The translations under genes were made by a program, and so were the position numbers. Below the pieces are notes generated by a model that saw only the letters and a program-made list of their open reading frames with translations, was not told the DNA's origin and ran no database searches. 64,000 bases of DNA from Hymenobacter aerilatus (GTDB taxonomy: Bacteria > Bacteroidota > Bacteroidia > Cytophagales > Hymenobacteraceae). Shown here one piece after another: positions 1 through 64,000 of the stretch (position 1 is its first letter; each line of letters opens with the position of its first letter). The DNA lies in assembly GCF_022921095.1 (NCBI RefSeq), contig NZ_CP095053.1, positions 2,026,501 through 2,090,500 on the forward strand, read 5' to 3'.

Positions 1-71
1 ATGTATGGGTCTTTCCCCATCTGTCAGCAGTAGCTTTTATTTCTCGGAAAGCCCACTGTAAGAAAACCACG

Positions 72-147
72 TCGGGTAGGCAAGATTCGAACTTGCGTGC
101 CTCCGCTTCCAAGGCGGATGAGATAAACCTGACTCCTCTACTACCCG
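72..147 (-). tRNA. tRNA-Pro (anticodon UGG)
   Basis: Read on the minus strand this folds as a complete cloverleaf. The acceptor stem CGGGTAG pairs with CTACCCG and the discriminator is A. The D-loop contains GG, the anticodon stem is TCCGC/GCGGA around loop CTTGGAA (anticodon TGG), and the T-arm is GCAAG-TTCGAAT-CTTGC. The C1-G72 pair fits proline tRNAs. CCA is not encoded. It lies downstream of two minus-strand terminators, so it probably has its own promoter or is processed from read-through. Whether it belongs to host or phage cannot be decided here; tRNA genes are common integration sites, but no matching 3'-end duplicate was found near 58.1 kb. Confidence 0.9.
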
Positions 148-150
148 ATG

Positions 151-183
151 AAAAACAAAAAACCCGACCTTGTTGGGCCGGGT
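151..183 (-). terminator. Rho-independent terminator
   Basis: On the minus strand ACCCGGCC and GGTCGGGT form an 8-bp stem with one G-U pair and a 6-nt loop, followed by a T-rich tract (TTTTTTGTTTTT). It lies just upstream of the tRNA and would end leftward phage transcription. Confidence 0.75.
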
Positions 184-335
184 GCGTCGCGATGAAGTAC
201 TTCTACTTATTAGGCAACAGGCATCCGGCCCAGGCTAGTGGGGAGTTGATGCTGCGGCTGTAGAGCGAAGAATTTCATAACGCACAAATATACGCATCCT
301 ATTATATAAGTTGCATGCGTTGGCAACTTTATTTT

Positions 336-372
336 ACAAAGCAAAACACCCCGGCCGGTTGGGTCGGGGTGT
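336..372 (-). terminator. Probable terminator, end of leftward late transcription
   Basis: ACACCCCG and CGGGGTGT pair in an 11-bp stem with one mismatch and a 5-nt loop, followed on the minus strand by TTTTGCTTTG. It resembles the hairpin at 151-183 in sequence, so the phage late unit seems to end at tandem terminators. Confidence 0.6.
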
Positions 373-662
373 CTGTGATAAAAGGGTGAGGCTTGCGCAC
401 AACACCCGGAGGACTACTACCCCGGCTATGGTGCCGGCTCGCAACCCCAACCCACAGCCCCTACTAACCTCCCATGTTGCAACATAGGGCTTCGGTAGGC
501 TATAGATTGTTAAAAGTAGAGAGGCTGGTAGGCACGCTTTTGCGGAGTAGCCCTACTTATTCGCGCCACTGTTTGACATTCATGGCAACCTCTCTATACC
601 TGTATAGAACACTACCGTCTGTAGTGTCTTGATGATGGTATAGGGCAAGTCCAAACCCCTAC
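373..662. other. Non-coding stretch with two inverted repeats
   Basis: I see no convincing gene between 149 and 662 apart from the terminators. A TTTG at about 571-575 is followed 19 bases later by TATACCTG, a weak plus-strand promoter candidate. Two inverted repeats follow: CTATAC-CT-GTATAG (594-607) and ACACTAC-N5-GTAGTGT (609-627). They could be an operator and a leader hairpin for the small ORF at 663. Confidence 0.35.
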
Positions 663-797
663 ATGGCGGATAACGACCTGTCCGAAAACGAAGCCCCGCG
701 TTTGCCGTTGATCAGGCGGCCTGTGCATTTAATGAGTAAACGGCTCGATGCCGACCTTACCCAAATATACGAAGAAAACCATCTATCAGCCTGGTAG
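663..797 (+). CDS. Hypothetical 44-aa protein
   Basis: A short plus-strand frame from ATG 663 to TAG 795. The product is charged, starts MADNDLSENEAPR and ends NHLSAW; I recognise no domain. It is opposite to the late phage genes and follows the inverted-repeat region at 594-627. It may be a small regulator, or may not be a gene. Confidence 0.3.
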   Translation: MADNDLSENEAPRLPLIRRPVHLMSKRLDADLTQIYEENHLSAW

Positions 798-849
798 ATA
801 GCCTACTATTTACGGCACCAATACACAAAGCCGAAACGTTGATGCCTCC

Positions 850-1386
850 TCATAGGGCTTCCATTTCTACTGTGATGTCGTGTGGACTAACCAACGCACC
901 ACCGAAATACAGTCCATGCGTTAAGCCGTAGCTCGGTAGCTTGCCCGGCGCATCTTCAAACTTCGCGGCTATTACCTTATTCGTCTCATGCTCGCGCACC
1001 GTAAAGGAGAAGCACGGCGCGGCAAACTCGGTGTGGTAGTTAATCCGGCAGTCTACCCGCTGGCCTATCTTCACCTGTGCCACCACTGGGAAGCGCATCT
1101 GTTTATCCCAATTCCGTTGGCCGTTCACGTAGACGTAGGCGAGTAGCTCAATACACTGTGCAGACTTGGACCAACGCCACCCGAACCGAGCGGAGTTCTT
1201 ATGCGGGCCTGAAAAGCCAAAGGAGATGCCGAACAGCTTGTTTACGTCGTCGGCATTATAGGCTTGGCTTTCGTACTCGCAGCTTGGGGTAAAGATGACG
1301 CTTCTACCTATAGAAGCCTTACCGCACCAGGGCCAATTGAAAGAGCCGTCGTCGTGCTTGCCTTTCTTTACGGTGTAGCTTCTCAT
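850..1386 (-). CDS. Hypothetical late phage protein, 178 aa
   Basis: Last gene of the leftward late unit. Its ATG (1386-1384) overlaps the stop of the preceding gene as ATGA, so the two are translationally coupled. The sequence is rich in aromatic residues (FNWPWCG, RFGWRWSK) and looks beta-rich and soluble, with no signal peptide or membrane segment. I do not recognise the family. Its position behind the lysis genes suggests an end-of-cycle or host-interaction role, which is inference only. Confidence 0.75.
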   Translation of the reverse strand: MRSYTVKKGKHDDGSFNWPWCGKASIGRSVIFTPSCEYESQAYNADDVNKLFGISFGFSGPHKNSARFGWRWSKSAQCIELLAYVYVNGQRNWDKQMRFPVVAQVKIGQRVDCRINYHTEFAAPCFSFTVREHETNKVIAAKFEDAPGKLPSYGLTHGLYFGGALVSPHDITVEMEAL

Positions 1387-1577
1387 ACCCGCTTCTTATA
1401 CTTTACATACGTAATCACATACCCCAGCCCTGCCAATCCAAAGCAGATAGCCGGGAAGATGGCACTCCCTAGTTCTTTGTATTTAATATAGTCGTTGGCG
1501 GCTATCACACCGGTTACTACACCCATTAAAGAGAGTAGGCAGATAGCCCATTTAGCCTCAGAAGGAAAGTGTTTCAT
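1383..1577 (-). CDS. Small two-TM membrane protein, holin-like
   Basis: 64 aa from MKHFPSEAKW. A longer frame upstream exists, but the ATG at 1577 overlaps the endolysin stop as ATGA and is preferred. Two hydrophobic segments (about residues 10-27 and 40-56) end in a basic tail (KYKKRV). The size, topology and position next to the endolysin fit a class II holin. Holins share no diagnostic sequence, so this rests on context. Confidence 0.6.
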   Translation of the reverse strand: MKHFPSEAKWAICLLSLMGVVTGVIAANDYIKYKELGSAIFPAICFGLAGLGYVITYVKYKKRV

Positions 1578-2107
1578 ACAACAGAAGGGTTTAGAATGCC
1601 AGTAGAAGAGAGGTGAATCTTGCGCACGTTGGCCGGCTGCCCAATGCGCCACGGCGAACGACGGTAGCCTACAGCGGCGGACTTGGGGAAGCGGGCTATA
1701 CTCACGCTGTTGTTCTGATTACCCCCTAAAATGTGCAGATGCGTAGCGTCCTCGCCGACGTAGAACCCAACGTGCCCGCCCCCTACTCGGGTGAAGACTA
1801 CTACGTCTCCCAGCATGGGTTCCGGAACCGGGTTGCCCCACTTGAGCCATTGCTTAGCCCGTAGCAGAATGGGCACTAGGTTGTAGTCCGCCCGCTCGAC
1901 TACCACGCCCACGAATAGCCCGCACCAAGGGATTTCGTCGGCTGTGTATTCGCGCTGCATCCCCAACTCTTTCGCCCACTTTAGGATTTCCAGGCTGTGC
2001 AGCGGGCCTACTATTTCGCGGGTGCCGAATAGCTTTAAAGCCTCAACCAGCACCTTCGGGGCGTTTTCACGCAGCAAGTAGCTGTAGCGGTTCGGTAGTG
2101 TAATCAT
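1574..2107 (-). CDS. Endolysin, TIGR02594-type NlpC/P60-like peptidase
   Basis: 177 aa starting MITLPNRYSY; the ATG at 2107 overlaps the upstream stop as ATGA. The core has WCGLFVG (probable catalytic Cys), GDVVVFTR, GGGHVGFYVG (His) and GGNQNNSV (Asn), the pattern of TIGR02594 peptidoglycan peptidases in phages. There is no signal peptide, so export would need a holin; small membrane proteins lie on both sides. It likely cleaves host peptidoglycan stem peptides at lysis. The start chosen here removes a 43-residue extension that overlaps the spanin-like gene. Confidence 0.85.
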   Translation of the reverse strand: MITLPNRYSYLLRENAPKVLVEALKLFGTREIVGPLHSLEILKWAKELGMQREYTADEIPWCGLFVGVVVERADYNLVPILLRAKQWLKWGNPVPEPMLGDVVVFTRVGGGHVGFYVGEDATHLHILGGNQNNSVSIARFPKSAAVGYRRSPWRIGQPANVRKIHLSSTGILNPSVV

Positions 2108-2727
2108 GCTGTTGTATCGTTTTTCTTCTTGCCATACCCAGCCCAGCCTAGTAGTCTTTCCCGACTCGGTAGCCAAGCGATAACCGGCGCTAAGAAGTAC
2201 CAGCCAACCAGAGCACCCCCTACGACTAGTGCCCAAAAGGCATACACCTTCCAGCCCGCAGCCTCTTTAGTGGTGACCGTATTTCCGTCTCCTACAATGC
2301 CATTCTTACCGGCCGTACTGAGTTGGTTGCTATCCCCTACTGCTGTAGGAGCCTTGACCTTTCCTATGCTAGTCGTCGTGGCCCCCTCTCCTACGGCGGC
2401 GGCGGCTTTCTTACCGGCTACACTGGCAGAGGACGAACCAGAACCCGTACTAATGCTGATGCTGCCGTAGTTCTTTTTCGGCAGGATGATGTTGCCCGCT
2501 GGCGTAACGGTGGGCTTGTCGCGCCCGGTTACGGCACTAATAATACCTCCTACTGCCGTGCGCGGCGGTGGGGTAACGGTTATGCGGGCGGTGTCTCCTT
2601 TGGCGGGTCGTGGCAGGTCATAGGTCGTAGATACCGGGGCTTTCTTTGCCTTTTGTAGTGCACGTTTTTCTGCACTACAACTACTAAGGAGTAAGCAGAA
2701 AGAGAGTAGGTAGGCTAGGTATTTCAT
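2104..2727 (-). CDS. Lipoprotein with C-terminal TM, candidate unimolecular spanin
   Basis: 207 aa. The N-terminus is a lipoprotein signal (MKYLAYLLSFCLLLSSC, lipobox Cys17). The middle is low-complexity and rich in Ala, Gly, Ser and Thr. A C-terminal hydrophobic segment (about 162-186) ends in a basic tail (GKKKNDTTA). An outer-membrane lipid anchor plus an inner-membrane TM in one chain is the architecture of unimolecular spanins such as phage T1 gp11. The next gene is the endolysin, coupled by ATGA. A plain lipoprotein of other function is possible. Function is inferred from topology and context. Confidence 0.6.
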   Translation of the reverse strand: MKYLAYLLSFCLLLSSCSAEKRALQKAKKAPVSTTYDLPRPAKGDTARITVTPPPRTAVGGIISAVTGRDKPTVTPAGNIILPKKNYGSISISTGSGSSSASVAGKKAAAAVGEGATTTSIGKVKAPTAVGDSNQLSTAGKNGIVGDGNTVTTKEAAGWKVYAFWALVVGGALVGWYFLAPVIAWLPSRERLLGWAGYGKKKNDTTA

Positions 2728-3005
2728 ATGGTTAAGCCTTTGCGGCGGCTTCGATAAATAGTGTAGGCAAGTAGGTTTCGCTTCCAGGTTGGCAGGCGCT
2801 TAGCTCTGTGTATGATGTAGAGCATTCGCTCAATGTGGTCCAAATCTTTAAAGAGGCGCGGGCGGCGGAAAATGTAGGTCTGTATCCATAGCCACCAATC
2901 GTAAGATTGAATCTTCGGGATAGCCCACAGCCAAAACACTGTAAGCGCCACAGTCACAGCAAGCCAAAACAACCCGAATCCTAGCCATTTATAGAGCGTT
3001 TCCAT
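2724..3005 (-). CDS. Membrane protein, 93 aa
   Basis: Begins METLYKWLGF at ATG 3005; a GTG nine codons upstream (3032) is an alternative. One strong TM at about residues 6-28 is followed by a Trp/Arg-rich cytoplasmic tail. Its TGA overlaps the start of the spanin-like gene. It sits in the lysis block and could be a holin or antiholin, but no motif proves that. Confidence 0.65.
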   Translation of the reverse strand: METLYKWLGFGLFWLAVTVALTVFWLWAIPKIQSYDWWLWIQTYIFRRPRLFKDLDHIERMLYIIHRAKRLPTWKRNLLAYTIYRSRRKGLTI

Positions 3006-3065
3006 ACTCAAAAGATACGAAAACTCAACCACTAAAACAAGTTTAATCCGTTGATTATCAAATAT

Positions 3066-3539
3066 TTATCTCATATTTTCTTCGCCGCCAACCGATACAT
3101 TATTCGGCCCGTTCAGCGTAGTATTTTCCGTGTTAATTTGCGTTTCGGGCGGGCTGTTAGCCTTTACGGCTCTATAGGTACCCAGCCCGACCAGAGCAAC
3201 CAGCAAGGCGGCTATGGCATCAATTACCCGTATCTGGTCTTCACTAAATTTAACCGGCCCCGAAGTGAAGAAGAACCCCTGTATCAGAATGCCTATAAAG
3301 AGAGGAATCAACAGATAGGTAAGCGTCCGGCGGCTGTTTAACTCCCGTGGGGTGCGCGGGTCGCCTAACGGAGCCACTGTATTGAGTAGTAGTCGAGTAA
3401 GCGAGTTCGGCGGGCGGGTCATGCCCCACACCACCGTAAAGCCTAACCACACAGCTATAAACCCCGCCCCTAACAGGATAGCATACACCGTCCCATGCGG
3501 GCCAAATAAGACAGAAGGCAAATGGTCTTGCAGGTTCAT
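3066..3539 (-). CDS. Three-TM membrane protein, possible holin
   Basis: 157 aa from MNLQDHLPSV; the ATG at 3539 overlaps the previous stop as ATGA, which decides the start against a longer upstream frame. TM segments lie near residues 19-41, 71-87 and 97-117. A hydrophilic Asn/Thr-rich C-terminus follows. Three-TM topology next to an endolysin fits a class I holin. The family is not recognised. Confidence 0.6.
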   Translation of the reverse strand: MNLQDHLPSVLFGPHGTVYAILLGAGFIAVWLGFTVVWGMTRPPNSLTRLLLNTVAPLGDPRTPRELNSRRTLTYLLIPLFIGILIQGFFFTSGPVKFSEDQIRVIDAIAALLVALVGLGTYRAVKANSPPETQINTENTTLNGPNNVSVGGEENMR

Positions 3540-3991
3540 TCGATAGCGTCCGACAGAGCCGGGGTGAAAATGGAGTAGAGTTGACAGTCCGCCACGACAT
3601 GGTAGGAATGTTCTTCGTGCGGGGCTAAATCTGCCCTGTCGCCTGGCTTCATCAGCCGGTAGGCTTCCCCCTGGGTTTGCTGCCACCACAAGAGTTCACC
3701 AATCTGCAACTCGACCTGCACGGCTTGCGGTACACTAAACCGGGGAGAGTGCGCCCCGCACATACCCCGAAGTGAAGTGCAGCTATGCCCGGCTGGGGCC
3801 AGAAGCCTTGCCAACATAAAGCCCACCGACCCCGCCAAGGGTTGGTATTGAAACCCGCCCGGCAACACCAATGGGCGGTCCTCTCCATCTACTGTGAGTG
3901 GGAGGACCGCCCCAACGGCGGCGGCGACACGCAAGGCTTCTAACTTGGTATTGCTGAATGCCTCATAGGCTTCTAGCTGCTGTGCCATCAT
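3536..3991 (-). CDS. Hypothetical late protein, 151 aa
   Basis: Starts MMAQQLEAYE, overlapping the upstream stop. The C-terminal third (EAYRLMKPGDRADLAPHEEHSY) has the glycine- and histidine-spaced look of a cupin barrel, but the full metal-site pattern is absent. The N-terminal part is helical. It lies between membrane proteins of the lysis block; function unknown. Confidence 0.65.
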   Translation of the reverse strand: MMAQQLEAYEAFSNTKLEALRVAAAVGAVLPLTVDGEDRPLVLPGGFQYQPLAGSVGFMLARLLAPAGHSCTSLRGMCGAHSPRFSVPQAVQVELQIGELLWWQQTQGEAYRLMKPGDRADLAPHEEHSYHVVADCQLYSIFTPALSDAIE

Positions 3992-4569
3992 GGAGATTTG
4001 GTCGCAAAGGCCCGTACTTGTGTGCCAAATTCTAACAGTGCTTTTTCCACGTCGTGCATTCGCCCGGCCAATGCGTGATTGGAATGGGTGAAGGGTGCCA
4101 CGATTTCGTTCATCTCCCGGTAGGCATTGTTGGCCGTTTCGGTTAGCTTTCGCCGGTCTTCCCGTTCGGCTTCTAACTGCTTGGACAGGCTTTCTAAGTT
4201 GAGCTGATTGGTAATGGCCTGCGCAGACATTTGCGCCTGTGCGTGGGTTTCGTTGGCGCGTATTTCTTGCGCGTGCTTTTCGCTGGCTTCCGCCAGGGCC
4301 TTTTCGTAGGCTTCTTTGGCGGGAGCGGCTGCGGCTTTCACGGCGGTTTCGACGGCGGAAGCCACGTTGGCTACTTTGGTATAGGAGTAGTAGACAACGG
4401 CTACCAGCATGACCCCTAGCACGATTACAATAGTGTAGAGTAAGTTGACCAGCGCCCCGTAGTCGCGTAGCAGGTCGGTGGTTTGCCCGCTCTGCTTCTG
4501 CATGGCCTGGGCAACCGCCGCTACAGTAGCGGGGTCTGGGGTAGCTTGTAGGAGTAGAGTTAGCAGCAC
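3988..4569 (-). CDS. Membrane-anchored coiled-coil protein, 193 aa
   Basis: A hydrophobic N-terminus is followed by a clear TM at about 43-62 (LLYTIVIVLGVMLVAVVYY) and then about 110 residues of Ala/Glu/Lys-rich coiled coil. This is the topology of an inner-membrane spanin or of a tail-associated membrane protein. It is the first gene after the tail fibres and is coupled to the next gene by ATGA. Function not proven. Confidence 0.65.
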   Translation of the reverse strand: MLLTLLLQATPDPATVAAVAQAMQKQSGQTTDLLRDYGALVNLLYTIVIVLGVMLVAVVYYSYTKVANVASAVETAVKAAAAPAKEAYEKALAEASEKHAQEIRANETHAQAQMSAQAITNQLNLESLSKQLEAEREDRRKLTETANNAYREMNEIVAPFTHSNHALAGRMHDVEKALLEFGTQVRAFATKSP

Positions 4570-4602
4570 AGGATAGGTGGGGTGCGTAAGAGAGGTAAGA
4601 GA

Positions 4603-6027
4603 TTAGCGGTTGGTCAGTGGTCCGAGCTTAATGCCTTGTTGTGCCCACCGCTGTAGGTGAATGTTCTTCCACAGGGTTTCCATTGCCCGGCTGGCGGTTC
4701 CATTGGGCAGGTCGCCTACGAGGTAGGTATTATCATCAATCGGAATGATGTTGGTGCGCCACGGCTGGTTTTGGGTGCCGTAGTCGAATCCTGCCAGATC
4801 ATGCCGGCCGTTGATGGCAAAGTGGTAGTAAGAGTGGTTCACGCACAGCAGATTGTTGCGGGTGCGGTTGTTGTAGAAAGCACTGGCCGGGGCGTTGGTG
4901 GAGTTGGAAATACTTGCCCCTGCGTTGTAGTCGTAGGTAGAAGCTGGCCGGGGTGAACCGTCAGGCAGCAGATTGGCGCACACCACAACGTTATCGTGGT
5001 AGTCGTTGTCATGCCCGCCGCTGTTGTTCAGACTGCCGTTGCGAATACCTAAAAATGTATTGCCGTATGCCTCTGTGAAAGCGGCTGCCGTAGCAGCGTT
5101 GGCCTGCTTGTCCTTGTCTCCGTCTGTCGTAATGCCAGAACCAGAGGCCCCGTAGCTTTGATCAACTATATTATTGCGAACAATAGCGGGGCTAGCCGCC
5201 GTGCCGGAGCTGTTGTGGATATTGAAGTTATCCTCGGCGGTGGTGTCGGGCAGGTGATTCTGAATGAAATTATCTTCAATCAACATGCCCGGCCGGCTCA
5301 CCTGCCCATCGAACTGCACCCCGTTGGATTTCTCACTGGGCTTGGTGCCGTTCTTGAAGCGACCGTCTATATCGTAGAGGATGGTTTTGCTGACCGTGAG
5401 GGTACTAGCCCGTGCGGTATCATCGGGCTGTTGGGCCAAAATCATGGTCCCAAATGATTGAAACTGACAGTTCTCTACTGTCAATAGGCGGGGGCGGAAG
5501 GCGTTTACTGCTTTGCCATGCGTCACACCATCAACCGTGGGCGGCAACCCCCACCCAAACACATTGCGAATACGCACCTCGCAATACCCTCTGTTTAAGA
5601 ATGCATCGGAGGCAGACACTACATGCCCCCCAATAATATCTACCAATCCATTCTGAGCCGTGATTTCAACCGCTGGCTTGTTCGATACACCCGACCCTGC
5701 GCTAATCGTGTAGGTGCCTGGCTGACTGATGACGATAGGCGGGCCTAGCTCATTCAATGCCGGCCGCGGCTGCCGAGGGAGTAGAATACCCGACGTATCC
5801 AGCGTTACGTAGTAAGGGTTTGGAATAAAGACCGCGTACCCTTGGAATTTCTTATTGGCGTAGATACCCGCATCTGAACGAGCGGTATTCACTAGCCCTT
5901 TTAGGCGGCGAACAATGCCTTGGCAGTTTGGCCCCAGCGCCCGCCAATCGGCTTCGCTCATGCCGATTCCTTTGCCAGCGTCGGCTATAGCATTCGGGAA
6001 CCGTGATTTTAGATTGCTATAGACCAT
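4603..6027 (-). CDS. Right-handed beta-helix tail protein (spike or depolymerase-like)
   Basis: 474 aa. After an N-terminal part of about 110 residues come repeated strand-turn units with NN, ENC and DN turns (TVENCQFQSFG, IVRNNIVDQS, DNVVVCANL), as in pectate-lyase-like parallel beta-helices. Phages use this fold for receptor-binding spikes and polysaccharide depolymerases. No catalytic triad can be assigned by eye. It is the last of the fibre genes before the lysis block, abutting the 1062-aa fibre. Confidence 0.7.
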   Translation of the reverse strand: MVYSNLKSRFPNAIADAGKGIGMSEADWRALGPNCQGIVRRLKGLVNTARSDAGIYANKKFQGYAVFIPNPYYVTLDTSGILLPRQPRPALNELGPPIVISQPGTYTISAGSGVSNKPAVEITAQNGLVDIIGGHVVSASDAFLNRGYCEVRIRNVFGWGLPPTVDGVTHGKAVNAFRPRLLTVENCQFQSFGTMILAQQPDDTARASTLTVSKTILYDIDGRFKNGTKPSEKSNGVQFDGQVSRPGMLIEDNFIQNHLPDTTAEDNFNIHNSSGTAASPAIVRNNIVDQSYGASGSGITTDGDKDKQANAATAAAFTEAYGNTFLGIRNGSLNNSGGHDNDYHDNVVVCANLLPDGSPRPASTYDYNAGASISNSTNAPASAFYNNRTRNNLLCVNHSYYHFAINGRHDLAGFDYGTQNQPWRTNIIPIDDNTYLVGDLPNGTASRAMETLWKNIHLQRWAQQGIKLGPLTNR

Positions 6028-6028
6028 G

Positions 6029-9000
6029 TTAGATGAGAATGATTTCGTAGTTGTCTAGGTTCTGCTCACTTCCATCAAAAGCGGTATAGGTGACACCACC
6101 CGGTGTTACCGGAGGTTGCCCTCCTCCTTTCACCAGTACATCCAATAGCCCGATAATCCGGTCCCGTACCTGGCCTTTCTCCCAACTTGTGATTCTGAGC
6201 GTAGCGGGTTGATTGACCAAGGCACCCGATTCCAACGGGCTCACGTTGGCCGAATACCCGGCGTAGGAGACCGATAGTTGGCCGTCTACTGCCTTGATGA
6301 TGAGCCGTTGGTTGCGGTCGGTAATGCGGGGGACGGGGTTGTCGTAGCTCTGCTGTAGTAAGAGGGTATTGTTGGCCCAAATCTCACTTTTGGCAGGCGG
6401 TGGGGAGAAGTTGCTTTTGGTGTAGAATCTTGCCAACACCTTGCCGTTCACGTCGCACACTTGGTAGTACTGCCCACCAGAATTGCTGTCCTGAATATTG
6501 CCGTCGTTGCCGCTGTTGCGGTCGAAGGTGACAATAGCTTCTACACTCCAAGTAGATGAGTTGATAGGCCCAATGTCGCCAATGTGTTCCGCGTTGGTGC
6601 GCGAGAAGATGAGGCGTGATTTACCAGCGAACTTATCTGGGTTGAGGGTCCCTAATTCAACATAGAAGTTGCTGGACTCCGGTATGCTGCTAGTCCACCG
6701 GCTGGGCTCTGCTAGCATATCCACACCCTCTCGTTTGGGCTTGTTGAACCCAAGCCCATTCTGAATGCTGAACGTCCGAGCCTTCCGAGGATAGATAGAA
6801 AGTAAGCCGGTAATCTTCCACCGCATCGTGCCGGACGGCCCCCCTTCGGACGAATGGTAGATATATCCTACATCTGGGTTGGTGGGGTCAATAGCCACGC
6901 CAAACATTAAGACGTTCCCGGCCATGCCAGGGTAGCCGATTCGCTGGCCCGCCTCGTTGGCTTCGCGCTGGCTGACGCCGAATGTGAATAGGAATTGCCC
7001 GCGCTGATAGTGCACGTTAAAGAAGTTGTATTGCGCGTCGTCGGCCCCTTCGCCTGGATTATTGTAGATAATGAGTGGTCCCAGCGTCCGAACAACGCCG
7101 TTGTTGTGGCCGTTCTGGTTGCCGTTTTGGTCAATGGCTCTATTCCCATTGGGATAGGCGCCATTTCGAGGATAGGGGCCTTTGTAGAACTTCCCCGTTC
7201 CGTAAGCAGCTTTCCACGCGGCGGTTGTCTGCCCGGCTGGGACACCTACAAGACGAGGGCCGGTGGTGCCGTATTCCTGCCCGTCTTGGGAGCGTTGCAC
7301 AAGCCCCGATTGAAAGACCGGGCGCGTGCCGTCCTCTGTTTTGATGTAGGTATCCGTCGGCGGGAACCCTGAAAAGTCGGCGGGGTCGTTGGCGGTAATC
7401 CCGGTGTAGGAGTCAATCTGCGTGGAGAAGCCCCACGTTGGGTTCCCCGTTAGCGGGTCGGACGTAAGCGACTCTTTAAAGTACCGAATAGTACCTGGCA
7501 GTGGGCTTAGTGCGCTCTGAGCAAAATAAAGGCTGCCATCAGCGCCTAGTGTTTTACGTTCGGAGATGGTTTTAACCAGCACTAGACCAGCATCCGTCAA
7601 CTCATACAGTCCTTTCGTGCTGGCATCAGCATAGTAGCGCGCCGTACCGTAGGTTCTACCTGACGGGAAGGTTACGACGTTCGCGAGGATAGTCCCCAGT
7701 TCAATATTTTGGCGGCGGTTGTGCAGCCCGAACAGTAAAGCAGGAGCCTTAGCCCCCCAATTGCGGTGCAGCTTGGCCGGCGCGCCCGGTTTAGTATAGT
7801 CTGGCTTAAACTCTTTCCAGGTGTTGAACACCCTAGTTGGGTCGTTCAAGTCTACGCCACCACTATAGCTGTTCCCTTGGTAGGCTATTTCATCAAGTTT
7901 AGTTCGGGTAGCTGACAGATACTCTATCCGGTTGTTGCCACAGTCTCCAACCCACAGTGTACCATCCGATCTGCCGAGCAGAAACCCTTCGTGTACGCTG
8001 CCCGATACATCAGAAAAGTAGTACCGCCCATCTATTACGAGCGAAAAAGCCTGTTGCCCGCCGACCGTGCCGTGTACCCATTGGGTAGTACCGTTGCTGT
8101 CCACTGCCCGAACTTGTTGCTTGCTGCCGGCTTCTTCAAACACCAACAAGCCTAGTAGCATCGTTAGAGCTACCACGTCTGTTACCGATACCGTGGCCAG
8201 CGCGCCCGACGGGGTTCCATCGGCGGCTAGGCTTACTCTGGTTAGAACATCTCCTTGGTTAATCCACAGGTGGTCGTTTTGATCAAACAGGAGTTCTTTG
8301 GGAGAGGTAAACGAGACTGTCTTGAGCACAACCCCGGTTAACTTATTCGCTACCACATATTGGTTTTTAGCCGCGTACGAGGCTACTTGAAAATTGCCGG
8401 TCCTCTGTACTGCTAGACCGGTAATGAAGTTAGTAGGGTCGTCGGTCGTCAGCAGAAAGGCTGCGCTTTCGTCCGTATTGGAGTGGTTCGGGCGGTACGT
8501 GCTACCAGAAGTAAACGAGTATGATTGGTTGGTCGTCGTATCGTAAGCTGCTACCCAGGTTCTATTAGGATGTTGGTCGCCTAATCTATCCCAGCGGGTA
8601 TAGTATACCCTCGTGCCATCCGTGCAGATGTAATCAGAACCAGTACCCGACCCATAGTAAAACGGGAACACATCATAGGCGGCCTGTACATTGTTTATTG
8701 GAACCTTCACCAACGGCGAAGGGCCTTCCACGTACTCTTTAACCAACCAGTAGTACCCGTTGGCTTCTACCATGCCCCGGTAAAACCGGTAGCCTCTATG
8801 GTGTAATTCGGGGGCTACCTTACCGTAGGAAGAATTGCCGAGTATACCATCATACTCTGCTTTCAGGCTGTGTGTGATGCCTTCTTGCGTGTACTGTGCG
8901 TCGGCTGCTAGGGCAACATCATTCGTTAGTCCATCCCACAAGGCAGCGGCATTCAGCCCTTTCACGGCGGCGGCGGGGCCAATATCGCGCACCATCTTGC

Positions 9001-9217
9001 CGTTCAGGCTGATGCTTTCGGCTACAGCCCCGGCTTTTGGGAGTGGATACGTTCCTACCGGTCGTTGAGGAATGGCAATCGTTTTTACTTCGTCACTACC
9101 TGCTACTTTGTAGGACATGGTGGTGGCGTCGTCGGGGAAGGGCCACGACTGCACGAGGTTGCCGTTCTCGTCAACTGATTCTGTTACGTTGGCCGGAGGC
9201 GCGAAAGGAGTTGCCAT
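6029..9217 (-). CDS. Large tail fibre protein, 1062 aa
   Basis: Starts MATPFAPPANVTESVDENGN, a short N-terminal fold also seen on other tail proteins. The centre carries many beta-propeller-like blades (LLFDQNDHLWINQGD, LGRSDGTLWVGDCGNNRIEY), close to NHL or sugar-binding propellers. The C-terminal half is Gly/Asn-rich and ends in a beta-sandwich-like region. No signal peptide. It is probably a receptor-binding fibre that recognises surface glycans. Domain assignment is by pattern only. Confidence 0.75.
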   Translation of the reverse strand: MATPFAPPANVTESVDENGNLVQSWPFPDDATTMSYKVAGSDEVKTIAIPQRPVGTYPLPKAGAVAESISLNGKMVRDIGPAAAVKGLNAAALWDGLTNDVALAADAQYTQEGITHSLKAEYDGILGNSSYGKVAPELHHRGYRFYRGMVEANGYYWLVKEYVEGPSPLVKVPINNVQAAYDVFPFYYGSGTGSDYICTDGTRVYYTRWDRLGDQHPNRTWVAAYDTTTNQSYSFTSGSTYRPNHSNTDESAAFLLTTDDPTNFITGLAVQRTGNFQVASYAAKNQYVVANKLTGVVLKTVSFTSPKELLFDQNDHLWINQGDVLTRVSLAADGTPSGALATVSVTDVVALTMLLGLLVFEEAGSKQQVRAVDSNGTTQWVHGTVGGQQAFSLVIDGRYYFSDVSGSVHEGFLLGRSDGTLWVGDCGNNRIEYLSATRTKLDEIAYQGNSYSGGVDLNDPTRVFNTWKEFKPDYTKPGAPAKLHRNWGAKAPALLFGLHNRRQNIELGTILANVVTFPSGRTYGTARYYADASTKGLYELTDAGLVLVKTISERKTLGADGSLYFAQSALSPLPGTIRYFKESLTSDPLTGNPTWGFSTQIDSYTGITANDPADFSGFPPTDTYIKTEDGTRPVFQSGLVQRSQDGQEYGTTGPRLVGVPAGQTTAAWKAAYGTGKFYKGPYPRNGAYPNGNRAIDQNGNQNGHNNGVVRTLGPLIIYNNPGEGADDAQYNFFNVHYQRGQFLFTFGVSQREANEAGQRIGYPGMAGNVLMFGVAIDPTNPDVGYIYHSSEGGPSGTMRWKITGLLSIYPRKARTFSIQNGLGFNKPKREGVDMLAEPSRWTSSIPESSNFYVELGTLNPDKFAGKSRLIFSRTNAEHIGDIGPINSSTWSVEAIVTFDRNSGNDGNIQDSNSGGQYYQVCDVNGKVLARFYTKSNFSPPPAKSEIWANNTLLLQQSYDNPVPRITDRNQRLIIKAVDGQLSVSYAGYSANVSPLESGALVNQPATLRITSWEKGQVRDRIIGLLDVLVKGGGQPPVTPGGVTYTAFDGSEQNLDNYEIILI

Positions 9218-9220
9218 AGC

Positions 9221-9808
9221 TTACTTGTAAGAGACGAGGATAGTGCCGGTGGTCGGGTCAACCGTGGCAACTGGTTTGGCTATTGGAGCGGAAAGCGTAG
9301 GCGCAGGTGCAGCTACTTGCGAGAAGGTGTAGGTCAGTACTCCACTGTTGCCGTTGGCCGCGTCGTAGAACTTGTCAGCATCCGGCGTAAACACTTGCTC
9401 GTAGGTGGCGTTCTTGTTGCCATTGTAGGAGCCAGCGGGGCCGGATGGCGTACCGGGGAGCACTTGCCCGTTGGCATCCAGAAAACGAAGTTTCATATTG
9501 CCGTAGGAGTCTTTCGGATAGGTAGCCTTCACCTCCTTAAAAACTCCCGGCTTCACGGCTAGCTTTGTTTTTTCGCGGCTCTTGACCTTCTGCGAAGTAG
9601 CCAGTAACGTTGTCTTTCCGTCGTAGCCAATGCCTTCAAACTTCCACCCGGCGCTACGGTCTTCGAGACCAGGACGGGCTTCTAGCTCAATCGCAGCCAA
9701 CGTTGCACTAGTAGGTGCTGCCGTCGGCGCGTCCACTGACAAGGCCAGTTCTAGAATGGCATTGATATGCTGCGCTATTTTAGGCGCTATTTCTTCTCTG
9801 GTTGCCAT
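9221..9808 (-). CDS. Tail fibre-associated protein, 195 aa
   Basis: Starts MATREEIAPKIAQHINAILE. A helical N-terminus is followed by a beta-rich domain, a Pro/Ala linker and a C-terminal strand motif (ATVDPTTGTILVSYK) that resembles the end of the neighbouring 72-aa protein. It lies three bases upstream of the large fibre. Probably a fibre or fibre-attachment protein. Confidence 0.65.
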   Translation of the reverse strand: MATREEIAPKIAQHINAILELALSVDAPTAAPTSATLAAIELEARPGLEDRSAGWKFEGIGYDGKTTLLATSQKVKSREKTKLAVKPGVFKEVKATYPKDSYGNMKLRFLDANGQVLPGTPSGPAGSYNGNKNATYEQVFTPDADKFYDAANGNSGVLTYTFSQVAAPAPTLSAPIAKPVATVDPTTGTILVSYK

Positions 9809-9813
9809 CGTTC

Positions 9814-10032
9814 TTAAGAATAAGAGACTGTGTAAGAAATTCCGCTCGGGGCGGTAAACTGGCCCGTGCTGGCATCGACGGTGGGGGCCTGTGTGGTCGG
9901 TGGGTCAACCGGTGGCTCTACTACCCCATACCGACGCTCGTACTCTGCCAGTAGAAAAGACAGGTTCCCAGCCTCTTGCACTGGGCTAAGAGACTGGTAG
10001 TCGTTGTCGGCGAGGGTGGTGAGTAGGGCCAT
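9814..10032 (-). CDS. Small fibre-linked protein, 72 aa
   Basis: MALLTTLADNDYQSLSPVQE, then a Pro-rich linker and the strand motif PTVDASTGQFTAPSGISYTV, which resembles the C-terminus of the next gene's product. It may be an adaptor or a remnant of a longer fibre. The 24-263 bases upstream hold a strong hairpin and the acyltransferase remnant, so this gene sits at a recombination junction. Confidence 0.6.
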   Translation of the reverse strand: MALLTTLADNDYQSLSPVQEAGNLSFLLAEYERRYGVVEPPVDPPTTQAPTVDASTGQFTAPSGISYTVSYS

Positions 10033-10055
10033 CTGGGTGTTGTGGTGTTAGGGGT

Positions 10056-10080
10056 AGCCGCCTGCGGGTGGCAGGCGGCT
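10056..10080. other. Perfect 10-bp hairpin
   Basis: AGCCGCCTGC and GCAGGCGGCT pair fully around GGGTG. There is no T-run on either side, so it is not a standard terminator. It lies 24 bases before the start of the 72-aa gene and could protect or process the fibre mRNA. Confidence 0.5.
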
Positions 10081-10111
10081 TGGGGGTGTATGGCAGCTGT
10101 AGCAGTACTAT

Positions 10112-10119
10112 TATATTTG
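10112..10119 (+). promoter_or_regulatory. Bacteroidota -7 element before the acyltransferase remnant
   Basis: TATATTTG matches TAnnTTTG, 27 bases before ATG 10147. No clear -33 TTG at the usual spacing. The remnant seems to have kept its own promoter. Confidence 0.45.
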
Positions 10120-10146
10120 CCCTATTTCATCATTTTTATTCGTGTA

Positions 10147-10347
10147 ATGTCTCATTCTGTTCTGCCTATCGAGCACGCGACTCCTATAGGTGCACCATTA
10201 ACAGGCAAGCTAGACTACATAAATGCCTTGCGGGGCTGGGCTATTTTAGCTGTCATGTTCATTCACAACGGACTGTACGGAGGTGATTTGAACTACTACA
10301 GTGGGTCGATGACCAACAGAACGTTATCCTGCGCGCCAAAACGATAG
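10147..10347 (+). pseudogene. 5' fragment of an acyltransferase-3 (OafA-like) gene
   Basis: The first about 52 residues contain LDYINALRGWAILAVMFIHN, the N-terminal signature and first TM of the acyltransferase-3 family, which O-acylates surface glycans. After about 10300 the frame runs antisense into the end of the opposing fibre gene and stops at 10347. A complete member would be about 350 aa or more. It lies opposite the late operon with its own -7 element. It looks like a moron, possibly a serotype-conversion gene, whose 3' part was replaced by the fibre module. It is too short to be an active enzyme. Confidence 0.65.
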
Positions 10348-12701
10348 GCGGCGCTTGTGCGCAGCTTCAGCACGAAATTGTAAGGCGTAGCAAGCTGCGG
10401 GTACGTACCTGTGTTGCTAAACGTAGTAACGCCAGCGGGAAAAACAAGTAGATCTGCATCCGGCTCTGCCTGCTCTGGGTACTGGTTGGTGTTCTGCGAA
10501 TCGGTGACCTGTATATAGATCGTCGTGTCCTGCGCGAAAGGCTTGTCGACTGTGTAGGTCAGGTGCACGACCTGCTTGCCATTCGCAGGCGCGTCTTTGT
10601 AGCCGGTCACATTCACGACTGGCAGATTTGCTGAACTACCACCGCTCGGGCCAACCGTGAACGCGCCTTGGCCTGTTACCGCGTCAACTTTCACCGCCGA
10701 GTCGCTGACGCTTATAATTTTCCAACCCGCCTCGTACGAGACTGCGCGCTTGTTTTTCACAACGTTGGCATATAGTACGAAGCTGGATGTGTTTGCGGGC
10801 ACGGAAACCGTCACCACACCACCGTCCTTGTTGGCATCTTGGAAGGTGCTGCCACCAGCGATTCCACTGTCGTAGAATTGCACCTGGAGCGAGTAGGCTT
10901 GTGCGTAGGCCGGTGTTGTCAGAACCGATACATCGACCAGCGTTTTTGTGTCGTCTTCGTCGTGTCCAGACCAGCGCATACCTGTTGTAGCGCCCGTTGT
11001 GCCGGGCGGTTGGCTCGTTACTGGGCCACTGCCCATCGCGCCATTCTGCGAAACTAAGTACTCTCCTTGCACGTCTGCCAGTGTGGTGCTGAGTGTTACG
11101 GATGCGTTGCTTACGCTCACGAGCCTCCAACCAACCGTGAACGCAGCACCGCGTTTGCGCTTGAGCGAGTTGGCGAATCCTGTTGCGCTAGTGGCGCCAG
11201 CTGGCACGACGAATGTGTATACGCCACCGTCCTTGTTGGCATCTTGGAAGGTGCTGCCACCAGCGATTCCACTGTCGTAGAATTGCATGGAATAGGTCGT
11301 GCTTTCCGCCACAGCGGCTGACAGCAGGCCGCGCAGGGTGAGCTGCACATTTTCTGTGGTTTCGTTGGCACCAACGAACGTAGCACGCGCCACAGCGGTA
11401 CTGTTGGCCGGTGGCAGATACGGCACCTCGATCAGTTCCGGCCGCCCCGCAGCCACCAAACTACCGTGGCGCGGTAATACGCCATTGGTGCCAACAGATA
11501 GCAGAAACTCCTGCGTATAGCCGCCGAACGCGCTAACACTGCTATCTACGCCGCGATATGCCACTCCTTCGTTCGTTTGGTACTTATCGTAGATTAGTAG
11601 ATCGCGACCGTTGAACTGGTAGATGGAATTGCCTTCCAATCCTTGCCCTAACGCAGTCAAGTTTCCGGTTCCGGTGTTGTAGCCAGAGAAAGGCGACGAC
11701 GATGTAACACGCACGAGATACTTCGTAATTTCGTCCTTGAAAAACAGGTGGTATACCCCATTGCGTAGCACAATATGCGGGTCGATAATATTTTCTGGGA
11801 TGGCCGAACCAGTAATCTCGATTGGCGTTCCAGTGGTTGGATTATCCGAAAACAGGCCACTTACCGGAATCACAACCGGCTTAAACAACATATTTACATT
11901 GTTGTCCTGGTTCGGATTATCCACCGTCGAAATAGCGCAGATAATATAATCCTGGCCGCTTATGGTAATAATCTTAGGACTCCACGTAGTCGCTTTCGGA
12001 TTGTCGCTTACCGTCAGCAGCTTGAGAAAGGTGAAGTCCTTGCCATTGGTAGCAGTGGCAAGGGCAACGGTTGGCGAGTTATTGTAATATTCATGGTAGG
12101 TGCTGTTCGGGTCGCGGATCAGGCGTGTGTGTACCATGCGCTGCACTCCATTCCTTTCCACGACGTAAGGGTCGCGCAGACTTCTTCCGTCCATTTCTGC
12201 GCCAGCGGTGTACGTTGCCTCTGGTATGTGGCGCATACTGCCCAGGTTGCCGGCGAACATGCGGAATTTTTCAGGTACTGGGTCGAACGAATAGTAGACT
12301 AGCGCGTCGGTCGGAAAATTAGCGGCGATGCCTTGTGGCCCAGTAACTACTGCCTGCACCGTGACATTCCGCACTGGCGAAATCTTCTGCGTACCGGCTG
12401 CGTCCGTAACCGTGCTGCGCAATTCATAACCACCTGCGGCAAGCGCCGTGGTAAATCCAGTATACGTAGCGCCTTGCGTTGGCCCGCCAATTGTCTGTAC
12501 GACTTGTGTGTTCGTGTTTTTCGCGGTTATGATATGCGTGTAGGGGGCCGTACCACCACTGGCAGTGCTAGTCCAAGCTACTTGCTGTCCTTCTGAGGCA
12601 ATGGCAGGTGAGGTGCGCTGGAAAGCAACCGTAAGGCCACCACCACCTCCCCACGGCTCTAGCACCAGATTCGTATTAATAACAGGAGTTCTAGTAGCCA
12701 T
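10296..12701 (-). CDS. Tail fibre with GH43-like five-bladed propeller and duplicated C-terminal repeats
   Basis: About 801 aa from MATRTPVINTN (ATG 12701). An Ig-like module (about 30-130) is followed by a propeller with RDPYVVERNG, WSPKIITISGQDY and DPHIVLRNGVYHLFFKDE, the blade pattern of GH43/GH117-type glycosidases. The catalytic Asp/Glu set was not confirmed, so it may bind rather than cut sugars. Two C-terminal modules share QFYDSGIAGGSTFQDANKDG exactly. Its 3' end abuts the acyltransferase remnant. The module was probably acquired by recombination and sets host range. Confidence 0.75.
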   Translation of the reverse strand: MATRTPVINTNLVLEPWGGGGGLTVAFQRTSPAIASEGQQVAWTSTASGGTAPYTHIITAKNTNTQVVQTIGGPTQGATYTGFTTALAAGGYELRSTVTDAAGTQKISPVRNVTVQAVVTGPQGIAANFPTDALVYYSFDPVPEKFRMFAGNLGSMRHIPEATYTAGAEMDGRSLRDPYVVERNGVQRMVHTRLIRDPNSTYHEYYNNSPTVALATATNGKDFTFLKLLTVSDNPKATTWSPKIITISGQDYIICAISTVDNPNQDNNVNMLFKPVVIPVSGLFSDNPTTGTPIEITGSAIPENIIDPHIVLRNGVYHLFFKDEITKYLVRVTSSSPFSGYNTGTGNLTALGQGLEGNSIYQFNGRDLLIYDKYQTNEGVAYRGVDSSVSAFGGYTQEFLLSVGTNGVLPRHGSLVAAGRPELIEVPYLPPANSTAVARATFVGANETTENVQLTLRGLLSAAVAESTTYSMQFYDSGIAGGSTFQDANKDGGVYTFVVPAGATSATGFANSLKRKRGAAFTVGWRLVSVSNASVTLSTTLADVQGEYLVSQNGAMGSGPVTSQPPGTTGATTGMRWSGHDEDDTKTLVDVSVLTTPAYAQAYSLQVQFYDSGIAGGSTFQDANKDGGVVTVSVPANTSSFVLYANVVKNKRAVSYEAGWKIISVSDSAVKVDAVTGQGAFTVGPSGGSSANLPVVNVTGYKDAPANGKQVVHLTYTVDKPFAQDTTIYIQVTDSQNTNQYPEQAEPDADLLVFPAGVTTFSNTGTYPQLATPYNFVLKLRTSAAYRFGAQDNVLLVIDPL
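10819..10882. repeat. 64-bp direct repeat, copy 1
   Basis: Identical over 64 bases to 11224-11287, offset 405 bp (135 codons). It encodes the shared segment of the two C-terminal modules of the fibre. Perfect identity inside otherwise diverged modules suggests recent gene conversion or selection. Confidence 0.9.
11224..11287. repeat. 64-bp direct repeat, copy 2
   Basis: Second exact copy of 10819-10882, in the same frame of the fibre gene. Confidence 0.9.
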
Positions 12702-12703
12702 AC

Positions 12704-13870
12704 TTAGGAAGCATTCGGAATGAAGACGGAGAGAACATAGGCCACCCATTTCCCGGCGTTCGTCCCAGACGAGGGCGTTGCCGTGGCATAGAGGATGGTA
12801 CCGGGGTTGAGCTGCAAGGCAGTGGTAGGGAGTTCGGCCGTGAGCTTGTTGAGGAGTCCCAATAGAATCGAGGTGGACACGCTTTTTGAGTACACATCAC
12901 TCCCCCCGGCTGTCGTGCCGATTTTCAGCGTAATCGAGCCCAGCAACGAGGCGGGCGGCATCTCACTCAGTAGAAAAATCACGTTCACCGGCATCACCTT
13001 CCGGTTGAGCCCGGTGGTATCCGTGAGCGGGTCGAGTGCTACTGAGGTGCTGCCCACATTTTGCGCAATACGGGCAGGTTGGTTAATTCCTCCTAGCACC
13101 TGTTCAAACCGAGGGTAGGCGGTTTTGCCCGTTGCAGAAGCATCGGCTACCGGTCCTTTAATTTGCCCAGTGGCCGTGTCGCCTTCGCGTAGCAGGCGCT
13201 TGTTTACGTCGGTTTGCAGCGCCGGAACAGTCGTCGTGACAATCGTATCAACCCTTCCCTTCTGCGTATCAATAGCCGACTGTACCGCGGGGACAGTGGT
13301 ACTTACCAGCGTGTCTACTCTTGCTTTTTGCGTGTCTACAGCACTCTGCACTGTACTGGTAGCCGTGGTAAGGGCCGAAGTCGTAGCCAGCGTAGGCAGC
13401 GTGTTTTGTACACTTGTTAGCCCGTCGGCCGTGGTATTGAGCTTGGTGCTGATAGCCTGTACGGTAGTGGCGTTGGCTTTTGCGGCGAGGTCAGCCACGT
13501 CGGCTTTTTGCAGTAGTTGGCTCAGTACGCTGGTAAGCTGATTCTTTACCAAAAGCACATCCGCCGCGGTGGCTTTGTCGCTTTTTAGGTTGGCGTCCAT
13601 CTCGTTCACCAACTGAACAAGCGAGGCTGCTACGTGGTCGCCCCCTAGAATGGTGGCTACTAATTGCCCCATCTCTACCATCATTTGGTTTGCCGCTAGT
13701 AAGCGCTGGTAGAGGTCTTGGTTGGTGGCAAGTTGCTGCAATAGCGTAGTTCGCAGCCCCTCATTCGTCATTTCGGGGGCTACAGAAGGCAGGGTGCCGG
13801 ATTGCGTAAGTGACTGCCCGAGTACGGGGGCTACTTGTGCCGCTATTTTCTTTTCTAGGAACGGTCTCAT
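12704..13870 (-). CDS. Coiled-coil tail fibre protein, 388 aa
   Basis: Starts [20 protein letters not shown]; the ATG at 13870 overlaps the stop of the collagen-like gene as ATGA. Residues about 95-240 hold repeated coiled-coil units of the type VDTQKxRVDTxVxTTVPAxQ. A beta-rich head follows (residues 250-388). The architecture fits a trimeric fibre or connector between baseplate and receptor-binding proteins. Confidence 0.75.
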
Positions 13871-16113
13871 ACGCCAGCTTCTAGGTAACGACGCCACTTC
13901 CACACGGTCTGCCCATCACTTGTTACCGGTCGGGAAGGGGTACACCGGTATTGAAATTCGTCCCCTGGGGAGGTGTAGTCGTCGGTGAATTCTGTATCGT
14001 AATAGGCTTCGTCGGTTTCCACGAACGGCCCGCCGGCCGACGCGTAATCGGCAATCACTTGATTGGCTTTGGCCGTGGTCAGGTCGTAGGGGTCGAAGGA
14101 ATCAGCCGGGGTGCCATTACCGCCTTCACTACGCCGGTCAATCACATTGAGGCCCGCCGGATAAGTAATACCGGTGATGTCGCACTCGTCGGTGCTACCC
14201 TCTAAAATCAGCGTGCCGTAGCCATTGGTGCTGCCAGTCGCATAGGTGTAGTTCGCTAGCAGCGAGTTGCGTACAATCAGGATAGCCCCCGCCTGCACCT
14301 CAAGCGTGCCGTTCTGACTGCGCACCTTCTCTACTAGCGCTGCCTGGCTTTCGTCTGTTGTCTGGTAGAGGGATACGATTTTATACGCGCCAAACGCTGT
14401 GAAATTTAGCAGCCGATTGTCCGCCCCAGCGAGGCCAACGGTTGAGGTCTGGTTGACGAAAATAGCCCCCAACCCATCAAACCATGCCCCGTTGTTGGAG
14501 ATAAATCCATCTGGTAAATAGGTCAGGCGCGCCCGACTAAGAATCGGGTTGGTAATCGAATTGGCCAGCATCGGCGCCGAGAGGCTGTCGCTGAGCTGTA
14601 CTTGGTAGGAGCTACGATTGACGACGCGGAAGAACGCCGCCAACCGCGGGTCTTGGCTATCCACGAACGGGTTGTCTTCTCCGACGGGTTCCCCGGAGGT
14701 GCCCGTTAGCGCGGCTTGTTGCTCCGGTGTGATCTGCGTCGCATCAAACAGCAACTCCCACAAAGCCCCAGCTACTGGCAGAGCGGTACGATTCCCAGCC
14801 GACCTGCTTTTGAAGGCTTTTAATCCTGAGAATACAACATCATCCTTTTTAACTGTAATGGTACTACCATCGGTGGGGAAGGCATACAGGTTCGCCCCGA
14901 AGGTATCCGTGGGCAGGATGAACCGACGCGTAAGGGTCGCCCGGCTGTCTTGGTCGGGGTCGGTGGTAACGGCGGAATAGGCTCCGTTGTAGCTGTACAG
15001 CGCGCCTTTGAAGTAGTATTCGAAGTCGGGTCCGGCTCCGACATCAGCCCCTCGCGTGAAGGGCTTGATGGCAATTTGGCTAAGGGTAACGGTGTTGAGG
15101 TCGGTGGTAGCCTTTTGGGTCATTGCCCCGTCTGTGTTCTGCCCAGGGCTTGGGTACAACAACCCACCGTCGCCAGTCCCACTTGCGCCGGGAGGACCAG
15201 CCGGACCTTGTGGCCCTGCGGGGCCTTGTGGCCCGGTTGCGCCGGTATCGCCTTTCGGGCCAGTTGCGCCTTGTACCCCTGTCGCACCCGTGTCTCCTTT
15301 AGGGCCAGCGGGGCCAGCGACGCCCTGAATACCTTGCGCGCCTGTATCGCCTTTGGGGCCAGTAGCCCCGGCAGGGCCTTGGCTACCCGTGTCACCTTTG
15401 GGTCCGGTTAAGCCTTGTACCCCCTGCGCACCGGTAGCACCCTGTGCACCAGTGTCCCCTTTGGGGCCGGTAGCGCCTTGTGCGCCCGTATCTCCCTTTA
15501 ACCCTTGGGGGCCGGGTACTCCTTGCTCGCCTTTCGGGCCGCGTACAAGCCCTACGTCATTAAATTCAGCACCTGACCATACGTGCAGGTGCCCGTCGTC
15601 CTGCGTAATGTAGCCGTCGCCTGCGTTACTTGGCCCTAGCGTAGTCGGCAAGGCAGCGGCGTTGGCCACACTGCCTTTGATGGTTACCGAAGTGCCATCT
15701 TCCCCAGCGGGGCCAATCGGGCCTTGCTCGCCGGGTTCGCCTTGCGCTCCTTGTGGCCCTGCTATTCCCTGTGGGCCAATGGGTCCTTGGATGCCCTGTG
15801 GTCCTTGCGGGCCGACTTCGCCTTGCGGGCCTTGTGTACCTGCACCACCACCAGCAGAAAGAACCCAGCCAGCGGGAGACGCTACGTTTGCCAGCGAGAC
15901 AAGAAGCAAGTCAACTGCTTGTCCGGCATTGACGCTATCCGACAGTACCCGAACAACGGTAACGTTCTCTTTGATCTGGTCAGCTTTAGAAGCCAGGGCG
16001 TATAGTTCGGCACGGTTGGCTACGACCCGGCGACCACCGCGCAAGAAGTTGCTGTCAACAAACGCGTTGTTTGGGTTATTATGCTGGTATTCGTCAGACT
16101 TCTTAACTGCCAT
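13867..16113 (-). CDS. Collagen-like tail fibre, 748 aa
   Basis: Two Gly-X-Y blocks (about residues 91-139 and 192-316) contain many GPKGDTGAQ-type triplets. They flank a short module ([17 protein letters not shown]) seen in other phage fibres. After the collagen-like stem comes a beta-rich domain of about 430 aa. Collagen repeats give phage fibres a trimeric rod. The tandem triplets make the DNA repetitive and prone to length change. Confidence 0.85.
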
Positions 16114-16116
16114 GAC

Positions 16117-17277
16117 CTATTTAAATTCTAAGGTGGAGTTTGTGAAAGCCTGTGTGGCGTTAGACACGATGTAGGCCATCGTGACGGCGGCTCCCAGCTC
16201 ATTTTGACCGCTCAGGCGGCGTACTTCACGAAAAGCTCCCCGGATGCTGTCCACTCCATCCTGTAGGATTTGGGCTACATCATCATTACCTGCATTGTCT
16301 TCCCACGCATAGACCGTGTACAATCCAGTTCCTGCCATTACTCCACCGATGGTGCGGCTACGCCCATCTTGCAGGCGCTCATTGCCCAGGTTTAGGAGTT
16401 GTGCGAACGTTGGATTTTGGGTGGAGAGGTAGCCGAAGGTGCTGGCAAACAGCCCGCTATAGGTTACATCATCAAAAAAGGCGTTGCCCTTCGTATCCAG
16501 CCCACTGAGCAGGAAAACGCGGGTAACGCCTTTGGTAATGGTAAACGCGGTTGTGCTAGCGGATAAGGTGCCATCGTTGGCTTCTGCGCTGGCTAATACT
16601 GTGTTGCCAGTTACATCACGGAACGTCAAGCTATTGGCTTGAACATTTCCTGAATTACTGGTAGACCACGTAACCGATTTGAATCCTTGCGGGAACTGTG
16701 TGCCTACTTTGTAGGTAGCACTGTCAGCGCCTTGTACGCGAAGCGAGTTGTTGAAAGACGGAGCTTGAAACAACTCTAACTTGAGTCGCCACAGGTCTTC
16801 TGAGGTAACATTTGTATAAGTAGTACCAGCTTGGATACCGCCGTCGGATACGGTGGGGGTAATAGTGAAAGGCGTTGCTTCTCCACCTCCTACTACCACC
16901 GGCACCCACCGCGCCGCTACCTTTCCTCCTGAAAACGAGCCATCCTGAAAGACCGAGAGTGGTCCGGTGGCGTCACGTTGCAGCCGGTAGATTGCCGCTG
17001 GAGATTCAACGTAACAGGTGGTATTTAGGCACAATAGGTCTGTTGCCAGTGCCGTGCGTCCGGCTTCATCTGGCACCGCTTTCAGTAGGTCGCGGCGGTT
17101 GTTTGGCCCAGCTAAGTAGGCTCCGACGAACTGCAATAACAGCCCTGGGCTTACCTTAAGTGACTTGAAAGCGCCGTTGGCTTGCTGCTGTTCAAATTCG
17201 TAATTCCCAGCCAGCAACTGCGCAATAGTGGTGGCTGCGTCTAGGTCGCGTATGTAAACTCCCTGTGCTTCTGGCAT
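16117..17277 (-). CDS. Baseplate or tail-tip protein, 386 aa
   Basis: First gene of the fibre/lysis transcription unit. Its ATG at 17277 sits 4 bases after a TAGTTTCG -7 element. It starts [17 protein letters not shown]; the rest is beta-rich with no signal or TM. I do not recognise the family. Position between the large baseplate protein and the fibres suggests a tail-tip component. Confidence 0.7.
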
Positions 17278-17281
17278 GGGG

Positions 17282-17341
17282 CGAAACTACCCGCACAGCC
17301 TGTTGGTCTTGCCCTAGAAAGACCGCAAGTTGTTGGCTAGT
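17282..17341 (-). promoter_or_regulatory. Late promoter P-late for the fibre/lysis unit
   Basis: Minus strand: activator-site candidate ACTAGCCAACAACTTGCG (17341-17324), 34-base spacer, -7 element TAGTTTCG (17289-17282), 4 bases, then ATG at 17277. The spacer has no -33 TTG at the normal distance. Confidence 0.8.
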
Positions 17342-20300
17342 CCACTGGTATCCGGTATCGCCCGTCGGCCGTTACCCGCCGATCGCCTGTGCTGCTTAGT
17401 CGAGTGAAGAGGGTGGTAGGCTGCCCGAACCGACCACTACCTAGTTTTCGCAGCGCAATAGAAGCCTCGGCCTCGTGCTCATCCAGCGCATACCCTACCA
17501 CGACATACTTGCCGTCGGCGTCAAACACCGCATCCACTACCAGCCCAATACCCCACTGCCAGAGTGTACGACCTCGCAGCGTTCCTGTTAACACTTCCCC
17601 CGGAAACGTTCGTAGTTCCAACCGGTCTAAGGCAGCGGTTTCCAACAGGCCCGCCGCCCGACGAGTACCGGGTCTACTCCAACTCGTCGTGGCCCGCCCA
17701 TCGGCTAAGGTCAACGCATGGCGCCACGCCTGCACGTCCATGCCGCGAACCGGCGCGAAATTACCATTGTCAAACTGGAACCGAGGCAGATCATCATGCA
17801 CGAGTTCTACGGTGGGCAGTAGTAAAAACCCGTTCTCGTTTACCGCAAACTGGGTTTCCGTGTCCTCAAAGAAGACTTCGTTGGGCCGGATTTGCAGCCC
17901 AATTTCGTAAATCGTGATAATCGGATATTGCCCATTACCCGTAACCGGGACGGGTTCTAGCGTGCCATTATCGAGTAGTTGGGGAGGGAGTAAACGAACG
18001 CGAATGGTATCGGCTACTAAGCCAAAGGGAATAAACTGCTCTACTGTTACCTCTTTGTCTTCGCTGGAAAAAGAGAACGTCAGGTAAGGTAATACTGGGG
18101 CGCCTCCATCCAAGACTTCAAACCGCAACCGCACGAAGTTAGGTTTGGGTTTCGGCTGCCCATCCACTTCCACGGGGGCTTCTACTTTTGCCCGTAACCG
18201 GAGCACCGTACGCGCCTCGTTTGGGTCCGGCTGGTGGGGCATGGGGGGCGAGAGCAACCCCGCCGAAGCAGGTGCCCGGTAGGCGTCAGCATACAAGGCA
18301 AGCGCGTACTGCCCGGCCTTACCTGACGACACGCGCCGCACTCCGGCAAAGAAGAAATTTCCTGTGCTTACCGCGTCTTCGACTGTCCAGTTAATTGGTT
18401 GGGTATTGGTCGGGTTCCACAGTTGAAACGTGCCATTTTCTAACTGATTTTCGACAAATTGCCTTTGCACGGTGGCTTGCACCACTTTGGCAGAGCCGAC
18501 GATACTCACGGATTGGTTCTCATCCAGCCAGTACGCGGAAAACTCGTCTTCCTCTTGGGGAGGCACGACGTGGCGGGGCAACGGCCTATCTGGAAGCGGG
18601 GCGGGAAGGCCATTCGGGTGAAAGGCGCGAAAATCATATTCTTGTTCGACTTCGTTCAGGCTCACAATCCACCACGCGCCCATTCTTTGCACCAGTAGAC
18701 AATTACTCCGGCGTAGAATGCTATTGAGCACCGTCCGGCAATCAACCGTCTTCCCCTGCTCGTAGTACGCTGTGCGCCAGCCCCACGTCTCGGCTAGGGG
18801 GTCGGCGTCTTCGCCCATCAGCACGTCGCGTAGGTTGTCGGCGTTGTATAACGGAAGGTTTACGTCACACCGAGACAAACAGTGCAGTACCGTCGCCAGC
18901 AGCGGCCGGCGTCCGAGCATATCCTCCCCGATGTGATTTAAAAACTCTGTATCGGCTAACGCTCCTAGCCCATCGTTGGCGTCAAAGCTAACTTCCTGGC
19001 CTATGCCTAATAGTGGTTCTTGGTAGGTGCTTGGGTCCACGAAGCCTCTGAATACCAGAATATCCGCCCGGTAGACACTAACACGGTGGAAGCGGTCGTG
19101 CTTGGTGACAATATCCACGAACTGCCGCACTTGGCTGGTTCTGAGCCGCAGGGTCACACCCGAGCCAATGGCTTCGGGTAAGATGCCATCGGGCGAACTG
19201 CCGGTTTCAGCGTAGGAGCGTTGCGCTGGGCTCGCTGCCCCGCATACGCTCGTTACCCCACCCGCCCAATCCTGTTGTTCTATTTCAACTCGTAAGGAAG
19301 TACTGAACAGGTCATCCGCTTCCAGTCGCCACCGCACCCGGTAGCGGTCCTCAATGGTAAACTTGGCTTCAATACTTCTACCGGCCGCATCTTGAACGCG
19401 CACAGTATGCTGCCCGGCCGGGAGGTTATCAAACTGCCCGGTGGTATTTGTTTCACCTGTACTTTCTTCTGTAAACGACAACGGCAACGCGGGCGAATCG
19501 GCTTCTACCCACACGTCGCCTAGTCGCTCCAGTACTGAATCAATATCGGTTTTGATGAGGTTGAGTAGACGCAGTTCCCCGGCTGTGCTAGGCGTTGTGG
19601 CAATCGTATCTTCAACCCGTAGTCTGTAATTCCCGTCGTGATAGAGCCGCCGATACGTGATACCATCAGGCAGGTAATACGCGTCTACGATTTCTGTGGT
19701 AGGACGCGAGTAGGCGGCTGGGTAGGCCGGGTCGGTTTGGTAGGCAACGTCGTAGGCGTCACGGGTAGCGAAATCATAGGCGGTGCCCCTGGCAACGTAA
19801 ATCGTGCGGCCGTTTTCGCCGCGGTCATCCGTTATAAACTCTTCAAAAAGGAAGTATTTGAGCCACTTGGCAGGCTCTCGCGTCGGGTCGGCCGGCTGGT
19901 TGTCGGTTTCACCCGGTCCAAAAATCCGAACTTCCTCCGAAATCACTTGGCAGGTGGCCGCGTCCTGCACCGCGCACCGATATCTTCCAGCCGGGGCTTT
20001 CTTGAACACGAACTGATACACGCCTTCTGTTGGAATGGAATACGTGTAATTCGGCGTGTCTCCTACTTGCCCGACGACATAGCTTACCCCGGCAACCGTT
20101 ATAGAAAAACTAGCCGGTCCGTTGCTGGTAGAGGCGGTAAAGAATAAACTACCGAAAGCAGGATCATCCGTCGTATTCGTCCCGAACGTTTCTAGACGCA
20201 GGTCACAGACGCCCGCTATGGGACAACTACCGTGGTTAGGGTTGTCAATGCGTTCTGCCTGCCCGCCTTGGCTGTAGCGCAGCACGTAGGTCGAGCCTTC

Positions 20301-20486
20301 GCAGTATTCGTCTAAGACCGTGTTGTCTTCAATCTGGTGCGTTTCCAGTTGGAAGCTATCCACTACCTCTGTTTCCGAGGCATGAATAACAGGATTGTAG
20401 TAGATGCGGGTAACGCGGTACTGCCCCGGCGCGGTCTCGACGCTGGTAGAGGTGAGCAACCGCCGCTCGTAGACAGGAAAGGCCAT
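17337..20486 (-). CDS. Large tail tip/baseplate protein, 1049 aa
   Basis: Starts MAFPVYERRLLTSTSVETAP at ATG 20486, 4 bases after a late -7 element. The sequence is beta-rich throughout with several Ig-like stretches (FDNLPAGQHTVRVQDAAGR) and an N-terminal Cys-containing region. Order after the tape measure matches the tail-tip hub or host-specificity protein of siphoviruses, but no named domain is clear. It is the only gene of its transcription unit; its stop lies in the next late activator site region. Confidence 0.75.
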   Translation of the reverse strand: MAFPVYERRLLTSTSVETAPGQYRVTRIYYNPVIHASETEVVDSFQLETHQIEDNTVLDEYCEGSTYVLRYSQGGQAERIDNPNHGSCPIAGVCDLRLETFGTNTTDDPAFGSLFFTASTSNGPASFSITVAGVSYVVGQVGDTPNYTYSIPTEGVYQFVFKKAPAGRYRCAVQDAATCQVISEEVRIFGPGETDNQPADPTREPAKWLKYFLFEEFITDDRGENGRTIYVARGTAYDFATRDAYDVAYQTDPAYPAAYSRPTTEIVDAYYLPDGITYRRLYHDGNYRLRVEDTIATTPSTAGELRLLNLIKTDIDSVLERLGDVWVEADSPALPLSFTEESTGETNTTGQFDNLPAGQHTVRVQDAAGRSIEAKFTIEDRYRVRWRLEADDLFSTSLRVEIEQQDWAGGVTSVCGAASPAQRSYAETGSSPDGILPEAIGSGVTLRLRTSQVRQFVDIVTKHDRFHRVSVYRADILVFRGFVDPSTYQEPLLGIGQEVSFDANDGLGALADTEFLNHIGEDMLGRRPLLATVLHCLSRCDVNLPLYNADNLRDVLMGEDADPLAETWGWRTAYYEQGKTVDCRTVLNSILRRSNCLLVQRMGAWWIVSLNEVEQEYDFRAFHPNGLPAPLPDRPLPRHVVPPQEEDEFSAYWLDENQSVSIVGSAKVVQATVQRQFVENQLENGTFQLWNPTNTQPINWTVEDAVSTGNFFFAGVRRVSSGKAGQYALALYADAYRAPASAGLLSPPMPHQPDPNEARTVLRLRAKVEAPVEVDGQPKPKPNFVRLRFEVLDGGAPVLPYLTFSFSSEDKEVTVEQFIPFGLVADTIRVRLLPPQLLDNGTLEPVPVTGNGQYPIITIYEIGLQIRPNEVFFEDTETQFAVNENGFLLLPTVELVHDDLPRFQFDNGNFAPVRGMDVQAWRHALTLADGRATTSWSRPGTRRAAGLLETAALDRLELRTFPGEVLTGTLRGRTLWQWGIGLVVDAVFDADGKYVVVGYALDEHEAEASIALRKLGSGRFGQPTTLFTRLSSTGDRRVTADGRYRIPVD

Positions 20487-20490
20487 GCTG

Positions 20491-20549
20491 CGAAGCTAAC
20501 AGAGGAGGCTAGGGGTTCGGGGAAGGCCCGGCGCAACTTGTTGGCTAGT
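20491..20549 (-). promoter_or_regulatory. Late promoter for the baseplate gene
   Basis: ACTAGCCAACAAGTTGCG (20549-20532), 33-base spacer, TAGCTTCG (20498-20491), 4 bases, ATG 20486. It lies in the intergenic region shared with the divergent secreted-protein gene. Confidence 0.8.
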
Positions 20550-20568
20550 GGTTGTGTATATTGGCGGT

Positions 20569-21006
20569 ATGAAAAATATTCTACTTTTAGCGTGTATCTT
20601 ATCAAATACATATGCTATTGGGCAAACTACGTCTGCGACGCCATTCAAAGGGGCTACCGTTATCAGTGTACCATTCACTGGGTCTGCTGGGCAATCTTTA
20701 CAGCGCATCGCAAAAGTATTTGTGCAGCAAGGATTTGGTATTGAGCGAATGGATACGACGCTAGGCTATTTTGACACCGCCCCACGAGCCTACGGGCAGT
20801 TGTCGCCAGCCGTGTTTCTATACCATGTCGTTGCTAAAAACACGGTAGAAATTACAGGGCAATATCAAGTAAAGGTTGGACTGCAAACCATCAGTTCACC
20901 GATGCAGTGGACAAAAAGTAATCTGACACAAGACAAGCAATGTTTTTTGCGGGCACAGGAAGTAGCCGAATCCTACTCCCCTACCCTGCAATACAGCACG
21001 CGTTAG
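20569..21006 (+). CDS. Small secreted protein, probable moron
   Basis: 145 aa from MKNILLLACILSNTYAIGQ, a Sec signal peptide (ATG 20569, with TATATTGG 4 bases upstream). The mature part is about 125 aa of mixed alpha/beta (FVQQGFGIERMDTTLGYFDT) with no recognised domain. It is opposite to the tail genes, divergent from the baseplate gene and convergent with the tape measure, which it overlaps by 4 bases. Signal peptide, strand and own promoter suggest a lysogenic-conversion gene expressed from the prophage. Its role is unknown. Confidence 0.75.
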   Translation: MKNILLLACILSNTYAIGQTTSATPFKGATVISVPFTGSAGQSLQRIAKVFVQQGFGIERMDTTLGYFDTAPRAYGQLSPAVFLYHVVAKNTVEITGQYQVKVGLQTISSPMQWTKSNLTQDKQCFLRAQEVAESYSPTLQYSTR

Positions 21007-24000
21007 GCTTTGCGTAGAGTCCTATATTGATCGACTCGCAGCAGCTTTGTAAGCACGGACGACGCATCATCACTTGATTTTAAATCAACTTCTACTTTCA
21101 ATGCTTGTGATTTAGGGAAATCCGCTGGTTTGGGGGCCGCTACTGCGGCGGGCCCTGTCCCCGCCGAACCAGCTCCGGTAATAGAACCGAGTTGCCCAGC
21201 AGCTTGCTTGCCTACTGCCGAAACGACCCCCCCAAGGGCTACAAGCCCTATGCCAGCGGCAATAGCTGCGATACCGCCCGCGGCGCCAGATTTAAACAGG
21301 TTATCTAGGGCAAGCTTGGCAATACCAATCGCAATGAGTTGCTGCCCGAAGGTTTTCATAAAATCTCCAATAGCGGAGATGATAGACCCAAAGACAAACT
21401 GCAAGCCATCACCAATTGTAGCACTACCCGTAACGATAGCGCCAAACGCTTCCCCAATCGAGTCTGCAATACCTGAGAGCGCAGAAGCTACCCCGAACTT
21501 AAAGGTTTCGACTAGGGCTTGTTGTTCAGTCAGACGCTTAAACTTATCCGTTAAGGACTCTACGCCCTCTCCTACTTCGCTTATATTGCGCAGATACACC
21601 CCCGTCCCATCAGCAGACTCCACAAAGCCGACGGTGGTGGGGTCAATACCTTGCGCCCTTAGATTGGCAAGCGACGCGCTTACAGCGGCGATCTTAGCCC
21701 CTGTGTAATCGAAAGTTGCTCCGAAATCGACACTTCCTTGCGCCGCTTCAGCAAGGGCTTTGTTAAGTGTTATCGTTTCGTTGGTGAGCGCTAAGCCTTC
21801 CCCGCCGCCTCGCATACTTGCGAAATTCAACCGGACAGGCAAGTCAAGCGGCTGGCTTTTATAGTCCCCAAGGATATTCTGAATATCTCTATCCAATGTA
21901 TCCTTGACCGTACGGGGCATCCGTAGCCCTTCAAAAATCTTCCCGCCATCTAGCTGATCGAATCCGGTATCAAGCGATTGACGGAGCGTAACAAGTTGCT
22001 GCGTGAACGAGGCAAAGGCCCTGTTCGCGCTGGTGACGCCCACCTTCGCGAGTCGAGACAGCCCGGTTTCCAGGATGGCAATGCGCTTGGTGGTTTCCTC
22101 AACGCCTTCTGATACGATTCCAAGCTTCACTTGTCCGTCCAACCCACGCAGGTTGTCGCGTAGTTGCTTAAAGGCTCGTTCTACTTCGCTTAGGGCTTTC
22201 TTAGCGGTGTTTGGAAGTTGCTTGAATTCTGCTATTTGAGCGCGTAGGCGTTTAATCAACGCATCATCAGCCGTCAGGTCTTTCCCTGCTAGCTTGTCGT
22301 TGTAGCGTTGTTCTAAGGCGGCTTTAAGTTGTTCTTCTAGTTCTTTGAGTGTAACCAGCGCTTTCCCGGTTTTATCAGCAGCCCCTTTTACGGCATTCAA
22401 CCCAGTAGTGGCAGCGGCTCCTAATCCCAAAAAGCCTTTGGTTAAGCCTCCTATTGCTGGATTGATGACGCTGCTAATTTGCACCCCTGCACTACTGAAG
22501 TCTCCTAGCGTACGGCGCAAGTCGGTGACGACGTTCTTTTGCTCGTCAAACGCCTTGGTAGCGTTTACCAACTCCTTTTGAAACGTTACGATGTCATCCG
22601 TTTGGTCGGAGTAGAAAGCCCGCCCACCGCTGGTGACGAATACTTTGCCGGTTCTATTATAAATCTCTTGGCGTTCCCGTAGTGTGCGCAGTACTTTTTC
22701 GCGTTTTTGCAGTTCCTCTGTTTCGCTTTCAATAGATTGCCGGGCAGAACTTACCGTTAACTGCTGTTGCGCGGCAATGAACTCACGGGTGCGCTTCGTA
22801 TTAAGCGAAAGCGTCTTCCCGTACGCATCTATCTCTCCGCGGGCACTAGGAATGGCCGTCGTGACTTTTTGGATGATGGTCTCTAGCTCTGCTTGCTCCC
22901 CGGCCGTGAGTGCAGTTTTGCTTTGCAGTTCCTCGTAGCGGGCAAGCAGTGGCTCAACCGAAGTCGTAAGTTCTTGAGTGGCTGTCTTCTGGTCCTGATA
23001 CGACCGTAGCGTGCGTTCGCTGCTGTTGGACAGATAAACCAAGCCCGCCGCGAGTGCGGCTACGGCAGCTACTGCTAAGCCAATAGGGCCAGTAGCAACG
23101 GTCACAGCGGCACCTAATGCTTCTAATCCAACAATGAGTGCGCCGCCTGGGGCTAATAAAGAAATAATACTACCCAATCCAAATGCCAGTGGCCCAATAG
23201 CTGCCACCAACCCACCGACCACCAACACCGTTTTCGCGGCGGCTGGCGACATGTTATTCAGTGCTCCCGTAATGGCTCCTACCGTCGCAGAGAAGCCTTT
23301 TAAGAGGGGAAGCAGTTGATTGCCAACTGTTATTCCTAATTCGGTCAGACGGTTTTTCGCTATCTGTATCTGGCTCGCAGTTGTTTCGTAGCGTTGCCCG
23401 GCTTCTTTGGCAAGGGCGGTATTGTCGGAGAATGCTTTACCCGATAACTCAATTGCCCGACGGGCCACGTCGCCCGACCCTGCCAAACGCAACAGCGAGT
23501 CGGATACGCGAATATCATTTAGCTCTAAATCTGCTAGGGTTTTAAGCGTAGAGCCGCCCTGGTCTTTAATTCGCCCTAACCCCTCGGTGAAGTCTACGAT
23601 GGCGCCGGCCGCGTTGGTGCGGAAGCTCTTGGCGAATGCATCGGCACTCACGCCCGCTACCTTGGCGAACTTATTCAGATCACTACCCCCGTTCTCAACC
23701 GCTAATTGAATGCGTTTGAAGACCGTGCTTAACGCAGTACCTCCGGCTTCGGCATTGATGCCTAAGCTACTCAGTGCCGTGCCAAACGCCAGAATATCGG
23801 CTTCTGTTAGATTAATCTGCTTACCTGCCCCGGCTAAGCGTCCAGCGATTTCAACAATCTCTGATTCAGTGGTTGCAAAGTTGTTCCCCAATGCGACTAC
23901 CGCGGAGCCCAGGTTACTAAACTGGGTTTGGGGGAGCTGGGTAATATTAGCCAGTCGGGCTAACGCCGTGGCGGCTTGATCGGAACTGAGGTTCGTGCTG

Positions 24001-24779
24001 TTGCCAAGATCAATCATGGTCTTGGTGAAATCCAGCACGTTCTCGCGTTTGATGCCAAGTTGCCCGGCGGCTTCTGCTACTTTGGCTATCTCAGTGGCTG
24101 CGGCTGGTATTTCCGTGGCTAGTTGTCGGATGCCGGCGCTCAGACGAGCATACTCGGATTCTGTTTGCGCGGCACTTAACCCAGTAGTATCAAGTGTTTT
24201 CTTTACCCCGGCAAAAGCCGATTCAAAATCTACTGCCGCCTTGCCCGCCAGCCCAAAGGCTAAGGTAATGGGCGCACTAATTCCAATCGAAGCCGCCTGC
24301 CCTACGTCTTTTAAGCCATCCCCTAACCGACCAACCCCATCTTTCAGCCCTTTGGCCGCTGCGTCACCTGCTTTAAAGGCCGCAATCAACTTGCCGTTGA
24401 TGGTATCCGCGGCATTGCCCGCACCGGCGGCTAATCCTTTGAATCCATTCCCGGCCGTTGCCGCAGCGCCCCCGACGTTCTTCGCGGCTTCCGCTGCTAG
24501 AGTGGACGAGCTTACCCAGCGCCCGTTGGCATCGCGCATCTTGCCCTGTGCATCAATGTAGCGCCCCATTGCCTTATCGGCTTCATTCAGCCCTCCAGCT
24601 ACACGGGAACCAATAGTAGCAGCGGCCGTGCCGACGCCCGATAAGGAGCCTGCCGCGTCTGTCGCTGCTTTGTTGGCCGTGCTGGCAAAGCTTTGTACGC
24701 GGGTAGCGGCTACATTCAACCCAGACTCTAGCCCGCTTAAATCGGCACCAATGGCAACATTCAGGGCTCCTAAATCCAT
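21003..24779 (-). CDS. Tape measure protein, 1258 aa
   Basis: The N-terminal 500 residues match the TP901 tape-measure core (FESAFAGVKKTLDTTGLS, AAEAAGQLGIKRENVL, ALSSLGINAEAGGTALS). Hydrophobic stretches lie near 540-590 and in the last 100 residues; long helices fill the rest. The protein sets tail length and may help DNA cross the envelope. By the usual 1.5 A per residue the tail would be about 190 nm. It directly follows the frameshifted chaperone gene. Confidence 0.95.
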   Translation of the reverse strand: MDLGALNVAIGADLSGLESGLNVAATRVQSFASTANKAATDAAGSLSGVGTAAATIGSRVAGGLNEADKAMGRYIDAQGKMRDANGRWVSSSTLAAEAAKNVGGAAATAGNGFKGLAAGAGNAADTINGKLIAAFKAGDAAAKGLKDGVGRLGDGLKDVGQAASIGISAPITLAFGLAGKAAVDFESAFAGVKKTLDTTGLSAAQTESEYARLSAGIRQLATEIPAAATEIAKVAEAAGQLGIKRENVLDFTKTMIDLGNSTNLSSDQAATALARLANITQLPQTQFSNLGSAVVALGNNFATTESEIVEIAGRLAGAGKQINLTEADILAFGTALSSLGINAEAGGTALSTVFKRIQLAVENGGSDLNKFAKVAGVSADAFAKSFRTNAAGAIVDFTEGLGRIKDQGGSTLKTLADLELNDIRVSDSLLRLAGSGDVARRAIELSGKAFSDNTALAKEAGQRYETTASQIQIAKNRLTELGITVGNQLLPLLKGFSATVGAITGALNNMSPAAAKTVLVVGGLVAAIGPLAFGLGSIISLLAPGGALIVGLEALGAAVTVATGPIGLAVAAVAALAAGLVYLSNSSERTLRSYQDQKTATQELTTSVEPLLARYEELQSKTALTAGEQAELETIIQKVTTAIPSARGEIDAYGKTLSLNTKRTREFIAAQQQLTVSSARQSIESETEELQKREKVLRTLRERQEIYNRTGKVFVTSGGRAFYSDQTDDIVTFQKELVNATKAFDEQKNVVTDLRRTLGDFSSAGVQISSVINPAIGGLTKGFLGLGAAATTGLNAVKGAADKTGKALVTLKELEEQLKAALEQRYNDKLAGKDLTADDALIKRLRAQIAEFKQLPNTAKKALSEVERAFKQLRDNLRGLDGQVKLGIVSEGVEETTKRIAILETGLSRLAKVGVTSANRAFASFTQQLVTLRQSLDTGFDQLDGGKIFEGLRMPRTVKDTLDRDIQNILGDYKSQPLDLPVRLNFASMRGGGEGLALTNETITLNKALAEAAQGSVDFGATFDYTGAKIAAVSASLANLRAQGIDPTTVGFVESADGTGVYLRNISEVGEGVESLTDKFKRLTEQQALVETFKFGVASALSGIADSIGEAFGAIVTGSATIGDGLQFVFGSIISAIGDFMKTFGQQLIAIGIAKLALDNLFKSGAAGGIAAIAAGIGLVALGGVVSAVGKQAAGQLGSITGAGSAGTGPAAVAAPKPADFPKSQALKVEVDLKSSDDASSVLTKLLRVDQYRTLRKA

Positions 24780-25501
24780 TTAGGTAGTGGTAGGGCGTTT
24801 AAAGTAATTCATAGCCGCCATGCGCTTTAAAAACGCATCGTTGCTTTCTGTTTTCTCTGAAGTAGCCCGGTCGGTCGGCAAGGGCCATAGCATTGCGCCT
24901 TGTATTTCTTTGCCGGTTTTGGTCTTCGTGCCGTTGGCTTGAAACACCCACGCCCCCAACTCTCGGAGGCGACGAATTTCCTGCTCTTGCTTGTTTTGAT
25001 ACCCAAGCACCGCGTGCTCGTAGTCGGGCCACGTCATGCGCCAAAACTCCCAGGGCCGGAGGCCGGCTTGCGCAGCGTACGCCATAACGCCCCTCCATGT
25101 AGGAGGGGCGCTGGGCGCTACTTCTGTTCCTTCGGCCCCTTCGCTTTTCCCGGTGCCGTGGTGGCTAGGTCGCGAGCGGTTTGGAAGAATTTGGCAATTT
25201 CTTCGGGGGTGGTTTGAGCTGCTTCGTCCACCCAGAACGACACTTTCTTAGGTGTGTACTCAAAGGGCAAATCGTGTAGTTCCGCGCCAGCCGCCAAAGC
25301 GGAATGCACTAAGTCTACAATCAGTACCGAGTCTTTTAGACCGCCTGCCCCGGTTAGTTCACTGACCGCCTCTTGGTAACCGGAAAGTTCTACACCCCGG
25401 TTCTCACAAAAGATTCTGGACTGAAGTGTCCCCCAATGGTAGGGGCGTTGCTCCCCGCCAATCAGCATCGAGCCTTCCCCGCGAATTGCTAGATGTACCA
25501 T
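24780..25501 (-). CDS. Tail assembly chaperone GT fusion made by -1 frameshift
   Basis: Translation of the upstream frame from ATG 25501 can slip back one base at GGGAAAA (25151-25145) and continue in the open frame to 24780. The joined region reads SEGAEGTEVAPSAPPTWRGV and then MAYAAQAGLRPWEFWRMTW. The T part resembles tail-chaperone C-termini (GLRPWEFWRMT). The order chaperone, frameshift, tape measure is conserved in siphoviruses such as lambda G/GT. GT binds the tape measure and recruits tube subunits. An internal ATG (25085) could also start the T part alone. Confidence 0.8.
25088..25110 (-). other. Strong hairpin between chaperone frames
   Basis: CGCCCCTCC and GGAGGGGCG form a perfect 9-bp stem with a 5-base loop. 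It is 34 bases after the slippery heptamer, further than a typical stimulator, and just before the internal ATG 25085. It may limit independent initiation there or support frameshifting. No T-run follows. Confidence 0.55.
25118..25501 (-). CDS. Tail assembly chaperone (G-like), 127 aa
   Basis: Zero-frame product, MVHLAIRGEGSMLIGGEQRP, ending KGPKEQK. Acidic/helical centre and a C-terminal tail after PEEIAKFFQTARDL. It lies between tail tube and tape measure, the invariant chaperone place. It shares its first about 119 residues with the frameshift product. Confidence 0.8.
   Translation of the reverse strand: MVHLAIRGEGSMLIGGEQRPYHWGTLQSRIFCENRGVELSGYQEAVSELTGAGGLKDSVLIVDLVHSALAAGAELHDLPFEYTPKKVSFWVDEAAQTTPEEIAKFFQTARDLATTAPGKAKGPKEQK
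25145..25151 (-). other. Programmed -1 frameshift heptamer GGGAAAA
   Basis: In frame it reads G-GGA-AAA (codons 118-119), a canonical X-XXY-YYZ slippery site, close to lambda's GGGAAAG. The downstream ORF is in exactly the -1 frame and stays open across the junction. Confidence 0.85.
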
Positions 25502-25502
25502 A

Positions 25503-25922
25503 CTACGCAGTGATTAAGCCATAAGGGCCGTTACCCGTGAAGTCAGCCGTCCAGGTAACAGTGCCCGTTTCGGGCTTGCTCAGGGCAAGGTTAGACAAGT
25601 AGGCTTTACCGCCGTAGCGTTCGCCCTGTTCGCCGCCAAGGGTGAATTCAAAGTCTACCTCCGTGCCGTCTACCAAGGTAGAAAGCATGTCTTTGTAGGA
25701 GATGTTGGCCGCTTCTTCAGCAGTAGGGAAGACGCGGGCAATAGCGCCAATAGAACCGGACCAGCTCCGTTCGCCAGGGGAGCCTTGCGCCCACCCGCCC
25801 GAAGAAGAACAAGTAGCCGGGTCAATTGTACGGGCAACCGTAACATCCATTGATTGGGCGCACCCTACTACGGTATCTCCGATGTAGGTTACCACATCTG
25901 TGGCGTTGATGATAGAAGCCAT
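25503..25922 (-). CDS. Major tail tube protein, 139 aa
   Basis: MASIINATDVVTYIGDTVVG, compact and beta-rich, ending FTGNGPYGLITA. The central AYLSNLALSKPETGTVTWTADF is typical of tail tube subunits. It precedes the chaperone gene by two bases and follows the tail terminator gene. Confidence 0.85.
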   Translation of the reverse strand: MASIINATDVVTYIGDTVVGCAQSMDVTVARTIDPATCSSSGGWAQGSPGERSWSGSIGAIARVFPTAEEAANISYKDMLSTLVDGTEVDFEFTLGGEQGERYGGKAYLSNLALSKPETGTVTWTADFTGNGPYGLITA

Positions 25923-25951
25923 TCGCTAGGGGTATAAGGAGTGAGAAATGT

Positions 25952-26446
25952 TTAAGAGACAGCCCGGTAACGCCCCGTTGGGGCCGCGTACACGGGTGGT
26001 AGCGGTTGTAGGTAAGTGCCACCGTGGTAGTACACCGACCAGCGGTAGCGGAGTAGTCGTCGAACCGCTCGCAGTTCGCCGTTATCCTCGCGTAATTCAG
26101 AGCCTAGCAGCGTAATACCACGCCCGCACTGCCAGCCCGCAGGCATGGGCAAGGCTACGTTATCGAGTCGATTGGTAATCTGATCGGCTAGTTCGTCGGC
26201 TGGTTCGCTCGAGAGCTGGTCGGCTGGGAATTGGGTAATCACATCGATTAGGGCCGTGCACTCCCAGGCCCTGCAACCAGTGGAACCAGCAGTAGGGGCG
26301 AAGGTGGGCTGTTGCAGAAAGACGTAGTGCTCCCGTAGTTCTGAATCGGGGTGCTCGTACACCTTGATATCCACACCATCGTACACCAGCGGCGGAACCG
26401 TTAGCGTCGTGTAGAGGGTAGGAATAAGGTGTTTAAGCGGGTTCAT
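25952..26446 (-). CDS. Tail completion/terminator protein, 164 aa
   Basis: MNPLKHLIPTLYTTLTVPPL with the pattern of DUF3168-type neck proteins: N-terminal helix, short hydrophobic strand, then beta-rich body. Its ATG overlaps the stop of the HK97 gp10-like gene. It should cap the tail tube and bind the head connector. Confidence 0.7.
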   Translation of the reverse strand: MNPLKHLIPTLYTTLTVPPLVYDGVDIKVYEHPDSELREHYVFLQQPTFAPTAGSTGCRAWECTALIDVITQFPADQLSSEPADELADQITNRLDNVALPMPAGWQCGRGITLLGSELREDNGELRAVRRLLRYRWSVYYHGGTYLQPLPPVYAAPTGRYRAVS

Positions 26447-26811
26447 TTCAGGTTAGCGCGAGACTTTAGATTGTCTAGAAAGCGTTGCCGGTTAGCTTCG
26501 TACGCCGGGAAAAGGAAAGGCTGTGCGCGTTGCCGCGTCGTGCCCAGCTCCACGAAAGGCGCATAACTCACGTTTGTTCCGACCACCCCCGACAGGCCGT
26601 TGGAACTGATTTCAGTGTGGATACTTGACCGGAGTCTACCCGTATCCACGGGGGCTAATTCTTTGGCGTCGGATTCAATGAGAAGGAGCGTTTCCGCTAC
26701 GACTTCTCGCGCCGCCGCTCGGGTAGAGGGGAGTAAGAGTTTGATCTTGTTGAGCAGCCCGTTTAACTGCTGACCATCTACACCGACTTGTAGGTTACTG
26801 GCCACTGTCAA
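26443..26811 (-). CDS. HK97 gp10-like neck protein, 122 aa
   Basis: Contains KELAPVDTGRLRSSIHTEIS and VSYAPFVELGTTRQRAQPFL, the hallmark of the HK97-gp10 family that joins head and tail. The length is typical. It overlaps the preceding gene by 17 bases. Confidence 0.9.
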   Translation of the reverse strand: MTVASNLQVGVDGQQLNGLLNKIKLLLPSTRAAAREVVAETLLLIESDAKELAPVDTGRLRSSIHTEISSNGLSGVVGTNVSYAPFVELGTTRQRAQPFLFPAYEANRQRFLDNLKSRANLK

Positions 26812-27130
26812 TGCACGTTAACACGTCGTATTCCTTGCGTCCGTCGGGTAAGACGGCTACCACGTTCAGCGTCCGGCCATTCTGGGTGCGTATTCTATCC
26901 TTGGTCGTAAAATGAGCCTCATAGCGGGCTGTTACTTCGTACATGGTGGTTCCCAAGGGTTGCCCTAACCGAACTGCTTCTGACCCACGCAAGGCCCGTA
27001 GCTTCACCCACCATTGAGTTTCTACGCCAGGACCTACCGGCTTTTGCCCGCCCCGCCCGTCGTCTACGCTGGCAGGCCGGCCGATCTTGGTTACCCGTTC
27101 GTTCAGGTCGCCTGCGTTGATGCGTCCCAT
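26795..27130 (-). CDS. Head-tail adaptor (head closure) protein, 111 aa
   Basis: Starts MGRINAGDLNERVTKIGRPA; ATG at 27130 overlaps the previous stop as TAATG, so the longer upstream frame is rejected. DLNERVTK, WWVKLRALRGSEAVRLGQ and RTQNGRTLNVVAVLPDG fit the phage head-tail joining (SPP1 gp16-like) family. Confidence 0.85.
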   Translation of the reverse strand: MGRINAGDLNERVTKIGRPASVDDGRGGQKPVGPGVETQWWVKLRALRGSEAVRLGQPLGTTMYEVTARYEAHFTTKDRIRTQNGRTLNVVAVLPDGRKEYDVLTCIDSGQ

Positions 27131-27693
27131 TAGAACAGCACGTTGGTTAGGCGTAACTCCGCCAGCTTCACCCGGTAGGAGACGGGCAGTTCTGACGCCA
27201 CCGAGCCTACTTGTGTGGTTTCGCGGTTGCGGTACCACTCAGCAGCCAGTTCCAGAATAGCCGTTTTTACCACGGCTGGGCACCGCTCGGCAGCATCCGT
27301 GGGCAGATCAACGGTTACCGTGTAGGTCTGCGCAAAAGCTCCGTAAGCACCATTTAGGGGGAGTTCCCGGTTGATGCTGATGCCTTTCCGGTATTCTTCC
27401 AGGTTCCAGTTCTCAAGCGCTTCTAGCGTGGTAAAGAAGCCACGTACACTCACCACCGTAGCACCTTGCGGTAGCTCGTAGGGTTCGCCTAGCTCGTAGG
27501 TGATTTCTACGCGTTGCCCTCCGGCAAAGAACCGTCCCGTATAGGCTTCCACCTTTTCGCGGGCACCTTGCAGGCAGATTGCTAGAATACCATTCTCACT
27601 CTCCCCATCTACCCGCACCCACGCCTTGAGGTCCGATAGTCCGACGGGCTCTACAAGCGGGGCTGGCGAATAGATGGGGACAGTGGTAGGCAT
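27130..27693 (-). CDS. Head-tail connector (gp6-like), 187 aa
   Basis: MPTTVPIYSPAPLVEPVGLS then LKAWVRVDGESENGILAICL and AREKVEAYTGRFF, the signature of gp6-like connectors that bind the portal. The C-terminal part with LELAAEWYRNRETT also fits. It sits between the small head protein and head closure protein. Confidence 0.9.
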   Translation of the reverse strand: MPTTVPIYSPAPLVEPVGLSDLKAWVRVDGESENGILAICLQGAREKVEAYTGRFFAGGQRVEITYELGEPYELPQGATVVSVRGFFTTLEALENWNLEEYRKGISINRELPLNGAYGAFAQTYTVTVDLPTDAAERCPAVVKTAILELAAEWYRNRETTQVGSVASELPVSYRVKLAELRLTNVLF

Positions 27694-27696
27694 CGG

Positions 27697-27942
27697 TTAC
27701 TTGGTTTCCTTGACGGGGTTGGCGTCTTTGGTTTCGCGGTCCTCAAAGGGCTTGGGCTTCGCAATTCTGGTAGTCTCCGTTTTGGGTTTTGCCGCAGGGG
27801 CTTCCTCTTCTTCGCCTACTTCTTTTGCTAGCCCTGCCTTTACCAGCAGGTTTGCGCGGGCCTCGCTCGTTTCGAAGCGAGTGCCTCGGCGCATGAACCC
27901 CTCATCACCAGAAAAGGGGCTCAAGGCTTCGAGTTTCTTCAT
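27697..27942 (-). CDS. Small head protein, 81 aa
   Basis: Contains RRGTRFETSEARANLLVKAG, similar to a short domain found in many proteins coded just after the capsid gene, followed by a Lys/Pro/Glu-rich tail. Probably a capsid accessory or connector-associated protein. Confidence 0.65.
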   Translation of the reverse strand: MKKLEALSPFSGDEGFMRRGTRFETSEARANLLVKAGLAKEVGEEEEAPAAKPKTETTRIAKPKPFEDRETKDANPVKETK

Positions 27943-27943
27943 G

Positions 27944-29188
27944 TTAAGCAGCTTTCTGGATCAGTGGTTTGGCCGTGGCGAAGCTGCCTTTCACGAAGGC
28001 TTTAGGGTAGCCCACTTTCAGCGCAATGCGCTTTTCAATCACGATCAGCAGCAAGTTGTGGCGGGCGTCATCTTCGTTCTGGTCGTAGATGCGAACGCTT
28101 AGCGCGGTGCGGTCGAAGAGTTGAGCACCCAGGGCGAAGTCGCCAATCAGGAACTCGCCTACGGGCATTACCGTGTTTTCCACGATACGCACCCCCGAAA
28201 TAGCGGGCAGGGTCGTGCCGAACAGGGCAGCGGGGACGAGGTAGTGGCCGTCTTCGCCTTTTTCCAAATCCATGTTGGCCACGTCAATCGGGCTCAGGAT
28301 GATGAGGGTAGGCAGGAAGTGTTCTACCGAGAGTTGGGCAACAGCAGCGCGTAGTACGTCGAACTCGTTGGGGAACTCGGCTTTCACACCCCCACCTGTA
28401 AAGGCAGATGCTTGGGTGTAGATGCCTTCTAGGTTGTTGCCCAGACCATCACCAAACAGGATTTGGTCGTCTTCTACGAACTCAATGTCTGCTACACCTT
28501 CTTGCTGAATCGTGGACATGAGCAATGGAATATCGTCCACCGTTTCTTCCGTGATTTTGAAGGTGTTGGCAATTTTCTTGGCGTCCAGACGCTTCGTGAT
28601 GAAGCCCAGATCAGACGAAGGTTTCAAGCCGCCTTCCCCTACCATACCTGCGCCACGATTGCGCGAAGCCGTGTGTTGCAGGTAAGTAGCCGAACCCGTA
28701 GACATCTGGCCTACGTTCATGAAGGCACGAATATGACCACGACGTCGGGGCTCGGTTACAATGCCAGGCAGTTGCGTTACCGAAGCAGGGCCGCCCAGGG
28801 TGGTCACGTTAGCCGTGGTAATCGTGGCGGCGGCCTTGGCGTTCAACTCAATCGTTACTGAGTTTTTAGAGCCGGGCTTTACGGCTTTGATTTCCGGGGC
28901 CTTGTCGTTGAAAGCTTTCCATGCTTCAGCCAAACCTTCGTTATGATCGAAGGGGGCGTTCATGGCGTTTCGCTTCATTTTGGCTTCCAAGCCATCTACG
29001 CGCTCGTTGTTTTCTTTCGCGGCTTTTTCAGCAGCGCTCTTGGCTTCTTCGGCTAACGTTTTAGCTTCCGTAGCGGCGGCTTTCACGTCGGATACAGCAG
29101 CCTCGGCAGCTTGCTTGCCAGCTAGTTCAGCGGCGGTTTTCGCCTCTGCTTTGAGGCGCTCAGCGGCCTCTTTTACTTCTTGTTCCAT
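27944..29188 (-). CDS. Major capsid protein, HK97 fold, 414 aa
   Basis: The N-terminal about 75 residues are Ala/Glu/Lys coiled coil, the scaffold-like delta domain. The prohead protease gene lies immediately upstream and would remove it at maturation. The rest has HK97-family features (RGHIRAFMNVGQMSTGSATYL, KIANTFKITEETVDDIPLLM, DQILFGDGLGNNLEGIYTQA). Confidence 0.95.
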   Translation of the reverse strand: MEQEVKEAAERLKAEAKTAAELAGKQAAEAAVSDVKAAATEAKTLAEEAKSAAEKAAKENNERVDGLEAKMKRNAMNAPFDHNEGLAEAWKAFNDKAPEIKAVKPGSKNSVTIELNAKAAATITTANVTTLGGPASVTQLPGIVTEPRRRGHIRAFMNVGQMSTGSATYLQHTASRNRGAGMVGEGGLKPSSDLGFITKRLDAKKIANTFKITEETVDDIPLLMSTIQQEGVADIEFVEDDQILFGDGLGNNLEGIYTQASAFTGGGVKAEFPNEFDVLRAAVAQLSVEHFLPTLIILSPIDVANMDLEKGEDGHYLVPAALFGTTLPAISGVRIVENTVMPVGEFLIGDFALGAQLFDRTALSVRIYDQNEDDARHNLLLIVIEKRIALKVGYPKAFVKGSFATAKPLIQKAA

Positions 29189-29199
29189 TAGAGGAATGA

Positions 29200-29934
29200 T
29201 TAAATGAGTTGTAGAAAGGAGGTTAGTGCCTTCTCGCCGCTCGGCTCCTCAGACTCGGAAGTGGCTATTGCCGGCTTCACGGGTTCGCTGGGGAGTGAAA
29301 TCAGTCCTTTGTAGGCGGTTTGTATAGCCTCTAGCTCATCAGCTAGTTGGTATCCTAAGTCATCCGAAATAGTGCCGTGGCGCAGAGCTTTAACCAGCTT
29401 ACCCTCCCGGTCTTGAATGCGCGCAAGGGTTAGATCAAGCCCTGCTTTGGTATCGCACTTAATGCCAATCAAGGGGGTAAAGCGGTTGGCGCCCCATGTA
29501 ACAGCCGAAAATTCACTCACTGCCAACTCGGTTAGGTATTGAATACCCGCCTCGTCTTTATGGCTTTTCATGATGCGGTAGCCAAACGAATGCTCAAAGA
29601 GGTCTAGCTCGTAAAGCGCTAGTGCATCGTCCCCATCCTTACTGCCGAGCGCGAGTTGCGAAGACACAACGGCCCCAACAGTATCCTGCCCTAATTCGAT
29701 AGGCTTACCAATGATGGTGCGTGTTTCGTGTTGACGCAGGTGCTTTATGCGGTTTGCGCCAGTAGGGCCGTTCTCAGCAAATGTTTTTGTAAAGGCGCCA
29801 GGCATCGTTACATCCCCATCGCTATCCACGTTATTAAACGCAGCGCCATAGAACTGCACAATGCCCTTTCGGCCATCAATGTCTTTCAGCAGTACCGGCC
29901 CGGCGTAGGCGTAAGAGTATCCCTGTGTGAGCAT
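29200..29934 (-). CDS. HK97-type prohead protease, 244 aa
   Basis: Begins MLTQGYSYAYAGPVLLKDID at ATG 29934, 4 bases after a perfect late -7 element. LRQHETRTIIGKP (catalytic His near 69) and ELAVSEFSAVTWGAN (Ser near 140-143) match peptidase family U35. It cleaves the capsid delta domain. It is the first gene of the capsid/tail transcription unit. Confidence 0.93.
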   Translation of the reverse strand: MLTQGYSYAYAGPVLLKDIDGRKGIVQFYGAAFNNVDSDGDVTMPGAFTKTFAENGPTGANRIKHLRQHETRTIIGKPIELGQDTVGAVVSSQLALGSKDGDDALALYELDLFEHSFGYRIMKSHKDEAGIQYLTELAVSEFSAVTWGANRFTPLIGIKCDTKAGLDLTLARIQDREGKLVKALRHGTISDDLGYQLADELEAIQTAYKGLISLPSEPVKPAIATSESEEPSGEKALTSFLQLI

Positions 29935-29938
29935 GAAG

Positions 29939-29998
29939 CAAACCTACCCTACCCCACCCCCTGCTATGTAACCACAGAAGCGCAAAGTGTTGGCTAGT
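29939..29998 (-). promoter_or_regulatory. Late promoter for the capsid/tail unit
   Basis: ACTAGCCAACACTTTGCG (29998-29981), 34-base spacer, perfect -7 TAGGTTTG (29946-29939), 4 bases, ATG 29934. It directly follows a terminator at 30012-30035, so the capsid unit is insulated from the packaging unit. Confidence 0.85.
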
Positions 29999-30011
29999 CA
30001 CACCTAGACAC

Positions 30012-30035
30012 AAAAAAGCCCGCACGAGGCGGGCT
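30012..30035 (-). terminator. Rho-independent terminator of the packaging unit
   Basis: Minus strand AGCCCGC-CTCGT-GCGGGCT followed by TTTTT. It ends the unit that begins at 39788, just before the next late promoter. The 30036-30186 stretch holds nothing else I can identify. Confidence 0.85.
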
Positions 30036-30186
30036 AATTAGCACTTAGTCCAGAAAGCAGGAAGCGGTAGTAGGTTCTACCGGAAAAGCGTGTAGGTCTG
30101 TGTTATCCCATCTTCCCAGCCTAGATCGTAGCCAGGACAACGGCATAAGGTGCGGGGTGGGCGGCTGCTGGTGAGGAGGAGTAGCT

Positions 30187-30927
30187 TTAGCTTTTGGGGC
30201 GGTAACCGAGCGAACATCTACAGCGGATTATCTGAGCAGCGGGAAGCATTGGGTCGCCGGGGTAACGGGCAGCATACCCGCCCACTAGGAACGTATCGTT
30301 CATGCCGACCGTCTGTCTGTCCGCTGCAATGTGGTCGGCGCGGGTACGGCTGTCTTTGGTGGCTATCCAAAACTTGTCCAACGCTACCCCAGTAGCCTGT
30401 GCTCCAAAGAAGCTGCCAGCATTACTGGCGGCTACTACCTCCGTACGAATGATGGTAGTCGCCCGTGCCTTGCTGATGGTAGCAATATGCTGACGTAAGG
30501 TTTTAGCTCCTTCGGCTACGCTCTGCCCTTCTGCGACTACCTGGCTTAAGACCTTGCGTACCTGCTCCCTGGTTGTCTCCACCATGCCCGAGAGACGTTG
30601 AGCGCCTTCCGTGCTGATGAAGTTCTTTAGTCTGCTGAGCCAGCCCGTTCGCACTTCCGTAGGCGGTGCGGCCTTGATGGACTTCTGCGTGGTGAGCTGA
30701 TCGTAGGCTTCCTTAGCAAAGTAGTCGCCAGCTTTCTCATAGACGACTTCCAAGGCTTGCTGTAGTCCGTTCTTTGTGATAACGGCCGCGGCTAGCTCCG
30801 GGCTACCACTGGCCTCCCACATAGCAACAGCTTGCGCGCCTTGTTGGATGAGGGCACGACGAATGCTCGCCTCGTAGCGGTTCTCGTAGCGGGCGCGGGC
30901 GGCTTCGGTCTGGTCGTAGGTGGGCAT
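30187..30927 (-). CDS. MuF/SPP1 gp7-like minor head protein, 246 aa
   Basis: The N-terminus is helical. The C-terminal MuF domain shows TIIRTEVVAASN, DSRTRADH (192-199) and the closing RCRCSLGY. Such proteins attach to the portal inside the capsid and may be ejected with DNA. Its ATG overlaps the preceding small gene's stop as TAATG. It is separated from the portal by the accessory block at 30.9-36.7 kb. Confidence 0.9.
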   Translation of the reverse strand: MPTYDQTEAARARYENRYEASIRRALIQQGAQAVAMWEASGSPELAAAVITKNGLQQALEVVYEKAGDYFAKEAYDQLTTQKSIKAAPPTEVRTGWLSRLKNFISTEGAQRLSGMVETTREQVRKVLSQVVAEGQSVAEGAKTLRQHIATISKARATTIIRTEVVAASNAGSFFGAQATGVALDKFWIATKDSRTRADHIAADRQTVGMNDTFLVGGYAARYPGDPMLPAAQIIRCRCSLGYRPKS

Positions 30928-31100
30928 TAGGAATAGTGGTTGCGCCAGTCGTAAGGCTTTTCTTCACGCTGCACAGGTGCGCCCTTTATGTAATTAACCA
31001 TCGCTTCAACATCTAAGCCGCCCCAAAGTAGGCTCAGTTCTTTACTGATTAATGACCCTACTTTATTATTCTGTTGACTATCTTTTTTGGGCTCTTCCAT
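30927..31100 (-). CDS. Hypothetical 57-aa protein
   Basis: MEEPKKDSQQNNKVGSLISK to RNHYS, charged and soluble. Stop TAA overlaps the minor head ATG, suggesting coupled translation. No family recognised. Confidence 0.6.
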   Translation of the reverse strand: MEEPKKDSQQNNKVGSLISKELSLLWGGLDVEAMVNYIKGAPVQREEKPYDWRNHYS

Positions 31101-31116
31101 TGCTACAAGTTACGTA

Positions 31117-31542
31117 TTACAGGACTGTTAGTAAAGCAGCTCGACAGATAGCTTCGGGAGCGGTTGCAGAAAGCACGTCCTGAGTAGACTCGTATTCTTT
31201 GAACCGACGAAAGCTTATCTTGAAGCCTAGTTCTCCACCGTCGGAACCACCTGATATCCAAGCTTGCATCATTTCTAGATAGTGGCTTTTGTTTAGGTGC
31301 TCTACTACTTGCCAAGCGTCGGCTATAGAAGTAGAGGGCTGCCACCGATTAGGTATTGTGCCGCCTGAATCGGGGAAACGTTCAGGATGTTTACCCTCTA
31401 GAATAAGCCCACCCCGCTCCTTGTGAAACCGGAATGGCTCATTTACAGCGCAAAACTGCCACCCCATTAGGTACTCTGCTACTAGTGCATCTAGTTCTCT
31501 CCCTACTGGGGTAGAGTCTATTAGTTCTTTGGTAAGAGTCAT
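31117..31542 (-). CDS. Phage ABA-sandwich domain protein, 141 aa
   Basis: GRELDALVAEYLMGW, a STSIADAWQVVEHL stretch and a C-terminal ATAPEAICRAALLTVL form the conserved pattern of the phage ABA sandwich family, small proteins of unknown role common in phages. It overlaps the next gene by ATGA. Confidence 0.8.
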   Translation of the reverse strand: MTLTKELIDSTPVGRELDALVAEYLMGWQFCAVNEPFRFHKERGGLILEGKHPERFPDSGGTIPNRWQPSTSIADAWQVVEHLNKSHYLEMMQAWISGGSDGGELGFKISFRRFKEYESTQDVLSATAPEAICRAALLTVL

Positions 31543-31787
31543 GGTTGGCGCTTTTTGAGTTGGGCTAGCTCGTCAGCCATTGCTAGTACTCGGGCGTTGG
31601 CTTGTTCAATCTCCCTGTCATGGCGGCTGTTCTGGTAGCCATCTAGTATCATTAGGGCAACAGCAAAAGCCATACAACAGGCTGCCAGGATAGCCAGGCT
31701 CTTTACCCATTGCCGTTTGACTTGGTACTCATGCCATAGAGCGTACTGCTCGAGCATATCCAGCGGCTTATCGTGTGGGTTCGTCAT
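31539..31787 (-). CDS. Small membrane protein with coiled-coil tail
   Basis: 82 aa from MTNPHDKPLDMLEQYALWHE (ATG 31787 overlaps upstream stop). One TM (about 29-50) is followed by a short coiled coil (EIEQANARVLAMADELAQLK). Unknown function. Confidence 0.6.
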   Translation of the reverse strand: MTNPHDKPLDMLEQYALWHEYQVKRQWVKSLAILAACCMAFAVALMILDGYQNSRHDREIEQANARVLAMADELAQLKKRQP

Positions 31788-32059
31788 CCTTTTGTTCCCT
31801 CTTCTAGTGTAGGCTGGTCGGGACATTCGCTGTTTAACACTTCTTTCAGCCGCTGAATATTGGCTTTGAGTGCATCTACTGTAATGGCAAAGATGGCATT
31901 CAACGCTTCTCTACCTAGATCATCTTCATTCAACTTGTTGCGACTACCATCATCCCATCCGATGCTAACACACCAAAAGATATCGGGGCCGTTACCCTCC
32001 AATACATTAAGGTCGCCTTGCATCATGCCAATCTGAGTTTCAATCTCTTGCTTTGTCAT
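31784..32059 (-). CDS. Hypothetical 91-aa protein
   Basis: MTKQEIETQIGMMQGDLNVL with acidic loops and a C-terminal helix (IQRLKEVLNSE). No domain recognised; part of the tightly packed accessory block. Confidence 0.6.
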   Translation of the reverse strand: MTKQEIETQIGMMQGDLNVLEGNGPDIFWCVSIGWDDGSRNKLNEDDLGREALNAIFAITVDALKANIQRLKEVLNSECPDQPTLEEGTKG

Positions 32060-32065
32060 CTTGTC

Positions 32066-32404
32066 TTATAGTGTAGGTTGAACAACTAAATCTTCTTTCT
32101 TCAACAGCACTGTCGCATGAAACGGGTTTGTGCCCAGCGTAGTAGAAGGGCCGAATATTTGAACGAAGTGCCAACCCTGAAACTTGGTATACCCGTTGGC
32201 GTCGGCCTTTGCCTTTAGTTCTTCTATCGTTGGCACCTGTCTGATTTCTTTGCTGACGGTGGTAGGCAGCCGATTACGCCACACTACTTCACGTTCATGC
32301 CATGCCTTATAGCCTTCCTCGGTTACTTTTACCAGCATGTAGTTATTCAGATTGAACTCTACGTAGTCCTCTGCTAGTCTTTCGGGGGTTAGTCTCTTAC
32401 TCAT
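32066..32404 (-). CDS. Hypothetical 112-aa protein
   Basis: MSKRLTPERLAEDYVEFNLN; contains PTIEELKAKADANGYTKFQG and a beta-rich end. No family recognised. Confidence 0.6.
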   Translation of the reverse strand: MSKRLTPERLAEDYVEFNLNNYMLVKVTEEGYKAWHEREVVWRNRLPTTVSKEIRQVPTIEELKAKADANGYTKFQGWHFVQIFGPSTTLGTNPFHATVLLKKEDLVVQPTL

Positions 32405-32415
32405 GGTGGTGGGGG

Positions 32416-32583
32416 TTAATTGAATTTACTAGCAAGCCATTCTTTTTCAGCATACATCCCAATAAGTAGGCCCGCGAAAGCCCCGACGATATACCCGTCC
32501 TTCCCGAAGGCATTGCCGATAATAGCGCCGCCGCTGGCTGAAACAAGTATGCTTGTAATGCGCTCCTGTGTAGTGCTTTTCAT
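32416..32583 (-). CDS. Glycine-rich small membrane protein, 55 aa
   Basis: MKSTTQERITSILVSASGGA followed by IIGNAFGKDGYIVGAFAGLL, a glycine-zipper-like hydrophobic hairpin, and EKEWLASKFN. Could be a membrane-active phage peptide. Found by reading the sequence; no homology known to me. Confidence 0.5.
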   Translation of the reverse strand: MKSTTQERITSILVSASGGAIIGNAFGKDGYIVGAFAGLLIGMYAEKEWLASKFN

Positions 32584-32588
32584 GGTCT

Positions 32589-33119
32589 TTAGACTTTTCT
32601 AATATAGTCTTGTCCCTCTACTAAGGGGGTGCCATTGAGGGGCAGGGCGAATTGTCCGACGTTGCGCAGGTAGTCAGCAGCTGCAAACGCGTTCTTAAGG
32701 TCTACTGGTAGTTGCTTGCCAGCGTGTTGCAGTCCTACAATCATATCCCACGTATCATCAATGCGAACGAAGTAGCCGTTGCTGAAATCAACCACCCAGC
32801 CGCTTCCGATATAGGTAGTCGTGAATGTGACGGTGCGCGTAGAGCAACTGCCAGTCGTGACAATCTTCGCCACCTCTACCGCTGGTACCGTCTTATCTGG
32901 TAAGGCAGTGCAGAGTTGGTCGAACGAGCGCAAGCGTGGGCGGACATCAGCTACTGAATATCCGTTAACCGATTGCGTTTCAACGCCATCTACGTCGGCT
33001 ATGTATCGTTTACTAAGCTTGAAGTAACGCAAACCAACCAATATGCCGGGGCCGTCGGGTGTTTCCACTTCTAAAGTACCCAGTGGATAGGCTTGCAACA
33101 GTTGTAGGGTAGTAGACAT
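32589..33119 (-). CDS. Hypothetical 176-aa protein
   Basis: MSTTLQLLQAYPLGTLEVET, with a beta-rich N-half and FDQLCTALPDKTVPAVEVAK. Similar N-termini (MSTT) occur on neighbouring small genes. Function unknown. Confidence 0.6.
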   Translation of the reverse strand: MSTTLQLLQAYPLGTLEVETPDGPGILVGLRYFKLSKRYIADVDGVETQSVNGYSVADVRPRLRSFDQLCTALPDKTVPAVEVAKIVTTGSCSTRTVTFTTTYIGSGWVVDFSNGYFVRIDDTWDMIVGLQHAGKQLPVDLKNAFAAADYLRNVGQFALPLNGTPLVEGQDYIRKV

Positions 33120-33121
33120 GG

Positions 33122-33340
33122 CTAGTTATGAAGTCTGTGTTTACACTGCCCGCAATGGGTTTTGCAGGGGCCGAACTCGTTTTGACACTCACTCAATGTC
33201 TTTGCTGTTGCCGGCCCCACCTGCCCACATGACATACAAGCCAGCGTAAACCGATTGCGTATTGCATGAGTACAGTTAGCCCGCTCGTGTGCGTCGCGTT
33301 CTATGACTGAGGCAAAGTTGAGGGATTGGGTAGTAGACAT
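33122..33340 (-). CDS. Cys-rich small protein, 72 aa
   Basis: Contains CTHAIRN, CMSCG and a cluster C-X5-C-X2-HCGQC. The Cys/His spacing suggests a zinc ribbon. It could bind nucleic acid or protein. Coded just before the M50 protease in reverse reading order. Confidence 0.55.
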   Translation of the reverse strand: MSTTQSLNFASVIERDAHERANCTHAIRNRFTLACMSCGQVGPATAKTLSECQNEFGPCKTHCGQCKHRLHN

Positions 33341-33354
33341 AAGGCAGAGGGGGC

Positions 33355-34077
33355 TTATAAAAAGTCGTTGTACACACTCAGAAAGAAAAGAACAGCCATA
33401 AGGGCCAGCCCCGTAAGAGCGAAGGCTCCTTGCGCCCAGCCCGGCACCCGGCGGCGACTTACCATCTCAACCAAGCCTACCACGATATGCCCACCGTCGA
33501 AAGGAAGCAATGGCAGTAGATTCGCCAGTCCTATAGCGGCAGAGATAGCGCCGCTATACAGCATACTTTCCCCTTCTTTCACTTGCTGCATGAAGGTGAA
33601 CGTGCTAGAAGCCTTCCCGGCGTCGGCTACTTCCAACGAGCTTATGCTTGCAGTGGGATGGGAGAACACGCCTGCTAGCTTGTGTCCGAGCATAGCCAGC
33701 AACTTTCCTGTTACACCGATAGTCGCCAGCACAGCTTGCCAATACGGAACATGCTGTTGCACCTGCACATAGTAGGCCACGCACAGGATGCCAAATATGA
33801 TGCTAGCCAGCGGGCCGGCGGCGGCGACTAGTACCCGTTGATAAGCAGGCGCGGCTTCGTAGTCCTCCTCTCGTGGCTTAACATACCCGCCCAATGGCAA
33901 GACACCTAGTCGGAAGGCCGTACCCCGCCACCGAAAGAGCGTAACCCCTGGCCCAAAGCCAATCGAGAACACGTCGGCCCGAATCCGAAAGGCAAGCGCT
34001 GCTAGGTAGTGCCCTATCTCATGCACAGTAACTAGTAAGCACAGCACAGCGCAGGATAAAAGAACGTTGGAGAGCAT
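33355..34077 (-). CDS. M50 site-2-type intramembrane protease, PDZ-less
   Basis: 240 aa. HEIGHY at 19-24 in the first TM, LPLGGYVKPREED at 60-72, and NLLPLLPFDGGH at 186-197 match the HExxH and LDG zinc sites of RseP/site-2 proteases. The PDZ domains of RseP (about 450 aa) are missing; about 85 residues separate the middle TM from the second metal motif. Members cut transmembrane substrates such as anti-sigma factors. It is embedded in the accessory block between portal and minor head, so it is phage-borne. The substrate is unknown. Confidence 0.85.
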   Translation of the reverse strand: MLSNVLLSCAVLCLLVTVHEIGHYLAALAFRIRADVFSIGFGPGVTLFRWRGTAFRLGVLPLGGYVKPREEDYEAAPAYQRVLVAAAGPLASIIFGILCVAYYVQVQQHVPYWQAVLATIGVTGKLLAMLGHKLAGVFSHPTASISSLEVADAGKASSTFTFMQQVKEGESMLYSGAISAAIGLANLLPLLPFDGGHIVVGLVEMVSRRRVPGWAQGAFALTGLALMAVLFFLSVYNDFL

Positions 34078-34140
34078 ATCGTTTCAGAGAGTGTTGGTAG
34101 TAGTAGGTTGTTCCTTTGTGCTTAGGAGAAAGAGAGGGGC

Positions 34141-34452
34141 CTAGGCTACAACACGATACCGAAACTCGTTTTCCTCTTCCATGAGGCGAGCGTCTTTGTC
34201 GGGGCTGTAGTCAGCATTTAATGAGATGCGCGTAAACCACCGGCCAAAGCGGTGCTGCTCTGAACGGGCAGTTGTGCAGTCGGTCAAGGTGTAGCCTAGC
34301 CGCTTCAACTCTTCCTGTTCTTGATAAGAGAGGTCGTAGGCGTCATAATAATCTTCGCCCCAGTTGTTCGCAGCCCGTAGTTCAATACCCAAGTCATAGG
34401 ACAGGATGCTGTTGCGCTCTTGCTGCAACTTGCGGAAGGATGGGAAGCCCAT
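34141..34452 (-). CDS. Hypothetical 103-aa protein
   Basis: MGFPSFRKLQQERNSILSYD, acidic/aromatic (NNWGEDYYDAYDLSYQEQEE), ending RYRVVA. No domain recognised. Confidence 0.6.
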   Translation of the reverse strand: MGFPSFRKLQQERNSILSYDLGIELRAANNWGEDYYDAYDLSYQEQEELKRLGYTLTDCTTARSEQHRFGRWFTRISLNADYSPDKDARLMEEENEFRYRVVA

Positions 34453-34463
34453 AGTGGTAGGCG

Positions 34464-34733
34464 CTATAGTGATTCAAACTCAGATTCCAATTCAGCGATT
34501 TTAGCAGTCCGACGAGCAATCAGAGATTCTAAAAAAGCCTTTATCTCTGCCTCGTCAGGGTTGCCTTCGGGATTCACATAGGTTATGGATAGCCATTGCT
34601 CAACAGGTAGCGACTCATCTACCTTGATGATGCGCAAGTAGTATTCGTTGCGCTGCAACTCTTCCACTTCCGTTTTCAGCCCAGCAATTTCAGCCGTGAT
34701 AGCTAGACCTCTTTCTATCTTTTCTTGTGTCAT
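34464..34733 (-). CDS. Hypothetical coiled-coil protein, 89 aa
   Basis: Starts MTQEKIERGLAITAEIAGLK (ATG 34733; a longer Cys-rich frame upstream is unlikely). Helical ends (KTEVEELQRN, RRTAKIAELESEFESL) flank a short beta region. It is divergent from the plus-strand cassette at 34818. Confidence 0.6.
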   Translation of the reverse strand: MTQEKIERGLAITAEIAGLKTEVEELQRNEYYLRIIKVDESLPVEQWLSITYVNPEGNPDEAEIKAFLESLIARRTAKIAELESEFESL

Positions 34734-34792
34734 ACCCAAAGATAATACATACACACTACATATACAATAGATACACACTTGTGATTTATTTC

Positions 34793-34800
34793 TATCTTCG
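34793..34800 (+). promoter_or_regulatory. -7 element of the plus-strand cassette
   Basis: TATCTTCG fits TAnnTTTG with one change, 17 bases before ATG 34818. No good -33 box at 19 bases. A cassette promoter is likely because neighbouring genes point the other way. Confidence 0.45.
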
Positions 34801-34817
34801 CAGCAATACCTAGACAC

Positions 34818-34985
34818 ATGGCAAAAGACCCGCGCAAAGACCGCCTATACAACCTGACCTTCGATTCTGCGGAAGAGAAAGCCTTCTACATTGAGTACGC
34901 CCAACGGGTGCATGGTCTAAAGCTCGCACAGTGGCTTAAGAAGATGATGCGCGATGACCGTCGGCAGAATGATTCCAAGTCCTGA
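34818..34985 (+). CDS. Ribbon-helix-helix-like protein, 55 aa
   Basis: MAKDPRKDRLYNLTFDSAEE then KAFYIEYAQRVHGLKLAQWL and KKMMRDDRRQN. A short strand followed by two helices and basic ends fits the RHH DNA-binding fold. It heads the plus-strand cassette and may control it or the divergent gene. Confidence 0.6.
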   Translation: MAKDPRKDRLYNLTFDSAEEKAFYIEYAQRVHGLKLAQWLKKMMRDDRRQNDSKS

Positions 34986-35034
34986 CCCCCTCCCCTACTA
35001 TGTAGTAGTTCTTAAAACATTAACTATCAAAACA

Positions 35035-35358
35035 ATGGCACACTCTATCCTTATCCGAGGCACCAAAGGAGAGCTTGTAGGCTTCTCTGTTGATTGGGAA
35101 GACAAAGGCTATATCGTAACCAACACAGTACAGGAAGGCAACCGACCGCAGTTCTATCCAACGGACTTTGTGGCGCGGCTCGATTTCGCATGCGGCCAAG
35201 TAGCTGCCTTAACCTTTGTCCCTTATGCTGGAGTTGATTGGAAGGCACACGAACAGCACTCCATTAGCGGGGTTCGTGGCTGGGCACAAGGCTTAGAATG
35301 GGCATGGCGTCATAGCCGCAACAAAGACCCAATGATTGCACCCTGGCTGATTCGATAG
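35035..35358 (+). CDS. Hypothetical 107-aa protein
   Basis: Starts MAHSILIRGTKGELVGFSVD (ATG 35035). Beta-rich front, then HSISGVRGWAQGLEWAWRHS. No family recognised. Second gene of the plus-strand cassette. Confidence 0.6.
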   Translation: MAHSILIRGTKGELVGFSVDWEDKGYIVTNTVQEGNRPQFYPTDFVARLDFACGQVAALTFVPYAGVDWKAHEQHSISGVRGWAQGLEWAWRHSRNKDPMIAPWLIR

Positions 35359-35393
35359 CCCCTCCCCTCTCTTTTAATCTAACAGAAAGACCG

Positions 35394-35774
35394 ATGAATC
35401 AACCCCCTGCTTACACTATCTCTGCCGACGCTAATCAGTATTTACAAGAGTTGGCAGGGCAAAACGGGTTAACACCAGCTTCAGTACTAGAAATACTTGT
35501 TCGGCAGGCACACGCTGGGGAGTGGTCGGTTACGCAAGCATTTCTATTCCCAACGAAAGCCGATGACCCTATTGACTTAGACGAACTACTGGGTCTGATT
35601 ACTACAACCCCTAGTCGGAATGCTTTGCGTCGATTTATTAACCAAATGGACCTTGTTTCGTGGTTGGACCTAGGCAGGCAAGGGCGGCAGCAACTTATGC
35701 GTATACCTTACTTCTCAGTAAAGTACTTAGATAATATATCCGCTCTACTTAAAACGAAAGGCGTTACTCTTTAG
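35394..35774 (+). CDS. Hypothetical 126-aa protein
   Basis: MNQPPAYTISADANQYLQEL then helical NGLTPASVLEILVRQAHAGE. The N-terminal half has an RHH-like flavour; the rest is unassigned. Third gene of the plus-strand cassette. Confidence 0.6.
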   Translation: MNQPPAYTISADANQYLQELAGQNGLTPASVLEILVRQAHAGEWSVTQAFLFPTKADDPIDLDELLGLITTTPSRNALRRFINQMDLVSWLDLGRQGRQQLMRIPYFSVKYLDNISALLKTKGVTL

Positions 35775-35808
35775 CCCTACTACTCTCTCTTACTCTTAAA
35801 GTACTATT

Positions 35809-35985
35809 ATGGAACTCTTCGATTCTCGTATTACAGCACTACTTGGCCAGCCCTTTGAAGAAGAAGGTAAATGGTGGATGCGCGTAGAAGCAGACACCCC
35901 AGAGGGAATACGCAACTTTGAAGTATCAAGAGACACAAAAGAACAGATAGAATCTATAGTGGTCGGGGATAAATTAATTTCTTAA
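35809..35985 (+). CDS. Hypothetical 58-aa protein
   Basis: MELFDSRITALLGQPFEEEG, ends VVGDKLIS. Last gene of the cassette; its stop overlaps the end of the convergent cupin gene by 4 bases. Confidence 0.55.
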   Translation: MELFDSRITALLGQPFEEEGKWWMRVEADTPEGIRNFEVSRDTKEQIESIVVGDKLIS

Positions 35986-36398
35986 CCCAACTGCGGATAA
36001 TGCTTCCACTCTCTTACCACAGGACCGGCTAGTACTAAACTCCAACACGGCCCGTCGGGCAGCTCGGTAATGGTATGAATGTAATCCGGTGGTATCTCAT
36101 GGGTGGAACCGGCTTTCCAAGTGATGTTGACGACTACCCCGTCTTGGTAGACGCGCTCGGTGTAGGAGCCTTCCACAATTGTGCTGGTGAAGTGAACCGG
36201 ATGGTCATGCATCGGACCCGAATCCGGCTCTCGCAGGCAGTGCAGCATAAGCCAACGCCCGTCCGCGATTGGCCCCAACGTGTACTTCGTCAGTGGCCCG
36301 AACTGCTCTACTTTCCACGGGTTGACCGGCCAGTGAGGGCCGAGCAAGGGGCGTAGTACCGCTTCGTGTCGGGTGGTGAAGGCTTCTAGGTCAGTCAT
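35982..36398 (-). CDS. Cupin-fold protein, 138 aa
   Basis: LREPDSGPMHDHPVHFTSTI, GSYTERVY and PPDYIHTITELPDGPCWSLV give the HxH...E...H spacing of a metal-binding cupin, related in look to cysteine-dioxygenase-type barrels. The substrate is unknown. Minus strand, in the packaging unit just after the portal. Confidence 0.75.
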   Translation of the reverse strand: MTDLEAFTTRHEAVLRPLLGPHWPVNPWKVEQFGPLTKYTLGPIADGRWLMLHCLREPDSGPMHDHPVHFTSTIVEGSYTERVYQDGVVVNITWKAGSTHEIPPDYIHTITELPDGPCWSLVLAGPVVREWKHYPQLG

Positions 36399-36661
36399 TA
36401 CTTCAGTTCTAGTACTTGCCGACGCCCTCTGCCTGCTAGTGATTCCTGTAAGTCTTCCAGGCAGTGCACGGAATGCACGGCTACTTTCACGCCGGCTGGG
36501 GTCTTCTCGTCGGCGTGTTGCATCCCAGGCTTCGGCACGAGTTCCAGGTAGTTGCCGCTGGGCAGGGGCGCTGCGTACGTGCGGGTGGGGTAAGGCTGGC
36601 GTTCCTCGTTGGTGCGGAAGCGCAGGGCTAAGAGAACGGGTTCAACGGGTTGATATGCCAT
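36398..36661 (-). CDS. Hypothetical 87-aa protein
   Basis: Starts MAYQPVEPVLLALRFRTNEE at ATG 36661; upstream 15 codons are less likely. Contains LPSGNYLELVPKPGMQHADE. No family recognised. Its stop touches the cupin gene's start. Confidence 0.6.
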   Translation of the reverse strand: MAYQPVEPVLLALRFRTNEERQPYPTRTYAAPLPSGNYLELVPKPGMQHADEKTPAGVKVAVHSVHCLEDLQESLAGRGRRQVLELK

Positions 36662-36711
36662 ACTGCAATTATTTTGGGTATTAATGCTTGTTTTCTCTTG
36701 CCTCAACTTGG

Positions 36712-38067
36712 TTACGGCCTATCCTTGTAGTCGTCTACACCCAAGCGGTTGAGCAGCTTCTCGGCGGCTTCGGCACTATCCGTATCAACAGCTTCATTCA
36801 AGCCGACGTACTGCGCGGGCACCATGTACTTCGGCCCGTCCCAGTCGGGCTTTACCCCATCCAACCGCTGTTTCTCCACAACAGGTATCCACCACGCTTT
36901 ATCGAGGTAGATAGCGCGTTGGGCCTTGTCTTCCTGCAACTCGGCAATGTCTGAGGTGGAGAAGTTGAAGTAGGCTTCGTCGTTGTACTCTTCGCCTAGC
37001 CAGCGGTTAAACCCATCACGGATGATGGTTTCCAGCGGAATCACACAGCGGTTGTACAGGGCCTTCCCTGCTTCGCCCATGTTGGAGAACGTGGTCCCTT
37101 TACTACCGTTGAGTAATTGGCCGGGGAAGCGGAACAAGTCAGCTACACTGTCCTTGTCGTGGGGGATGGCTTCTAACACCGCCAAATCCACCGGCCCTAA
37201 CCCTGTGCTCACGTACCGAATATCGCCCGTTACGAGGGGAATATCGCCGGACCGACGACCACCTGAGAAGAACGAGCGGAACCAGCCCTGCAATCTATTT
37301 TGCTGTGCGTCGGTCCAGTCGGCATTGTCGGGGCTAGCATCCGTAATCAAACCGGGAGGCCCTGCGTTCTGGTACTGCCGTACTCTGGATTCAATACCTG
37401 ACTTCGCGGCGGTTACGGGGTCAATGCCGGCGGTAATCGGGCTTAGACCATACCGGTAGTCCCCCGGATTCCAGTACTTGAGGTGTAGCACGTCTTCTAC
37501 TTCGTAGTTGATGTACCCGCCCCGGCCGTCGGGAATGCGATACCCCGTTACTTCCTGCATTCTGCCCCCGCCCATCACTTCCACAATCGGGGCTTCCAGC
37601 GCCCACCACTCGCGCATCTTGCCCCGATTGGGGCCGGACTCCAACCGAATACCGTACACGTAGGCATTCCCGGTGGTGAGTAGATAGCCTTCTAACTCCG
37701 TCTTGAGGTCTGCCCAGCTCTGACGAGGATTAGGTCGGTAGAGCGTTTCAGCTAGGGGGTGTTTGGGCAGTAGCTCTGCCGCAGCATCTTCTTCCGTGAC
37801 CTTGTACACGCCCCATGGAATGGCCTGCGCGACACTCAGGATGTAGTTAATCACCGAGTAGGCGACGTGGTGGTTGGTGTAGCCGTTCTTCACCAGGTCC
37901 TGTCCTTTCGCCCCTAACCACTTCGCCGGGGAATCCCCTACCAGTTGATAGCCGGACATGGGGAGCGTTCGCCCAATGCTATCGGTTAAGAGCTTTAGAT
38001 CAAGCGAGGTGGGTTGCACTTTGCGTAGGCCGAAGGATTGCAGGGCTACTTCTAAGGTTGTGTTCAT
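36712..38067 (-). CDS. Portal protein, HK97 family, 451 aa
   Basis: YTNHHVAYSVINYILSVAQA, HPLAETLYRPNPRQSWADLK, LLTTGNAYVYGIRLESGPN and VADLFRFPGQLLNGSKGTTF are typical of phage portal (HK97/SPP1 type) proteins. The length is typical. It forms the dodecameric DNA gate at the capsid vertex. It abuts the terminase gene. Confidence 0.95.
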   Translation of the reverse strand: MNTTLEVALQSFGLRKVQPTSLDLKLLTDSIGRTLPMSGYQLVGDSPAKWLGAKGQDLVKNGYTNHHVAYSVINYILSVAQAIPWGVYKVTEEDAAAELLPKHPLAETLYRPNPRQSWADLKTELEGYLLTTGNAYVYGIRLESGPNRGKMREWWALEAPIVEVMGGGRMQEVTGYRIPDGRGGYINYEVEDVLHLKYWNPGDYRYGLSPITAGIDPVTAAKSGIESRVRQYQNAGPPGLITDASPDNADWTDAQQNRLQGWFRSFFSGGRRSGDIPLVTGDIRYVSTGLGPVDLAVLEAIPHDKDSVADLFRFPGQLLNGSKGTTFSNMGEAGKALYNRCVIPLETIIRDGFNRWLGEEYNDEAYFNFSTSDIAELQEDKAQRAIYLDKAWWIPVVEKQRLDGVKPDWDGPKYMVPAQYVGLNEAVDTDSAEAAEKLLNRLGVDDYKDRP

Positions 38068-39342
38068 CTAGTAGACCTTTCGTTCTTTGGTGGGGGCTAA
38101 TGCCAATTCGGTAATACCCCACACCAGCGCGTCGATGTTGTTGGGGCTTTTCTGTCCTTCGCCGGCGCTCCATCCCGTTTGCTGGGATTCCAGCGCATCC
38201 AATCCAGGCAAATGGCGCACCCTGGCTTGCTCGTAGAGCGCCGCAACGGGTTCAGCACGGGTGTACTTGCCTTTGGTAGCGTGCACGGCCTTGTAGCTGA
38301 TGGTTTTGTTGACCTGCCGCACGTTTACCTCCACCAAATCTCCACCGTTGTTAACCTCGGCTACTACTCGGTCGGCTTGGTACTTGTCATAGAGGAAGCT
38401 CACTTTACTCGCCCAGTTTAAGGGAGTGTAGATACCAGTAGCGTCTTCTAAGACGTAGATCAGGTTATCCGATCCGAGCCCGACGACGACAATACCGGTT
38501 TCGTCGCTGTCCTCTTTACTCGATACGGCGGGGTCCACGGCAATCACGGTCCGGCGCAAGGTGACGTGCTTCGGGATGCCGGCAATCTGAATCGGCTCAA
38601 GCATTTCCCAGCGCCACAGAGCGCCTTTCACGTCGTCGTACTCGAAGTTGCCGTTGATTAGGCGTTGAATCGTGGCTTTACTAGCCGTTGCCAGAATGCC
38701 GGCGATGTAATCCGGTACTTCCGGGCTGGGGTTGTCCGCAGGCAGGGCCGGAATGAAGATGTGGCGAGGCTTGGGAATGCCGTCTCTATGGGGGCGGTAG
38801 TAGCGTTTGTAAACGTGGCCCTTGTCGGGGTTGAAGGTCTCCAGCATCTTGCGCCGTATACCGTACTCGTGGTTTCGCCGACGACCACAGCGGGTATAGA
38901 GAATCTCAATCGCAGAGTAAGCGGTTTCCGCGCTCTCATCTACGGCACATCCGGTTAGCTCAAAGCCCCCGAACCGGGCATAGAGCGGGTCGGAGGGCTT
39001 GTAGGCAGTGTCAATCAGAAAGATTTGCGAGCCGTTGGTGAACGTGATGATGTTGAGCTGCTGGTTGTAGGTGTAATCCCGTTCAGACTTGATATCTGAT
39101 TCAGCAAACACCTTAAACAAGGTCAGTAGCGTGGTTTTCTTGAGGTTCGTAAGCTCGCGACGGCCTAGCCCCCATCCGGTATCTGGATACGCCAGACACA
39201 TAATGGTAAGCCAGTAGCAGAGTAGGTAGGACTTACCGGAAAAGGCCGAACCACCGTAGCCGATGAACTCGGTTTCATCATCGGTCAAATACCCGTAGGC
39301 ATCGAACTGCTTTTTCGACGGCGTGAAACGGACATTTGGCAT
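38068..39342 (-). CDS. Terminase large subunit, 424 aa
   Basis: Walker A GGSAFSGKS (30-38) and FELTGCAVDESAE (Walker B-like) form the ATPase. The C-terminal nuclease shows VIAVDPAVSSKEDSDETG, VVAEVNNGGDLVE and SPNNIDALVWGITEL, the acidic RNase H-like site. It cuts and pumps DNA into proheads. It overlaps the small-terminase stop by one base. Confidence 0.95.
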   Translation of the reverse strand: MPNVRFTPSKKQFDAYGYLTDDETEFIGYGGSAFSGKSYLLCYWLTIMCLAYPDTGWGLGRRELTNLKKTTLLTLFKVFAESDIKSERDYTYNQQLNIITFTNGSQIFLIDTAYKPSDPLYARFGGFELTGCAVDESAETAYSAIEILYTRCGRRRNHEYGIRRKMLETFNPDKGHVYKRYYRPHRDGIPKPRHIFIPALPADNPSPEVPDYIAGILATASKATIQRLINGNFEYDDVKGALWRWEMLEPIQIAGIPKHVTLRRTVIAVDPAVSSKEDSDETGIVVVGLGSDNLIYVLEDATGIYTPLNWASKVSFLYDKYQADRVVAEVNNGGDLVEVNVRQVNKTISYKAVHATKGKYTRAEPVAALYEQARVRHLPGLDALESQQTGWSAGEGQKSPNNIDALVWGITELALAPTKERKVY

Positions 39343-39788
39343 TAGGCAGGGGCTATAATCTGAATCACAGGAACCCCTGGCAGCTTCTCGCCGCCCGTCG
39401 TCACATCTACCTTATCACCGTATTTCTTCGGGGCCAACTTGCCCAGTAGCCATTTGCGGCTGTCAATCTTCAACTTGTCTCGAGCAGTGGCCGTGAATCG
39501 TTCCCGCTCTACAGTTGAATCCTCCCCTACCTCTACCTCTACCACGTCCCGGCTGGCGTCGTCGGCAATAGCCAGTATCTCATCTGCAATAGCGTCAGCT
39601 CGTAACTCGCAGGCGCGCGCGTATTGTTCGCGAAAACTCTCGTGCTCCTCCTGCGCCAACCAACGCATAACGGTGGCAACATGAGGCATCCCAGGTAGTT
39701 TACAGGCAGAACGCAACGATAATCCCTCTGCAATTTGCTCGCAGATGTATTCGGCTATCTCCGGCGTGTAGTCACTAGGGCGTCCCAT
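39342..39788 (-). CDS. Terminase small subunit, 148 aa
   Basis: Starts MGRPSDYTPEIAEYICEQIA (ATG 39788, 5 bases after a late -7 element; the frame's upstream extension lies in the promoter). HTH (LSLRSACKLPGMPHVATVMR), then AARDKLKIDSRKWLLGKLAP-type helices as in phage terminase_5 small subunits. It recognises packaging DNA. First gene of the packaging unit. Confidence 0.9.
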   Translation of the reverse strand: MGRPSDYTPEIAEYICEQIAEGLSLRSACKLPGMPHVATVMRWLAQEEHESFREQYARACELRADAIADEILAIADDASRDVVEVEVGEDSTVERERFTATARDKLKIDSRKWLLGKLAPKKYGDKVDVTTGGEKLPGVPVIQIIAPA

Positions 39789-39793
39789 ATGAC

Positions 39794-39852
39794 CAAAACT
39801 ACCCCGCTCCCCTACGCGCCCGACGGCTACCCGGCGCAAACTGTTGGCTAGT
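39794..39852 (-). promoter_or_regulatory. Late promoter for the packaging unit
   Basis: ACTAGCCAACAGTTTGCG (39852-39835), 33-base spacer, TAGTTTTG (39801-39794), 5 bases, ATG 39788. The TAG stop of the HTH gene is part of the ACTAG box. Confidence 0.85.
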
Positions 39853-40444
39853 CAGCGCGTAACAGCCGCAATGGATAGTATCCCCAGTATACTTTCTCAC
39901 TGGTAGGCTTGCCGTGGCGTTGCTTATAGCCGGTATGCTGGATGTCTTCTACAACGAACGTCACTACCTTTTCAGCGAGTCGGATATACCCCAGGCTACC
40001 GGGTTCGGGGCATACATCGGGGAGCTTGCGACCAGTGCGGAACTGCGGGCGGGTCTTGGCCGTGTGGGTGAAGCGGGCGGGGGCTTCGGGGCGCAGGTCC
40101 AAGTACCATCCTCTACTGGTGCTGCGGCCCAACCGACCAGGCTCTAGTTCAATGGCTTGGCCGTGCGTGAGGTTGAGCGTCTTAACCAACGTGTCAGACA
40201 ACGTGATGACGCCGGTTCGCATGTTCAAGGAAAGAGTAGGAAGTTCGGGGACTTCCACTTCCCGCACGTACTTGGATACCATGTTGGTGCCACGACCAAC
40301 CATTGTAGCGATCTGGGCAATGGTGTAGCCTTGCTGGCGTAAGGAGACAGCTTCTGCCTTGGGGTCAAAAGAAGCGGCTTGCTGGGGCTGCGGGTGGTGT
40401 ATACCAGGTACTCCTAGTAGGTTAGAAGGGGTGGGTGGGGTCAT
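39848..40444 (-). CDS. Helix-turn-helix protein, candidate late-gene activator
   Basis: 198 aa. HTH at about 30-60 (AVSLRQQGYTIAQIATMVGR, NMVSKYVREVEV), resolvase-like. Residues about 75-110 (TLVKTLNLTHGQAIELEPGR) resemble an AbrB-type strand pair. The C-terminal 90 residues are basic and unassigned. It is the last early gene before the terminases, the place of late activators in many phages, and its stop codon lies inside the first late activator site. Function is inferred. Confidence 0.65.
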   Translation of the reverse strand: MTPPTPSNLLGVPGIHHPQPQQAASFDPKAEAVSLRQQGYTIAQIATMVGRGTNMVSKYVREVEVPELPTLSLNMRTGVITLSDTLVKTLNLTHGQAIELEPGRLGRSTSRGWYLDLRPEAPARFTHTAKTRPQFRTGRKLPDVCPEPGSLGYIRLAEKVVTFVVEDIQHTGYKQRHGKPTSEKVYWGYYPLRLLRAD

Positions 40445-40478
40445 AAATTATTGGTTTTCAAACTGTTTTAGCCACATT

Positions 40479-40568
40479 TTAACCCGCGGCTGGCTTGATT
40501 AAACGGTATAAGAATTCCAGCACGACCGAGCATAGTAAGCCGACGATGATACACTGAGGGCAGGTCAT
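40479..40568 (-). CDS. Possible 29-aa membrane peptide
   Basis: MTCPQCIIVGLLCSVVLEFL then YRLIKPAAG. One hydrophobic segment with a CPQC front. It may be a true microprotein or chance. Confidence 0.35.
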   Translation of the reverse strand: MTCPQCIIVGLLCSVVLEFLYRLIKPAAG

Positions 40569-40575
40569 AGCTCTA

Positions 40576-41022
40576 TTAGTCTAGTGTTAGTCCTAACTGT
40601 TGGGCGGCGGCACGGATAGCGTCATCAAACCACGCCTTTATCATTCCGAAATCATCATTAGGATGCGCTTCTGTATTCAACAACCCTTGTAGTACTTGAC
40701 GTGTCTGTTCTTGGCGGTGGTCTAGTTCGGCTAAGAGGTCGGGTATGTCTTGGCGGGCGTGGGCAATAAAGAGTTGGTTGGCCTGCGCCTCAGCTAATGG
40801 TGGGGCATCGTTTCCGCCCTCGCCAACGCACTTCCCATTATCAACATACACTTCTGCAATGCCGCCCATATAGCCCTCATCTAAAATGTAAGGGCAGTTA
40901 CAAGGATGCTCGCCATTGTGTAGATGTCCAGACCACCAGGGCTTAGGGGTGGCTGCTTGTTCACGTTTCTTTATCTCTTCTATCCTTTCTTTAGATAGGG
41001 GGTGTGGGGTGCTATCGGGCAT
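40576..41022 (-). CDS. Ea22-like phage protein, 148 aa
   Basis: Starts MPDSTPHPLSKERIEEIKKR. AATPKPWWSGHLHNGEHP, then AEAQANQLFIAHARQDIPDL and LAELDHRQEQTR follow the Ead/Ea22 pattern, a widespread early phage family of unknown function. It overlaps the previous gene by 11 bases. Confidence 0.75.
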   Translation of the reverse strand: MPDSTPHPLSKERIEEIKKREQAATPKPWWSGHLHNGEHPCNCPYILDEGYMGGIAEVYVDNGKCVGEGGNDAPPLAEAQANQLFIAHARQDIPDLLAELDHRQEQTRQVLQGLLNTEAHPNDDFGMIKAWFDDAIRAAAQQLGLTLD

Positions 41023-41209
41023 GACGACGTTTGTTTTTAAGGCGTTTGCGTTCCTGAGCACGTTTGACTCGAAAGCGATGTTCATGGCGGGCAGCTAAAT
41101 CAATGAAGACCACCGTAAAATCAATCATGTAGGTAAAGGCATCTTGGTCAAATACCTCCAAGTCGCCAGCTACTAGGCAGTCTTCGGGGTGTGGGGTGGG
41201 GTGTGACAT
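41012..41209 (-). CDS. Hypothetical 65-aa basic protein
   Basis: MSHPTPHPEDCLVAGDLEVF, hydrophobic centre, ends RAQERKRLKNKRRHAR. Possible nucleic-acid contact from the basic tail. Unknown. Confidence 0.55.
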   Translation of the reverse strand: MSHPTPHPEDCLVAGDLEVFDQDAFTYMIDFTVVFIDLAARHEHRFRVKRAQERKRLKNKRRHAR

Positions 41210-41219
41210 AGGGAGAGTG

Positions 41220-41417
41220 CTATTTTAGTTGCTGTTTGCGATCAGCTTTACGACGGCGCTTCTCTTCTGCTTTCGCCAACGCCTCCATGTCTTCTGCCGT
41301 CGGCTGATAGCGCGGGCGGGGCTGCATGGCCCGACGCATGGTAGTAGTAAGTGGGGCGTCTACTCCCATTGCGGCCATAGCCGACATTGCCATCATCAAT
41401 CCTAGTGCTCGTTTCAT
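41220..41417 (-). CDS. Hypothetical 65-aa protein
   Basis: MKRALGLMMAMSAMAAMGVD looks like a signal or TM segment; then PTAEDMEALAKAEEKRRRKA. Unknown. Confidence 0.5.
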   Translation of the reverse strand: MKRALGLMMAMSAMAAMGVDAPLTTTMRRAMQPRPRYQPTAEDMEALAKAEEKRRRKADRKQQLK

Positions 41418-41431
41418 AATCCTATTCTTCT

Positions 41432-41743
41432 TTAGGTTGCTTCTTTAACTCCTACCCTTCTCATGGCTTCCTTAAAAGCAGGTACTAGTTCGTCCGGTAG
41501 GTCTATGATGGTGTACTTGTTTCCAGAATAGCCAGGGAAGGAGGCTTTGTAGTAGCGGGGCTTGAGCTGGGCAGGGGCGCTCTGGCTTGTGTCGATTTTA
41601 AGCCTGTGGTGCGCTTCAATTTCTTTCGGTGGCTCTGTGGTAGGCCCGGCGTCTTTCGTGCGTCCTGTGGCGTAATTCCGGCGCTTGTTGGCGTTCTCTG
41701 CTAGGGCGGCGTCTATCTGAGCTTGTACGTAGGCACTAGGCAT
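41432..41743 (-). CDS. Hypothetical 103-aa protein
   Basis: MPSAYVQAQIDAALAENANK, with KYTIIDLPDELVPAFKEAMR at the C-terminus. No family recognised; overlaps the next gene by 8 bases. Confidence 0.6.
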   Translation of the reverse strand: MPSAYVQAQIDAALAENANKRRNYATGRTKDAGPTTEPPKEIEAHHRLKIDTSQSAPAQLKPRYYKASFPGYSGNKYTIIDLPDELVPAFKEAMRRVGVKEAT

Positions 41744-42143
41744 GGCTCATTTGAATGACCTTTGCGGTTGGCTCGTCGGCCGGTTCATCCGTCGCTATCT
41801 GCAAGTCGGTATTGTACTCCCGGCGCACGTAGGGCGACCAACGTTGGCGGAACAAGGCGCGCATCAAGACGCACAGGTCGGTAGCGTTGGTCCAGGCTGG
41901 CGGCTTGCGGCTCATGGGACTCATCTTGACGTACTGCATGACCGTGAAGTCTTTCGCGGTCTTGCCGAAGAACTGAAAGCGCAAGGTTTCGCCGCTGAAA
42001 GGCGAGAAGCCATACCCGCGCCAATCGAAGACGACGCTGGATTCTCCGATTTCAATAATCGTTACCTTCTCTGCGTTGGGCAGAGCCGTCACGACCAGCG
42101 CGGCCAACTCTTCGCCTGTAATGGGGCTCACGTCGGCGCTCAT
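41736..42143 (-). CDS. Hypothetical 135-aa early protein
   Basis: Starts MSADVSPITGEELAALVVTA at ATG 42143, overlapping the upstream stop (ATGA). Contains VVFDWRGYGFSPFSGETLRF and FTVMQYVKMS. No family recognised. Confidence 0.6.
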   Translation of the reverse strand: MSADVSPITGEELAALVVTALPNAEKVTIIEIGESSVVFDWRGYGFSPFSGETLRFQFFGKTAKDFTVMQYVKMSPMSRKPPAWTNATDLCVLMRALFRQRWSPYVRREYNTDLQIATDEPADEPTAKVIQMSHA

Positions 42144-42622
42144 GGCTGGTTCTCTTTCTGTGGGGTGGCAACCGGCGTGTATTCTTCCAATCCTTGAATT
42201 ATAGCATCCAATGCACCCTGATAAGCAACGACACCTGCTTCCTTTTCTAGCAGGATATTTTTGATTTTTTGCGCTATAGCGGCCGCAGCCATGCAGCACG
42301 TAATAGCCTTCGTAGCAATCGATCTAGCAGCGTGTCCCCGCTGTTTGGCTTCTTCTAGTTCTTGAGATAGTCTGTCTCGTTCAGCTACCAACTCTGATTG
42401 TGCTTGCCGATGGACTTGCCCGCGCCGACGCTGCTCTGCCATGTGGTATTTCACATTCAAGGCGAGCTGTCGAGTAAGGCGCTGGTTGTAGGGCTGGTTT
42501 TCTTCGATGTGCCGCAGAATAACTTCTAACTCATCTGGTCCGATAGGCCCGCCGACAAGCTGGGCTGCTAGTTGTTCGGCTGTTTCTGACGGGTAGGCAT
42601 GAGGTGTTACTTCCGTTTCCAT
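42140..42622 (-). CDS. Coiled-coil early protein, 160 aa
   Basis: METEVTPHAYPSETAEQLAA; central AQSELVAERDRLSQELEEAK coiled coil, then a helical Ala-rich tail. Coupled to the next gene by ATGA. Unknown. Confidence 0.6.
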   Translation of the reverse strand: METEVTPHAYPSETAEQLAAQLVGGPIGPDELEVILRHIEENQPYNQRLTRQLALNVKYHMAEQRRRGQVHRQAQSELVAERDRLSQELEEAKQRGHAARSIATKAITCCMAAAAIAQKIKNILLEKEAGVVAYQGALDAIIQGLEEYTPVATPQKENQP

Positions 42623-42673
42623 TGTTCAGCTTATTTACTTTAAAATACAATAAATCAATTACTTATCCAAGAT

Positions 42674-42934
42674 TTATTCTTTCTTTTTTAGGTTCAAAAC
42701 CTTGTGCCAACGCTCATCATTCCACGCCTTCAAATAGGTAGATTGGTGGCGCAGTTCTTTCTGTATCTGGTCTTGCTGCCACGGTTGTAGGCGGGGCCAC
42801 AGTCGGACAATCTCATCACTAACAATACTTGGCGCGGTGGTCTGTCGGTCTAGGGCGTAGCGCATGGCGAAGCACAGCACATCGGCTTCAGCATTGCTCA
42901 GGTAGGCGGGTGTTTCTTCTGGGAGAGAGGGCAT
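42674..42934 (-). CDS. Hypothetical 86-aa protein
   Basis: Starts MPSLPEETPAYLSNAEADVL (ATG 42934). ALDRQTTAPSIVSDEIVRLW and RHQSTYLKAWNDERWHKVLN are conserved-looking phage motifs without a named function. Confidence 0.6.
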   Translation of the reverse strand: MPSLPEETPAYLSNAEADVLCFAMRYALDRQTTAPSIVSDEIVRLWPRLQPWQQDQIQKELRHQSTYLKAWNDERWHKVLNLKKKE

Positions 42935-42936
42935 GG

Positions 42937-43434
42937 CTATTCGTTTTGCTTTTTGATGTGTTCTTGCGCCTCTTTGGGCCACTCGTGTAAGCCCATCCGA
43001 GTCTTTAGTTGCCAGTAGCATTTCTGCCCGTGCAGGGTGGTTTGTCCGTGCGTTTTTGTTTTATCACGCTTACAGGCTTTGCTGGCAGCACTCGCTATCT
43101 GCCTCATCTGAAGCATACCCCACTCGGCAGGCAGTAACACGGCGTATTCCGCGATGTACGACTCAGCTAGCGGTTTCGGGTCTTTATACCCAGGTAGTGA
43201 GGCACCACGTCCGGCACCCGTCAGCATGTCCAACACTGGCGTAGCCTTTGGTTTTGGCGTACGAGCTGATGTCGTTGGTTTTGCAGCAGGCTTTTTGCTG
43301 GGCGGCTTCGCTTTAGTTGGGGACGGGATATGCGTTAGCAGGCTTTTTAGAAATGCTACGCGTTGTTTAAGGGTGAGCCCTGCCACTTGCATAGCTAGTT
43401 GTGCCGGTGTCAGTTTCGTGTTCACAGAGCCCAT
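42937..43434 (-). CDS. Hypothetical 165-aa protein with Lys/Pro linker
   Basis: Short N-terminal helical part, basic Pro/Lys/Thr linker (residues about 38-66), then a folded C-half (GMLQMRQIASAASKACKRDK). May be a DNA-associated early protein. Unknown. Confidence 0.6.
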   Translation of the reverse strand: MGSVNTKLTPAQLAMQVAGLTLKQRVAFLKSLLTHIPSPTKAKPPSKKPAAKPTTSARTPKPKATPVLDMLTGAGRGASLPGYKDPKPLAESYIAEYAVLLPAEWGMLQMRQIASAASKACKRDKTKTHGQTTLHGQKCYWQLKTRMGLHEWPKEAQEHIKKQNE

Positions 43435-43494
43435 GACAGATGTGTAAGTAGATAGGGTTAGAGAAGTAGTAGGGAAGAGCCAGAGAGATGCAGG

Positions 43495-43917
43495 CTATTC
43501 AGCAGCCAGCATGGCTTCGTACAGAGGAGCCGACCGTTCGCCCTTGCTGTAGCGGGTGAGCAATGGGTTTAGAATGAGGGTAAGACCCATCACGCCAGGG
43601 ATGCCAATAGAAGCGTAGTGCCCACGAATGGTGTTGAGGTGCTTCTCGGCGGCTTCCCAATCAAAGCCAGAAGCATCTACCCCGTTGGCAATGTCTTCTT
43701 CGTTGGCGTAGGCATCGTTGGCCTGCTCTTGGGTCAGGTCTTTATCGCCAATCACGACGGCATATTCGTCGCTACCTGTGCTCACTTCTAACAGGCTGAT
43801 ACCGTTGCCGAAGCGGGCCAGAAAGTCGTTGACTACCTTGTTGATAGCCTCAAAGTCTGGGGCGTCTTTCCAGTCCCAAGTATGAACGGCTAGTGGTTTT
43901 GTGGGGTGCTGTGTCAT
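43495..43917 (-). CDS. Hypothetical acidic 140-aa protein
   Basis: MTQHPTKPLAVHTWDWKDAP; acidic centre (DLTQEQANDAYANEEDIANG). No domain recognised. Confidence 0.6.
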   Translation of the reverse strand: MTQHPTKPLAVHTWDWKDAPDFEAINKVVNDFLARFGNGISLLEVSTGSDEYAVVIGDKDLTQEQANDAYANEEDIANGVDASGFDWEAAEKHLNTIRGHYASIGIPGVMGLTLILNPLLTRYSKGERSAPLYEAMLAAE

Positions 43918-43950
43918 GTCTGTAATAGAGTAGTTAAAGGGGGTAGAGGG

Positions 43951-44193
43951 CTATTTCTCGTTCATAGCCCAGACTGACTTGCTTTTCAACATCCGAAGCA
44001 CGGCCGGGAAGAGGTGCTGGTAGTCGTTGCTATTCATGCCAGCTTTCTCCCCGACGGTAGCCATGAAATGCACGAGCATAGCTTCATCTTCCTCATCGTC
44101 ATTGAATAGCCAGTTCTTCACAGCAGGATGAGCGGGAAATACTTCACGCTTGCCCTTGTTGTACTTGTAGGTTACTAGGTCTTGATTTTCCAT
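43951..44193 (-). CDS. Hypothetical 80-aa protein
   Basis: MENQDLVTYKYNKGKREVFP, with NDDEEDEAMLVHFMATVGEK. Unknown. Confidence 0.6.
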   Translation of the reverse strand: MENQDLVTYKYNKGKREVFPAHPAVKNWLFNDDEEDEAMLVHFMATVGEKAGMNSNDYQHLFPAVLRMLKSKSVWAMNEK

Positions 44194-44260
44194 GATCTTC
44201 TAGGTTTAGGAGTGGAGAGAGTAGTAGTAGTAGTAGTTTCTTTACTGAGGGGCCAAAAGG

Positions 44261-44629
44261 CTAAGCATTAGCCAGTTCAAGCAATACATCAGCATGACAA
44301 GGGGCATCTAGGGCGCAGAAGCAAGCAAGGTGTTTGCCGCGTAGGTCGGCTAAGTCAGGCTTTGATAATTCAAGCCACCAACCATAGATATCTACAGCAG
44401 TGTGCGGGCTGTTCACCAACCACCATTCGCCAGTATCCGCCGCTTTATCGCCAACTAGATACCAGCAGGCACCAGTCTTGCCGCCCATAGAAGCCCATTT
44501 GCCAATTTTGAAGGGATTACCCCACTTGCCAGGCCGGCATACACTCACCACCGGACGGCCGTCGGGCGACTGGGCTTGCAGGTTGAATCCTTTGGTTCTT
44601 TTGCGTTGGATGCGAATAGGCTTATTCAT
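44261..44629 (-). CDS. DUF4326 protein, 122 aa
   Basis: RIQRKRTKGFNL, VSVCRPGKWGNPFKIG and LRGKHLACFCALDAPCHADV are diagnostic of DUF4326, a conserved phage and bacterial family of unknown activity. Confidence 0.85.
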   Translation of the reverse strand: MNKPIRIQRKRTKGFNLQAQSPDGRPVVSVCRPGKWGNPFKIGKWASMGGKTGACWYLVGDKAADTGEWWLVNSPHTAVDIYGWWLELSKPDLADLRGKHLACFCALDAPCHADVLLELANA

Positions 44630-44689
44630 CGTCGTAAATTTTTAGAGGTTGTAGGCTAGAAGTCGGCTTCTCTTTGTTCTAAAAAGGGG

Positions 44690-44956
44690 TTACTTGAAAA
44701 TGTCACCAAAGCCGCTCAAGTCAGACTTGCTACCCGACCCTTTGAGCATGTCCATCATGGAGTCCATCCATTCTTTGTTCTTCTTGTTCTCGCATTTCTC
44801 TATCACGACTTTGGTTTTGCTGGTGATGAACTTCATGGCTTTAATGCGAGCCTCGTCTTCGCTTTCAGCGGGTATTTCCATGCGGATATGCCCGGTCTGG
44901 ATAGGCTGCGTTTTAGAGGGGAATTCAATGTGGGCTGTAATGATGTAGGTATGCAT
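44690..44956 (-). CDS. Hypothetical 88-aa protein
   Basis: MHTYIITAHIEFPSKTQPIQ, beta-alpha-beta-like start, then a Lys-rich and Ser/Gly-rich tail ending DLSGFGDIFK. Unknown; the Gly/Phe tip is reminiscent of protein-interaction tails. Confidence 0.55.
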   Translation of the reverse strand: MHTYIITAHIEFPSKTQPIQTGHIRMEIPAESEDEARIKAMKFITSKTKVVIEKCENKKNKEWMDSMMDMLKGSGSKSDLSGFGDIFK

Positions 44957-44976
44957 AGTGGTAGGGGTGAAATGGA

Positions 44977-45171
44977 TTACAGAATATGCGCTACTCCTTG
45001 CTCTAAGGCGCGGGCGTAGCAGCGTTGTATCATGGTGGTGGCCTGCTCCCGTTGTTCCATCAGCTCGCGTATCTTTCTATCACACTGGGCTTGCTGGGCG
45101 CGGGCCATATCGTAGGCCCGTTGTAGTTCGGTTTGCCGGGTTTCTATCAGATGATTGAGGGGAGTTGCCAT
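44977..45171 (-). CDS. Small helical protein, 64 aa
   Basis: MATPLNHLIETRQTELQRAY, one long coiled-coil helix. It lies two bases after the DnaB stop and might assist the helicase; no direct evidence. Confidence 0.5.
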   Translation of the reverse strand: MATPLNHLIETRQTELQRAYDMARAQQAQCDRKIRELMEQREQATTMIQRCYARALEQGVAHIL

Positions 45172-45173
45172 CG

Positions 45174-46607
45174 TTAGAAGGGAGGGTTTTCTATGGGCGT
45201 ATCGTCGAACGTCGACGCGGGCAAGGGCCGCAGGGTAGCTTGTTCATTCACCACCACCGCCTCAGTGTAGAGGTCGGAAAGCACCCCGCGCCGCATGTTG
45301 CAGCCTACCACCACTTCGCCGGTTGCTCCGTTGCGATGCTTGGCAAGGTCAATCAGCATCGTGCCTGCCGTGGGCGTTTGGTCGGCGTACTCGGTGATGT
45401 TGTAGTACTCCCCGCGCCACAAAAACACAATCACGTCGGCGTCTTGCTCCAGCGAACCGGACTCGCGCAAGTCGGATAGTTGGGGGCGCTTCTCCCCTCC
45501 CCTCGTTTCCACGGCCCGGCTGAGCTGGGATAGAGCAATTACTGGGACACTTAATTCTTTCGCCATCTCCTTCAACCCGCGGCTGATGGAGCCTATTTCC
45601 TGTTCCCGGTTGCCTTTGCCGTCGCCGTGCATGAGTTGCAGATAGTCGACGAGAATCATTCCGATGTTGTGCTCTGCTTTCAGGCGGGCGCACTTGGCGC
45701 GCAACTGATAGATACTTAGGCCGGGGGTATCGTCAATCAGAATCTTGTCGGTCTTGAGCCGGTGGGCACGTTGGGCTAGGTGGCGTACTTCGTCGACGCC
45801 GCCGCGTAGTTGCCCCCGGCGTAAGTCAGAGTTGCTATACCCTTCTACCTCGGCAGATACCATCCGCTGCACGAGTTGGATAGTGGGCATTTCCATGCTA
45901 AAAATCGCACTCACTATCCCTTCGTCGACGGCGGCGGTACGGGCGAAGTGTAATAGTGCAGCGGTTTTGCCCATTCCCGGCCGGGCTGCCAGGATGATTA
46001 AATCCGACGGCTGCCAGCCACCTGTCGCGTTGTTGAGTTCGGTTAGTCCAGTCGGAACGCCCGTCAAGCCTTGTTGCTGCACGGCCTGTTCCATCTGGGC
46101 AAACACTTCGTCGAAAATACTGGCGACCGATTGCACGGCCCGGCTTTCTAGGCTTTGGTGCAACACGTTGATGCGTTGCTGTCCTTCGGCTAAAAGCTCC
46201 AGCGGGTCTTTTGTTTCGTCGTAGCCGTGCTGTTGCATGTGCCGACCCGCCTCGATAATCACCCGACGGGCGTACTGCTGTTGTAGAATCCGGCAGTGCG
46301 TTTCCAGGTGGGCAACCGAGTTGATTTTCGTGGTCAATCCGGCAACGAACTGGTGGCCTCCTACGCGGTCTAGTGTCCCGTCACTGCGCAGTTGCTGAAT
46401 CACTGTGAGCATGTCCACGGCCTTATCGGCACGATGCATGGCCTGCATGGATTTGTAAAGCAGCTTGTGTTTGGGGTCGTAGAACACATCTTCCGACGGC
46501 AGCAAAGCAAACAGGGTGCGTAGGGCGCTGGCCTCGATTAAGCCGGAACCGAGTACGGCGGCTTCCAACTCAAGGGCCTGGGGTGGTTTGTAGGCGGTGT
46601 CATTCAT
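45174..46607 (-). CDS. dnaB: Replicative DNA helicase, DnaB family
   Basis: 477 aa with the full DnaB plan: N-terminal helical domain (PQALELEAAVLGSGLIEASA), linker, then RecA-like ATPase with ARPGMGKT (208-215), MILVDYLQLMHG (Walker B) and VIALSQLSRAVETRGGEKRP. It unwinds DNA at the phage fork. It overlaps the preceding DUF1376 gene by 4 bases, forming an initiator/helicase pair. Confidence 0.95.
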   Translation of the reverse strand: MNDTAYKPPQALELEAAVLGSGLIEASALRTLFALLPSEDVFYDPKHKLLYKSMQAMHRADKAVDMLTVIQQLRSDGTLDRVGGHQFVAGLTTKINSVAHLETHCRILQQQYARRVIIEAGRHMQQHGYDETKDPLELLAEGQQRINVLHQSLESRAVQSVASIFDEVFAQMEQAVQQQGLTGVPTGLTELNNATGGWQPSDLIILAARPGMGKTAALLHFARTAAVDEGIVSAIFSMEMPTIQLVQRMVSAEVEGYSNSDLRRGQLRGGVDEVRHLAQRAHRLKTDKILIDDTPGLSIYQLRAKCARLKAEHNIGMILVDYLQLMHGDGKGNREQEIGSISRGLKEMAKELSVPVIALSQLSRAVETRGGEKRPQLSDLRESGSLEQDADVIVFLWRGEYYNITEYADQTPTAGTMLIDLAKHRNGATGEVVVGCNMRRGVLSDLYTEAVVVNEQATLRPLPASTFDDTPIENPPF

Positions 46608-47530
46608 GACCAGCGGGCAGGGTCTGCGGCGGCGGCGGCTCCTAGTGGCGCACTAGTGGCGCGGGTTACCGTCGGGGCGGGGTTGTTGGAATTGCGGTAG
46701 GTAGTCTGCTGAACTTCCGCGTCTGGTAAGAGTAGCTTGCGCTTCAATTTGTCATTGTCCAGCCAGCGCTCGATGTAGATTTTCCACTCATCGTTTGTGG
46801 CCTCAGCATTTCGTCGACGATTTTCGATTTGCTCGTTCGCACCACGGACAATGCGAAGCAGGTAAAGAGCCTTGTCCACGTAATCGTAACCGATAGCGTT
46901 TAGGTGGGCGTAGAACTCTGTGCTGCGAAAAACCGGAGCATCCTCCGGCGTAAACTTCGCGGCCTGTTTCGTCGACTGGGCTTTCGGGTTTTCAACTTGC
47001 GAAGCTTTCCCTTGCGCGCCCTGCTTGCTTTGCACTTCTTCTTTAGAAGAATGTAATTGTAATTGTGATTGTAATTGGTTGCCCTTTTCACCAACACCTG
47101 TTACCGGATTTTCAACAGGTGTTGAACAGGTGTTGGATTTCTGTTGAAGATCTGTTGCTTTTCTGTTGGCCTCGGCTTCGCGCTTGGCAGCCGAACGACG
47201 CCCTGCTTCGGCCTTCTTTTCGCTCAGTTGTTCACGCTTCGCCGCCTCGTCTAGTAGGCGCGGGTTATAGCGATAGGTACCACATTCTGACAGCGGAAAC
47301 ATAGCCAGCAAGGCGGGTCCACTCACAGCCCAATCAGCTGGACTCATTTCACAGAGCCGGCGTACGGTGTCTTCGGCCGCTGGCAGGGTGCCTGGCTGAT
47401 CTTCGCCCCACGATGTAGCTAGCAAGCCGATATAGGCCCCGCGTTCAGCAAGGCTCATCATCCGCACCGACTTGGAACTAAGCCAGTCAGCGGTATTAAA
47501 GGCGAACCAGAAAGGCTTGTTGGATTTCAT
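46604..47530 (-). CDS. DUF1376-type replication protein, 308 aa
   Basis: The N-terminus WFAFNTADWLSSKSVRMMSL and AERGAYIGLLATSW fits DUF1376, often next to phage replication genes. A low-complexity Gln/Ser linker follows (about 125-190) and then a helical C-terminus. It is directly upstream of dnaB, so an initiator or helicase-loader role is likely. The linker DNA holds an iteron-like array (47114-47168), as the lambda O gene does. No Walker motif. Confidence 0.75.
   Translation of the reverse strand: MKSNKPFWFAFNTADWLSSKSVRMMSLAERGAYIGLLATSWGEDQPGTLPAAEDTVRRLCEMSPADWAVSGPALLAMFPLSECGTYRYNPRLLDEAAKREQLSEKKAEAGRRSAAKREAEANRKATDLQQKSNTCSTPVENPVTGVGEKGNQLQSQLQLHSSKEEVQSKQGAQGKASQVENPKAQSTKQAAKFTPEDAPVFRSTEFYAHLNAIGYDYVDKALYLLRIVRGANEQIENRRRNAEATNDEWKIYIERWLDNDKLKRKLLLPDAEVQQTTYRNSNNPAPTVTRATSAPLGAAAAADPARWS
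47053..47168. other. Candidate phage replication origin: phased 11-bp repeats beside AT-rich tract
   Basis: Five consecutive 11-bp units (47114, 47125, 47136, 47147, 47158) all end in TGTTG. The first two are identical (AACAGGTGTTG); the last three share TCTGTTG. An inverted copy CAACACCTGTT is at 47092-47102. Next to it, 47053-47080 holds repeated TGTAATTG-like AT-rich words. Everything is inside the DUF1376 gene. Confidence 0.6.
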
Positions 47531-48027
47531 GGTTGTACCTCCCCTGCCTCAATTGGCATCTTCATAAATGCCATCCAAACCGTCTCCCCATTTTTGCGGG
47601 AAGTATGCCCAAACAAGGGTTGCTGGCTGAGTAGCGGCAGGATTTTGCTTAATGGTATTTCGTTCTGATTCCACTTGAAAATCAGCGTACCGTACACGTC
47701 TAGCACGCGCATACACTCTTCAAAGCCCGCCTTGATATCATCCTCCCACGTCGGCAACAACCGGCCGTACTTCTTGGCCAACCATGATGTGTTGCCAAGT
47801 TTCCGCAAATGGGGTGGGTCAAAGACAACCAACTTGAAAGTGTTGTCGACAAAAGGCATTGCCCGGAAGTCAGAAATTATATCAGGCTGTACTTCCAGTG
47901 TGCGGCCGTCGCATAGGATGTGGCTTTCCTTGCGGATATCGGCGTAGGTGACGCTGGGGTTAGTCTTGTCGAACCACATCATTCGACTACCGCAGCACGC
48001 GTCTAGGATAAGTTGTTCTTGAATCAT
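47527..48027 (-). CDS. SAM-dependent methyltransferase-like protein, 166 aa
   Basis: Starts MIQEQLILDACCGSRMMWFD (ATG 48027). DACCGSRMMWFDK (SAM site), DFRAMPFVDNTFKLVVFDPP and MRVLDVYGTLIFKWN follow class I methyltransferases. The target is not known; DPPH resembles amino-methyltransferase loops. It overlaps the DUF1376 gene by 4 bases. Confidence 0.8.
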   Translation of the reverse strand: MIQEQLILDACCGSRMMWFDKTNPSVTYADIRKESHILCDGRTLEVQPDIISDFRAMPFVDNTFKLVVFDPPHLRKLGNTSWLAKKYGRLLPTWEDDIKAGFEECMRVLDVYGTLIFKWNQNEIPLSKILPLLSQQPLFGHTSRKNGETVWMAFMKMPIEAGEVQP

Positions 48028-48206
48028 AGTTGCCAGAAATAATGAAACCGCCCGCCCTACCCGACACGGTAGAGCTAAGGCGGCCTCGGTAAATGGCTGG
48101 CAGGCCATGTTGAAGTCGTTGCACAGGCTGGTGTCGCAGCCTCGTTCAGAACCGCACCCCTGCCAGGGCGACCGTATTCCGATTTGCTATACCCAAAGAT
48201 ACAACT

Positions 48207-48225
48207 AGTATTACTAAGTAATACT
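48207..48225. promoter_or_regulatory. Palindromic operator candidate
   Basis: AGTATTAC-TAA-GTAATACT is a perfect 8-bp inverted repeat, 41 bases before the ATG of the RHH gene and in the divergent region with the methyltransferase gene. RHH proteins bind such short palindromes, so autoregulation is likely. Confidence 0.6.
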
Positions 48226-48251
48226 ATATCAGACAAAGTATTTTTTGTGAC

Positions 48252-48259
48252 TACTTTTG
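48252..48259 (+). promoter_or_regulatory. -7 element of the RHH gene
   Basis: TACTTTTG is a perfect TAnnTTTG, 6 bases before ATG 48266, predicting an almost leaderless mRNA. No -33 TTG at 19 bases. Confidence 0.6.
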
Positions 48260-48265
48260 CAGCCT

Positions 48266-48463
48266 ATGGCAAAGCAGCCCGCCCCTACCCCCGTCCGGCT
48301 TTCTCCGGAACTACTCTATAAGTTTGATGTGGTCGCCAAAGCCAGAAGGCGGCGGCGGGGCGAGCTATTGCGTATGCTGGCAGAGGACGCCGTAGAAGCC
48401 TATGAAAAGGAACACGGCCCTATTCTTCTTCCTTCCTCTTCTATAGAGAGAGAGAAGGGGTAG
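48266..48463 (+). CDS. Ribbon-helix-helix regulator, 65 aa
   Basis: MAKQPAPTPVRLSPELLYKF then ARRRRRGELLRMLAEDAVEA. Strand plus two helices of the RHH/Arc type. The only plus-strand gene among the early genes, divergent from the methyltransferase and convergent with the dUTPase-side gene. It likely controls a local promoter. Confidence 0.7.
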   Translation: MAKQPAPTPVRLSPELLYKFDVVAKARRRRRGELLRMLAEDAVEAYEKEHGPILLPSSSIEREKG

Positions 48464-48659
48464 AACTGGATTTCTTGCACAGCCCTCGCGCTGGGCAGCT
48501 TGTATTCTGACAGGTAGTAGGAGTATCGAGCTTCTGGTCTATTACCTGCCAGGAACGGGCCTCTATTAACTTCCAGTGCCGTTTCTGCATAGCCAGCATC
48601 CGAAACACAAGTAAGGGAGCCAGCACCCGTAGGCGCTGGCGAGAGATGGTCTTACACAT
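48441..48659 (-). CDS. Hypothetical 72-aa protein
   Basis: Starts MCKTISRQRLRVLAPLLVFR at ATG 48659, overlapping the dUTPase stop by 8 bases. Hydrophobic/basic N-half and a Cys-containing C-terminus (CQNTSCPARGLCKK). Convergent overlap of 23 bases with the RHH gene. Confidence 0.5.
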   Translation of the reverse strand: MCKTISRQRLRVLAPLLVFRMLAMQKRHWKLIEARSWQVIDQKLDTPTTCQNTSCPARGLCKKSSSTPSLSL

Positions 48660-49152
48660 GGTTGAGTAGGTTAGTAGAGCCAAACCCACCGGCCCCGCGT
48701 TCTGACTGTTCTAAGGTTTCGACTTGTTCAAAGGTGACGGTGGGCACCCGTTGGAATTGGATTTGACCGATGCGCTCAAACTTCGGATAGATGTTGCTGT
48801 GATCGATGCTTAACTCTTTCTTGTAAACCGGGAAGTCCACCATCCCACGCACAGGTACATCTACTTCTTTGGCCGTCTTCCTAAACCGGGCTTTCCATTC
48901 CCCGCGGTAGCCAGCGTCTATCACACCAACGCTATTGCAGAGTGCTAACCCGTATTTACTGATAGAAGAACGTGGGTAGAACAACCCCTGCCAGCCTTCG
49001 GGCATCTCCGTTTTGAAGCCTAGACTATACTCTATGTAGTCGTCAGTTACTTCCATGCCCACGGCTATTACATCAAAGCAGGCATCACCCTTATGCGCTT
49101 TAACTGGCATCGCGTCGGGGTGCAGTAATTGAATTTTAACGTTGCAAGTCAT
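48652..49152 (-). CDS. dut: dUTP diphosphatase, 166 aa
   Basis: All trimeric dUTPase motifs are present: KGDACFDV, YPRSSISKYG, GVIDAGYRGEW (76-86), ERIGQIQFQRV and ERGAGGFGSTN. It hydrolyses dUTP to dUMP and keeps uracil out of phage DNA. It overlaps the Myb-like gene's stop by one base. Confidence 0.95.
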   Translation of the reverse strand: MTCNVKIQLLHPDAMPVKAHKGDACFDVIAVGMEVTDDYIEYSLGFKTEMPEGWQGLFYPRSSISKYGLALCNSVGVIDAGYRGEWKARFRKTAKEVDVPVRGMVDFPVYKKELSIDHSNIYPKFERIGQIQFQRVPTVTFEQVETLEQSERGAGGFGSTNLLNHV

Positions 49153-49943
49153 TAGCGTATAGAAGAAGGTGAGGGAGTCCGGTAGACAGTGGCCAGCCGG
49201 TTGTTTTGATCTAGGATTTGCACGGCTTGTTTGCCGGCGAGGTGGGCAGCAAGCCCTTGTTTGTATTCCTCTGAGTTGTGGGGTAGCTTCCAGTAGGGTG
49301 TTTTAGCGGGGCCGGTTGACTGGTGTTTTGGCGCTTTGGCTATCTTCTTGATGCCAGGCACTAAAGGAGTACCTGTGCGTTCAATGGGCTTGCCGCGCCG
49401 ACGGGCACCGCGCTCGGCTCCTTTGCGGTCGAAATAGACTTTGCTTTTTCTGACCTTTGTTTCTGCGGCTCGGCGGTTGACAGCCGTAGCGCTTCGACCA
49501 ATAGCTAGGGCTACATCTTTGGTTTCTGCGTCGGGATAGTGGGCTTCTAAGTATTGCTGTTCCCACGGTTCCCAGCTTTTGGAGGCGCGCTTGACGCCTA
49601 GCTTTTTGGCTCGGTTGGCAATGGCTTCCTGCGTTCTAGTAGGAAGCCGCTCGAGCAAGTCCGGCCACGCGCCTTTTGTATAATGCTCCCGAATTAACTC
49701 ATCTTCCTTTGCCGTCCATTGGGGTGCTCTGCTAGGGAGTGTGGTCAACTCGGTTCTGGTATTGATGTCATAGTTCTTTTGCAGTCTCATAACTTTTGCG
49801 TGGCTAGCGATGGAATTAATGGTGCGCCCTGGCAGGATGGCTAACAGGGCTTCGTTGGAGTGTTTGGCGTAGAATTCAAGTAGTAGCTTATCCTCTGCTT
49901 GTGACCACTCCTTACGTTTGGCATCTGTTTTCCCGCGTGGCAT
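49152..49943 (-). CDS. Three-repeat Myb/SANT-like DNA-binding protein
   Basis: 263 aa with three tandem units starting near residues 13, 76 and 123: WSQAEDKLLLEFY, WTAKEDELIREHY and WEPWEQQYLEAHY. Each is followed by a small helix and a recognition-like helix (ILPGRTINSIASHAKVMRL, LPTRTQEAIANRAKKLGV, IGRSATAVNRRAAETKV). The C-terminal 90 residues are basic with a short folded end. This is the R1R2R3 layout of Myb proteins and of related phage HTH proteins. Probably a regulator or DNA-organising protein. Confidence 0.75.
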   Translation of the reverse strand: MPRGKTDAKRKEWSQAEDKLLLEFYAKHSNEALLAILPGRTINSIASHAKVMRLQKNYDINTRTELTTLPSRAPQWTAKEDELIREHYTKGAWPDLLERLPTRTQEAIANRAKKLGVKRASKSWEPWEQQYLEAHYPDAETKDVALAIGRSATAVNRRAAETKVRKSKVYFDRKGAERGARRRGKPIERTGTPLVPGIKKIAKAPKHQSTGPAKTPYWKLPHNSEEYKQGLAAHLAGKQAVQILDQNNRLATVYRTPSPSSIR

Positions 49944-49946
49944 GGC

Positions 49947-50426
49947 TTAGGCGGCTTTAGGAGTAGAGGGGATATAGGCCAGATTGCTCTCGGCCATGTT
50001 ATTCATATGTTTTAAGCTTGCCTCAATCTGTGCGGGCTTGAGCTGTAGTAGCAGCTCGGCAGCTTGCCCTAGCACTTCTGATAAGGCATTGGTTGAGTCG
50101 CTATGCTCGTTCTCAAAGGGGCGCTGCATTTCGACTAGAAAGTCCTCTGACTTTTTGATCAGGTCCGTAATAGACTTCCGGGTTTCACGCTTGACAGGCC
50201 CCATTGTTGAGAGTTGTCGAATCGCATGATCGAGGTTTACCAATGAGGAACTGAGTACACCAATTAAGGCCCCGGCGCGCTGGGCTACTTCGGGGTCACG
50301 TTCAGTGGGCGGGACAGTGTTGCGCTCAATCATCCTGCGGCGCAACTGTGAGGGGTAATGCGAGGGAATAAGTGGGGCTTGCTTCAACCCAGCAACGGGG
50401 GGCATCCCTAGTGTGGTGAGGTTCAT
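49947..50426 (-). CDS. Hypothetical 159-aa helical protein
   Basis: Helical after residue 40 (AGALIGVLSSSLVNLDHAIR, KSITDLIKKSEDFLVEMQRP). No domain recognised; in the recombination/replication gene cluster. Confidence 0.6.
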   Translation of the reverse strand: MNLTTLGMPPVAGLKQAPLIPSHYPSQLRRRMIERNTVPPTERDPEVAQRAGALIGVLSSSLVNLDHAIRQLSTMGPVKRETRKSITDLIKKSEDFLVEMQRPFENEHSDSTNALSEVLGQAAELLLQLKPAQIEASLKHMNNMAESNLAYIPSTPKAA

Positions 50427-50430
50427 AAGG

Positions 50431-50637
50431 TTATTGTTTCACCCAACACCCGAAGGTGAGTAGGCGGTGTAGGAATTCTTCTTTGAGTTCGTAGGGGTCT
50501 TCTTCCGGCCGACCGGGGCGTGTTCTGGCAGCGTATAAAATCTTCGTGGCTTGCTTGCCTTGTCCGAAGTGCTGCCAGAACACGCGCCGTACACACGCAT
50601 CTTGAGAGGAATGATATGTGCCTTGTAGGTCAGGCAT
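50431..50637 (-). CDS. Hypothetical 68-aa protein
   Basis: Starts MPDLQGTYHSSQDACVRRVF at ATG 50637, overlapping the previous gene. RRVFWQHFGQGKQATKILYA and YELKEEFLHRLLTFG suggest a small helical fold. Confidence 0.6.
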   Translation of the reverse strand: MPDLQGTYHSSQDACVRRVFWQHFGQGKQATKILYAARTRPGRPEEDPYELKEEFLHRLLTFGCWVKQ

Positions 50638-50875
50638 GGAAGGGGTTTCTAAGCCCTCCCTTTCGGCCAAACCAAGACCGGCGGGGCGGGTCGGGCGGCA
50701 ACACAAGCAGTTCGCCTTTTACTGCGCCTTCTACCTCAAATGCAGCCTTAATCCACTCGTCCTCTCCTTCTTCGTAGGACAGGTTTTCACCAGAGCATTC
50801 AGCTAGTAGGTGCTCGTGCATCTTTTCTAGTAGTTCCCTTGGTTGGGGTATGTAGTCTATCCGGCGCTTGCTCAT
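50630..50875 (-). CDS. Hypothetical 81-aa protein
   Basis: Starts MSKRRIDYIPQPRELLEKMH at ATG 50875, overlapping the ERF stop by 4 bases. Acidic centre, then KGELLVLPPDPPRRSWFGRK. Unknown. Confidence 0.6.
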   Translation of the reverse strand: MSKRRIDYIPQPRELLEKMHEHLLAECSGENLSYEEGEDEWIKAAFEVEGAVKGELLVLPPDPPRRSWFGRKGGLRNPFHA

Positions 50876-51479
50876 GCTGCTACCCCTCCCTCCTGCTTCG
50901 TGAGTTGCTTCTTGCGGCCTCCTACAATCTTGCGGAAGGCGTCGATTTCCTGAAAGCCAGGATAGGCAGCCCACAGGCTATCTACTTCGTCGTTCGTCTC
51001 GGCTAGGATGACTTCGCCAATGGCTTGCGGAAGCGTAACCTGTGCCAGCTCGTGCGTCTGGTATTCGGTATCTTTTTGTTCCTCCGTTGGAATGCAGAAC
51101 AATTGCATGAGGGCTACTTTTAGCGCGTAGGACTGCGCTTTGCCCTCTGCTTTGTTCCGCTATCCATTGCTTCGCCGCGTGCCTCAGACGTGATGAAACT
51201 GCCATCCTCACAGAAGAAAGTATAGCGTACGGTTATCGTAACGTGCATCATCTGCCCGCCCGACTTAGTAGGCACTGGCCCGGCGTGGTGGGCTAGTACT
51301 GTATTGGTATAGAAGACGCCGTTCTTTGCCAGCGGCTCGTGCAGGGCATTAAAAGCGTCGTCAATACCACGGAAGGAATACCGCTGTTGTTGGTTCTCGC
51401 GGTTCTTGCCGATGTGCCCTACTTCGGACATGACAGCGGCAATCTTGGCGTAGATAAGCCCTTGTTTTTCAGTTGCCAT
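50872..51479 (-). pseudogene. ERF-family single-strand annealing protein split by a -1 frameshift
   Basis: The first frame (51479 down to 51120) reads as ERF to ARGEAMDSGTK, then goes out of frame and stops. One base back, the frame continues KAEGKAQSYALKVALMQLFC then IPTEEQKDTE, exactly the expected ERF sequence, to 50872. Joined length would be about 202 aa, normal for ERF. The slip point is ACAAAGCA near 51150. Either one base is lost (mutation or sequencing error) or translation slips at A-AAG. ERF would promote phage DNA recombination. Confidence 0.85.
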
Positions 51480-51485
51480 GGTATT

Positions 51486-51698
51486 TTACCAGAGTAGTAG
51501 TGGAGGAAGAGACTGTGCCCGTTGGGCGGTCTGGTGTTCTACCTGAGCGTCCTGAGAAGGTGGGGTAGGCTCTAAAAAAGAACCTATCAACCCAGCGAGT
51601 AAGGCCCCACCGGCGATGAGACGGAGTAGGCGTTTGGTCTCTTCCCAGCTCCGAGGCCGGCGGGCGGTGCGGGAGAGGCCAGGGCGGTTAGCTTGCAT
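51486..51698 (-). CDS. Small single-TM protein, 70 aa
   Basis: Starts MQANRPGLSRTARRPRSWEE (ATG 51698), TM at about 27-40 (RLIAGGALLAGLIGSFL). Overlaps the previous gene by 11 bases. Unknown. Confidence 0.55.
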   Translation of the reverse strand: MQANRPGLSRTARRPRSWEETKRLLRLIAGGALLAGLIGSFLEPTPPSQDAQVEHQTAQRAQSLPPLLLW

Positions 51699-52467
51699 CT
51701 TGCTCTCCTTTCTCTGTTGGGGCGGTGGGCGGTACAGGGAGAGGCTGCCAGTGCGAAAACTTATCAATCGGATTGAACCCAGCATTCACAATGCAGCGGT
51801 TGGGCCTATCCCACTGGTCTACTGCTTGAAAAGTCCCGGCGTCAATCTTGCCGCTGTCCTTCCACACGAACAACACACGGGCATCGTGCTCAGGCAACCC
51901 ATCTTCTACCCGTACCCACTTCTCTTCTCTACCTTCTAGTGTAGGAGATGCAGAACGAAGGGCGTGAGCGTGGCCGGCATAGAAGGCAAAACGTAGATGT
52001 ATAGCACTTGCTCTGTAATCTGTCGTTTCAGCAATCTTGTCAGCATAGGCTTGCGCGACTTCATACAAAGGGTCTTTGTCAGAGTATTCAGCCTCTCCTA
52101 CTACTGGTACTGTGGTAGCACGAAGACGGCGTATTTCTTCTATAAGAGCTAGGGTAGTGGTAGGGTTGGCGGCGGCTATGTAGGCCGAATTGTCGCGTAC
52201 CGGTACGCGATGCCACTCCTTGTGATGTTCGCGACCCTTGCCAGCCACAGCATCTTCGTGAATACCTGATAAGATGCCCTTTTCCTGCGCGTCCGGCATA
52301 AAGAGGCTTGCGCCGTTGAAGCCCCAGCGAATAGGGCGGAGCACCGTATTCATGTAAGCGCCTACTAATTCCAGCGACTTGTTAAGCGGCCGTATATCCC
52401 AATACCACGGCCCCGGCGTTGCAGCCTTTGCTAGTTCTTCTAATTGACTTAACTGTTGCTCGTTCAT
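51688..52467 (-). CDS. Ea22-like protein with C-terminal DUF551, 259 aa
   Basis: AKAATPGPWYWDIRP and DNSAYIAAANPTTTLALIEE IRRLRA match Ea22; the end (WVRVEDGLPEHDARVLFVWK and FSHWQPLPVPPT) is DUF551. This fusion is common in phage early regions. It is a second Ea22-like gene besides 40576-41022. It begins just after a terminator. Confidence 0.8.
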   Translation of the reverse strand: MNEQQLSQLEELAKAATPGPWYWDIRPLNKSLELVGAYMNTVLRPIRWGFNGASLFMPDAQEKGILSGIHEDAVAGKGREHHKEWHRVPVRDNSAYIAAANPTTTLALIEEIRRLRATTVPVVGEAEYSDKDPLYEVAQAYADKIAETTDYRASAIHLRFAFYAGHAHALRSASPTLEGREEKWVRVEDGLPEHDARVLFVWKDSGKIDAGTFQAVDQWDRPNRCIVNAGFNPIDKFSHWQPLPVPPTAPTEKGEQDAS

Positions 52468-52490
52468 ATCTTTGCTGTTGTGATTGTTTG

Positions 52491-52531
52491 AAAAAGTCAG
52501 CCGGGCAGGGGTCGTGTCCTTGCCCGGCTGA
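52491..52531 (-). terminator. Strong early-region terminator
   Basis: TCAGCCGGGCA and TGCCCGGCTGA form a perfect 11-bp stem; minus strand continues ACTTTTTC. It follows the gene at 52538-52732, so the early region may be under antitermination or have an extra promoter below it. Confidence 0.75.
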
Positions 52532-52537
52532 TGTGGG

Positions 52538-52732
52538 TTAAAGGCTAGTAGGGCAACCGCCCGCTACGTGGCGTTTATAGTCCTCTGTGTTGTCGTAGAG
52601 CCTACCCCGTCCGTCTTTAGAGGACAGTTCAAGTACTCCTTGCTGCACGGCCTTTCGGTAGGCGTACATGGGGTTAGAGGTGACGGCTACTACCTCTTTG
52701 GTCTTGTCGTTGTAATAGGTCTTGGTGTCCAT
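52538..52732 (-). CDS. Hypothetical 64-aa protein
   Basis: Starts MDTKTYYNDKTKEVVAVTSN (ATG 52732). Contains AYRKAVQQGVLELSSKDGRG. Small alpha/beta protein, unknown. Confidence 0.55.
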   Translation of the reverse strand: MDTKTYYNDKTKEVVAVTSNPMYAYRKAVQQGVLELSSKDGRGRLYDNTEDYKRHVAGGCPTSL

Positions 52733-52745
52733 TGGGGTGGGGAGG

Positions 52746-53111
52746 TTAGGAGGTGACAGCTTCAAGTTCTTTCACTAAGCCCCGTAGGTATTTGAGTAGG
52801 GTTTCCACCGACGGGCAGGACTTATATTCTGCCTGCCACGCCTGCCGGGTATCGGCTTCTACTATCCCTTGGTGCTGCAAGTCGACTACCAGCGTACACA
52901 GGTAGGTTTGTAGGTGCTCCGCGGCTTCTTCCTGGCTGCAAGGATGCTCGGTCCAACCTTCGCGTGTGGCTTGCAGGTAGTGGGCGACCCAGCCTAGGTC
53001 GCGAGCTTTGCGCGGGGCAAGGCCGACAGGGTGCAAAGCGAGGCGTTCGGCGTCGGTGAAGACGTTGCTATAGAGCGCCGTGCGCAGGCGGTGGTAGGCG
53101 TTCTGGTTCAT
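52746..53111 (-). CDS. Hypothetical 121-aa protein
   Basis: MNQNAYHRLRTALYSNVFTD; helical throughout (DLGWVAHYLQATREGWTEHP). Unknown early protein. Confidence 0.6.
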   Translation of the reverse strand: MNQNAYHRLRTALYSNVFTDAERLALHPVGLAPRKARDLGWVAHYLQATREGWTEHPCSQEEAAEHLQTYLCTLVVDLQHQGIVEADTRQAWQAEYKSCPSVETLLKYLRGLVKELEAVTS

Positions 53112-53115
53112 CTCC

Positions 53116-53265
53116 CTACCACGTGCAGGCCACGAACAAGACTACTAGCCCAATCACCCCGCCAATCAGTAGCCCGCCGCCAATCTTCCCAAAAGGGTCT
53201 TTTTTGTCTTCTGCACACCGTCGGAGCATTTCTTGTCCGATGAAGTCTTGGTTATAGCGTTCCAT
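53116..53265 (-). CDS. Small membrane protein, 49 aa
   Basis: MERYNQDFIGQEMLRRCAED then GKIGGGLLIGGVIGLVVLFV, one TM with Gly motifs. ATG 53265 overlaps the preceding gene by 14 bases. Confidence 0.5.
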   Translation of the reverse strand: MERYNQDFIGQEMLRRCAEDKKDPFGKIGGGLLIGGVIGLVVLFVACTW

Positions 53266-53683
53266 AGGACTTAGGAGCGTACAAAAGTGCTTTGGAAGCC
53301 GCTACTGTGGTTAGGTCTATGCTGTGGATTTCTGCTAGCACATCAACTACCCGCATTAGGCCATCGTATTCGCTGCCCGGCCCATCGTTGTAATCGCCCC
53401 ACCCCTCAAAAGCTTGTTCAATAAGAATCACTTGCGCCCGTGAATACCCTATAGCATTCCGTTGCCGCTCTCCTTCCTTATCATTTCTACGCCAAGCAAA
53501 AGGGATATCTTGTCCTTCGCTGTCAAACCACGCAAGCCTATGCGGCGCCAGGGTGAACCCCATTGCATCAACTACTAGGTTGCCGACTGCACAAGCATAA
53601 CAGTTGCCCTTTTCTAAAACGCCTTCGAAATAGGCTTTTACCAGTACTGCGACGCTGTTATTAAACTTATCTTGCTGATTCAT
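53252..53683 (-). CDS. Hypothetical 143-aa protein
   Basis: MNQQDKFNNSVAVLVKAYFE, GNCYACAVGNLVVDAMGFTL and EGWGDYNDGPGSEYDGLMRV; a compact Cys-containing protein, conserved-looking, no named domain. Confidence 0.65.
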   Translation of the reverse strand: MNQQDKFNNSVAVLVKAYFEGVLEKGNCYACAVGNLVVDAMGFTLAPHRLAWFDSEGQDIPFAWRRNDKEGERQRNAIGYSRAQVILIEQAFEGWGDYNDGPGSEYDGLMRVVDVLAEIHSIDLTTVAASKALLYAPKSYGTL

Positions 53684-53715
53684 ATCCTTATTCTTTTACT
53701 TAGTGAGTGATTGTA

Positions 53716-53835
53716 TTAAGCCAAGTCCAGTAGCCAGCGGTAGGCTTGTCGTCCGTAGACCAATGTTTCGCAGCCGTACACGGAGCGTTGGCAGAGTTGG
53801 CCGTCGGTGTTGATAAGTAGAATCGTGTATCCCAT
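53716..53835 (-). CDS. Possible 39-aa protein
   Basis: MGYTILLINTDGQLCQRSVY, ends RWLLDLA; starts 3 bases after the upstream gene's stop. Likely a true small gene because spacing follows the operon pattern. Confidence 0.45.
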   Translation of the reverse strand: MGYTILLINTDGQLCQRSVYGCETLVYGRQAYRWLLDLA

Positions 53836-53839
53836 GTCC

Positions 53840-54133
53840 TTAAGCGACTTGTAGTTGAATCACTTTGCATTCGGGCTCTGGTTCTGCTTCTCCGAAGAGC
53901 AAGTCCCAGATTTCTTCTGCCAGGGTCGGGTATTGTGGTTCCAGCCGACGGTAGAGTTTAGGCAGGGCTGGTTCTGGGATAAGGTCAGCCTGCGAAGTAG
54001 TCAGTACTGCTTTGGCAAGAGGAACTTCAGCGGGGTTGACAACTCCTTGTGGCTTGGCTGGGATGCCGTGCATCTCAAAGAAGGAGGTAGCAGGAATGCC
54101 CGGGTGTTGGGAGGGAGTTAGGAAATTGTTCAT
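53840..54133 (-). CDS. Hypothetical 97-aa protein
   Basis: MNNFLTPSQHPGIPATSFFE; Pro-rich front, acidic helical end (YPTLAEEIWDLLFGEAEPEP). Unknown. Confidence 0.55.
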   Translation of the reverse strand: MNNFLTPSQHPGIPATSFFEMHGIPAKPQGVVNPAEVPLAKAVLTTSQADLIPEPALPKLYRRLEPQYPTLAEEIWDLLFGEAEPEPECKVIQLQVA

Positions 54134-54164
54134 CTTTGCAATTGAATTAGAGTGTTGTTTGAAT

Positions 54165-54191
54165 ACCCGCTGGACTCGTACCCCAGCGGGT
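54165..54191. terminator. Hairpin, possible terminator
   Basis: ACCCGCTGG and CCAGCGGGT pair in a perfect 9-bp stem with a 9-nt loop. T-rich only on the plus strand (GTTTTGGTTT), while genes on both sides run minus. It may act as a processing or weak attenuation site. Confidence 0.5.
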
Positions 54192-54204
54192 GTTTTGGTT
54201 TAGG

Positions 54205-54393
54205 CTATGCTTCTTCCCAGCCGACAGAGAGGCCCGTATTCCAAGCCCACTGTTCAACCTCCTTGTATTTATCGTCTTCCTTCATGGCTGCCCACTCTTC
54301 GTCGGTAATGCCCCAGTCGGCTTCGAGGTCAATCACTTTTTCACGGCCGGACTTGATGCTGGCGCCGGAGTCGCACCATACTTTGATTTTCAT
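54205..54393 (-). CDS. DUF7167-like small protein, 62 aa
   Basis: MKIKVWCDSGASIKSGREKV then ITDEEWAAMKEDDKYKEVEQ. The KVWCDSGA start and EEW motif match a small phage family of unknown role. Confidence 0.65.
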   Translation of the reverse strand: MKIKVWCDSGASIKSGREKVIDLEADWGITDEEWAAMKEDDKYKEVEQWAWNTGLSVGWEEA

Positions 54394-54406
54394 CGTTGTA
54401 GTTGAT

Positions 54407-54514
54407 TTACAGTGAACTAATCCACAGCCAGTAGCTCTGTACTGCGGTACTTCCTACTCCTACCACAAAGGCAAAAGCAAGAGAGATTGCAAGGCGATGC
54501 GTAGGAGTGTTCAT
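54407..54514 (-). CDS. Possible 35-aa membrane peptide
   Basis: MNTPTHRLAISLAFAFVVGV, ends YWLWISSL. One TM. Operon spacing supports it, but the length is small. Confidence 0.4.
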   Translation of the reverse strand: MNTPTHRLAISLAFAFVVGVGSTAVQSYWLWISSL

Positions 54515-54545
54515 AGAAGTAGAAAGGGTTAGAAGAGTGAAGGGA

Positions 54546-55028
54546 TTACGCCGCTTTCATAGCAGCTCGGTTGTTCAGGTAGGACAGTTCTTGGCGCTGC
54601 TTCTCGCAGGCTTCCAAGTGAGCCGCCATCTCGTCGGCTTGCTGGGCTTGCCGTTCTAGGGCCACCCGCCGCACGTTGCGCGCCCACCGCCCGAGCCGAA
54701 CTAGGTCCGTGCAAGCAAGGATGTTGTCTACTCCCGTCGCGTACTCCGCGTGGTTGAACACTGGGCTCGCCATCCAGCGCAGTACTGCTGCTTGGGCGTT
54801 GTGGAGTTGTAGGGCGGTGGTATGTGGGGCAGCCGGTTTAGAAGCAGGTGCAGGCTTTCTACTTGCTGGTGTTTTTGCGCAATCAGCGCAACGCACTACC
54901 CAATGGGTGCCAGGTGCTGCAAGTGCTCCATGCCGACCGTAATTGCGAATAAGTTGCCCCTTGCCTACTTCTACTTTTACGCTGCACTGATAGTAGATAC
55001 CGGGGAGGCTGTTTGGTGCTTTTGCCAT
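54546..55028 (-). CDS. Hypothetical 160-aa early protein
   Basis: Starts MAKAPNSLPGIYYQCSVKVE (ATG 55028, after the stop at 55030). A beta-rich N-half with Cys pair (VRCADCAKT), Pro/Ala linker, then helices. Possible zinc or DNA contact; unknown. Confidence 0.6.
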   Translation of the reverse strand: MAKAPNSLPGIYYQCSVKVEVGKGQLIRNYGRHGALAAPGTHWVVRCADCAKTPASRKPAPASKPAAPHTTALQLHNAQAAVLRWMASPVFNHAEYATGVDNILACTDLVRLGRWARNVRRVALERQAQQADEMAAHLEACEKQRQELSYLNNRAAMKAA

Positions 55029-55029
55029 C

Positions 55030-55320
55030 TTACAGAGCAATTAGAACGCTGGATACTGCACCGCCCTTCTCTACAATGATGCTATCGAGGTTGAAAGCGC
55101 GGCGGCTCAACTCTTGCATCTTTACCCGCCGTGCCGCTGGCTTGCGCAACTCGTCTTGCAGCATCGAGCGAACAAGGCCGAGGTAATCAAGACGCTCATA
55201 GCTCATGCCTGCACGGTGCGCTGAAATATGAGCAGATAGCTTCTTAAGCGTGCCCGGCGTGGTTGGCAATGACTCAAGCCCGATGGTGTCGTGGTTGGCG
55301 GTGGCAGCGGTAGTAGACAT
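55030..55320 (-). CDS. Repressor-controlled early protein, 96 aa
   Basis: Starts MSTTAATANHDTIGLESLPT (ATG 55320). Helical (KKLSAHISAHRAGMSYERLD). The region upstream has a good promoter (TTG-N19-TATATTTG) with several TGTAA/TTACA operator half-sites. It heads its own repressor-regulated early unit. Function unknown. Confidence 0.65.
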   Translation of the reverse strand: MSTTAATANHDTIGLESLPTTPGTLKKLSAHISAHRAGMSYERLDYLGLVRSMLQDELRKPAARRVKMQELSRRAFNLDSIIVEKGGAVSSVLIAL

Positions 55321-55333
55321 GGTAGTGGGGTGT

Positions 55334-55416
55334 TTTACAGATGACTTGAACAAATATACGTATCTTCTGTAAAGTAGCAAGCGAATATTACAGATTTCTG
55401 TAAAATATATTTACAG
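55334..55416 (-). promoter_or_regulatory. Early promoter with operator cluster
   Basis: Minus strand: -33 TTG, 19 bases, -7 TATATTTG (55358-55351). Operator arms: TCTGTAA (55366-55372), TTACAGA-TT-TCTGTAA (55388-55403) and CTGTAAA-ATATA-TTTACAG (55398-55416), plus TTTTACAG at 55334. Half-sites match those beside the repressor gene. Confidence 0.75.
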
Positions 55417-56136
55417 TGAATCCGCAGGCTTGTAGCGTTTGGTTAATTCAATGGCTCCCTTGCCTGTTACCATTGTCTGCGCTTGCAGGTTGTTCAGGTC
55501 GCTACGGTGGCCTAAAACCCGCTGTTTAACCTTGAATAACCCTTTTGTTACCTCCTTTTGGTAGGGCAGGTTGTTCTTCATTAAGTACCCATCCCGACGC
55601 AACCAGCGGAATAACGTATTGCGGCCGACCTTCGGGATATTTAAGGTCTTCGCTAATTCTCCGATTGTCAGTAAATCTTCTGAGTCTGACACGAGCTTGG
55701 TAAAGGCTACGGCTGGCGCTGCCAACGCAAGCTCGTGTTCTAGCTTCTCCTTTGCTTCCAATTCACTGAGCAGGGCGGCTACAGCTTCCTTGTAGGTAGT
55801 GGGCAGCAACGGGCGTGGGGATTGGGCCAACGAACGCAACTTTTGCTCGCACTCAATAAAGTAGCGGCGGGCCTCCTGCCCTTTCGGGGTTTTCTCAACC
55901 ATCGAAAGTTCCTTAGCCATGCTAAGTGTAATCACAAAGTCCTGAGCCTGACGCCCTCCGGTACTTTCTTCCAAAAATGGAATAAAGTCTACCTTTTCTT
56001 GAAAGCCGTATTCTTCGACGCGGCGGTTGAACCAGGTGGTGAAGTTGCTGCTTACTTCTAAGTAGGCGTAGAGCAGGCGGGCCGAAACAACATCACGGCC
56101 ACCTTCGCTTTTCTGAATTGGGTTTAGGTCTTCCAT
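55411..56136 (-). CDS. AntA/AntB-type phage antirepressor, 241 aa
   Basis: The N-terminus VVSARLLYAYLEVSSNFTTW, EYGFQEKVDFIPF and TLSMAKELSMVEKTPKGQEA is the AntA/AntB domain. The C-terminal half (LLTIGELAKTLNIPKVGRNT, LFRWLRRDGYLMK) is a KilA-C/ANT-like DNA-binding domain. Antirepressors bind and disable the phage repressor. It lies in the early unit under the repressor. Confidence 0.9.
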   Translation of the reverse strand: MEDLNPIQKSEGGRDVVSARLLYAYLEVSSNFTTWFNRRVEEYGFQEKVDFIPFLEESTGGRQAQDFVITLSMAKELSMVEKTPKGQEARRYFIECEQKLRSLAQSPRPLLPTTYKEAVAALLSELEAKEKLEHELALAAPAVAFTKLVSDSEDLLTIGELAKTLNIPKVGRNTLFRWLRRDGYLMKNNLPYQKEVTKGLFKVKQRVLGHRSDLNNLQAQTMVTGKGAIELTKRYKPADSL

Positions 56137-56140
56137 TGGT

Positions 56141-56386
56141 TTATGCTGTTATAGAGGGAGAAAGAGTTTCTTCTAAGGGCATGAAGTAAAATTCTTCCCA
56201 CACCCAATCAGCGCGTTTTGTTCTTGGGTATTCTACCAAAGACACACAGAATCCTAGCCCTGGTAACCACTCTACCTCACGCACGTGATAGGTTTGGCCT
56301 ATAGTAAGCTTTGGGCACCCAACGGGATTATTATTTACTTTCTGAGCGAACTCAATAGCTTGACCAGTCTTAAATTTTGGTTGCAT
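56141..56386 (-). CDS. Hypothetical 81-aa protein
   Basis: MQPKFKTGQAIEFAQKVNNN, beta-rich SH3-like pattern (LTIGQTYHVREVEWLPGLGF). Unknown. Confidence 0.6.
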   Translation of the reverse strand: MQPKFKTGQAIEFAQKVNNNPVGCPKLTIGQTYHVREVEWLPGLGFCVSLVEYPRTKRADWVWEEFYFMPLEETLSPSITA

Positions 56387-56396
56387 GTCGCAGATG

Positions 56397-56615
56397 TTAA
56401 GCGTGAATCAAGCCTAATTCAACCAAGTACTTCACCCCTTGTGGCGTAATCATATTCCAGCCGTCGCCACGCGTAGCAAGGCCCGCTTCTACTAACCACG
56501 TCCGGTCGGCTTTACTGATTAGGTCGCCGTCCCATGTTACCTGCATAAGTTGCATAAGGCTGGCTTCGATAGGTTTCGCGGTAGCTGAATCGAATTGTGA
56601 GGTTGCGTATTTCAT
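56397..56615 (-). CDS. Small winged-helix-like protein, 72 aa
   Basis: MKYATSQFDSATAKPIEASL, WDGDLISKADRTWLVEAGLA and GWNMITPQGVKYLVELGLIH resemble a winged helix with a 'TPQG' wing. Possible DNA binding. Overlaps the HNH gene by 4 bases. Confidence 0.55.
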   Translation of the reverse strand: MKYATSQFDSATAKPIEASLMQLMQVTWDGDLISKADRTWLVEAGLATRGDGWNMITPQGVKYLVELGLIHA

Positions 56616-57079
56616 GAGGTGAATAATTGAGAATGTTTTTGTTTAAACTGTTGGAAGTACTCAGGAGCCAACTCTTCCATAATTTCCATCTTCAAATTCC
56701 AGACTTCTGTAAAGTGTAGACAGAATGATGCCTTGTCGTGCTCCCATTCGTGGTGGTGCTCACTACACAAGACCACGACGTTACGCGGGTTGGCGGCTAG
56801 TAGTGGAAACTTCTTTTGCGTCAACACATGGGAGGGTGTCAGATCGTAACGAGTGCCGCAGCACGCGCACGAGTCCTGTGTTTTCTTCACCTCCTTATAG
56901 GCTGCCTGCCTCGCTTTCAACACAATGGCACGGCTAGTAGAGATTTGCGCAATCGGCTTACGCTCTTTTACTTGCACGGGCCTTTCTGCCTTAATTCGCT
57001 CCCTGTTGTGCGACGCACATAGCCCTAAATCCCGATTCTCAACCTTGTTGGAACCGCACTGGACACAGCACTGCATCAC
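56612..57079 (-). CDS. HNH/Rap-type zinc protein, 155 aa
   Basis: CCVQCGSNKVENRDLGLC zinc knuckle, CACCGTRYDLTPSHVLTQKK and VVVLCSEHHHEWEHD give an HNH-like fold with the usual Cys pairs. Similar proteins act in phage recombination or as nicking endonucleases. It overlaps the next gene by 4 bases. Confidence 0.75.
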   Translation of the reverse strand: MMQCCVQCGSNKVENRDLGLCASHNRERIKAERPVQVKERKPIAQISTSRAIVLKARQAAYKEVKKTQDSCACCGTRYDLTPSHVLTQKKFPLLAANPRNVVVLCSEHHHEWEHDKASFCLHFTEVWNLKMEIMEELAPEYFQQFKQKHSQLFTS

Positions 57080-57366
57080 GCGGCCAACTCGGCTTCTAGG
57101 TTCACGGCCTCCTTCGCCAAATCTCGTAGCGCGTCCAATACGTTCCAGTCCACAATACGCCCCAGCCGCACATTATTAATATAAATCTTCAAGGCTTGCG
57201 GGGTGTAGGTGCCCTTCTCTCGCATTTGGGCTACAATAGCCCCTAATTTGCCGTTTTCCGCTAGTTTTTCCAGTGTTCTGGTCGTGTAGGCTTGCGGAAT
57301 ATCACTACTGAATTCCAGTAGTTCCTTTTTAAACGCCTCTTTCCCAGGCTTCTTTCTATTAGCCAT
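57076..57366 (-). CDS. First early gene, hypothetical 96-aa protein
   Basis: MANRKKPGKEAFKKELLEFS, then helical repeats ending AKEAVNLEAELAA. Divergent from the repressor across the operator region, the place of cro-like genes, but no HTH is evident. Unknown. Confidence 0.6.
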   Translation of the reverse strand: MANRKKPGKEAFKKELLEFSSDIPQAYTTRTLEKLAENGKLGAIVAQMREKGTYTPQALKIYINNVRLGRIVDWNVLDALRDLAKEAVNLEAELAA

Positions 57367-57388
57367 AGTGTATTTTTAATGGTGTAGC

Positions 57389-57489
57389 TTGTAACTTTAC
57401 AGGAGTTCCGTAGTTTTGTACTATAAACATCGCTGTTTGCCCGCCTTGGGCAAAAGTAAAGATACTCAAATCTTCTGTAATATTACAGA
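57389..57489. promoter_or_regulatory. Repressor operator/promoter region
   Basis: Plus strand: TTG (57389-57391), 19 bases, TAGTTTTG (57411-57418) is a full Bacteroidota promoter for the repressor, with operator TGTAA-CT-TTACA (57390-57401) over its spacer. The perfect palindrome TCTGTAATATTACAGA (57474-57489) lies 15 bases upstream of a minus-strand -7 TACTTTTG (57458-57451). Both promoters can be blocked by the same repressor. Confidence 0.75.
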
Positions 57490-57508
57490 CAATACGAAAT
57501 AAATTCAC

Positions 57509-58078
57509 ATGGAAACCACCATTGGCAAACGTCTGCAATTAGTCCGGCAGGCAAAGAAGCTAAGTGTCGAAGCGTTGGCCGACATCTTAGGCGTAAAGGC
57601 CAGCGCAGTGTATGGATTACAGAAGGATCACAATAAGCCTTCCTTTGATACCATCGCCGCTCTGACAGACGCCTTCCCAGATATAAGTATGCAGTGGTTA
57701 ATACACGGCAAAGGAGAAATGCTACGCGACGGCAAGAACCTGACACCTGTAGTAGACGCACCCACCCGGCCGGCCCCGATTGCCACCCAGCCCGGCCAAG
57801 TGGATTTCGTGCAGCGGTACATCACACGCTTAGAAAACGATCTGGACGCCGCCGCGGAACGCGAAGCCTATTACCAAGCCCGCATTCAAGAACTACTGGG
57901 AAAGCCATTGGGTAACCACAGTGCAGCACCGGAACTAGATAACCTGTACTTAGAGCGCACCCCGATTGGGTTCGGCGCCGTCGCTGCCAAAGCTCCCCAA
58001 CGCGGGGGTGTGGTGCGGTCGATGTACGGCGTTTCTAGCACCGTTGCGGTTACCCTCCCCTACGCCATGAGCCTATAA
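57509..58078 (+). CDS. XRE-family phage repressor, 189 aa
   Basis: HTH at about 5-55 (IGKRLQLVRQAKKLSVEALA, GVKASAVYGLQKDHNKPSFD), then ISMQWLIHGKGEMLRDG, the end of many CI-like HTH domains. A coiled coil (about 93-128) could dimerise it. There is no peptidase domain, so induction probably goes through the antirepressor. Divergent from the early unit. 56 bases separate its stop from lpxD. Confidence 0.85.
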   Translation: METTIGKRLQLVRQAKKLSVEALADILGVKASAVYGLQKDHNKPSFDTIAALTDAFPDISMQWLIHGKGEMLRDGKNLTPVVDAPTRPAPIATQPGQVDFVQRYITRLENDLDAAAEREAYYQARIQELLGKPLGNHSAAPELDNLYLERTPIGFGAVAAKAPQRGGVVRSMYGVSSTVAVTLPYAMSL

Positions 58079-58120
58079 GCTTGCGTAGGACGCTGCAAAC
58101 GCTATTTCAGAATAACATAG

Positions 58121-58128
58121 TAATTTTG
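58121..58128 (+). promoter_or_regulatory. -7 element of lpxD
   Basis: TAATTTTG (perfect TAnnTTTG), 6 bases before ATG 58135. The position of the -33 box would lie at about 58100, close to the phage junction; no TTG is present there. Confidence 0.5.
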
Positions 58129-58134
58129 TCCGCT

Positions 58135-59175
58135 ATGGAATTTACGGTAAGTCAGGTGGCAGAAGTGCTGCGCGGTACAACGGAAGGAGACGCCACGCAG
58201 AAGATTGATCGGCTGGCCAAGATAGAAGAAGCCCAGCCTGGTTCGCTCTCCTTTCTGGCCAATCTCAAGTACGAGCCGCACCTGTATACCACGGGCGCTT
58301 CGGCCGTGATTGTGAGTCGCGACTTGGTGCTGCGCCAGCCCGTCACGGCCGCCCTCATCCGCGTCGACGACCCCTATTCCAGCTTCACTACCCTGCTGGA
58401 GTTCTACCAGCAGGCCACCCGCACCGGCCGCCGGGGCGTGGAGGAGCCGGCCTTTTTGGGTGCGGGCTCGGAAGTAGGCGAAGGCCACTACCGCGGCGCG
58501 TTTTCCTACGTGGGCGAGAATTGCAAAATCGGGCGCGACGTGCTGATTTTCCCGCACGCCTACATAGGCGACCGGTGCCGCATTGGCGACGGTACCATCA
58601 TTTACGCTGGCGCCAAGCTCTACCCCGATACAGTCGTAGGTGCCCGTTGCGTCATCCACGCCGGGGCCGTGCTGGGTTCCGATGGCTTCGGCTTTGCTCC
58701 CCAGCCCGACGGTTCCTACCGCCCCATCCCACAGATCGGCAATGTGGTGCTGGAAGACAACGTGAGCATCGGGGCCAACACCACCATCGATTGCGCTACT
58801 ATGGGCTCCACAGTTATTCGGGAGGGTGCCAAAATCGACAATCTGGTGCAACTGGCCCACAATGTAGAAGTAGGTCGACACACGGTTATTGCTTCGCAAA
58901 CGGGTATCTCGGGCTCCACCAAAATTGGTGATTTCTGCGTGTTGGCGGGCCAAACAGGTATTGCCGGGCACCTCACGTTGGCCAATCGTACTACCGTCAC
59001 GGCACAGTCGGGGGTAGGCAAGTCCATTAAGGAAGAAGGCGTGTTCCTGCAGGGCGCGCCGGCCTTCAATTTGCGTGACAGTTTGCGTGCCCAAGCTGTT
59101 TTCCGACATCTACCGGACTTAGAGCGGCGCCTGAGTGTGCTGGAACGTGCCAATCCAAAGCCGGAAAAGTCATAG
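58135..59175 (+). CDS. lpxD: UDP-3-O-acylglucosamine N-acyltransferase
   Basis: 346 aa from MEFTVSQVAEVLRGTTEGDA. The LpxD N-terminal domain (GSLSFLANLKYEPHLYTT, ASAVIVSRDL) is followed by hexapeptide repeats (IGRDVLIFPHAYIGDRCRIG, GSDGFGFAP, IDNLVQLAHNVEVGRHTVIA with catalytic His). It adds the second acyl chain in lipid A synthesis. First host gene to the right of the phage, starting 57 bases after the repressor's stop. Confidence 0.97.
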   Translation: MEFTVSQVAEVLRGTTEGDATQKIDRLAKIEEAQPGSLSFLANLKYEPHLYTTGASAVIVSRDLVLRQPVTAALIRVDDPYSSFTTLLEFYQQATRTGRRGVEEPAFLGAGSEVGEGHYRGAFSYVGENCKIGRDVLIFPHAYIGDRCRIGDGTIIYAGAKLYPDTVVGARCVIHAGAVLGSDGFGFAPQPDGSYRPIPQIGNVVLEDNVSIGANTTIDCATMGSTVIREGAKIDNLVQLAHNVEVGRHTVIASQTGISGSTKIGDFCVLAGQTGIAGHLTLANRTTVTAQSGVGKSIKEEGVFLQGAPAFNLRDSLRAQAVFRHLPDLERRLSVLERANPKPEKS

Positions 59176-59309
59176 CTTTGTCGCTACAGAAGCTGTTGGC
59201 TATTAGCTGTTCGCTTTTAGCCTTGGTTTTTCACTCCATACGTCACCTTTCTGAATACAGTTTTACAGTATTCAGCTAACAGCTAAAAGCCAGTAGCTAC
59301 TAGCTTTAC
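59176..59309. repeat. Intergenic inverted repeats
   Basis: CTGAATAC and GTATTCAG (59251-59275) form a perfect 8-bp hairpin. Around it are AGCTGTT/AACAGCT and GCTTTTAGCC/GGCTAAAAGC-type words in opposite orientation. No terminator T-run. Confidence 0.5.
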
Positions 59310-60701
59310 ATGAACGACAAGCAACATACGATTAAGGCCCCGGTAACAGTGAGCGGCATTGGGCTGCACACGGGCGTAGTGGCCACCATGACCTTCTGTC
59401 CGGCGCCGGTCAACCACGGCTATAAGTTTCAGCGCATCGATTTGCCCGGCCAGCCCCTGGTAGATGCCGACGTGGACAACGTAGTAGACCTCTCGCGCGG
59501 TACGACCATCGAGCAGAACGGTGCCCGCGTAAACACCGTGGAGCACACCCTGGCTGCCCTGGTAGGCTTGCAAATCGACAACGTGCTCATTCAGCTCAGC
59601 GGCCCCGAGCCGCCTATTATGGATGGCTCGTCGTATGAGTTCATCAAGCCCTTGCAGGAGGTAGGGCTGGAAGAGCAGAACGCGCTGCGCAACTATTTCG
59701 AGATTCCCGACGAAATCCGCTACCAGGATAATCCCCGGGGTGTAGAAATTGCCGCCCTACCCCTCGACAACTACCGCCTCACGGTGATGGTAGACTACAA
59801 CTCGCCGGTGCTGGGCTCGCAACACGCCTCGCTCACGGAGATGTCGCAGTTTGCCACCGAAATTGCTTCGTCGCGCACGTTCTGTTTTCTGCACGAACTG
59901 GAAGCGCTGTACAAGCAAAACCTCATCAAAGGCGGCGACTTGAGCAACGCCATTGTAGTGGTGGACCGCGTGGTGAGCGAAGATGAGCTGAGCGAGTTGG
60001 CCGAGATGCTAGGCAAGCCTAAAGTAGCTGTCAAGAAAGAAGGCATTCTCAACAACGTGGACCTGCGCCACAAAAACGAGCCCGCCCGCCACAAGCTTCT
60101 CGACCTCATCGGCGACCTGGCTTTGGTAGGCCGCCCGCTGAAAGGCCAGATTCTAGCTGCGCGGCCTGGCCACGCCGCCAACGTAGCGTTTGCCAAGCGC
60201 CTGAAAAAGAAAATGCTGGAGGTAGACTCCTCGCCCGTACCACACTACGACCCCGCTCGTGTGCCGGTGATGGACATCAACCAGATTGCTGCTACCCTAC
60301 CCCACCGCTACCCCTTCCTGCTCATCGACAAAATTATTCACCTGGATGCCACCACGGTAACCGGCGTGAAAAACGTGACGATGAACGAGCCGTTTTTCCC
60401 CGGTCACTTCCCCGGCAACCCTGTGATGCCAGGCGTACTGCAGATTGAGGCAATGGCACAAACCGGTGGTATTCTGGTACTTAACACCGTACCCGACCCC
60501 GAAAACTACTGGACGTATTTCCTGGGCATCGACACTTGTCGCTTCCGCCGGATGGTGAAACCCGGCGACACCATTATCTTCAAATGCCAGCTACTGGCCC
60601 CCATTAAGCGAGGGATTGCCAAGATGAGCGGCAAGGCTTTTGTGAACGGAAAAGTGGTGATGGAAGCAGAGATGAGCGCCAGCATCGTGAAGAAGAATTA
60701 A
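59310..60701 (+). CDS. lpxC-fabZ: Bifunctional LpxC deacetylase / FabZ dehydratase
   Basis: 463 aa. LpxC part: GIGLHTGVVATMTFCPAP, NTVEHTLAALVGL (zinc His), PIMDGSS and RHKLLDLIGDLALVGRPLKG. FabZ part from about residue 310: IAATLPHRYPFLLIDKII and FFPGHFPGNPVMPGVLQIEA. LpxC makes the committed step of lipid A synthesis; FabZ dehydrates beta-hydroxyacyl-ACP. The fusion is normal in Bacteroidota. Confidence 0.97.
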   Translation: MNDKQHTIKAPVTVSGIGLHTGVVATMTFCPAPVNHGYKFQRIDLPGQPLVDADVDNVVDLSRGTTIEQNGARVNTVEHTLAALVGLQIDNVLIQLSGPEPPIMDGSSYEFIKPLQEVGLEEQNALRNYFEIPDEIRYQDNPRGVEIAALPLDNYRLTVMVDYNSPVLGSQHASLTEMSQFATEIASSRTFCFLHELEALYKQNLIKGGDLSNAIVVVDRVVSEDELSELAEMLGKPKVAVKKEGILNNVDLRHKNEPARHKLLDLIGDLALVGRPLKGQILAARPGHAANVAFAKRLKKKMLEVDSSPVPHYDPARVPVMDINQIAATLPHRYPFLLIDKIIHLDATTVTGVKNVTMNEPFFPGHFPGNPVMPGVLQIEAMAQTGGILVLNTVPDPENYWTYFLGIDTCRFRRMVKPGDTIIFKCQLLAPIKRGIAKMSGKAFVNGKVVMEAEMSASIVKKN

Positions 60702-60795
60702 TAATTAAGAAGTAAAAATTAAAAATGGCCTGTAGTTCTGTGCTATTCCCGCCATTGACGCCAATTCTTAATTCTTAATTTTTAATTATTAATTG
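60697..60795. repeat. AT-rich inverted repeat between lpxC-fabZ and lpxA
   Basis: TTAATAATTAAGAAGTAAAAATT near 60700 is opposed by AATTCTTAATTTTTAATTATTAATT near 60770-60793; a spacer of about 45 bases lies between. Such TTAATT-rich repeats look like dispersed host intergenic elements. Confidence 0.6.
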
Positions 60796-60803
60796 AAAAA
60801 AGC

Positions 60804-61601
60804 ATGAACCAGCCGTTTGCCTATATCCACCCCGAAGCCAAAATTGCCCATAACGTAGTGGTAGAGCCATTCTCCACTATTTATCAGGACGTTGAAATTG
60901 GGGAGGGTACTTGGATTGGTCCGAACGTGACCATTATGCCGGGCGCCCGGATTGGCAAGAACTGCAAGATTTTTCCAGGCGCCGTTATTTCCGCTGTGCC
61001 ACAGGACCTGAAATTTGCAGGCGAAAAAACCACGGCTCACATCGGTGATAATACTGTGATTCGGGAGTGCGTGACGGTGAACCGTGGCACTGTGGACCGG
61101 CAGCGCACCGTAGTGGGCAGCAACTGCCTGCTCATGGCCTACGTGCACGTAGCGCACGACTGCGTTATTGGTGACAACTGCATTCTGGCTAACTCGGTGC
61201 AAGTGGCCGGCCACGTTGAAATAGGCGATTATGCCATTGTAGGCGGCTCCTCGGCCGTGCACCAGTTTGTGAAGGTAGGGCCGCACGCCATGATTTCGGG
61301 TGGTTCGTTGATTCGCAAAGATGTGCCGCCCTTTGTGAAAGCTGGACGCGAGCCGCTTTCGTACTCTGGTATCAACAGCATCGGGTTGCGTCGTCGGGGC
61401 TTTTCCGACCAGAAGATTTCCGAGATTCAGCAGCTTTACCGCTTACTGTTCCTAGGTGGGCTGAATAACAACGAGGCGTTGGATAAGATCGAGTTGGAGT
61501 TGGCACCGTCTCCTGAGCGCGACGAGGTAGTAAACTTCGTGCGGCAATCGGGCCGAGGAGTAATTAAGGGGTACAACCGCCACAACAGCAGTGCAGATTG
61601 A
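60804..61601 (+). CDS. lpxA: UDP-N-acetylglucosamine O-acyltransferase
   Basis: 265 aa. Hexapeptide repeats (IHPEAKIAHNVVVEPFSTIY, GTWIGPNVTIMPGARIGKNC) and AYVHVAHDCVIGDNCILANS with the catalytic His, then the C-terminal helical domain (YSGINSIGLRRRGFS). First step of lipid A synthesis. Its stop overlaps the ABC gene's GTG start. Confidence 0.97.
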   Translation: MNQPFAYIHPEAKIAHNVVVEPFSTIYQDVEIGEGTWIGPNVTIMPGARIGKNCKIFPGAVISAVPQDLKFAGEKTTAHIGDNTVIRECVTVNRGTVDRQRTVVGSNCLLMAYVHVAHDCVIGDNCILANSVQVAGHVEIGDYAIVGGSSAVHQFVKVGPHAMISGGSLIRKDVPPFVKAGREPLSYSGINSIGLRRRGFSDQKISEIQQLYRLLFLGGLNNNEALDKIELELAPSPERDEVVNFVRQSGRGVIKGYNRHNSSAD

Positions 61602-62223
61602 GGCCAACGGCCTGAGCAAGCGCTACCTGCGCGAGTGGATCTTCCGCGACCTGACCCACACGTTTCGGCCAGGGTCGGCCACGGCCATCTTGGGGCCGAA
61701 CGGCTCAGGCAAAAGCACGCTGCTTAATACGTTATCGGGCCAGCTCCTACCCAGCCAGGGTACGCTCACCTACACGTGGCAGGGCCAGCCGGTAGCAGTA
61801 GATGACGTACCACGTCTTCTGGCTTACTGCGCGCCCTACCTGGAAGTAGTGGAAGAACTAACGCTCACGGAGCTGCTGCACTTTCATACCCGCTTTAAAC
61901 CACTGCGTCCCGGCCTCACACCTCAGAAGCTGATTGAGCTGATGTACCTAGAAAACTCGCGTCATAAGCTGGTGCGCGATTTTTCCTCCGGTATGAAGCA
62001 GCGCCTGAAGCTGGGCCTGGCCCTCTACGCTGACGCCCCTCTCCTCCTGCTCGACGAGCCCACCACTAACCTCGACCGGGCCGGTGTAGCCTGGTACCTG
62101 GAGCACGCCCGCGCCACCATTGCCGGGCGCACGGTGCTGGTCAGTTCCAATGTACCGGAGGAATATGAATTCTGCTCTGAGCACCTCAGCGTCACGGACT
62201 TTGGCGCCAAGGCGGCACGCTGA
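61591..62223 (+). CDS. ABC transporter ATP-binding protein, 210 aa
   Basis: GTG start overlapping lpxA by 11 bases. Walker A GPNGSGKST (35-43), signature SSGMKQRLK (132-140), Walker B LLLLDEPTTNLD. It is a lone ATPase of the CcmA/GldA type; no permease follows. Coupling to lpxA suggests a role in envelope export, which is inference. Confidence 0.9.
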   Translation: MQIEANGLSKRYLREWIFRDLTHTFRPGSATAILGPNGSGKSTLLNTLSGQLLPSQGTLTYTWQGQPVAVDDVPRLLAYCAPYLEVVEELTLTELLHFHTRFKPLRPGLTPQKLIELMYLENSRHKLVRDFSSGMKQRLKLGLALYADAPLLLLDEPTTNLDRAGVAWYLEHARATIAGRTVLVSSNVPEEYEFCSEHLSVTDFGAKAAR

Positions 62224-62240
62224 TTTTGGGCAGGAGCATG

Positions 62241-62248
62241 TATATTTG
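62241..62248 (+). promoter_or_regulatory. -7 element before the Uma2 gene
   Basis: TATATTTG, a perfect TAnnTTTG, 3 bases before ATG 62252 and 18 before ATG 62267. Confidence 0.5.
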
Positions 62249-62266
62249 GCTATGACCTACTTGCCT

Positions 62267-62855
62267 ATGTCAGCCCAGCAACAACCCTACGTCACGCCCG
62301 AAGAATATTTGGCCGCCGAGCGGGCTGCCAATCGTGACACCGATGGCAAGCACGAGTATTTCCAAGGAGAAGTATATGCTATGGGCGGCGCCAGCCGGCA
62401 GCATAACTTATTGGTGACCAATCTAATCGTGGGGTTAGATACACGGCAACGTGTATCCCAGCGATATGCGTGTGCATGTAGCCAGCAATGGTCTGTATAC
62501 TTACCCGGATGTAGTGGTGGCCTGCGGTGACGAAGAATTTCTGCCAGACGCCTACCTCGATACGTTATTGAATCCGGTTGTGCTAGTTGAAGTTTCTTCT
62601 CGCTCTACAGCACAGTACGATCAGGAAGGCAAGTTTCTCCTGTACCTTAATATTTCTAGCCTGCGACACTACTTGCTGGTTGACAGCCAACGCGTGCGCA
62701 TCCTATGCATTACGCGGCTGGAAACCGATACGTGGAACTTTCGCGAGTATAGCCAGCTGACAGAGCAGGTAGAATTATCGGCTTTGCAGCTGGGAATTCC
62801 CATTAGCGAAATCTACCGAAAAGTGCTTTTGCCGGCTGCTAACAGCACTTTGTAA
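62267..62855 (+). pseudogene. Uma2-family protein, frameshifted
   Basis: The N-part (VTPEEYLAAERAANRDTDGK, HEYFQGEVYAMGGASRQHNL) is in one frame up to LIVGLDTRQ. The C-part (NVYPSDMRVHVASNGLYTYP, DVVVACGDEEF, PVVLVEVSSRST) continues in another from about 62446. Intact Uma2 proteins read through this region, so a few codons plus a non-multiple of three seem lost. Uma2 has a PD-(D/E)XK nuclease-like fold, function unclear. Confidence 0.8.
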
Positions 62856-62972
62856 GATTCTCTTTACCTTTCGCCCGAACTTCTAAACGCCCTGCCCCGT
62901 ATCTTCGCCCTTGGGCAGTGGCATAACTAAGCTACTTCATTTTTTCACCTCTTTTCGCCCCTTACCACGGCC

Positions 62973-63335
62973 ATGAGAACGTACGACGACTTCGACGACG
63001 ACAACCTCGACGATGACGACGAGCTTGACAATTTTGCCAAATCCGGCGGCAGCAAAACCCGCGGCAGCGACGAGGATAAGCTTTCGGCTAAGTACTCCGA
63101 CTATCTGATGTGGCGCGACACCGGCTCCTCGCACGACGAGGCCCTAGACCTTGCCAACATGACGGAGGAAGAATACGCCACGGCAGAAGCTGCCGACGAC
63201 TCCAGCGACAGCAGCGGCTTCGGCAGCTTCGATGACGACCTGGACGATGACGACGATTTGGATGATGACGACAGCTACAGTAGCCGCGGCAGCAAGCGCG
63301 GCGGCAAAGGCGGTTATGACGACGACGATTATTAA
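62973..63335 (+). CDS. Asp/Ser-rich acidic protein, 120 aa
   Basis: MRTYDDFDDDNLDDDDELDN with a folded-looking centre (SAKYSDYLMWRDTGSSHDEA, NMTEEEYATAEAA) and acidic ends (DDDLDDDDDLDDDDSYSSRG). Extremely acidic and probably disordered. Host gene of unknown function, followed by a bidirectional terminator. Confidence 0.75.
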   Translation: MRTYDDFDDDNLDDDDELDNFAKSGGSKTRGSDEDKLSAKYSDYLMWRDTGSSHDEALDLANMTEEEYATAEAADDSSDSSGFGSFDDDLDDDDDLDDDDSYSSRGSKRGGKGGYDDDDY

Positions 63336-63398
63336 TGTGTTGATTGTTTGATGTGCTGGTATGCTGATTCTCTGTATATAATGCACTCGTAACACACA

Positions 63399-63440
63399 AA
63401 AAGAAAGCCCGTGCTTAGGTAAGCACGGGCTTTCTTTTTG
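63399..63440. terminator. Bidirectional rho-independent terminator
   Basis: AAAGAAAGCCCGTGCTT and AAGCACGGGCTTTCTTT form a long stem with a 4-base loop and A/T tails on both sides. It serves the acidic-protein gene (plus) and the DUF4197 gene (minus). Confidence 0.9.
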
Positions 63441-63471
63441 CAGTTTCATCACCAATCAGCCCACCAAAAGA

Positions 63472-64000
63472 TTAGCCTCTGCCGAATACGCGCTTTAGTA
63501 GCTCGGTGGTGCGGGCAACGGGGTTTTCGCGGATGTTGGCTTCTTCCTGCGCTACCAGCGTAAACAAACCGTCGATGGCCTTGCCGGTGGCATACTGGTT
63601 GAGGTCGGTTTGCACGGGCGTCACCAGTGGAATCTTGTTGTAGCGCGTGGTCAGGGCCGAGTAGTAGCGGGTAGCATTCACCTTATCCAGCGACTGTTGG
63701 ATGATGGGCTGGAAGGCCGTGGTTAGCTGCGTAGTAGTAGTGCGCTTCAGGTACTGAGTGGCTGCATCCTTCTGGCCCGTCAGGATGCCCCACACATCTT
63801 TAAAAGTCAGGCTTTTGATGGCTGCCAGAAAAATAGGCTTAGCACTCTTGGCAGCATCTTCGGCCCCACGATTCAACGACAGTTCAAACTGATCTACCTG
63901 GCTACCCAGTCCAATGGTACGCAATGTGTTGGCTACGCGCTGGGCATCGGGCGGAAACGGGATACGAATGAGCTTATTGAGGTAGAAACCATCTGTTTGA
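63472..64000 (-). CDS. DUF4197 family protein, partial at window edge
   Basis: The open frame runs to the right edge without a start; visible part about 175 aa. IPFPPDAQRVANTLRTIGLG, LSLNRGAEDAAKSAKPIFLA, FKDVWGILTGQKDAATQYLK and QEEANIRENPVARTTELLKR match DUF4197, a conserved Gram-negative family usually with a signal peptide. The N-terminus lies beyond 64000. Confidence 0.85.
   Translation of the reverse strand, partial: QTDGFYLNKLIRIPFPPDAQRVANTLRTIGLGSQVDQFELSLNRGAEDAAKSAKPIFLAAIKSLTFKDVWGILTGQKDAATQYLKRTTTTQLTTAFQPIIQQSLDKVNATRYYSALTTRYNKIPLVTPVQTDLNQYATGKAIDGLFTLVAQEEANIRENPVARTTELLKRVFGRG

Follow-up and report, generated by a model that had tools for sequence, protein, structure and literature searches.

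The 64,000-nucleotide stretch of Hymenobacter aerilatus DNA analysed here (the window) carries a prophage in which one 18-base box recurs upstream of the late genes, raising the question of whether these boxes mark promoters and, if so, which protein reads them. Our best explanation, to which we attach a probability of about 0.7 from sequence comparison, is that the four sites would be late promoters of a temperate siphophage, driven by a phage activator that is most likely the product of the gene at 39848-40444.

Four copies of one box precede four late transcription units

The box, ACTAGCCAACAnnTTGCG, is present in four exact copies on the late (minus) strand, and the coordinates given for them in an earlier note on this DNA are all correct, with 0 mismatches at the 16 defined positions. 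Box 1 (ACTAGCCAACAGTTTGCG, 39835-39852, minus strand) lies before the small terminase gene (39342-39788, minus) and includes the TAG stop codon of the candidate activator gene; its -7 box (TAGTTTTG, 39794-39801, minus) follows after 33 nt, and the terminase start codon, which is the ATG at 39786-39788 and not the TTG upstream, comes 5 nt later. Box 2 (ACTAGCCAACACTTTGCG, 29981-29998, minus) precedes the protease and capsid genes, with its -7 box (TAGGTTTG, 29939-29946, minus) 34 nt away and the ATG of the head maturation protease gene (29200-29934, minus; capsid in the same unit) 4 nt beyond that. Directly upstream of box 2 is an intrinsic-terminator-like hairpin (30017-30035, minus), the strongest among those listed in the region. 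Box 3 (ACTAGCCAACAAGTTGCG, 20532-20549, minus) and its -7 box (TAGCTTCG, 20491-20498, minus), separated by 33 nt, stand before the gene for a 1049-aa protein (17337-20486, minus; ATG 4 nt past the -7 box), which lies downstream of the tape measure gene and is of baseplate type by position. Box 4 (ACTAGCCAACAACTTGCG, 17324-17341, minus) and its -7 box (TAGTTTCG, 17282-17289, minus), separated by 34 nt, stand before the first gene of the fibre unit, encoding a 386-aa protein (16117-17277, minus; ATG 4 nt past the -7 box), with the tail fibre gene next. The distance of 33 or 34 nt between box and TAGnTTyG reported earlier was confirmed in all four cases. A separate late unit does lie behind each site, as the earlier note proposed, except that it had listed the units in the reverse of their coordinate order. 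Relatives of the terminase occur in phages of Flavobacterium, Cellulophaga, Polaribacter and Bacteroides.

Many matches at non-promoter sites in phage and host, which the earlier note had named as a possible objection, were not found: the four copies are the only exact ones in the 5,279,535-base (5.28 Mb) genome, where the next best matches have two mismatches. At up to three mismatches the window holds seven matches against a mean of 0.66 in shuffles, and ACTAGCCAACA alone occurs there four times, always on the late strand. In 120 genomes of the same genus the motif is scattered, mostly as singletons with one mismatch, so the exact box is private to the window phage; a 14-base core pattern scanned over the genome contigs and viral contigs likewise gave scattered matches at chance level. 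As TAGNTTYG followed by 3-7 nt and ATG occurs at only ~1.8e-5 per position in these regions, its occurrence at one spacing in four of four cases is not chance. Four near-identical dispersed repeats in one phage might instead be packaging, partition or recombination sites with no promoter role. We regard this as scarcely credible, given their fixed phase to the -7 box and start codon, their absence elsewhere in the genome and the recurrence of the layout at the same genes of relatives with a different sequence. A fifth sequence, TAGCCAACAnnTTGCG at 63920-63937, is without a -7 box at the correct distance and is probably unrelated to the late promoters. Among the neighbouring host genes, one for an LpxC-FabA-like fusion adjoins the prophage.

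The -7 box and the start codon

All four -7 boxes stop 4-5 nt short of an ATG, a point that the earlier note had missed. Transcription in F. johnsoniae starts 4 or 5 nt behind a -7 element of the form T-12 A-11 .. T-8 T-7 T-6 G-5, in which positions -10 and -9 are almost never occupied by G (PMC6847099). By the same distance, the start codon of each late gene should be the 5' end of its mRNA, and the G at -10 of the window promoters should make their -7 box a poor element. The earlier note was also right that a -33 element is missing, as none of the four -7 boxes has a TTG 16-21 nt ahead of it. With a poor -7 box and no -33 element, these promoters should need help. From these features we regard promoter activity of the four sites as nearly certain, their dependence on a phage activator as only slightly less so, and a leaderless start of the four late mRNAs as strongly probable. 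If correct, leaderless late mRNAs would bear on how translation starts at highly expressed genes in a phylum without Shine-Dalgarno signals.

Promoters of the Bacteroidota primary sigma factor (-33 TTTG / -7 TANNTTTG) resemble the phage promoters in their -7 pattern and in its distance to the (predicted) start. They differ in having a -33 TTTG at ~19 nt, whereas the phage promoters carry a box near -55 in its place: a TTG at 16-21 nt is found in none of the four window promoters and in two of the 33 promoters that we tabulated across the window phage and its relatives. The phage promoters further differ in the G at -10, almost absent in F. johnsoniae (PMC6847099), and in the predicted lack of leaders, while 87% of predicted transcripts in F. 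johnsoniae have leaders longer than 10 nt. Nor is the combination a common host promoter form, since TAGNTTYG-N4-ATG occurs 20 times in the phage's own genome and its reversed control 15 times; of the 20, three are the phage sites described here, the fourth phage site having 5 nt. A sigma-70 style promoter scan, which is ill-suited to Bacteroidota, gave results at chance level.

Related phages keep the layout and change the box

For comparison we fetched viral contigs with protease homologues (77, 65, 58 and 56% identity) and same-genus prophages. Every phage close enough for comparison has the same promoter layout with a box of its own, and in the five phages with rich data this layout stands before largely orthologous genes while the boxes differ. 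The prophage G023b of genome G023, identical to G122, repeats all four window promoter positions, with CGAGGTATTCGACAAGTT present four times at the terminase region, the protease gene, the gene for a 1032-aa baseplate homologue and the 432-aa next gene. G120 has four copies of CGGGGCCCGCCTACCAGT, G123 two of CACGGCCTGTAAACCACT and G043 three of CCCGATCCGTTCGACAACTT, while two prophages of G070 and those of G026 and G090 carry the direct repeat TTGCCCCGCyTTGCCCCGC, in slight variants, two to three times each. When 22 regions were searched for pairs of similar sequences located at the offset of the box, 17 pairs had at most one mismatch, compared with 0 at a control offset. Taking the first base of the -7 box as -12, the box centres fall at -51.5 to -59.5; the distance from box to -7 box is 33-38 nt across phages and rigid to 1 nt within a phage despite differing spacer sequence. 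Over the 33 promoters the -7 consensus is [T/G]A[G/A][C/T]TT[C/T]G, with adjacent start codons 3-4 nt behind it in 26 of 30.

The earlier note proposed that the box takes the place of the -33 contact as an activator site specific to the phage. Support comes from this conserved layout with different boxes at orthologous late genes, from the lack of a normally spaced TTG in 31 of the 33 promoters and from the occurrence of box and -7 box without an adjacent start codon. The last arrangement is found in G070b, G026 and G090, each of which has one box and GAGCTTTG at 30 nt spacing with no ATG adjacent, which argues against a translation signal. It bears on an alternative reading in which transcripts would start farther upstream and the box would act within their 5' leader, as an RNA element controlling translation or antitermination, with TAGnTTyG as part of a translation signal. 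Such an element would suit the boxes, all of which occupy the coding strand 45-65 nt ahead of a start codon, but we consider it very improbable: besides the three promoters just described, TAGnTTyG fits the -7 element of the host phylum and places the predicted +1 on the ATG, a terminator stands between box 2 and upstream transcription, and in any one phage the spacing varies by no more than 1 nt although the spacer sequence differs.

A phage alternative sigma factor or phage RNA polymerase might also read box and -7 box together, with no separate activator, and the deviation of the -7 box from the host consensus would suit such an enzyme. A gap of 33-38 nt is about twice that between the -35 and -10 contacts of a sigma factor and too far for a single-subunit polymerase. 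Since the gap is too long, the -7 box still fits the host sigma pattern and no sigma or polymerase domain was found in the ~40 early and late proteins scanned, we judge this reading to be highly unlikely.

An activator acting on the host polymerase remains our preferred reading. The succession of box, 33-38 nt, -7 box and start codon, together with a candidate switch protein, would then provide a readable late-promoter code for Bacteroidota phages, by which late operons could be recognised in the sequence of prophages that lack other annotation. In the open-access literature (that is, outside subscription journals) we found no late promoter of this form, Bacteroidota phages included.

A candidate activator family

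The gene at 39848-40444 (minus strand) encodes a candidate late activator of 198 aa and pI 9.7, with an N-terminal HTH at residues ~28-64 and, at residues ~67-198, a domain modelled as AbrB/MraZ/B3-like and shared with its relatives, which we call family A2. This is the only non-structural gene family of the window present in all nine other box phages compared, seven of which were fetched on structural-gene matches and two (G043 and G090) on a family A2 match, a structural match also being present. Members are mostly small and basic, with a pI usually of 9-11.6. In four of five phages the family A2 gene has its stop codon right beside the first late box: counted from the end of the gene, the box begins somewhere from 4 nt before to 11 nt after it in the window phage, G120, G023b and G123, and in the window the TAG stop of 39848-40444 falls inside the box. 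In the G070-type phages the gene lies ~3 kb from the nearest box.

Among baseplate-positive regions, boxes are found in 7 of 13 with family A2 and 0 of 7 without it, a weakly significant association (Fisher p 0.044). At the threshold used, no repeated box pairs emerged from six family A2-positive phages, most of which have a single promoter with a box-like sequence before the baseplate gene. Neither convincing box repeats nor family A2 turned up in seven regions whose baseplate or terminase homologues are distant (G088 C9, G011, G067, G109, G074, G038 and a second locus of the phage's own genome). All family A2 members found so far belong to phages or prophages of a single genus; searches of viral contigs with the window activator returned no close relative, and a fast search of 390 genomes of the order, scoring 10 candidates per genome, gave no match outside the genus.

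The shared domain has no significant match in Pfam, NCBIfam or PHROGs, and with E up to 1 allowed, the Pfam AbrB and MraZ models match none of eight family members. For the window member, the N terminus gave only marginal HTH matches. A profile search against the sequences of solved structures returned a sole match, MID51 (E 0.002), which we judged spurious, and at E 0.001 Foldseek returned no match. A short family member modelled with AlphaFold (pLDDT 80, pTM 0.70, from seven sequences) shows its strands and helix in the same order as AbrB-like domains, strand-strand-helix-strand-strand. When the shared-domain model was compared using VIA-align, five MraZ structures led (best Z 5.4, below Z 8; rmsd 4.7, 91 aligned), followed by three B3 DNA-binding domains with Z of 3.4 to 2.8, with unrelated structures at 2.7 or less; all of the top eight are DNA-binding. 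In the model of the window member, the C-terminal part matches B3 (Z 4.5) and the N-terminal part matches HTH proteins. The models suggest that the shared domain probably has an AbrB/MraZ-like fold, albeit with low Z values.

Together with its presence in all nine other box phages and the gene order, these models make family A2 a probable late activator. The 198-aa protein would be the last product of the early operon and bind the 18-bp box centred near -55, from which it would recruit or stabilise the host's RNA polymerase, with its Bacteroidota primary sigma factor, at a -7 box that would be too weak to work by itself, having G at -10, often C at -6 and no -33 element. Transcription would start at or beside the A of the start codon, yielding leaderless terminase, protease/capsid, baseplate and fibre mRNAs.

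Comparison with known late-gene activators

Late promoters of phage P2 have their activator site near -55 and make no -35 contact. There are four of them, sharing one activator-site consensus and all dependent on one phage activator, Ogr (PMC3931495), so that the P2 Ogr / P4 delta system resembles the window phage in having four such promoters over its late operons. However, the Ogr site, TGT-N12-ACA, is absent from the 66 nt before the -7 box in 16 promoters of five phages, and in contrast to the Ogr zinc finger (CX2CX22CX4C) the candidate has one cysteine and no CXXC. The window-type phages also differ from P2 in their Bacteroidota -7 box, predicted leaderless starts and a site sequence that varies by phage.

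The Ltr/RinA regulators of Gram-positive phages are encoded by a small late regulator gene directly upstream of the terminase genes, belong to sequence-unrelated families that do the same job and, in the case of Phi13 (Ltr/P23), are associated with four direct repeats lying ahead of the start site of the late promoter (PMC13123087). The candidate is similarly small and basic and is encoded directly upstream of the terminase genes, but it matches none of the described regulator families, is modelled with an AbrB/MraZ-like fold and would drive leaderless mRNAs from four promoters, as opposed to the single late operon of Phi13. MraZ, which binds direct repeats at its own promoter (PMC8475190), provides the nearest solved structures, though at a Z of only 5.4, and its direct-repeat sites parallel the direct-repeat boxes of the G070 group; unlike MraZ, family A2 is phage-borne. 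The proposed activator most likely acts like P2 Ogr or Ltr/RinA while coming from an unrelated family. We lean, by a little over even odds, towards the fuller interpretation that family A2 is a novel group of late activators in phages, bearing an AbrB/MraZ/B3-like DNA-binding domain and acting at promoters with no -33 element and leaderless late mRNAs, whose box specificity has switched repeatedly, leaving every phage lineage with a late regulon of its own within a promoter layout that is conserved.

Box specificity and activator similarity

The swapped boxes offer a natural set in which activator and site specificity would have changed together while several promoters had to stay working. The activators most alike among the five window-type phages are those of G023b and G043, whose boxes share TTCGACAAsTTG; next come those of G120 and G123, whose boxes share ACCAsT. 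In Mantel-type tests, box similarity correlates with family A2 similarity (r 0.64), but several structural proteins do equally well (r up to 0.66), so the correlation does not single out family A2.

This result would also suit promoters as described but with a different activator, such as a small early protein or the product of 49152-49943 with its Myb-like DNA-binding domain, while family A2 would have another role, for example as an auto-repressor at the box. We consider such an arrangement unlikely, though less so than the other alternatives, as no other non-structural family of the window is common to the nine other box phages, and family A2, modelled as a DNA-binding fold, directly adjoins the first box in most of the well-characterised phages. 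For family A2, the agreement between box and activator may have arisen through co-inheritance. Against simple co-inheritance counts the pair formed by the window phage and G120, whose proteases are 77% identical and whose boxes are unrelated.

The late strand, the minus strand bearing the particle-building genes of the prophage, is broken between the portal and the terminator by an AT-rich promoter-like site, TATCTTTG (34744-34751, minus strand), which is followed after 3 nt by an ATG and is set apart from the other sites, and by two ORFs on the plus strand (34954-35774). This break suggests that a cargo module carrying a promoter of its own has been inserted here. Also within the late region, the 240-aa product of a gene at 33355-34077 (minus strand) strongly matches peptidase family M50 (site-2 protease type), an unusual cargo for a phage late region. 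The large terminase (38068-39342, minus strand) is a mosaic whose matches to relatives are split by region, as residues 1-250 are matched by most Bacteroidota phage relatives, while residues 236-424 are matched by an Aeromonas phage and the compared phage G123.

Genes of family A2, the family of the candidate late activator, occur in tandem pairs or triplets of divergent sequence in compared phages (L461-L462 in G086 C6, L463-L464 in G080 C33, L468-L469 in G070 C8, and L388 in G120). These divergent copies perhaps form mixed complexes on two-part boxes, or are signs of recent specificity changes.

Near-leaderless starts may extend beyond the late genes, given that the -7 boxes TACTTTTG (48252) and TAATTTTG (58121), both on the plus strand, each lie 6 nt upstream of a start codon. 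The prophage adjoins an essential operon, as its repressor-like gene (57509-58078) is directly followed by lipid A genes of the host (58081-61601, plus strand), namely LpxD, a fusion of LpxC with a FabA-like domain, and an LpxA-type gene.
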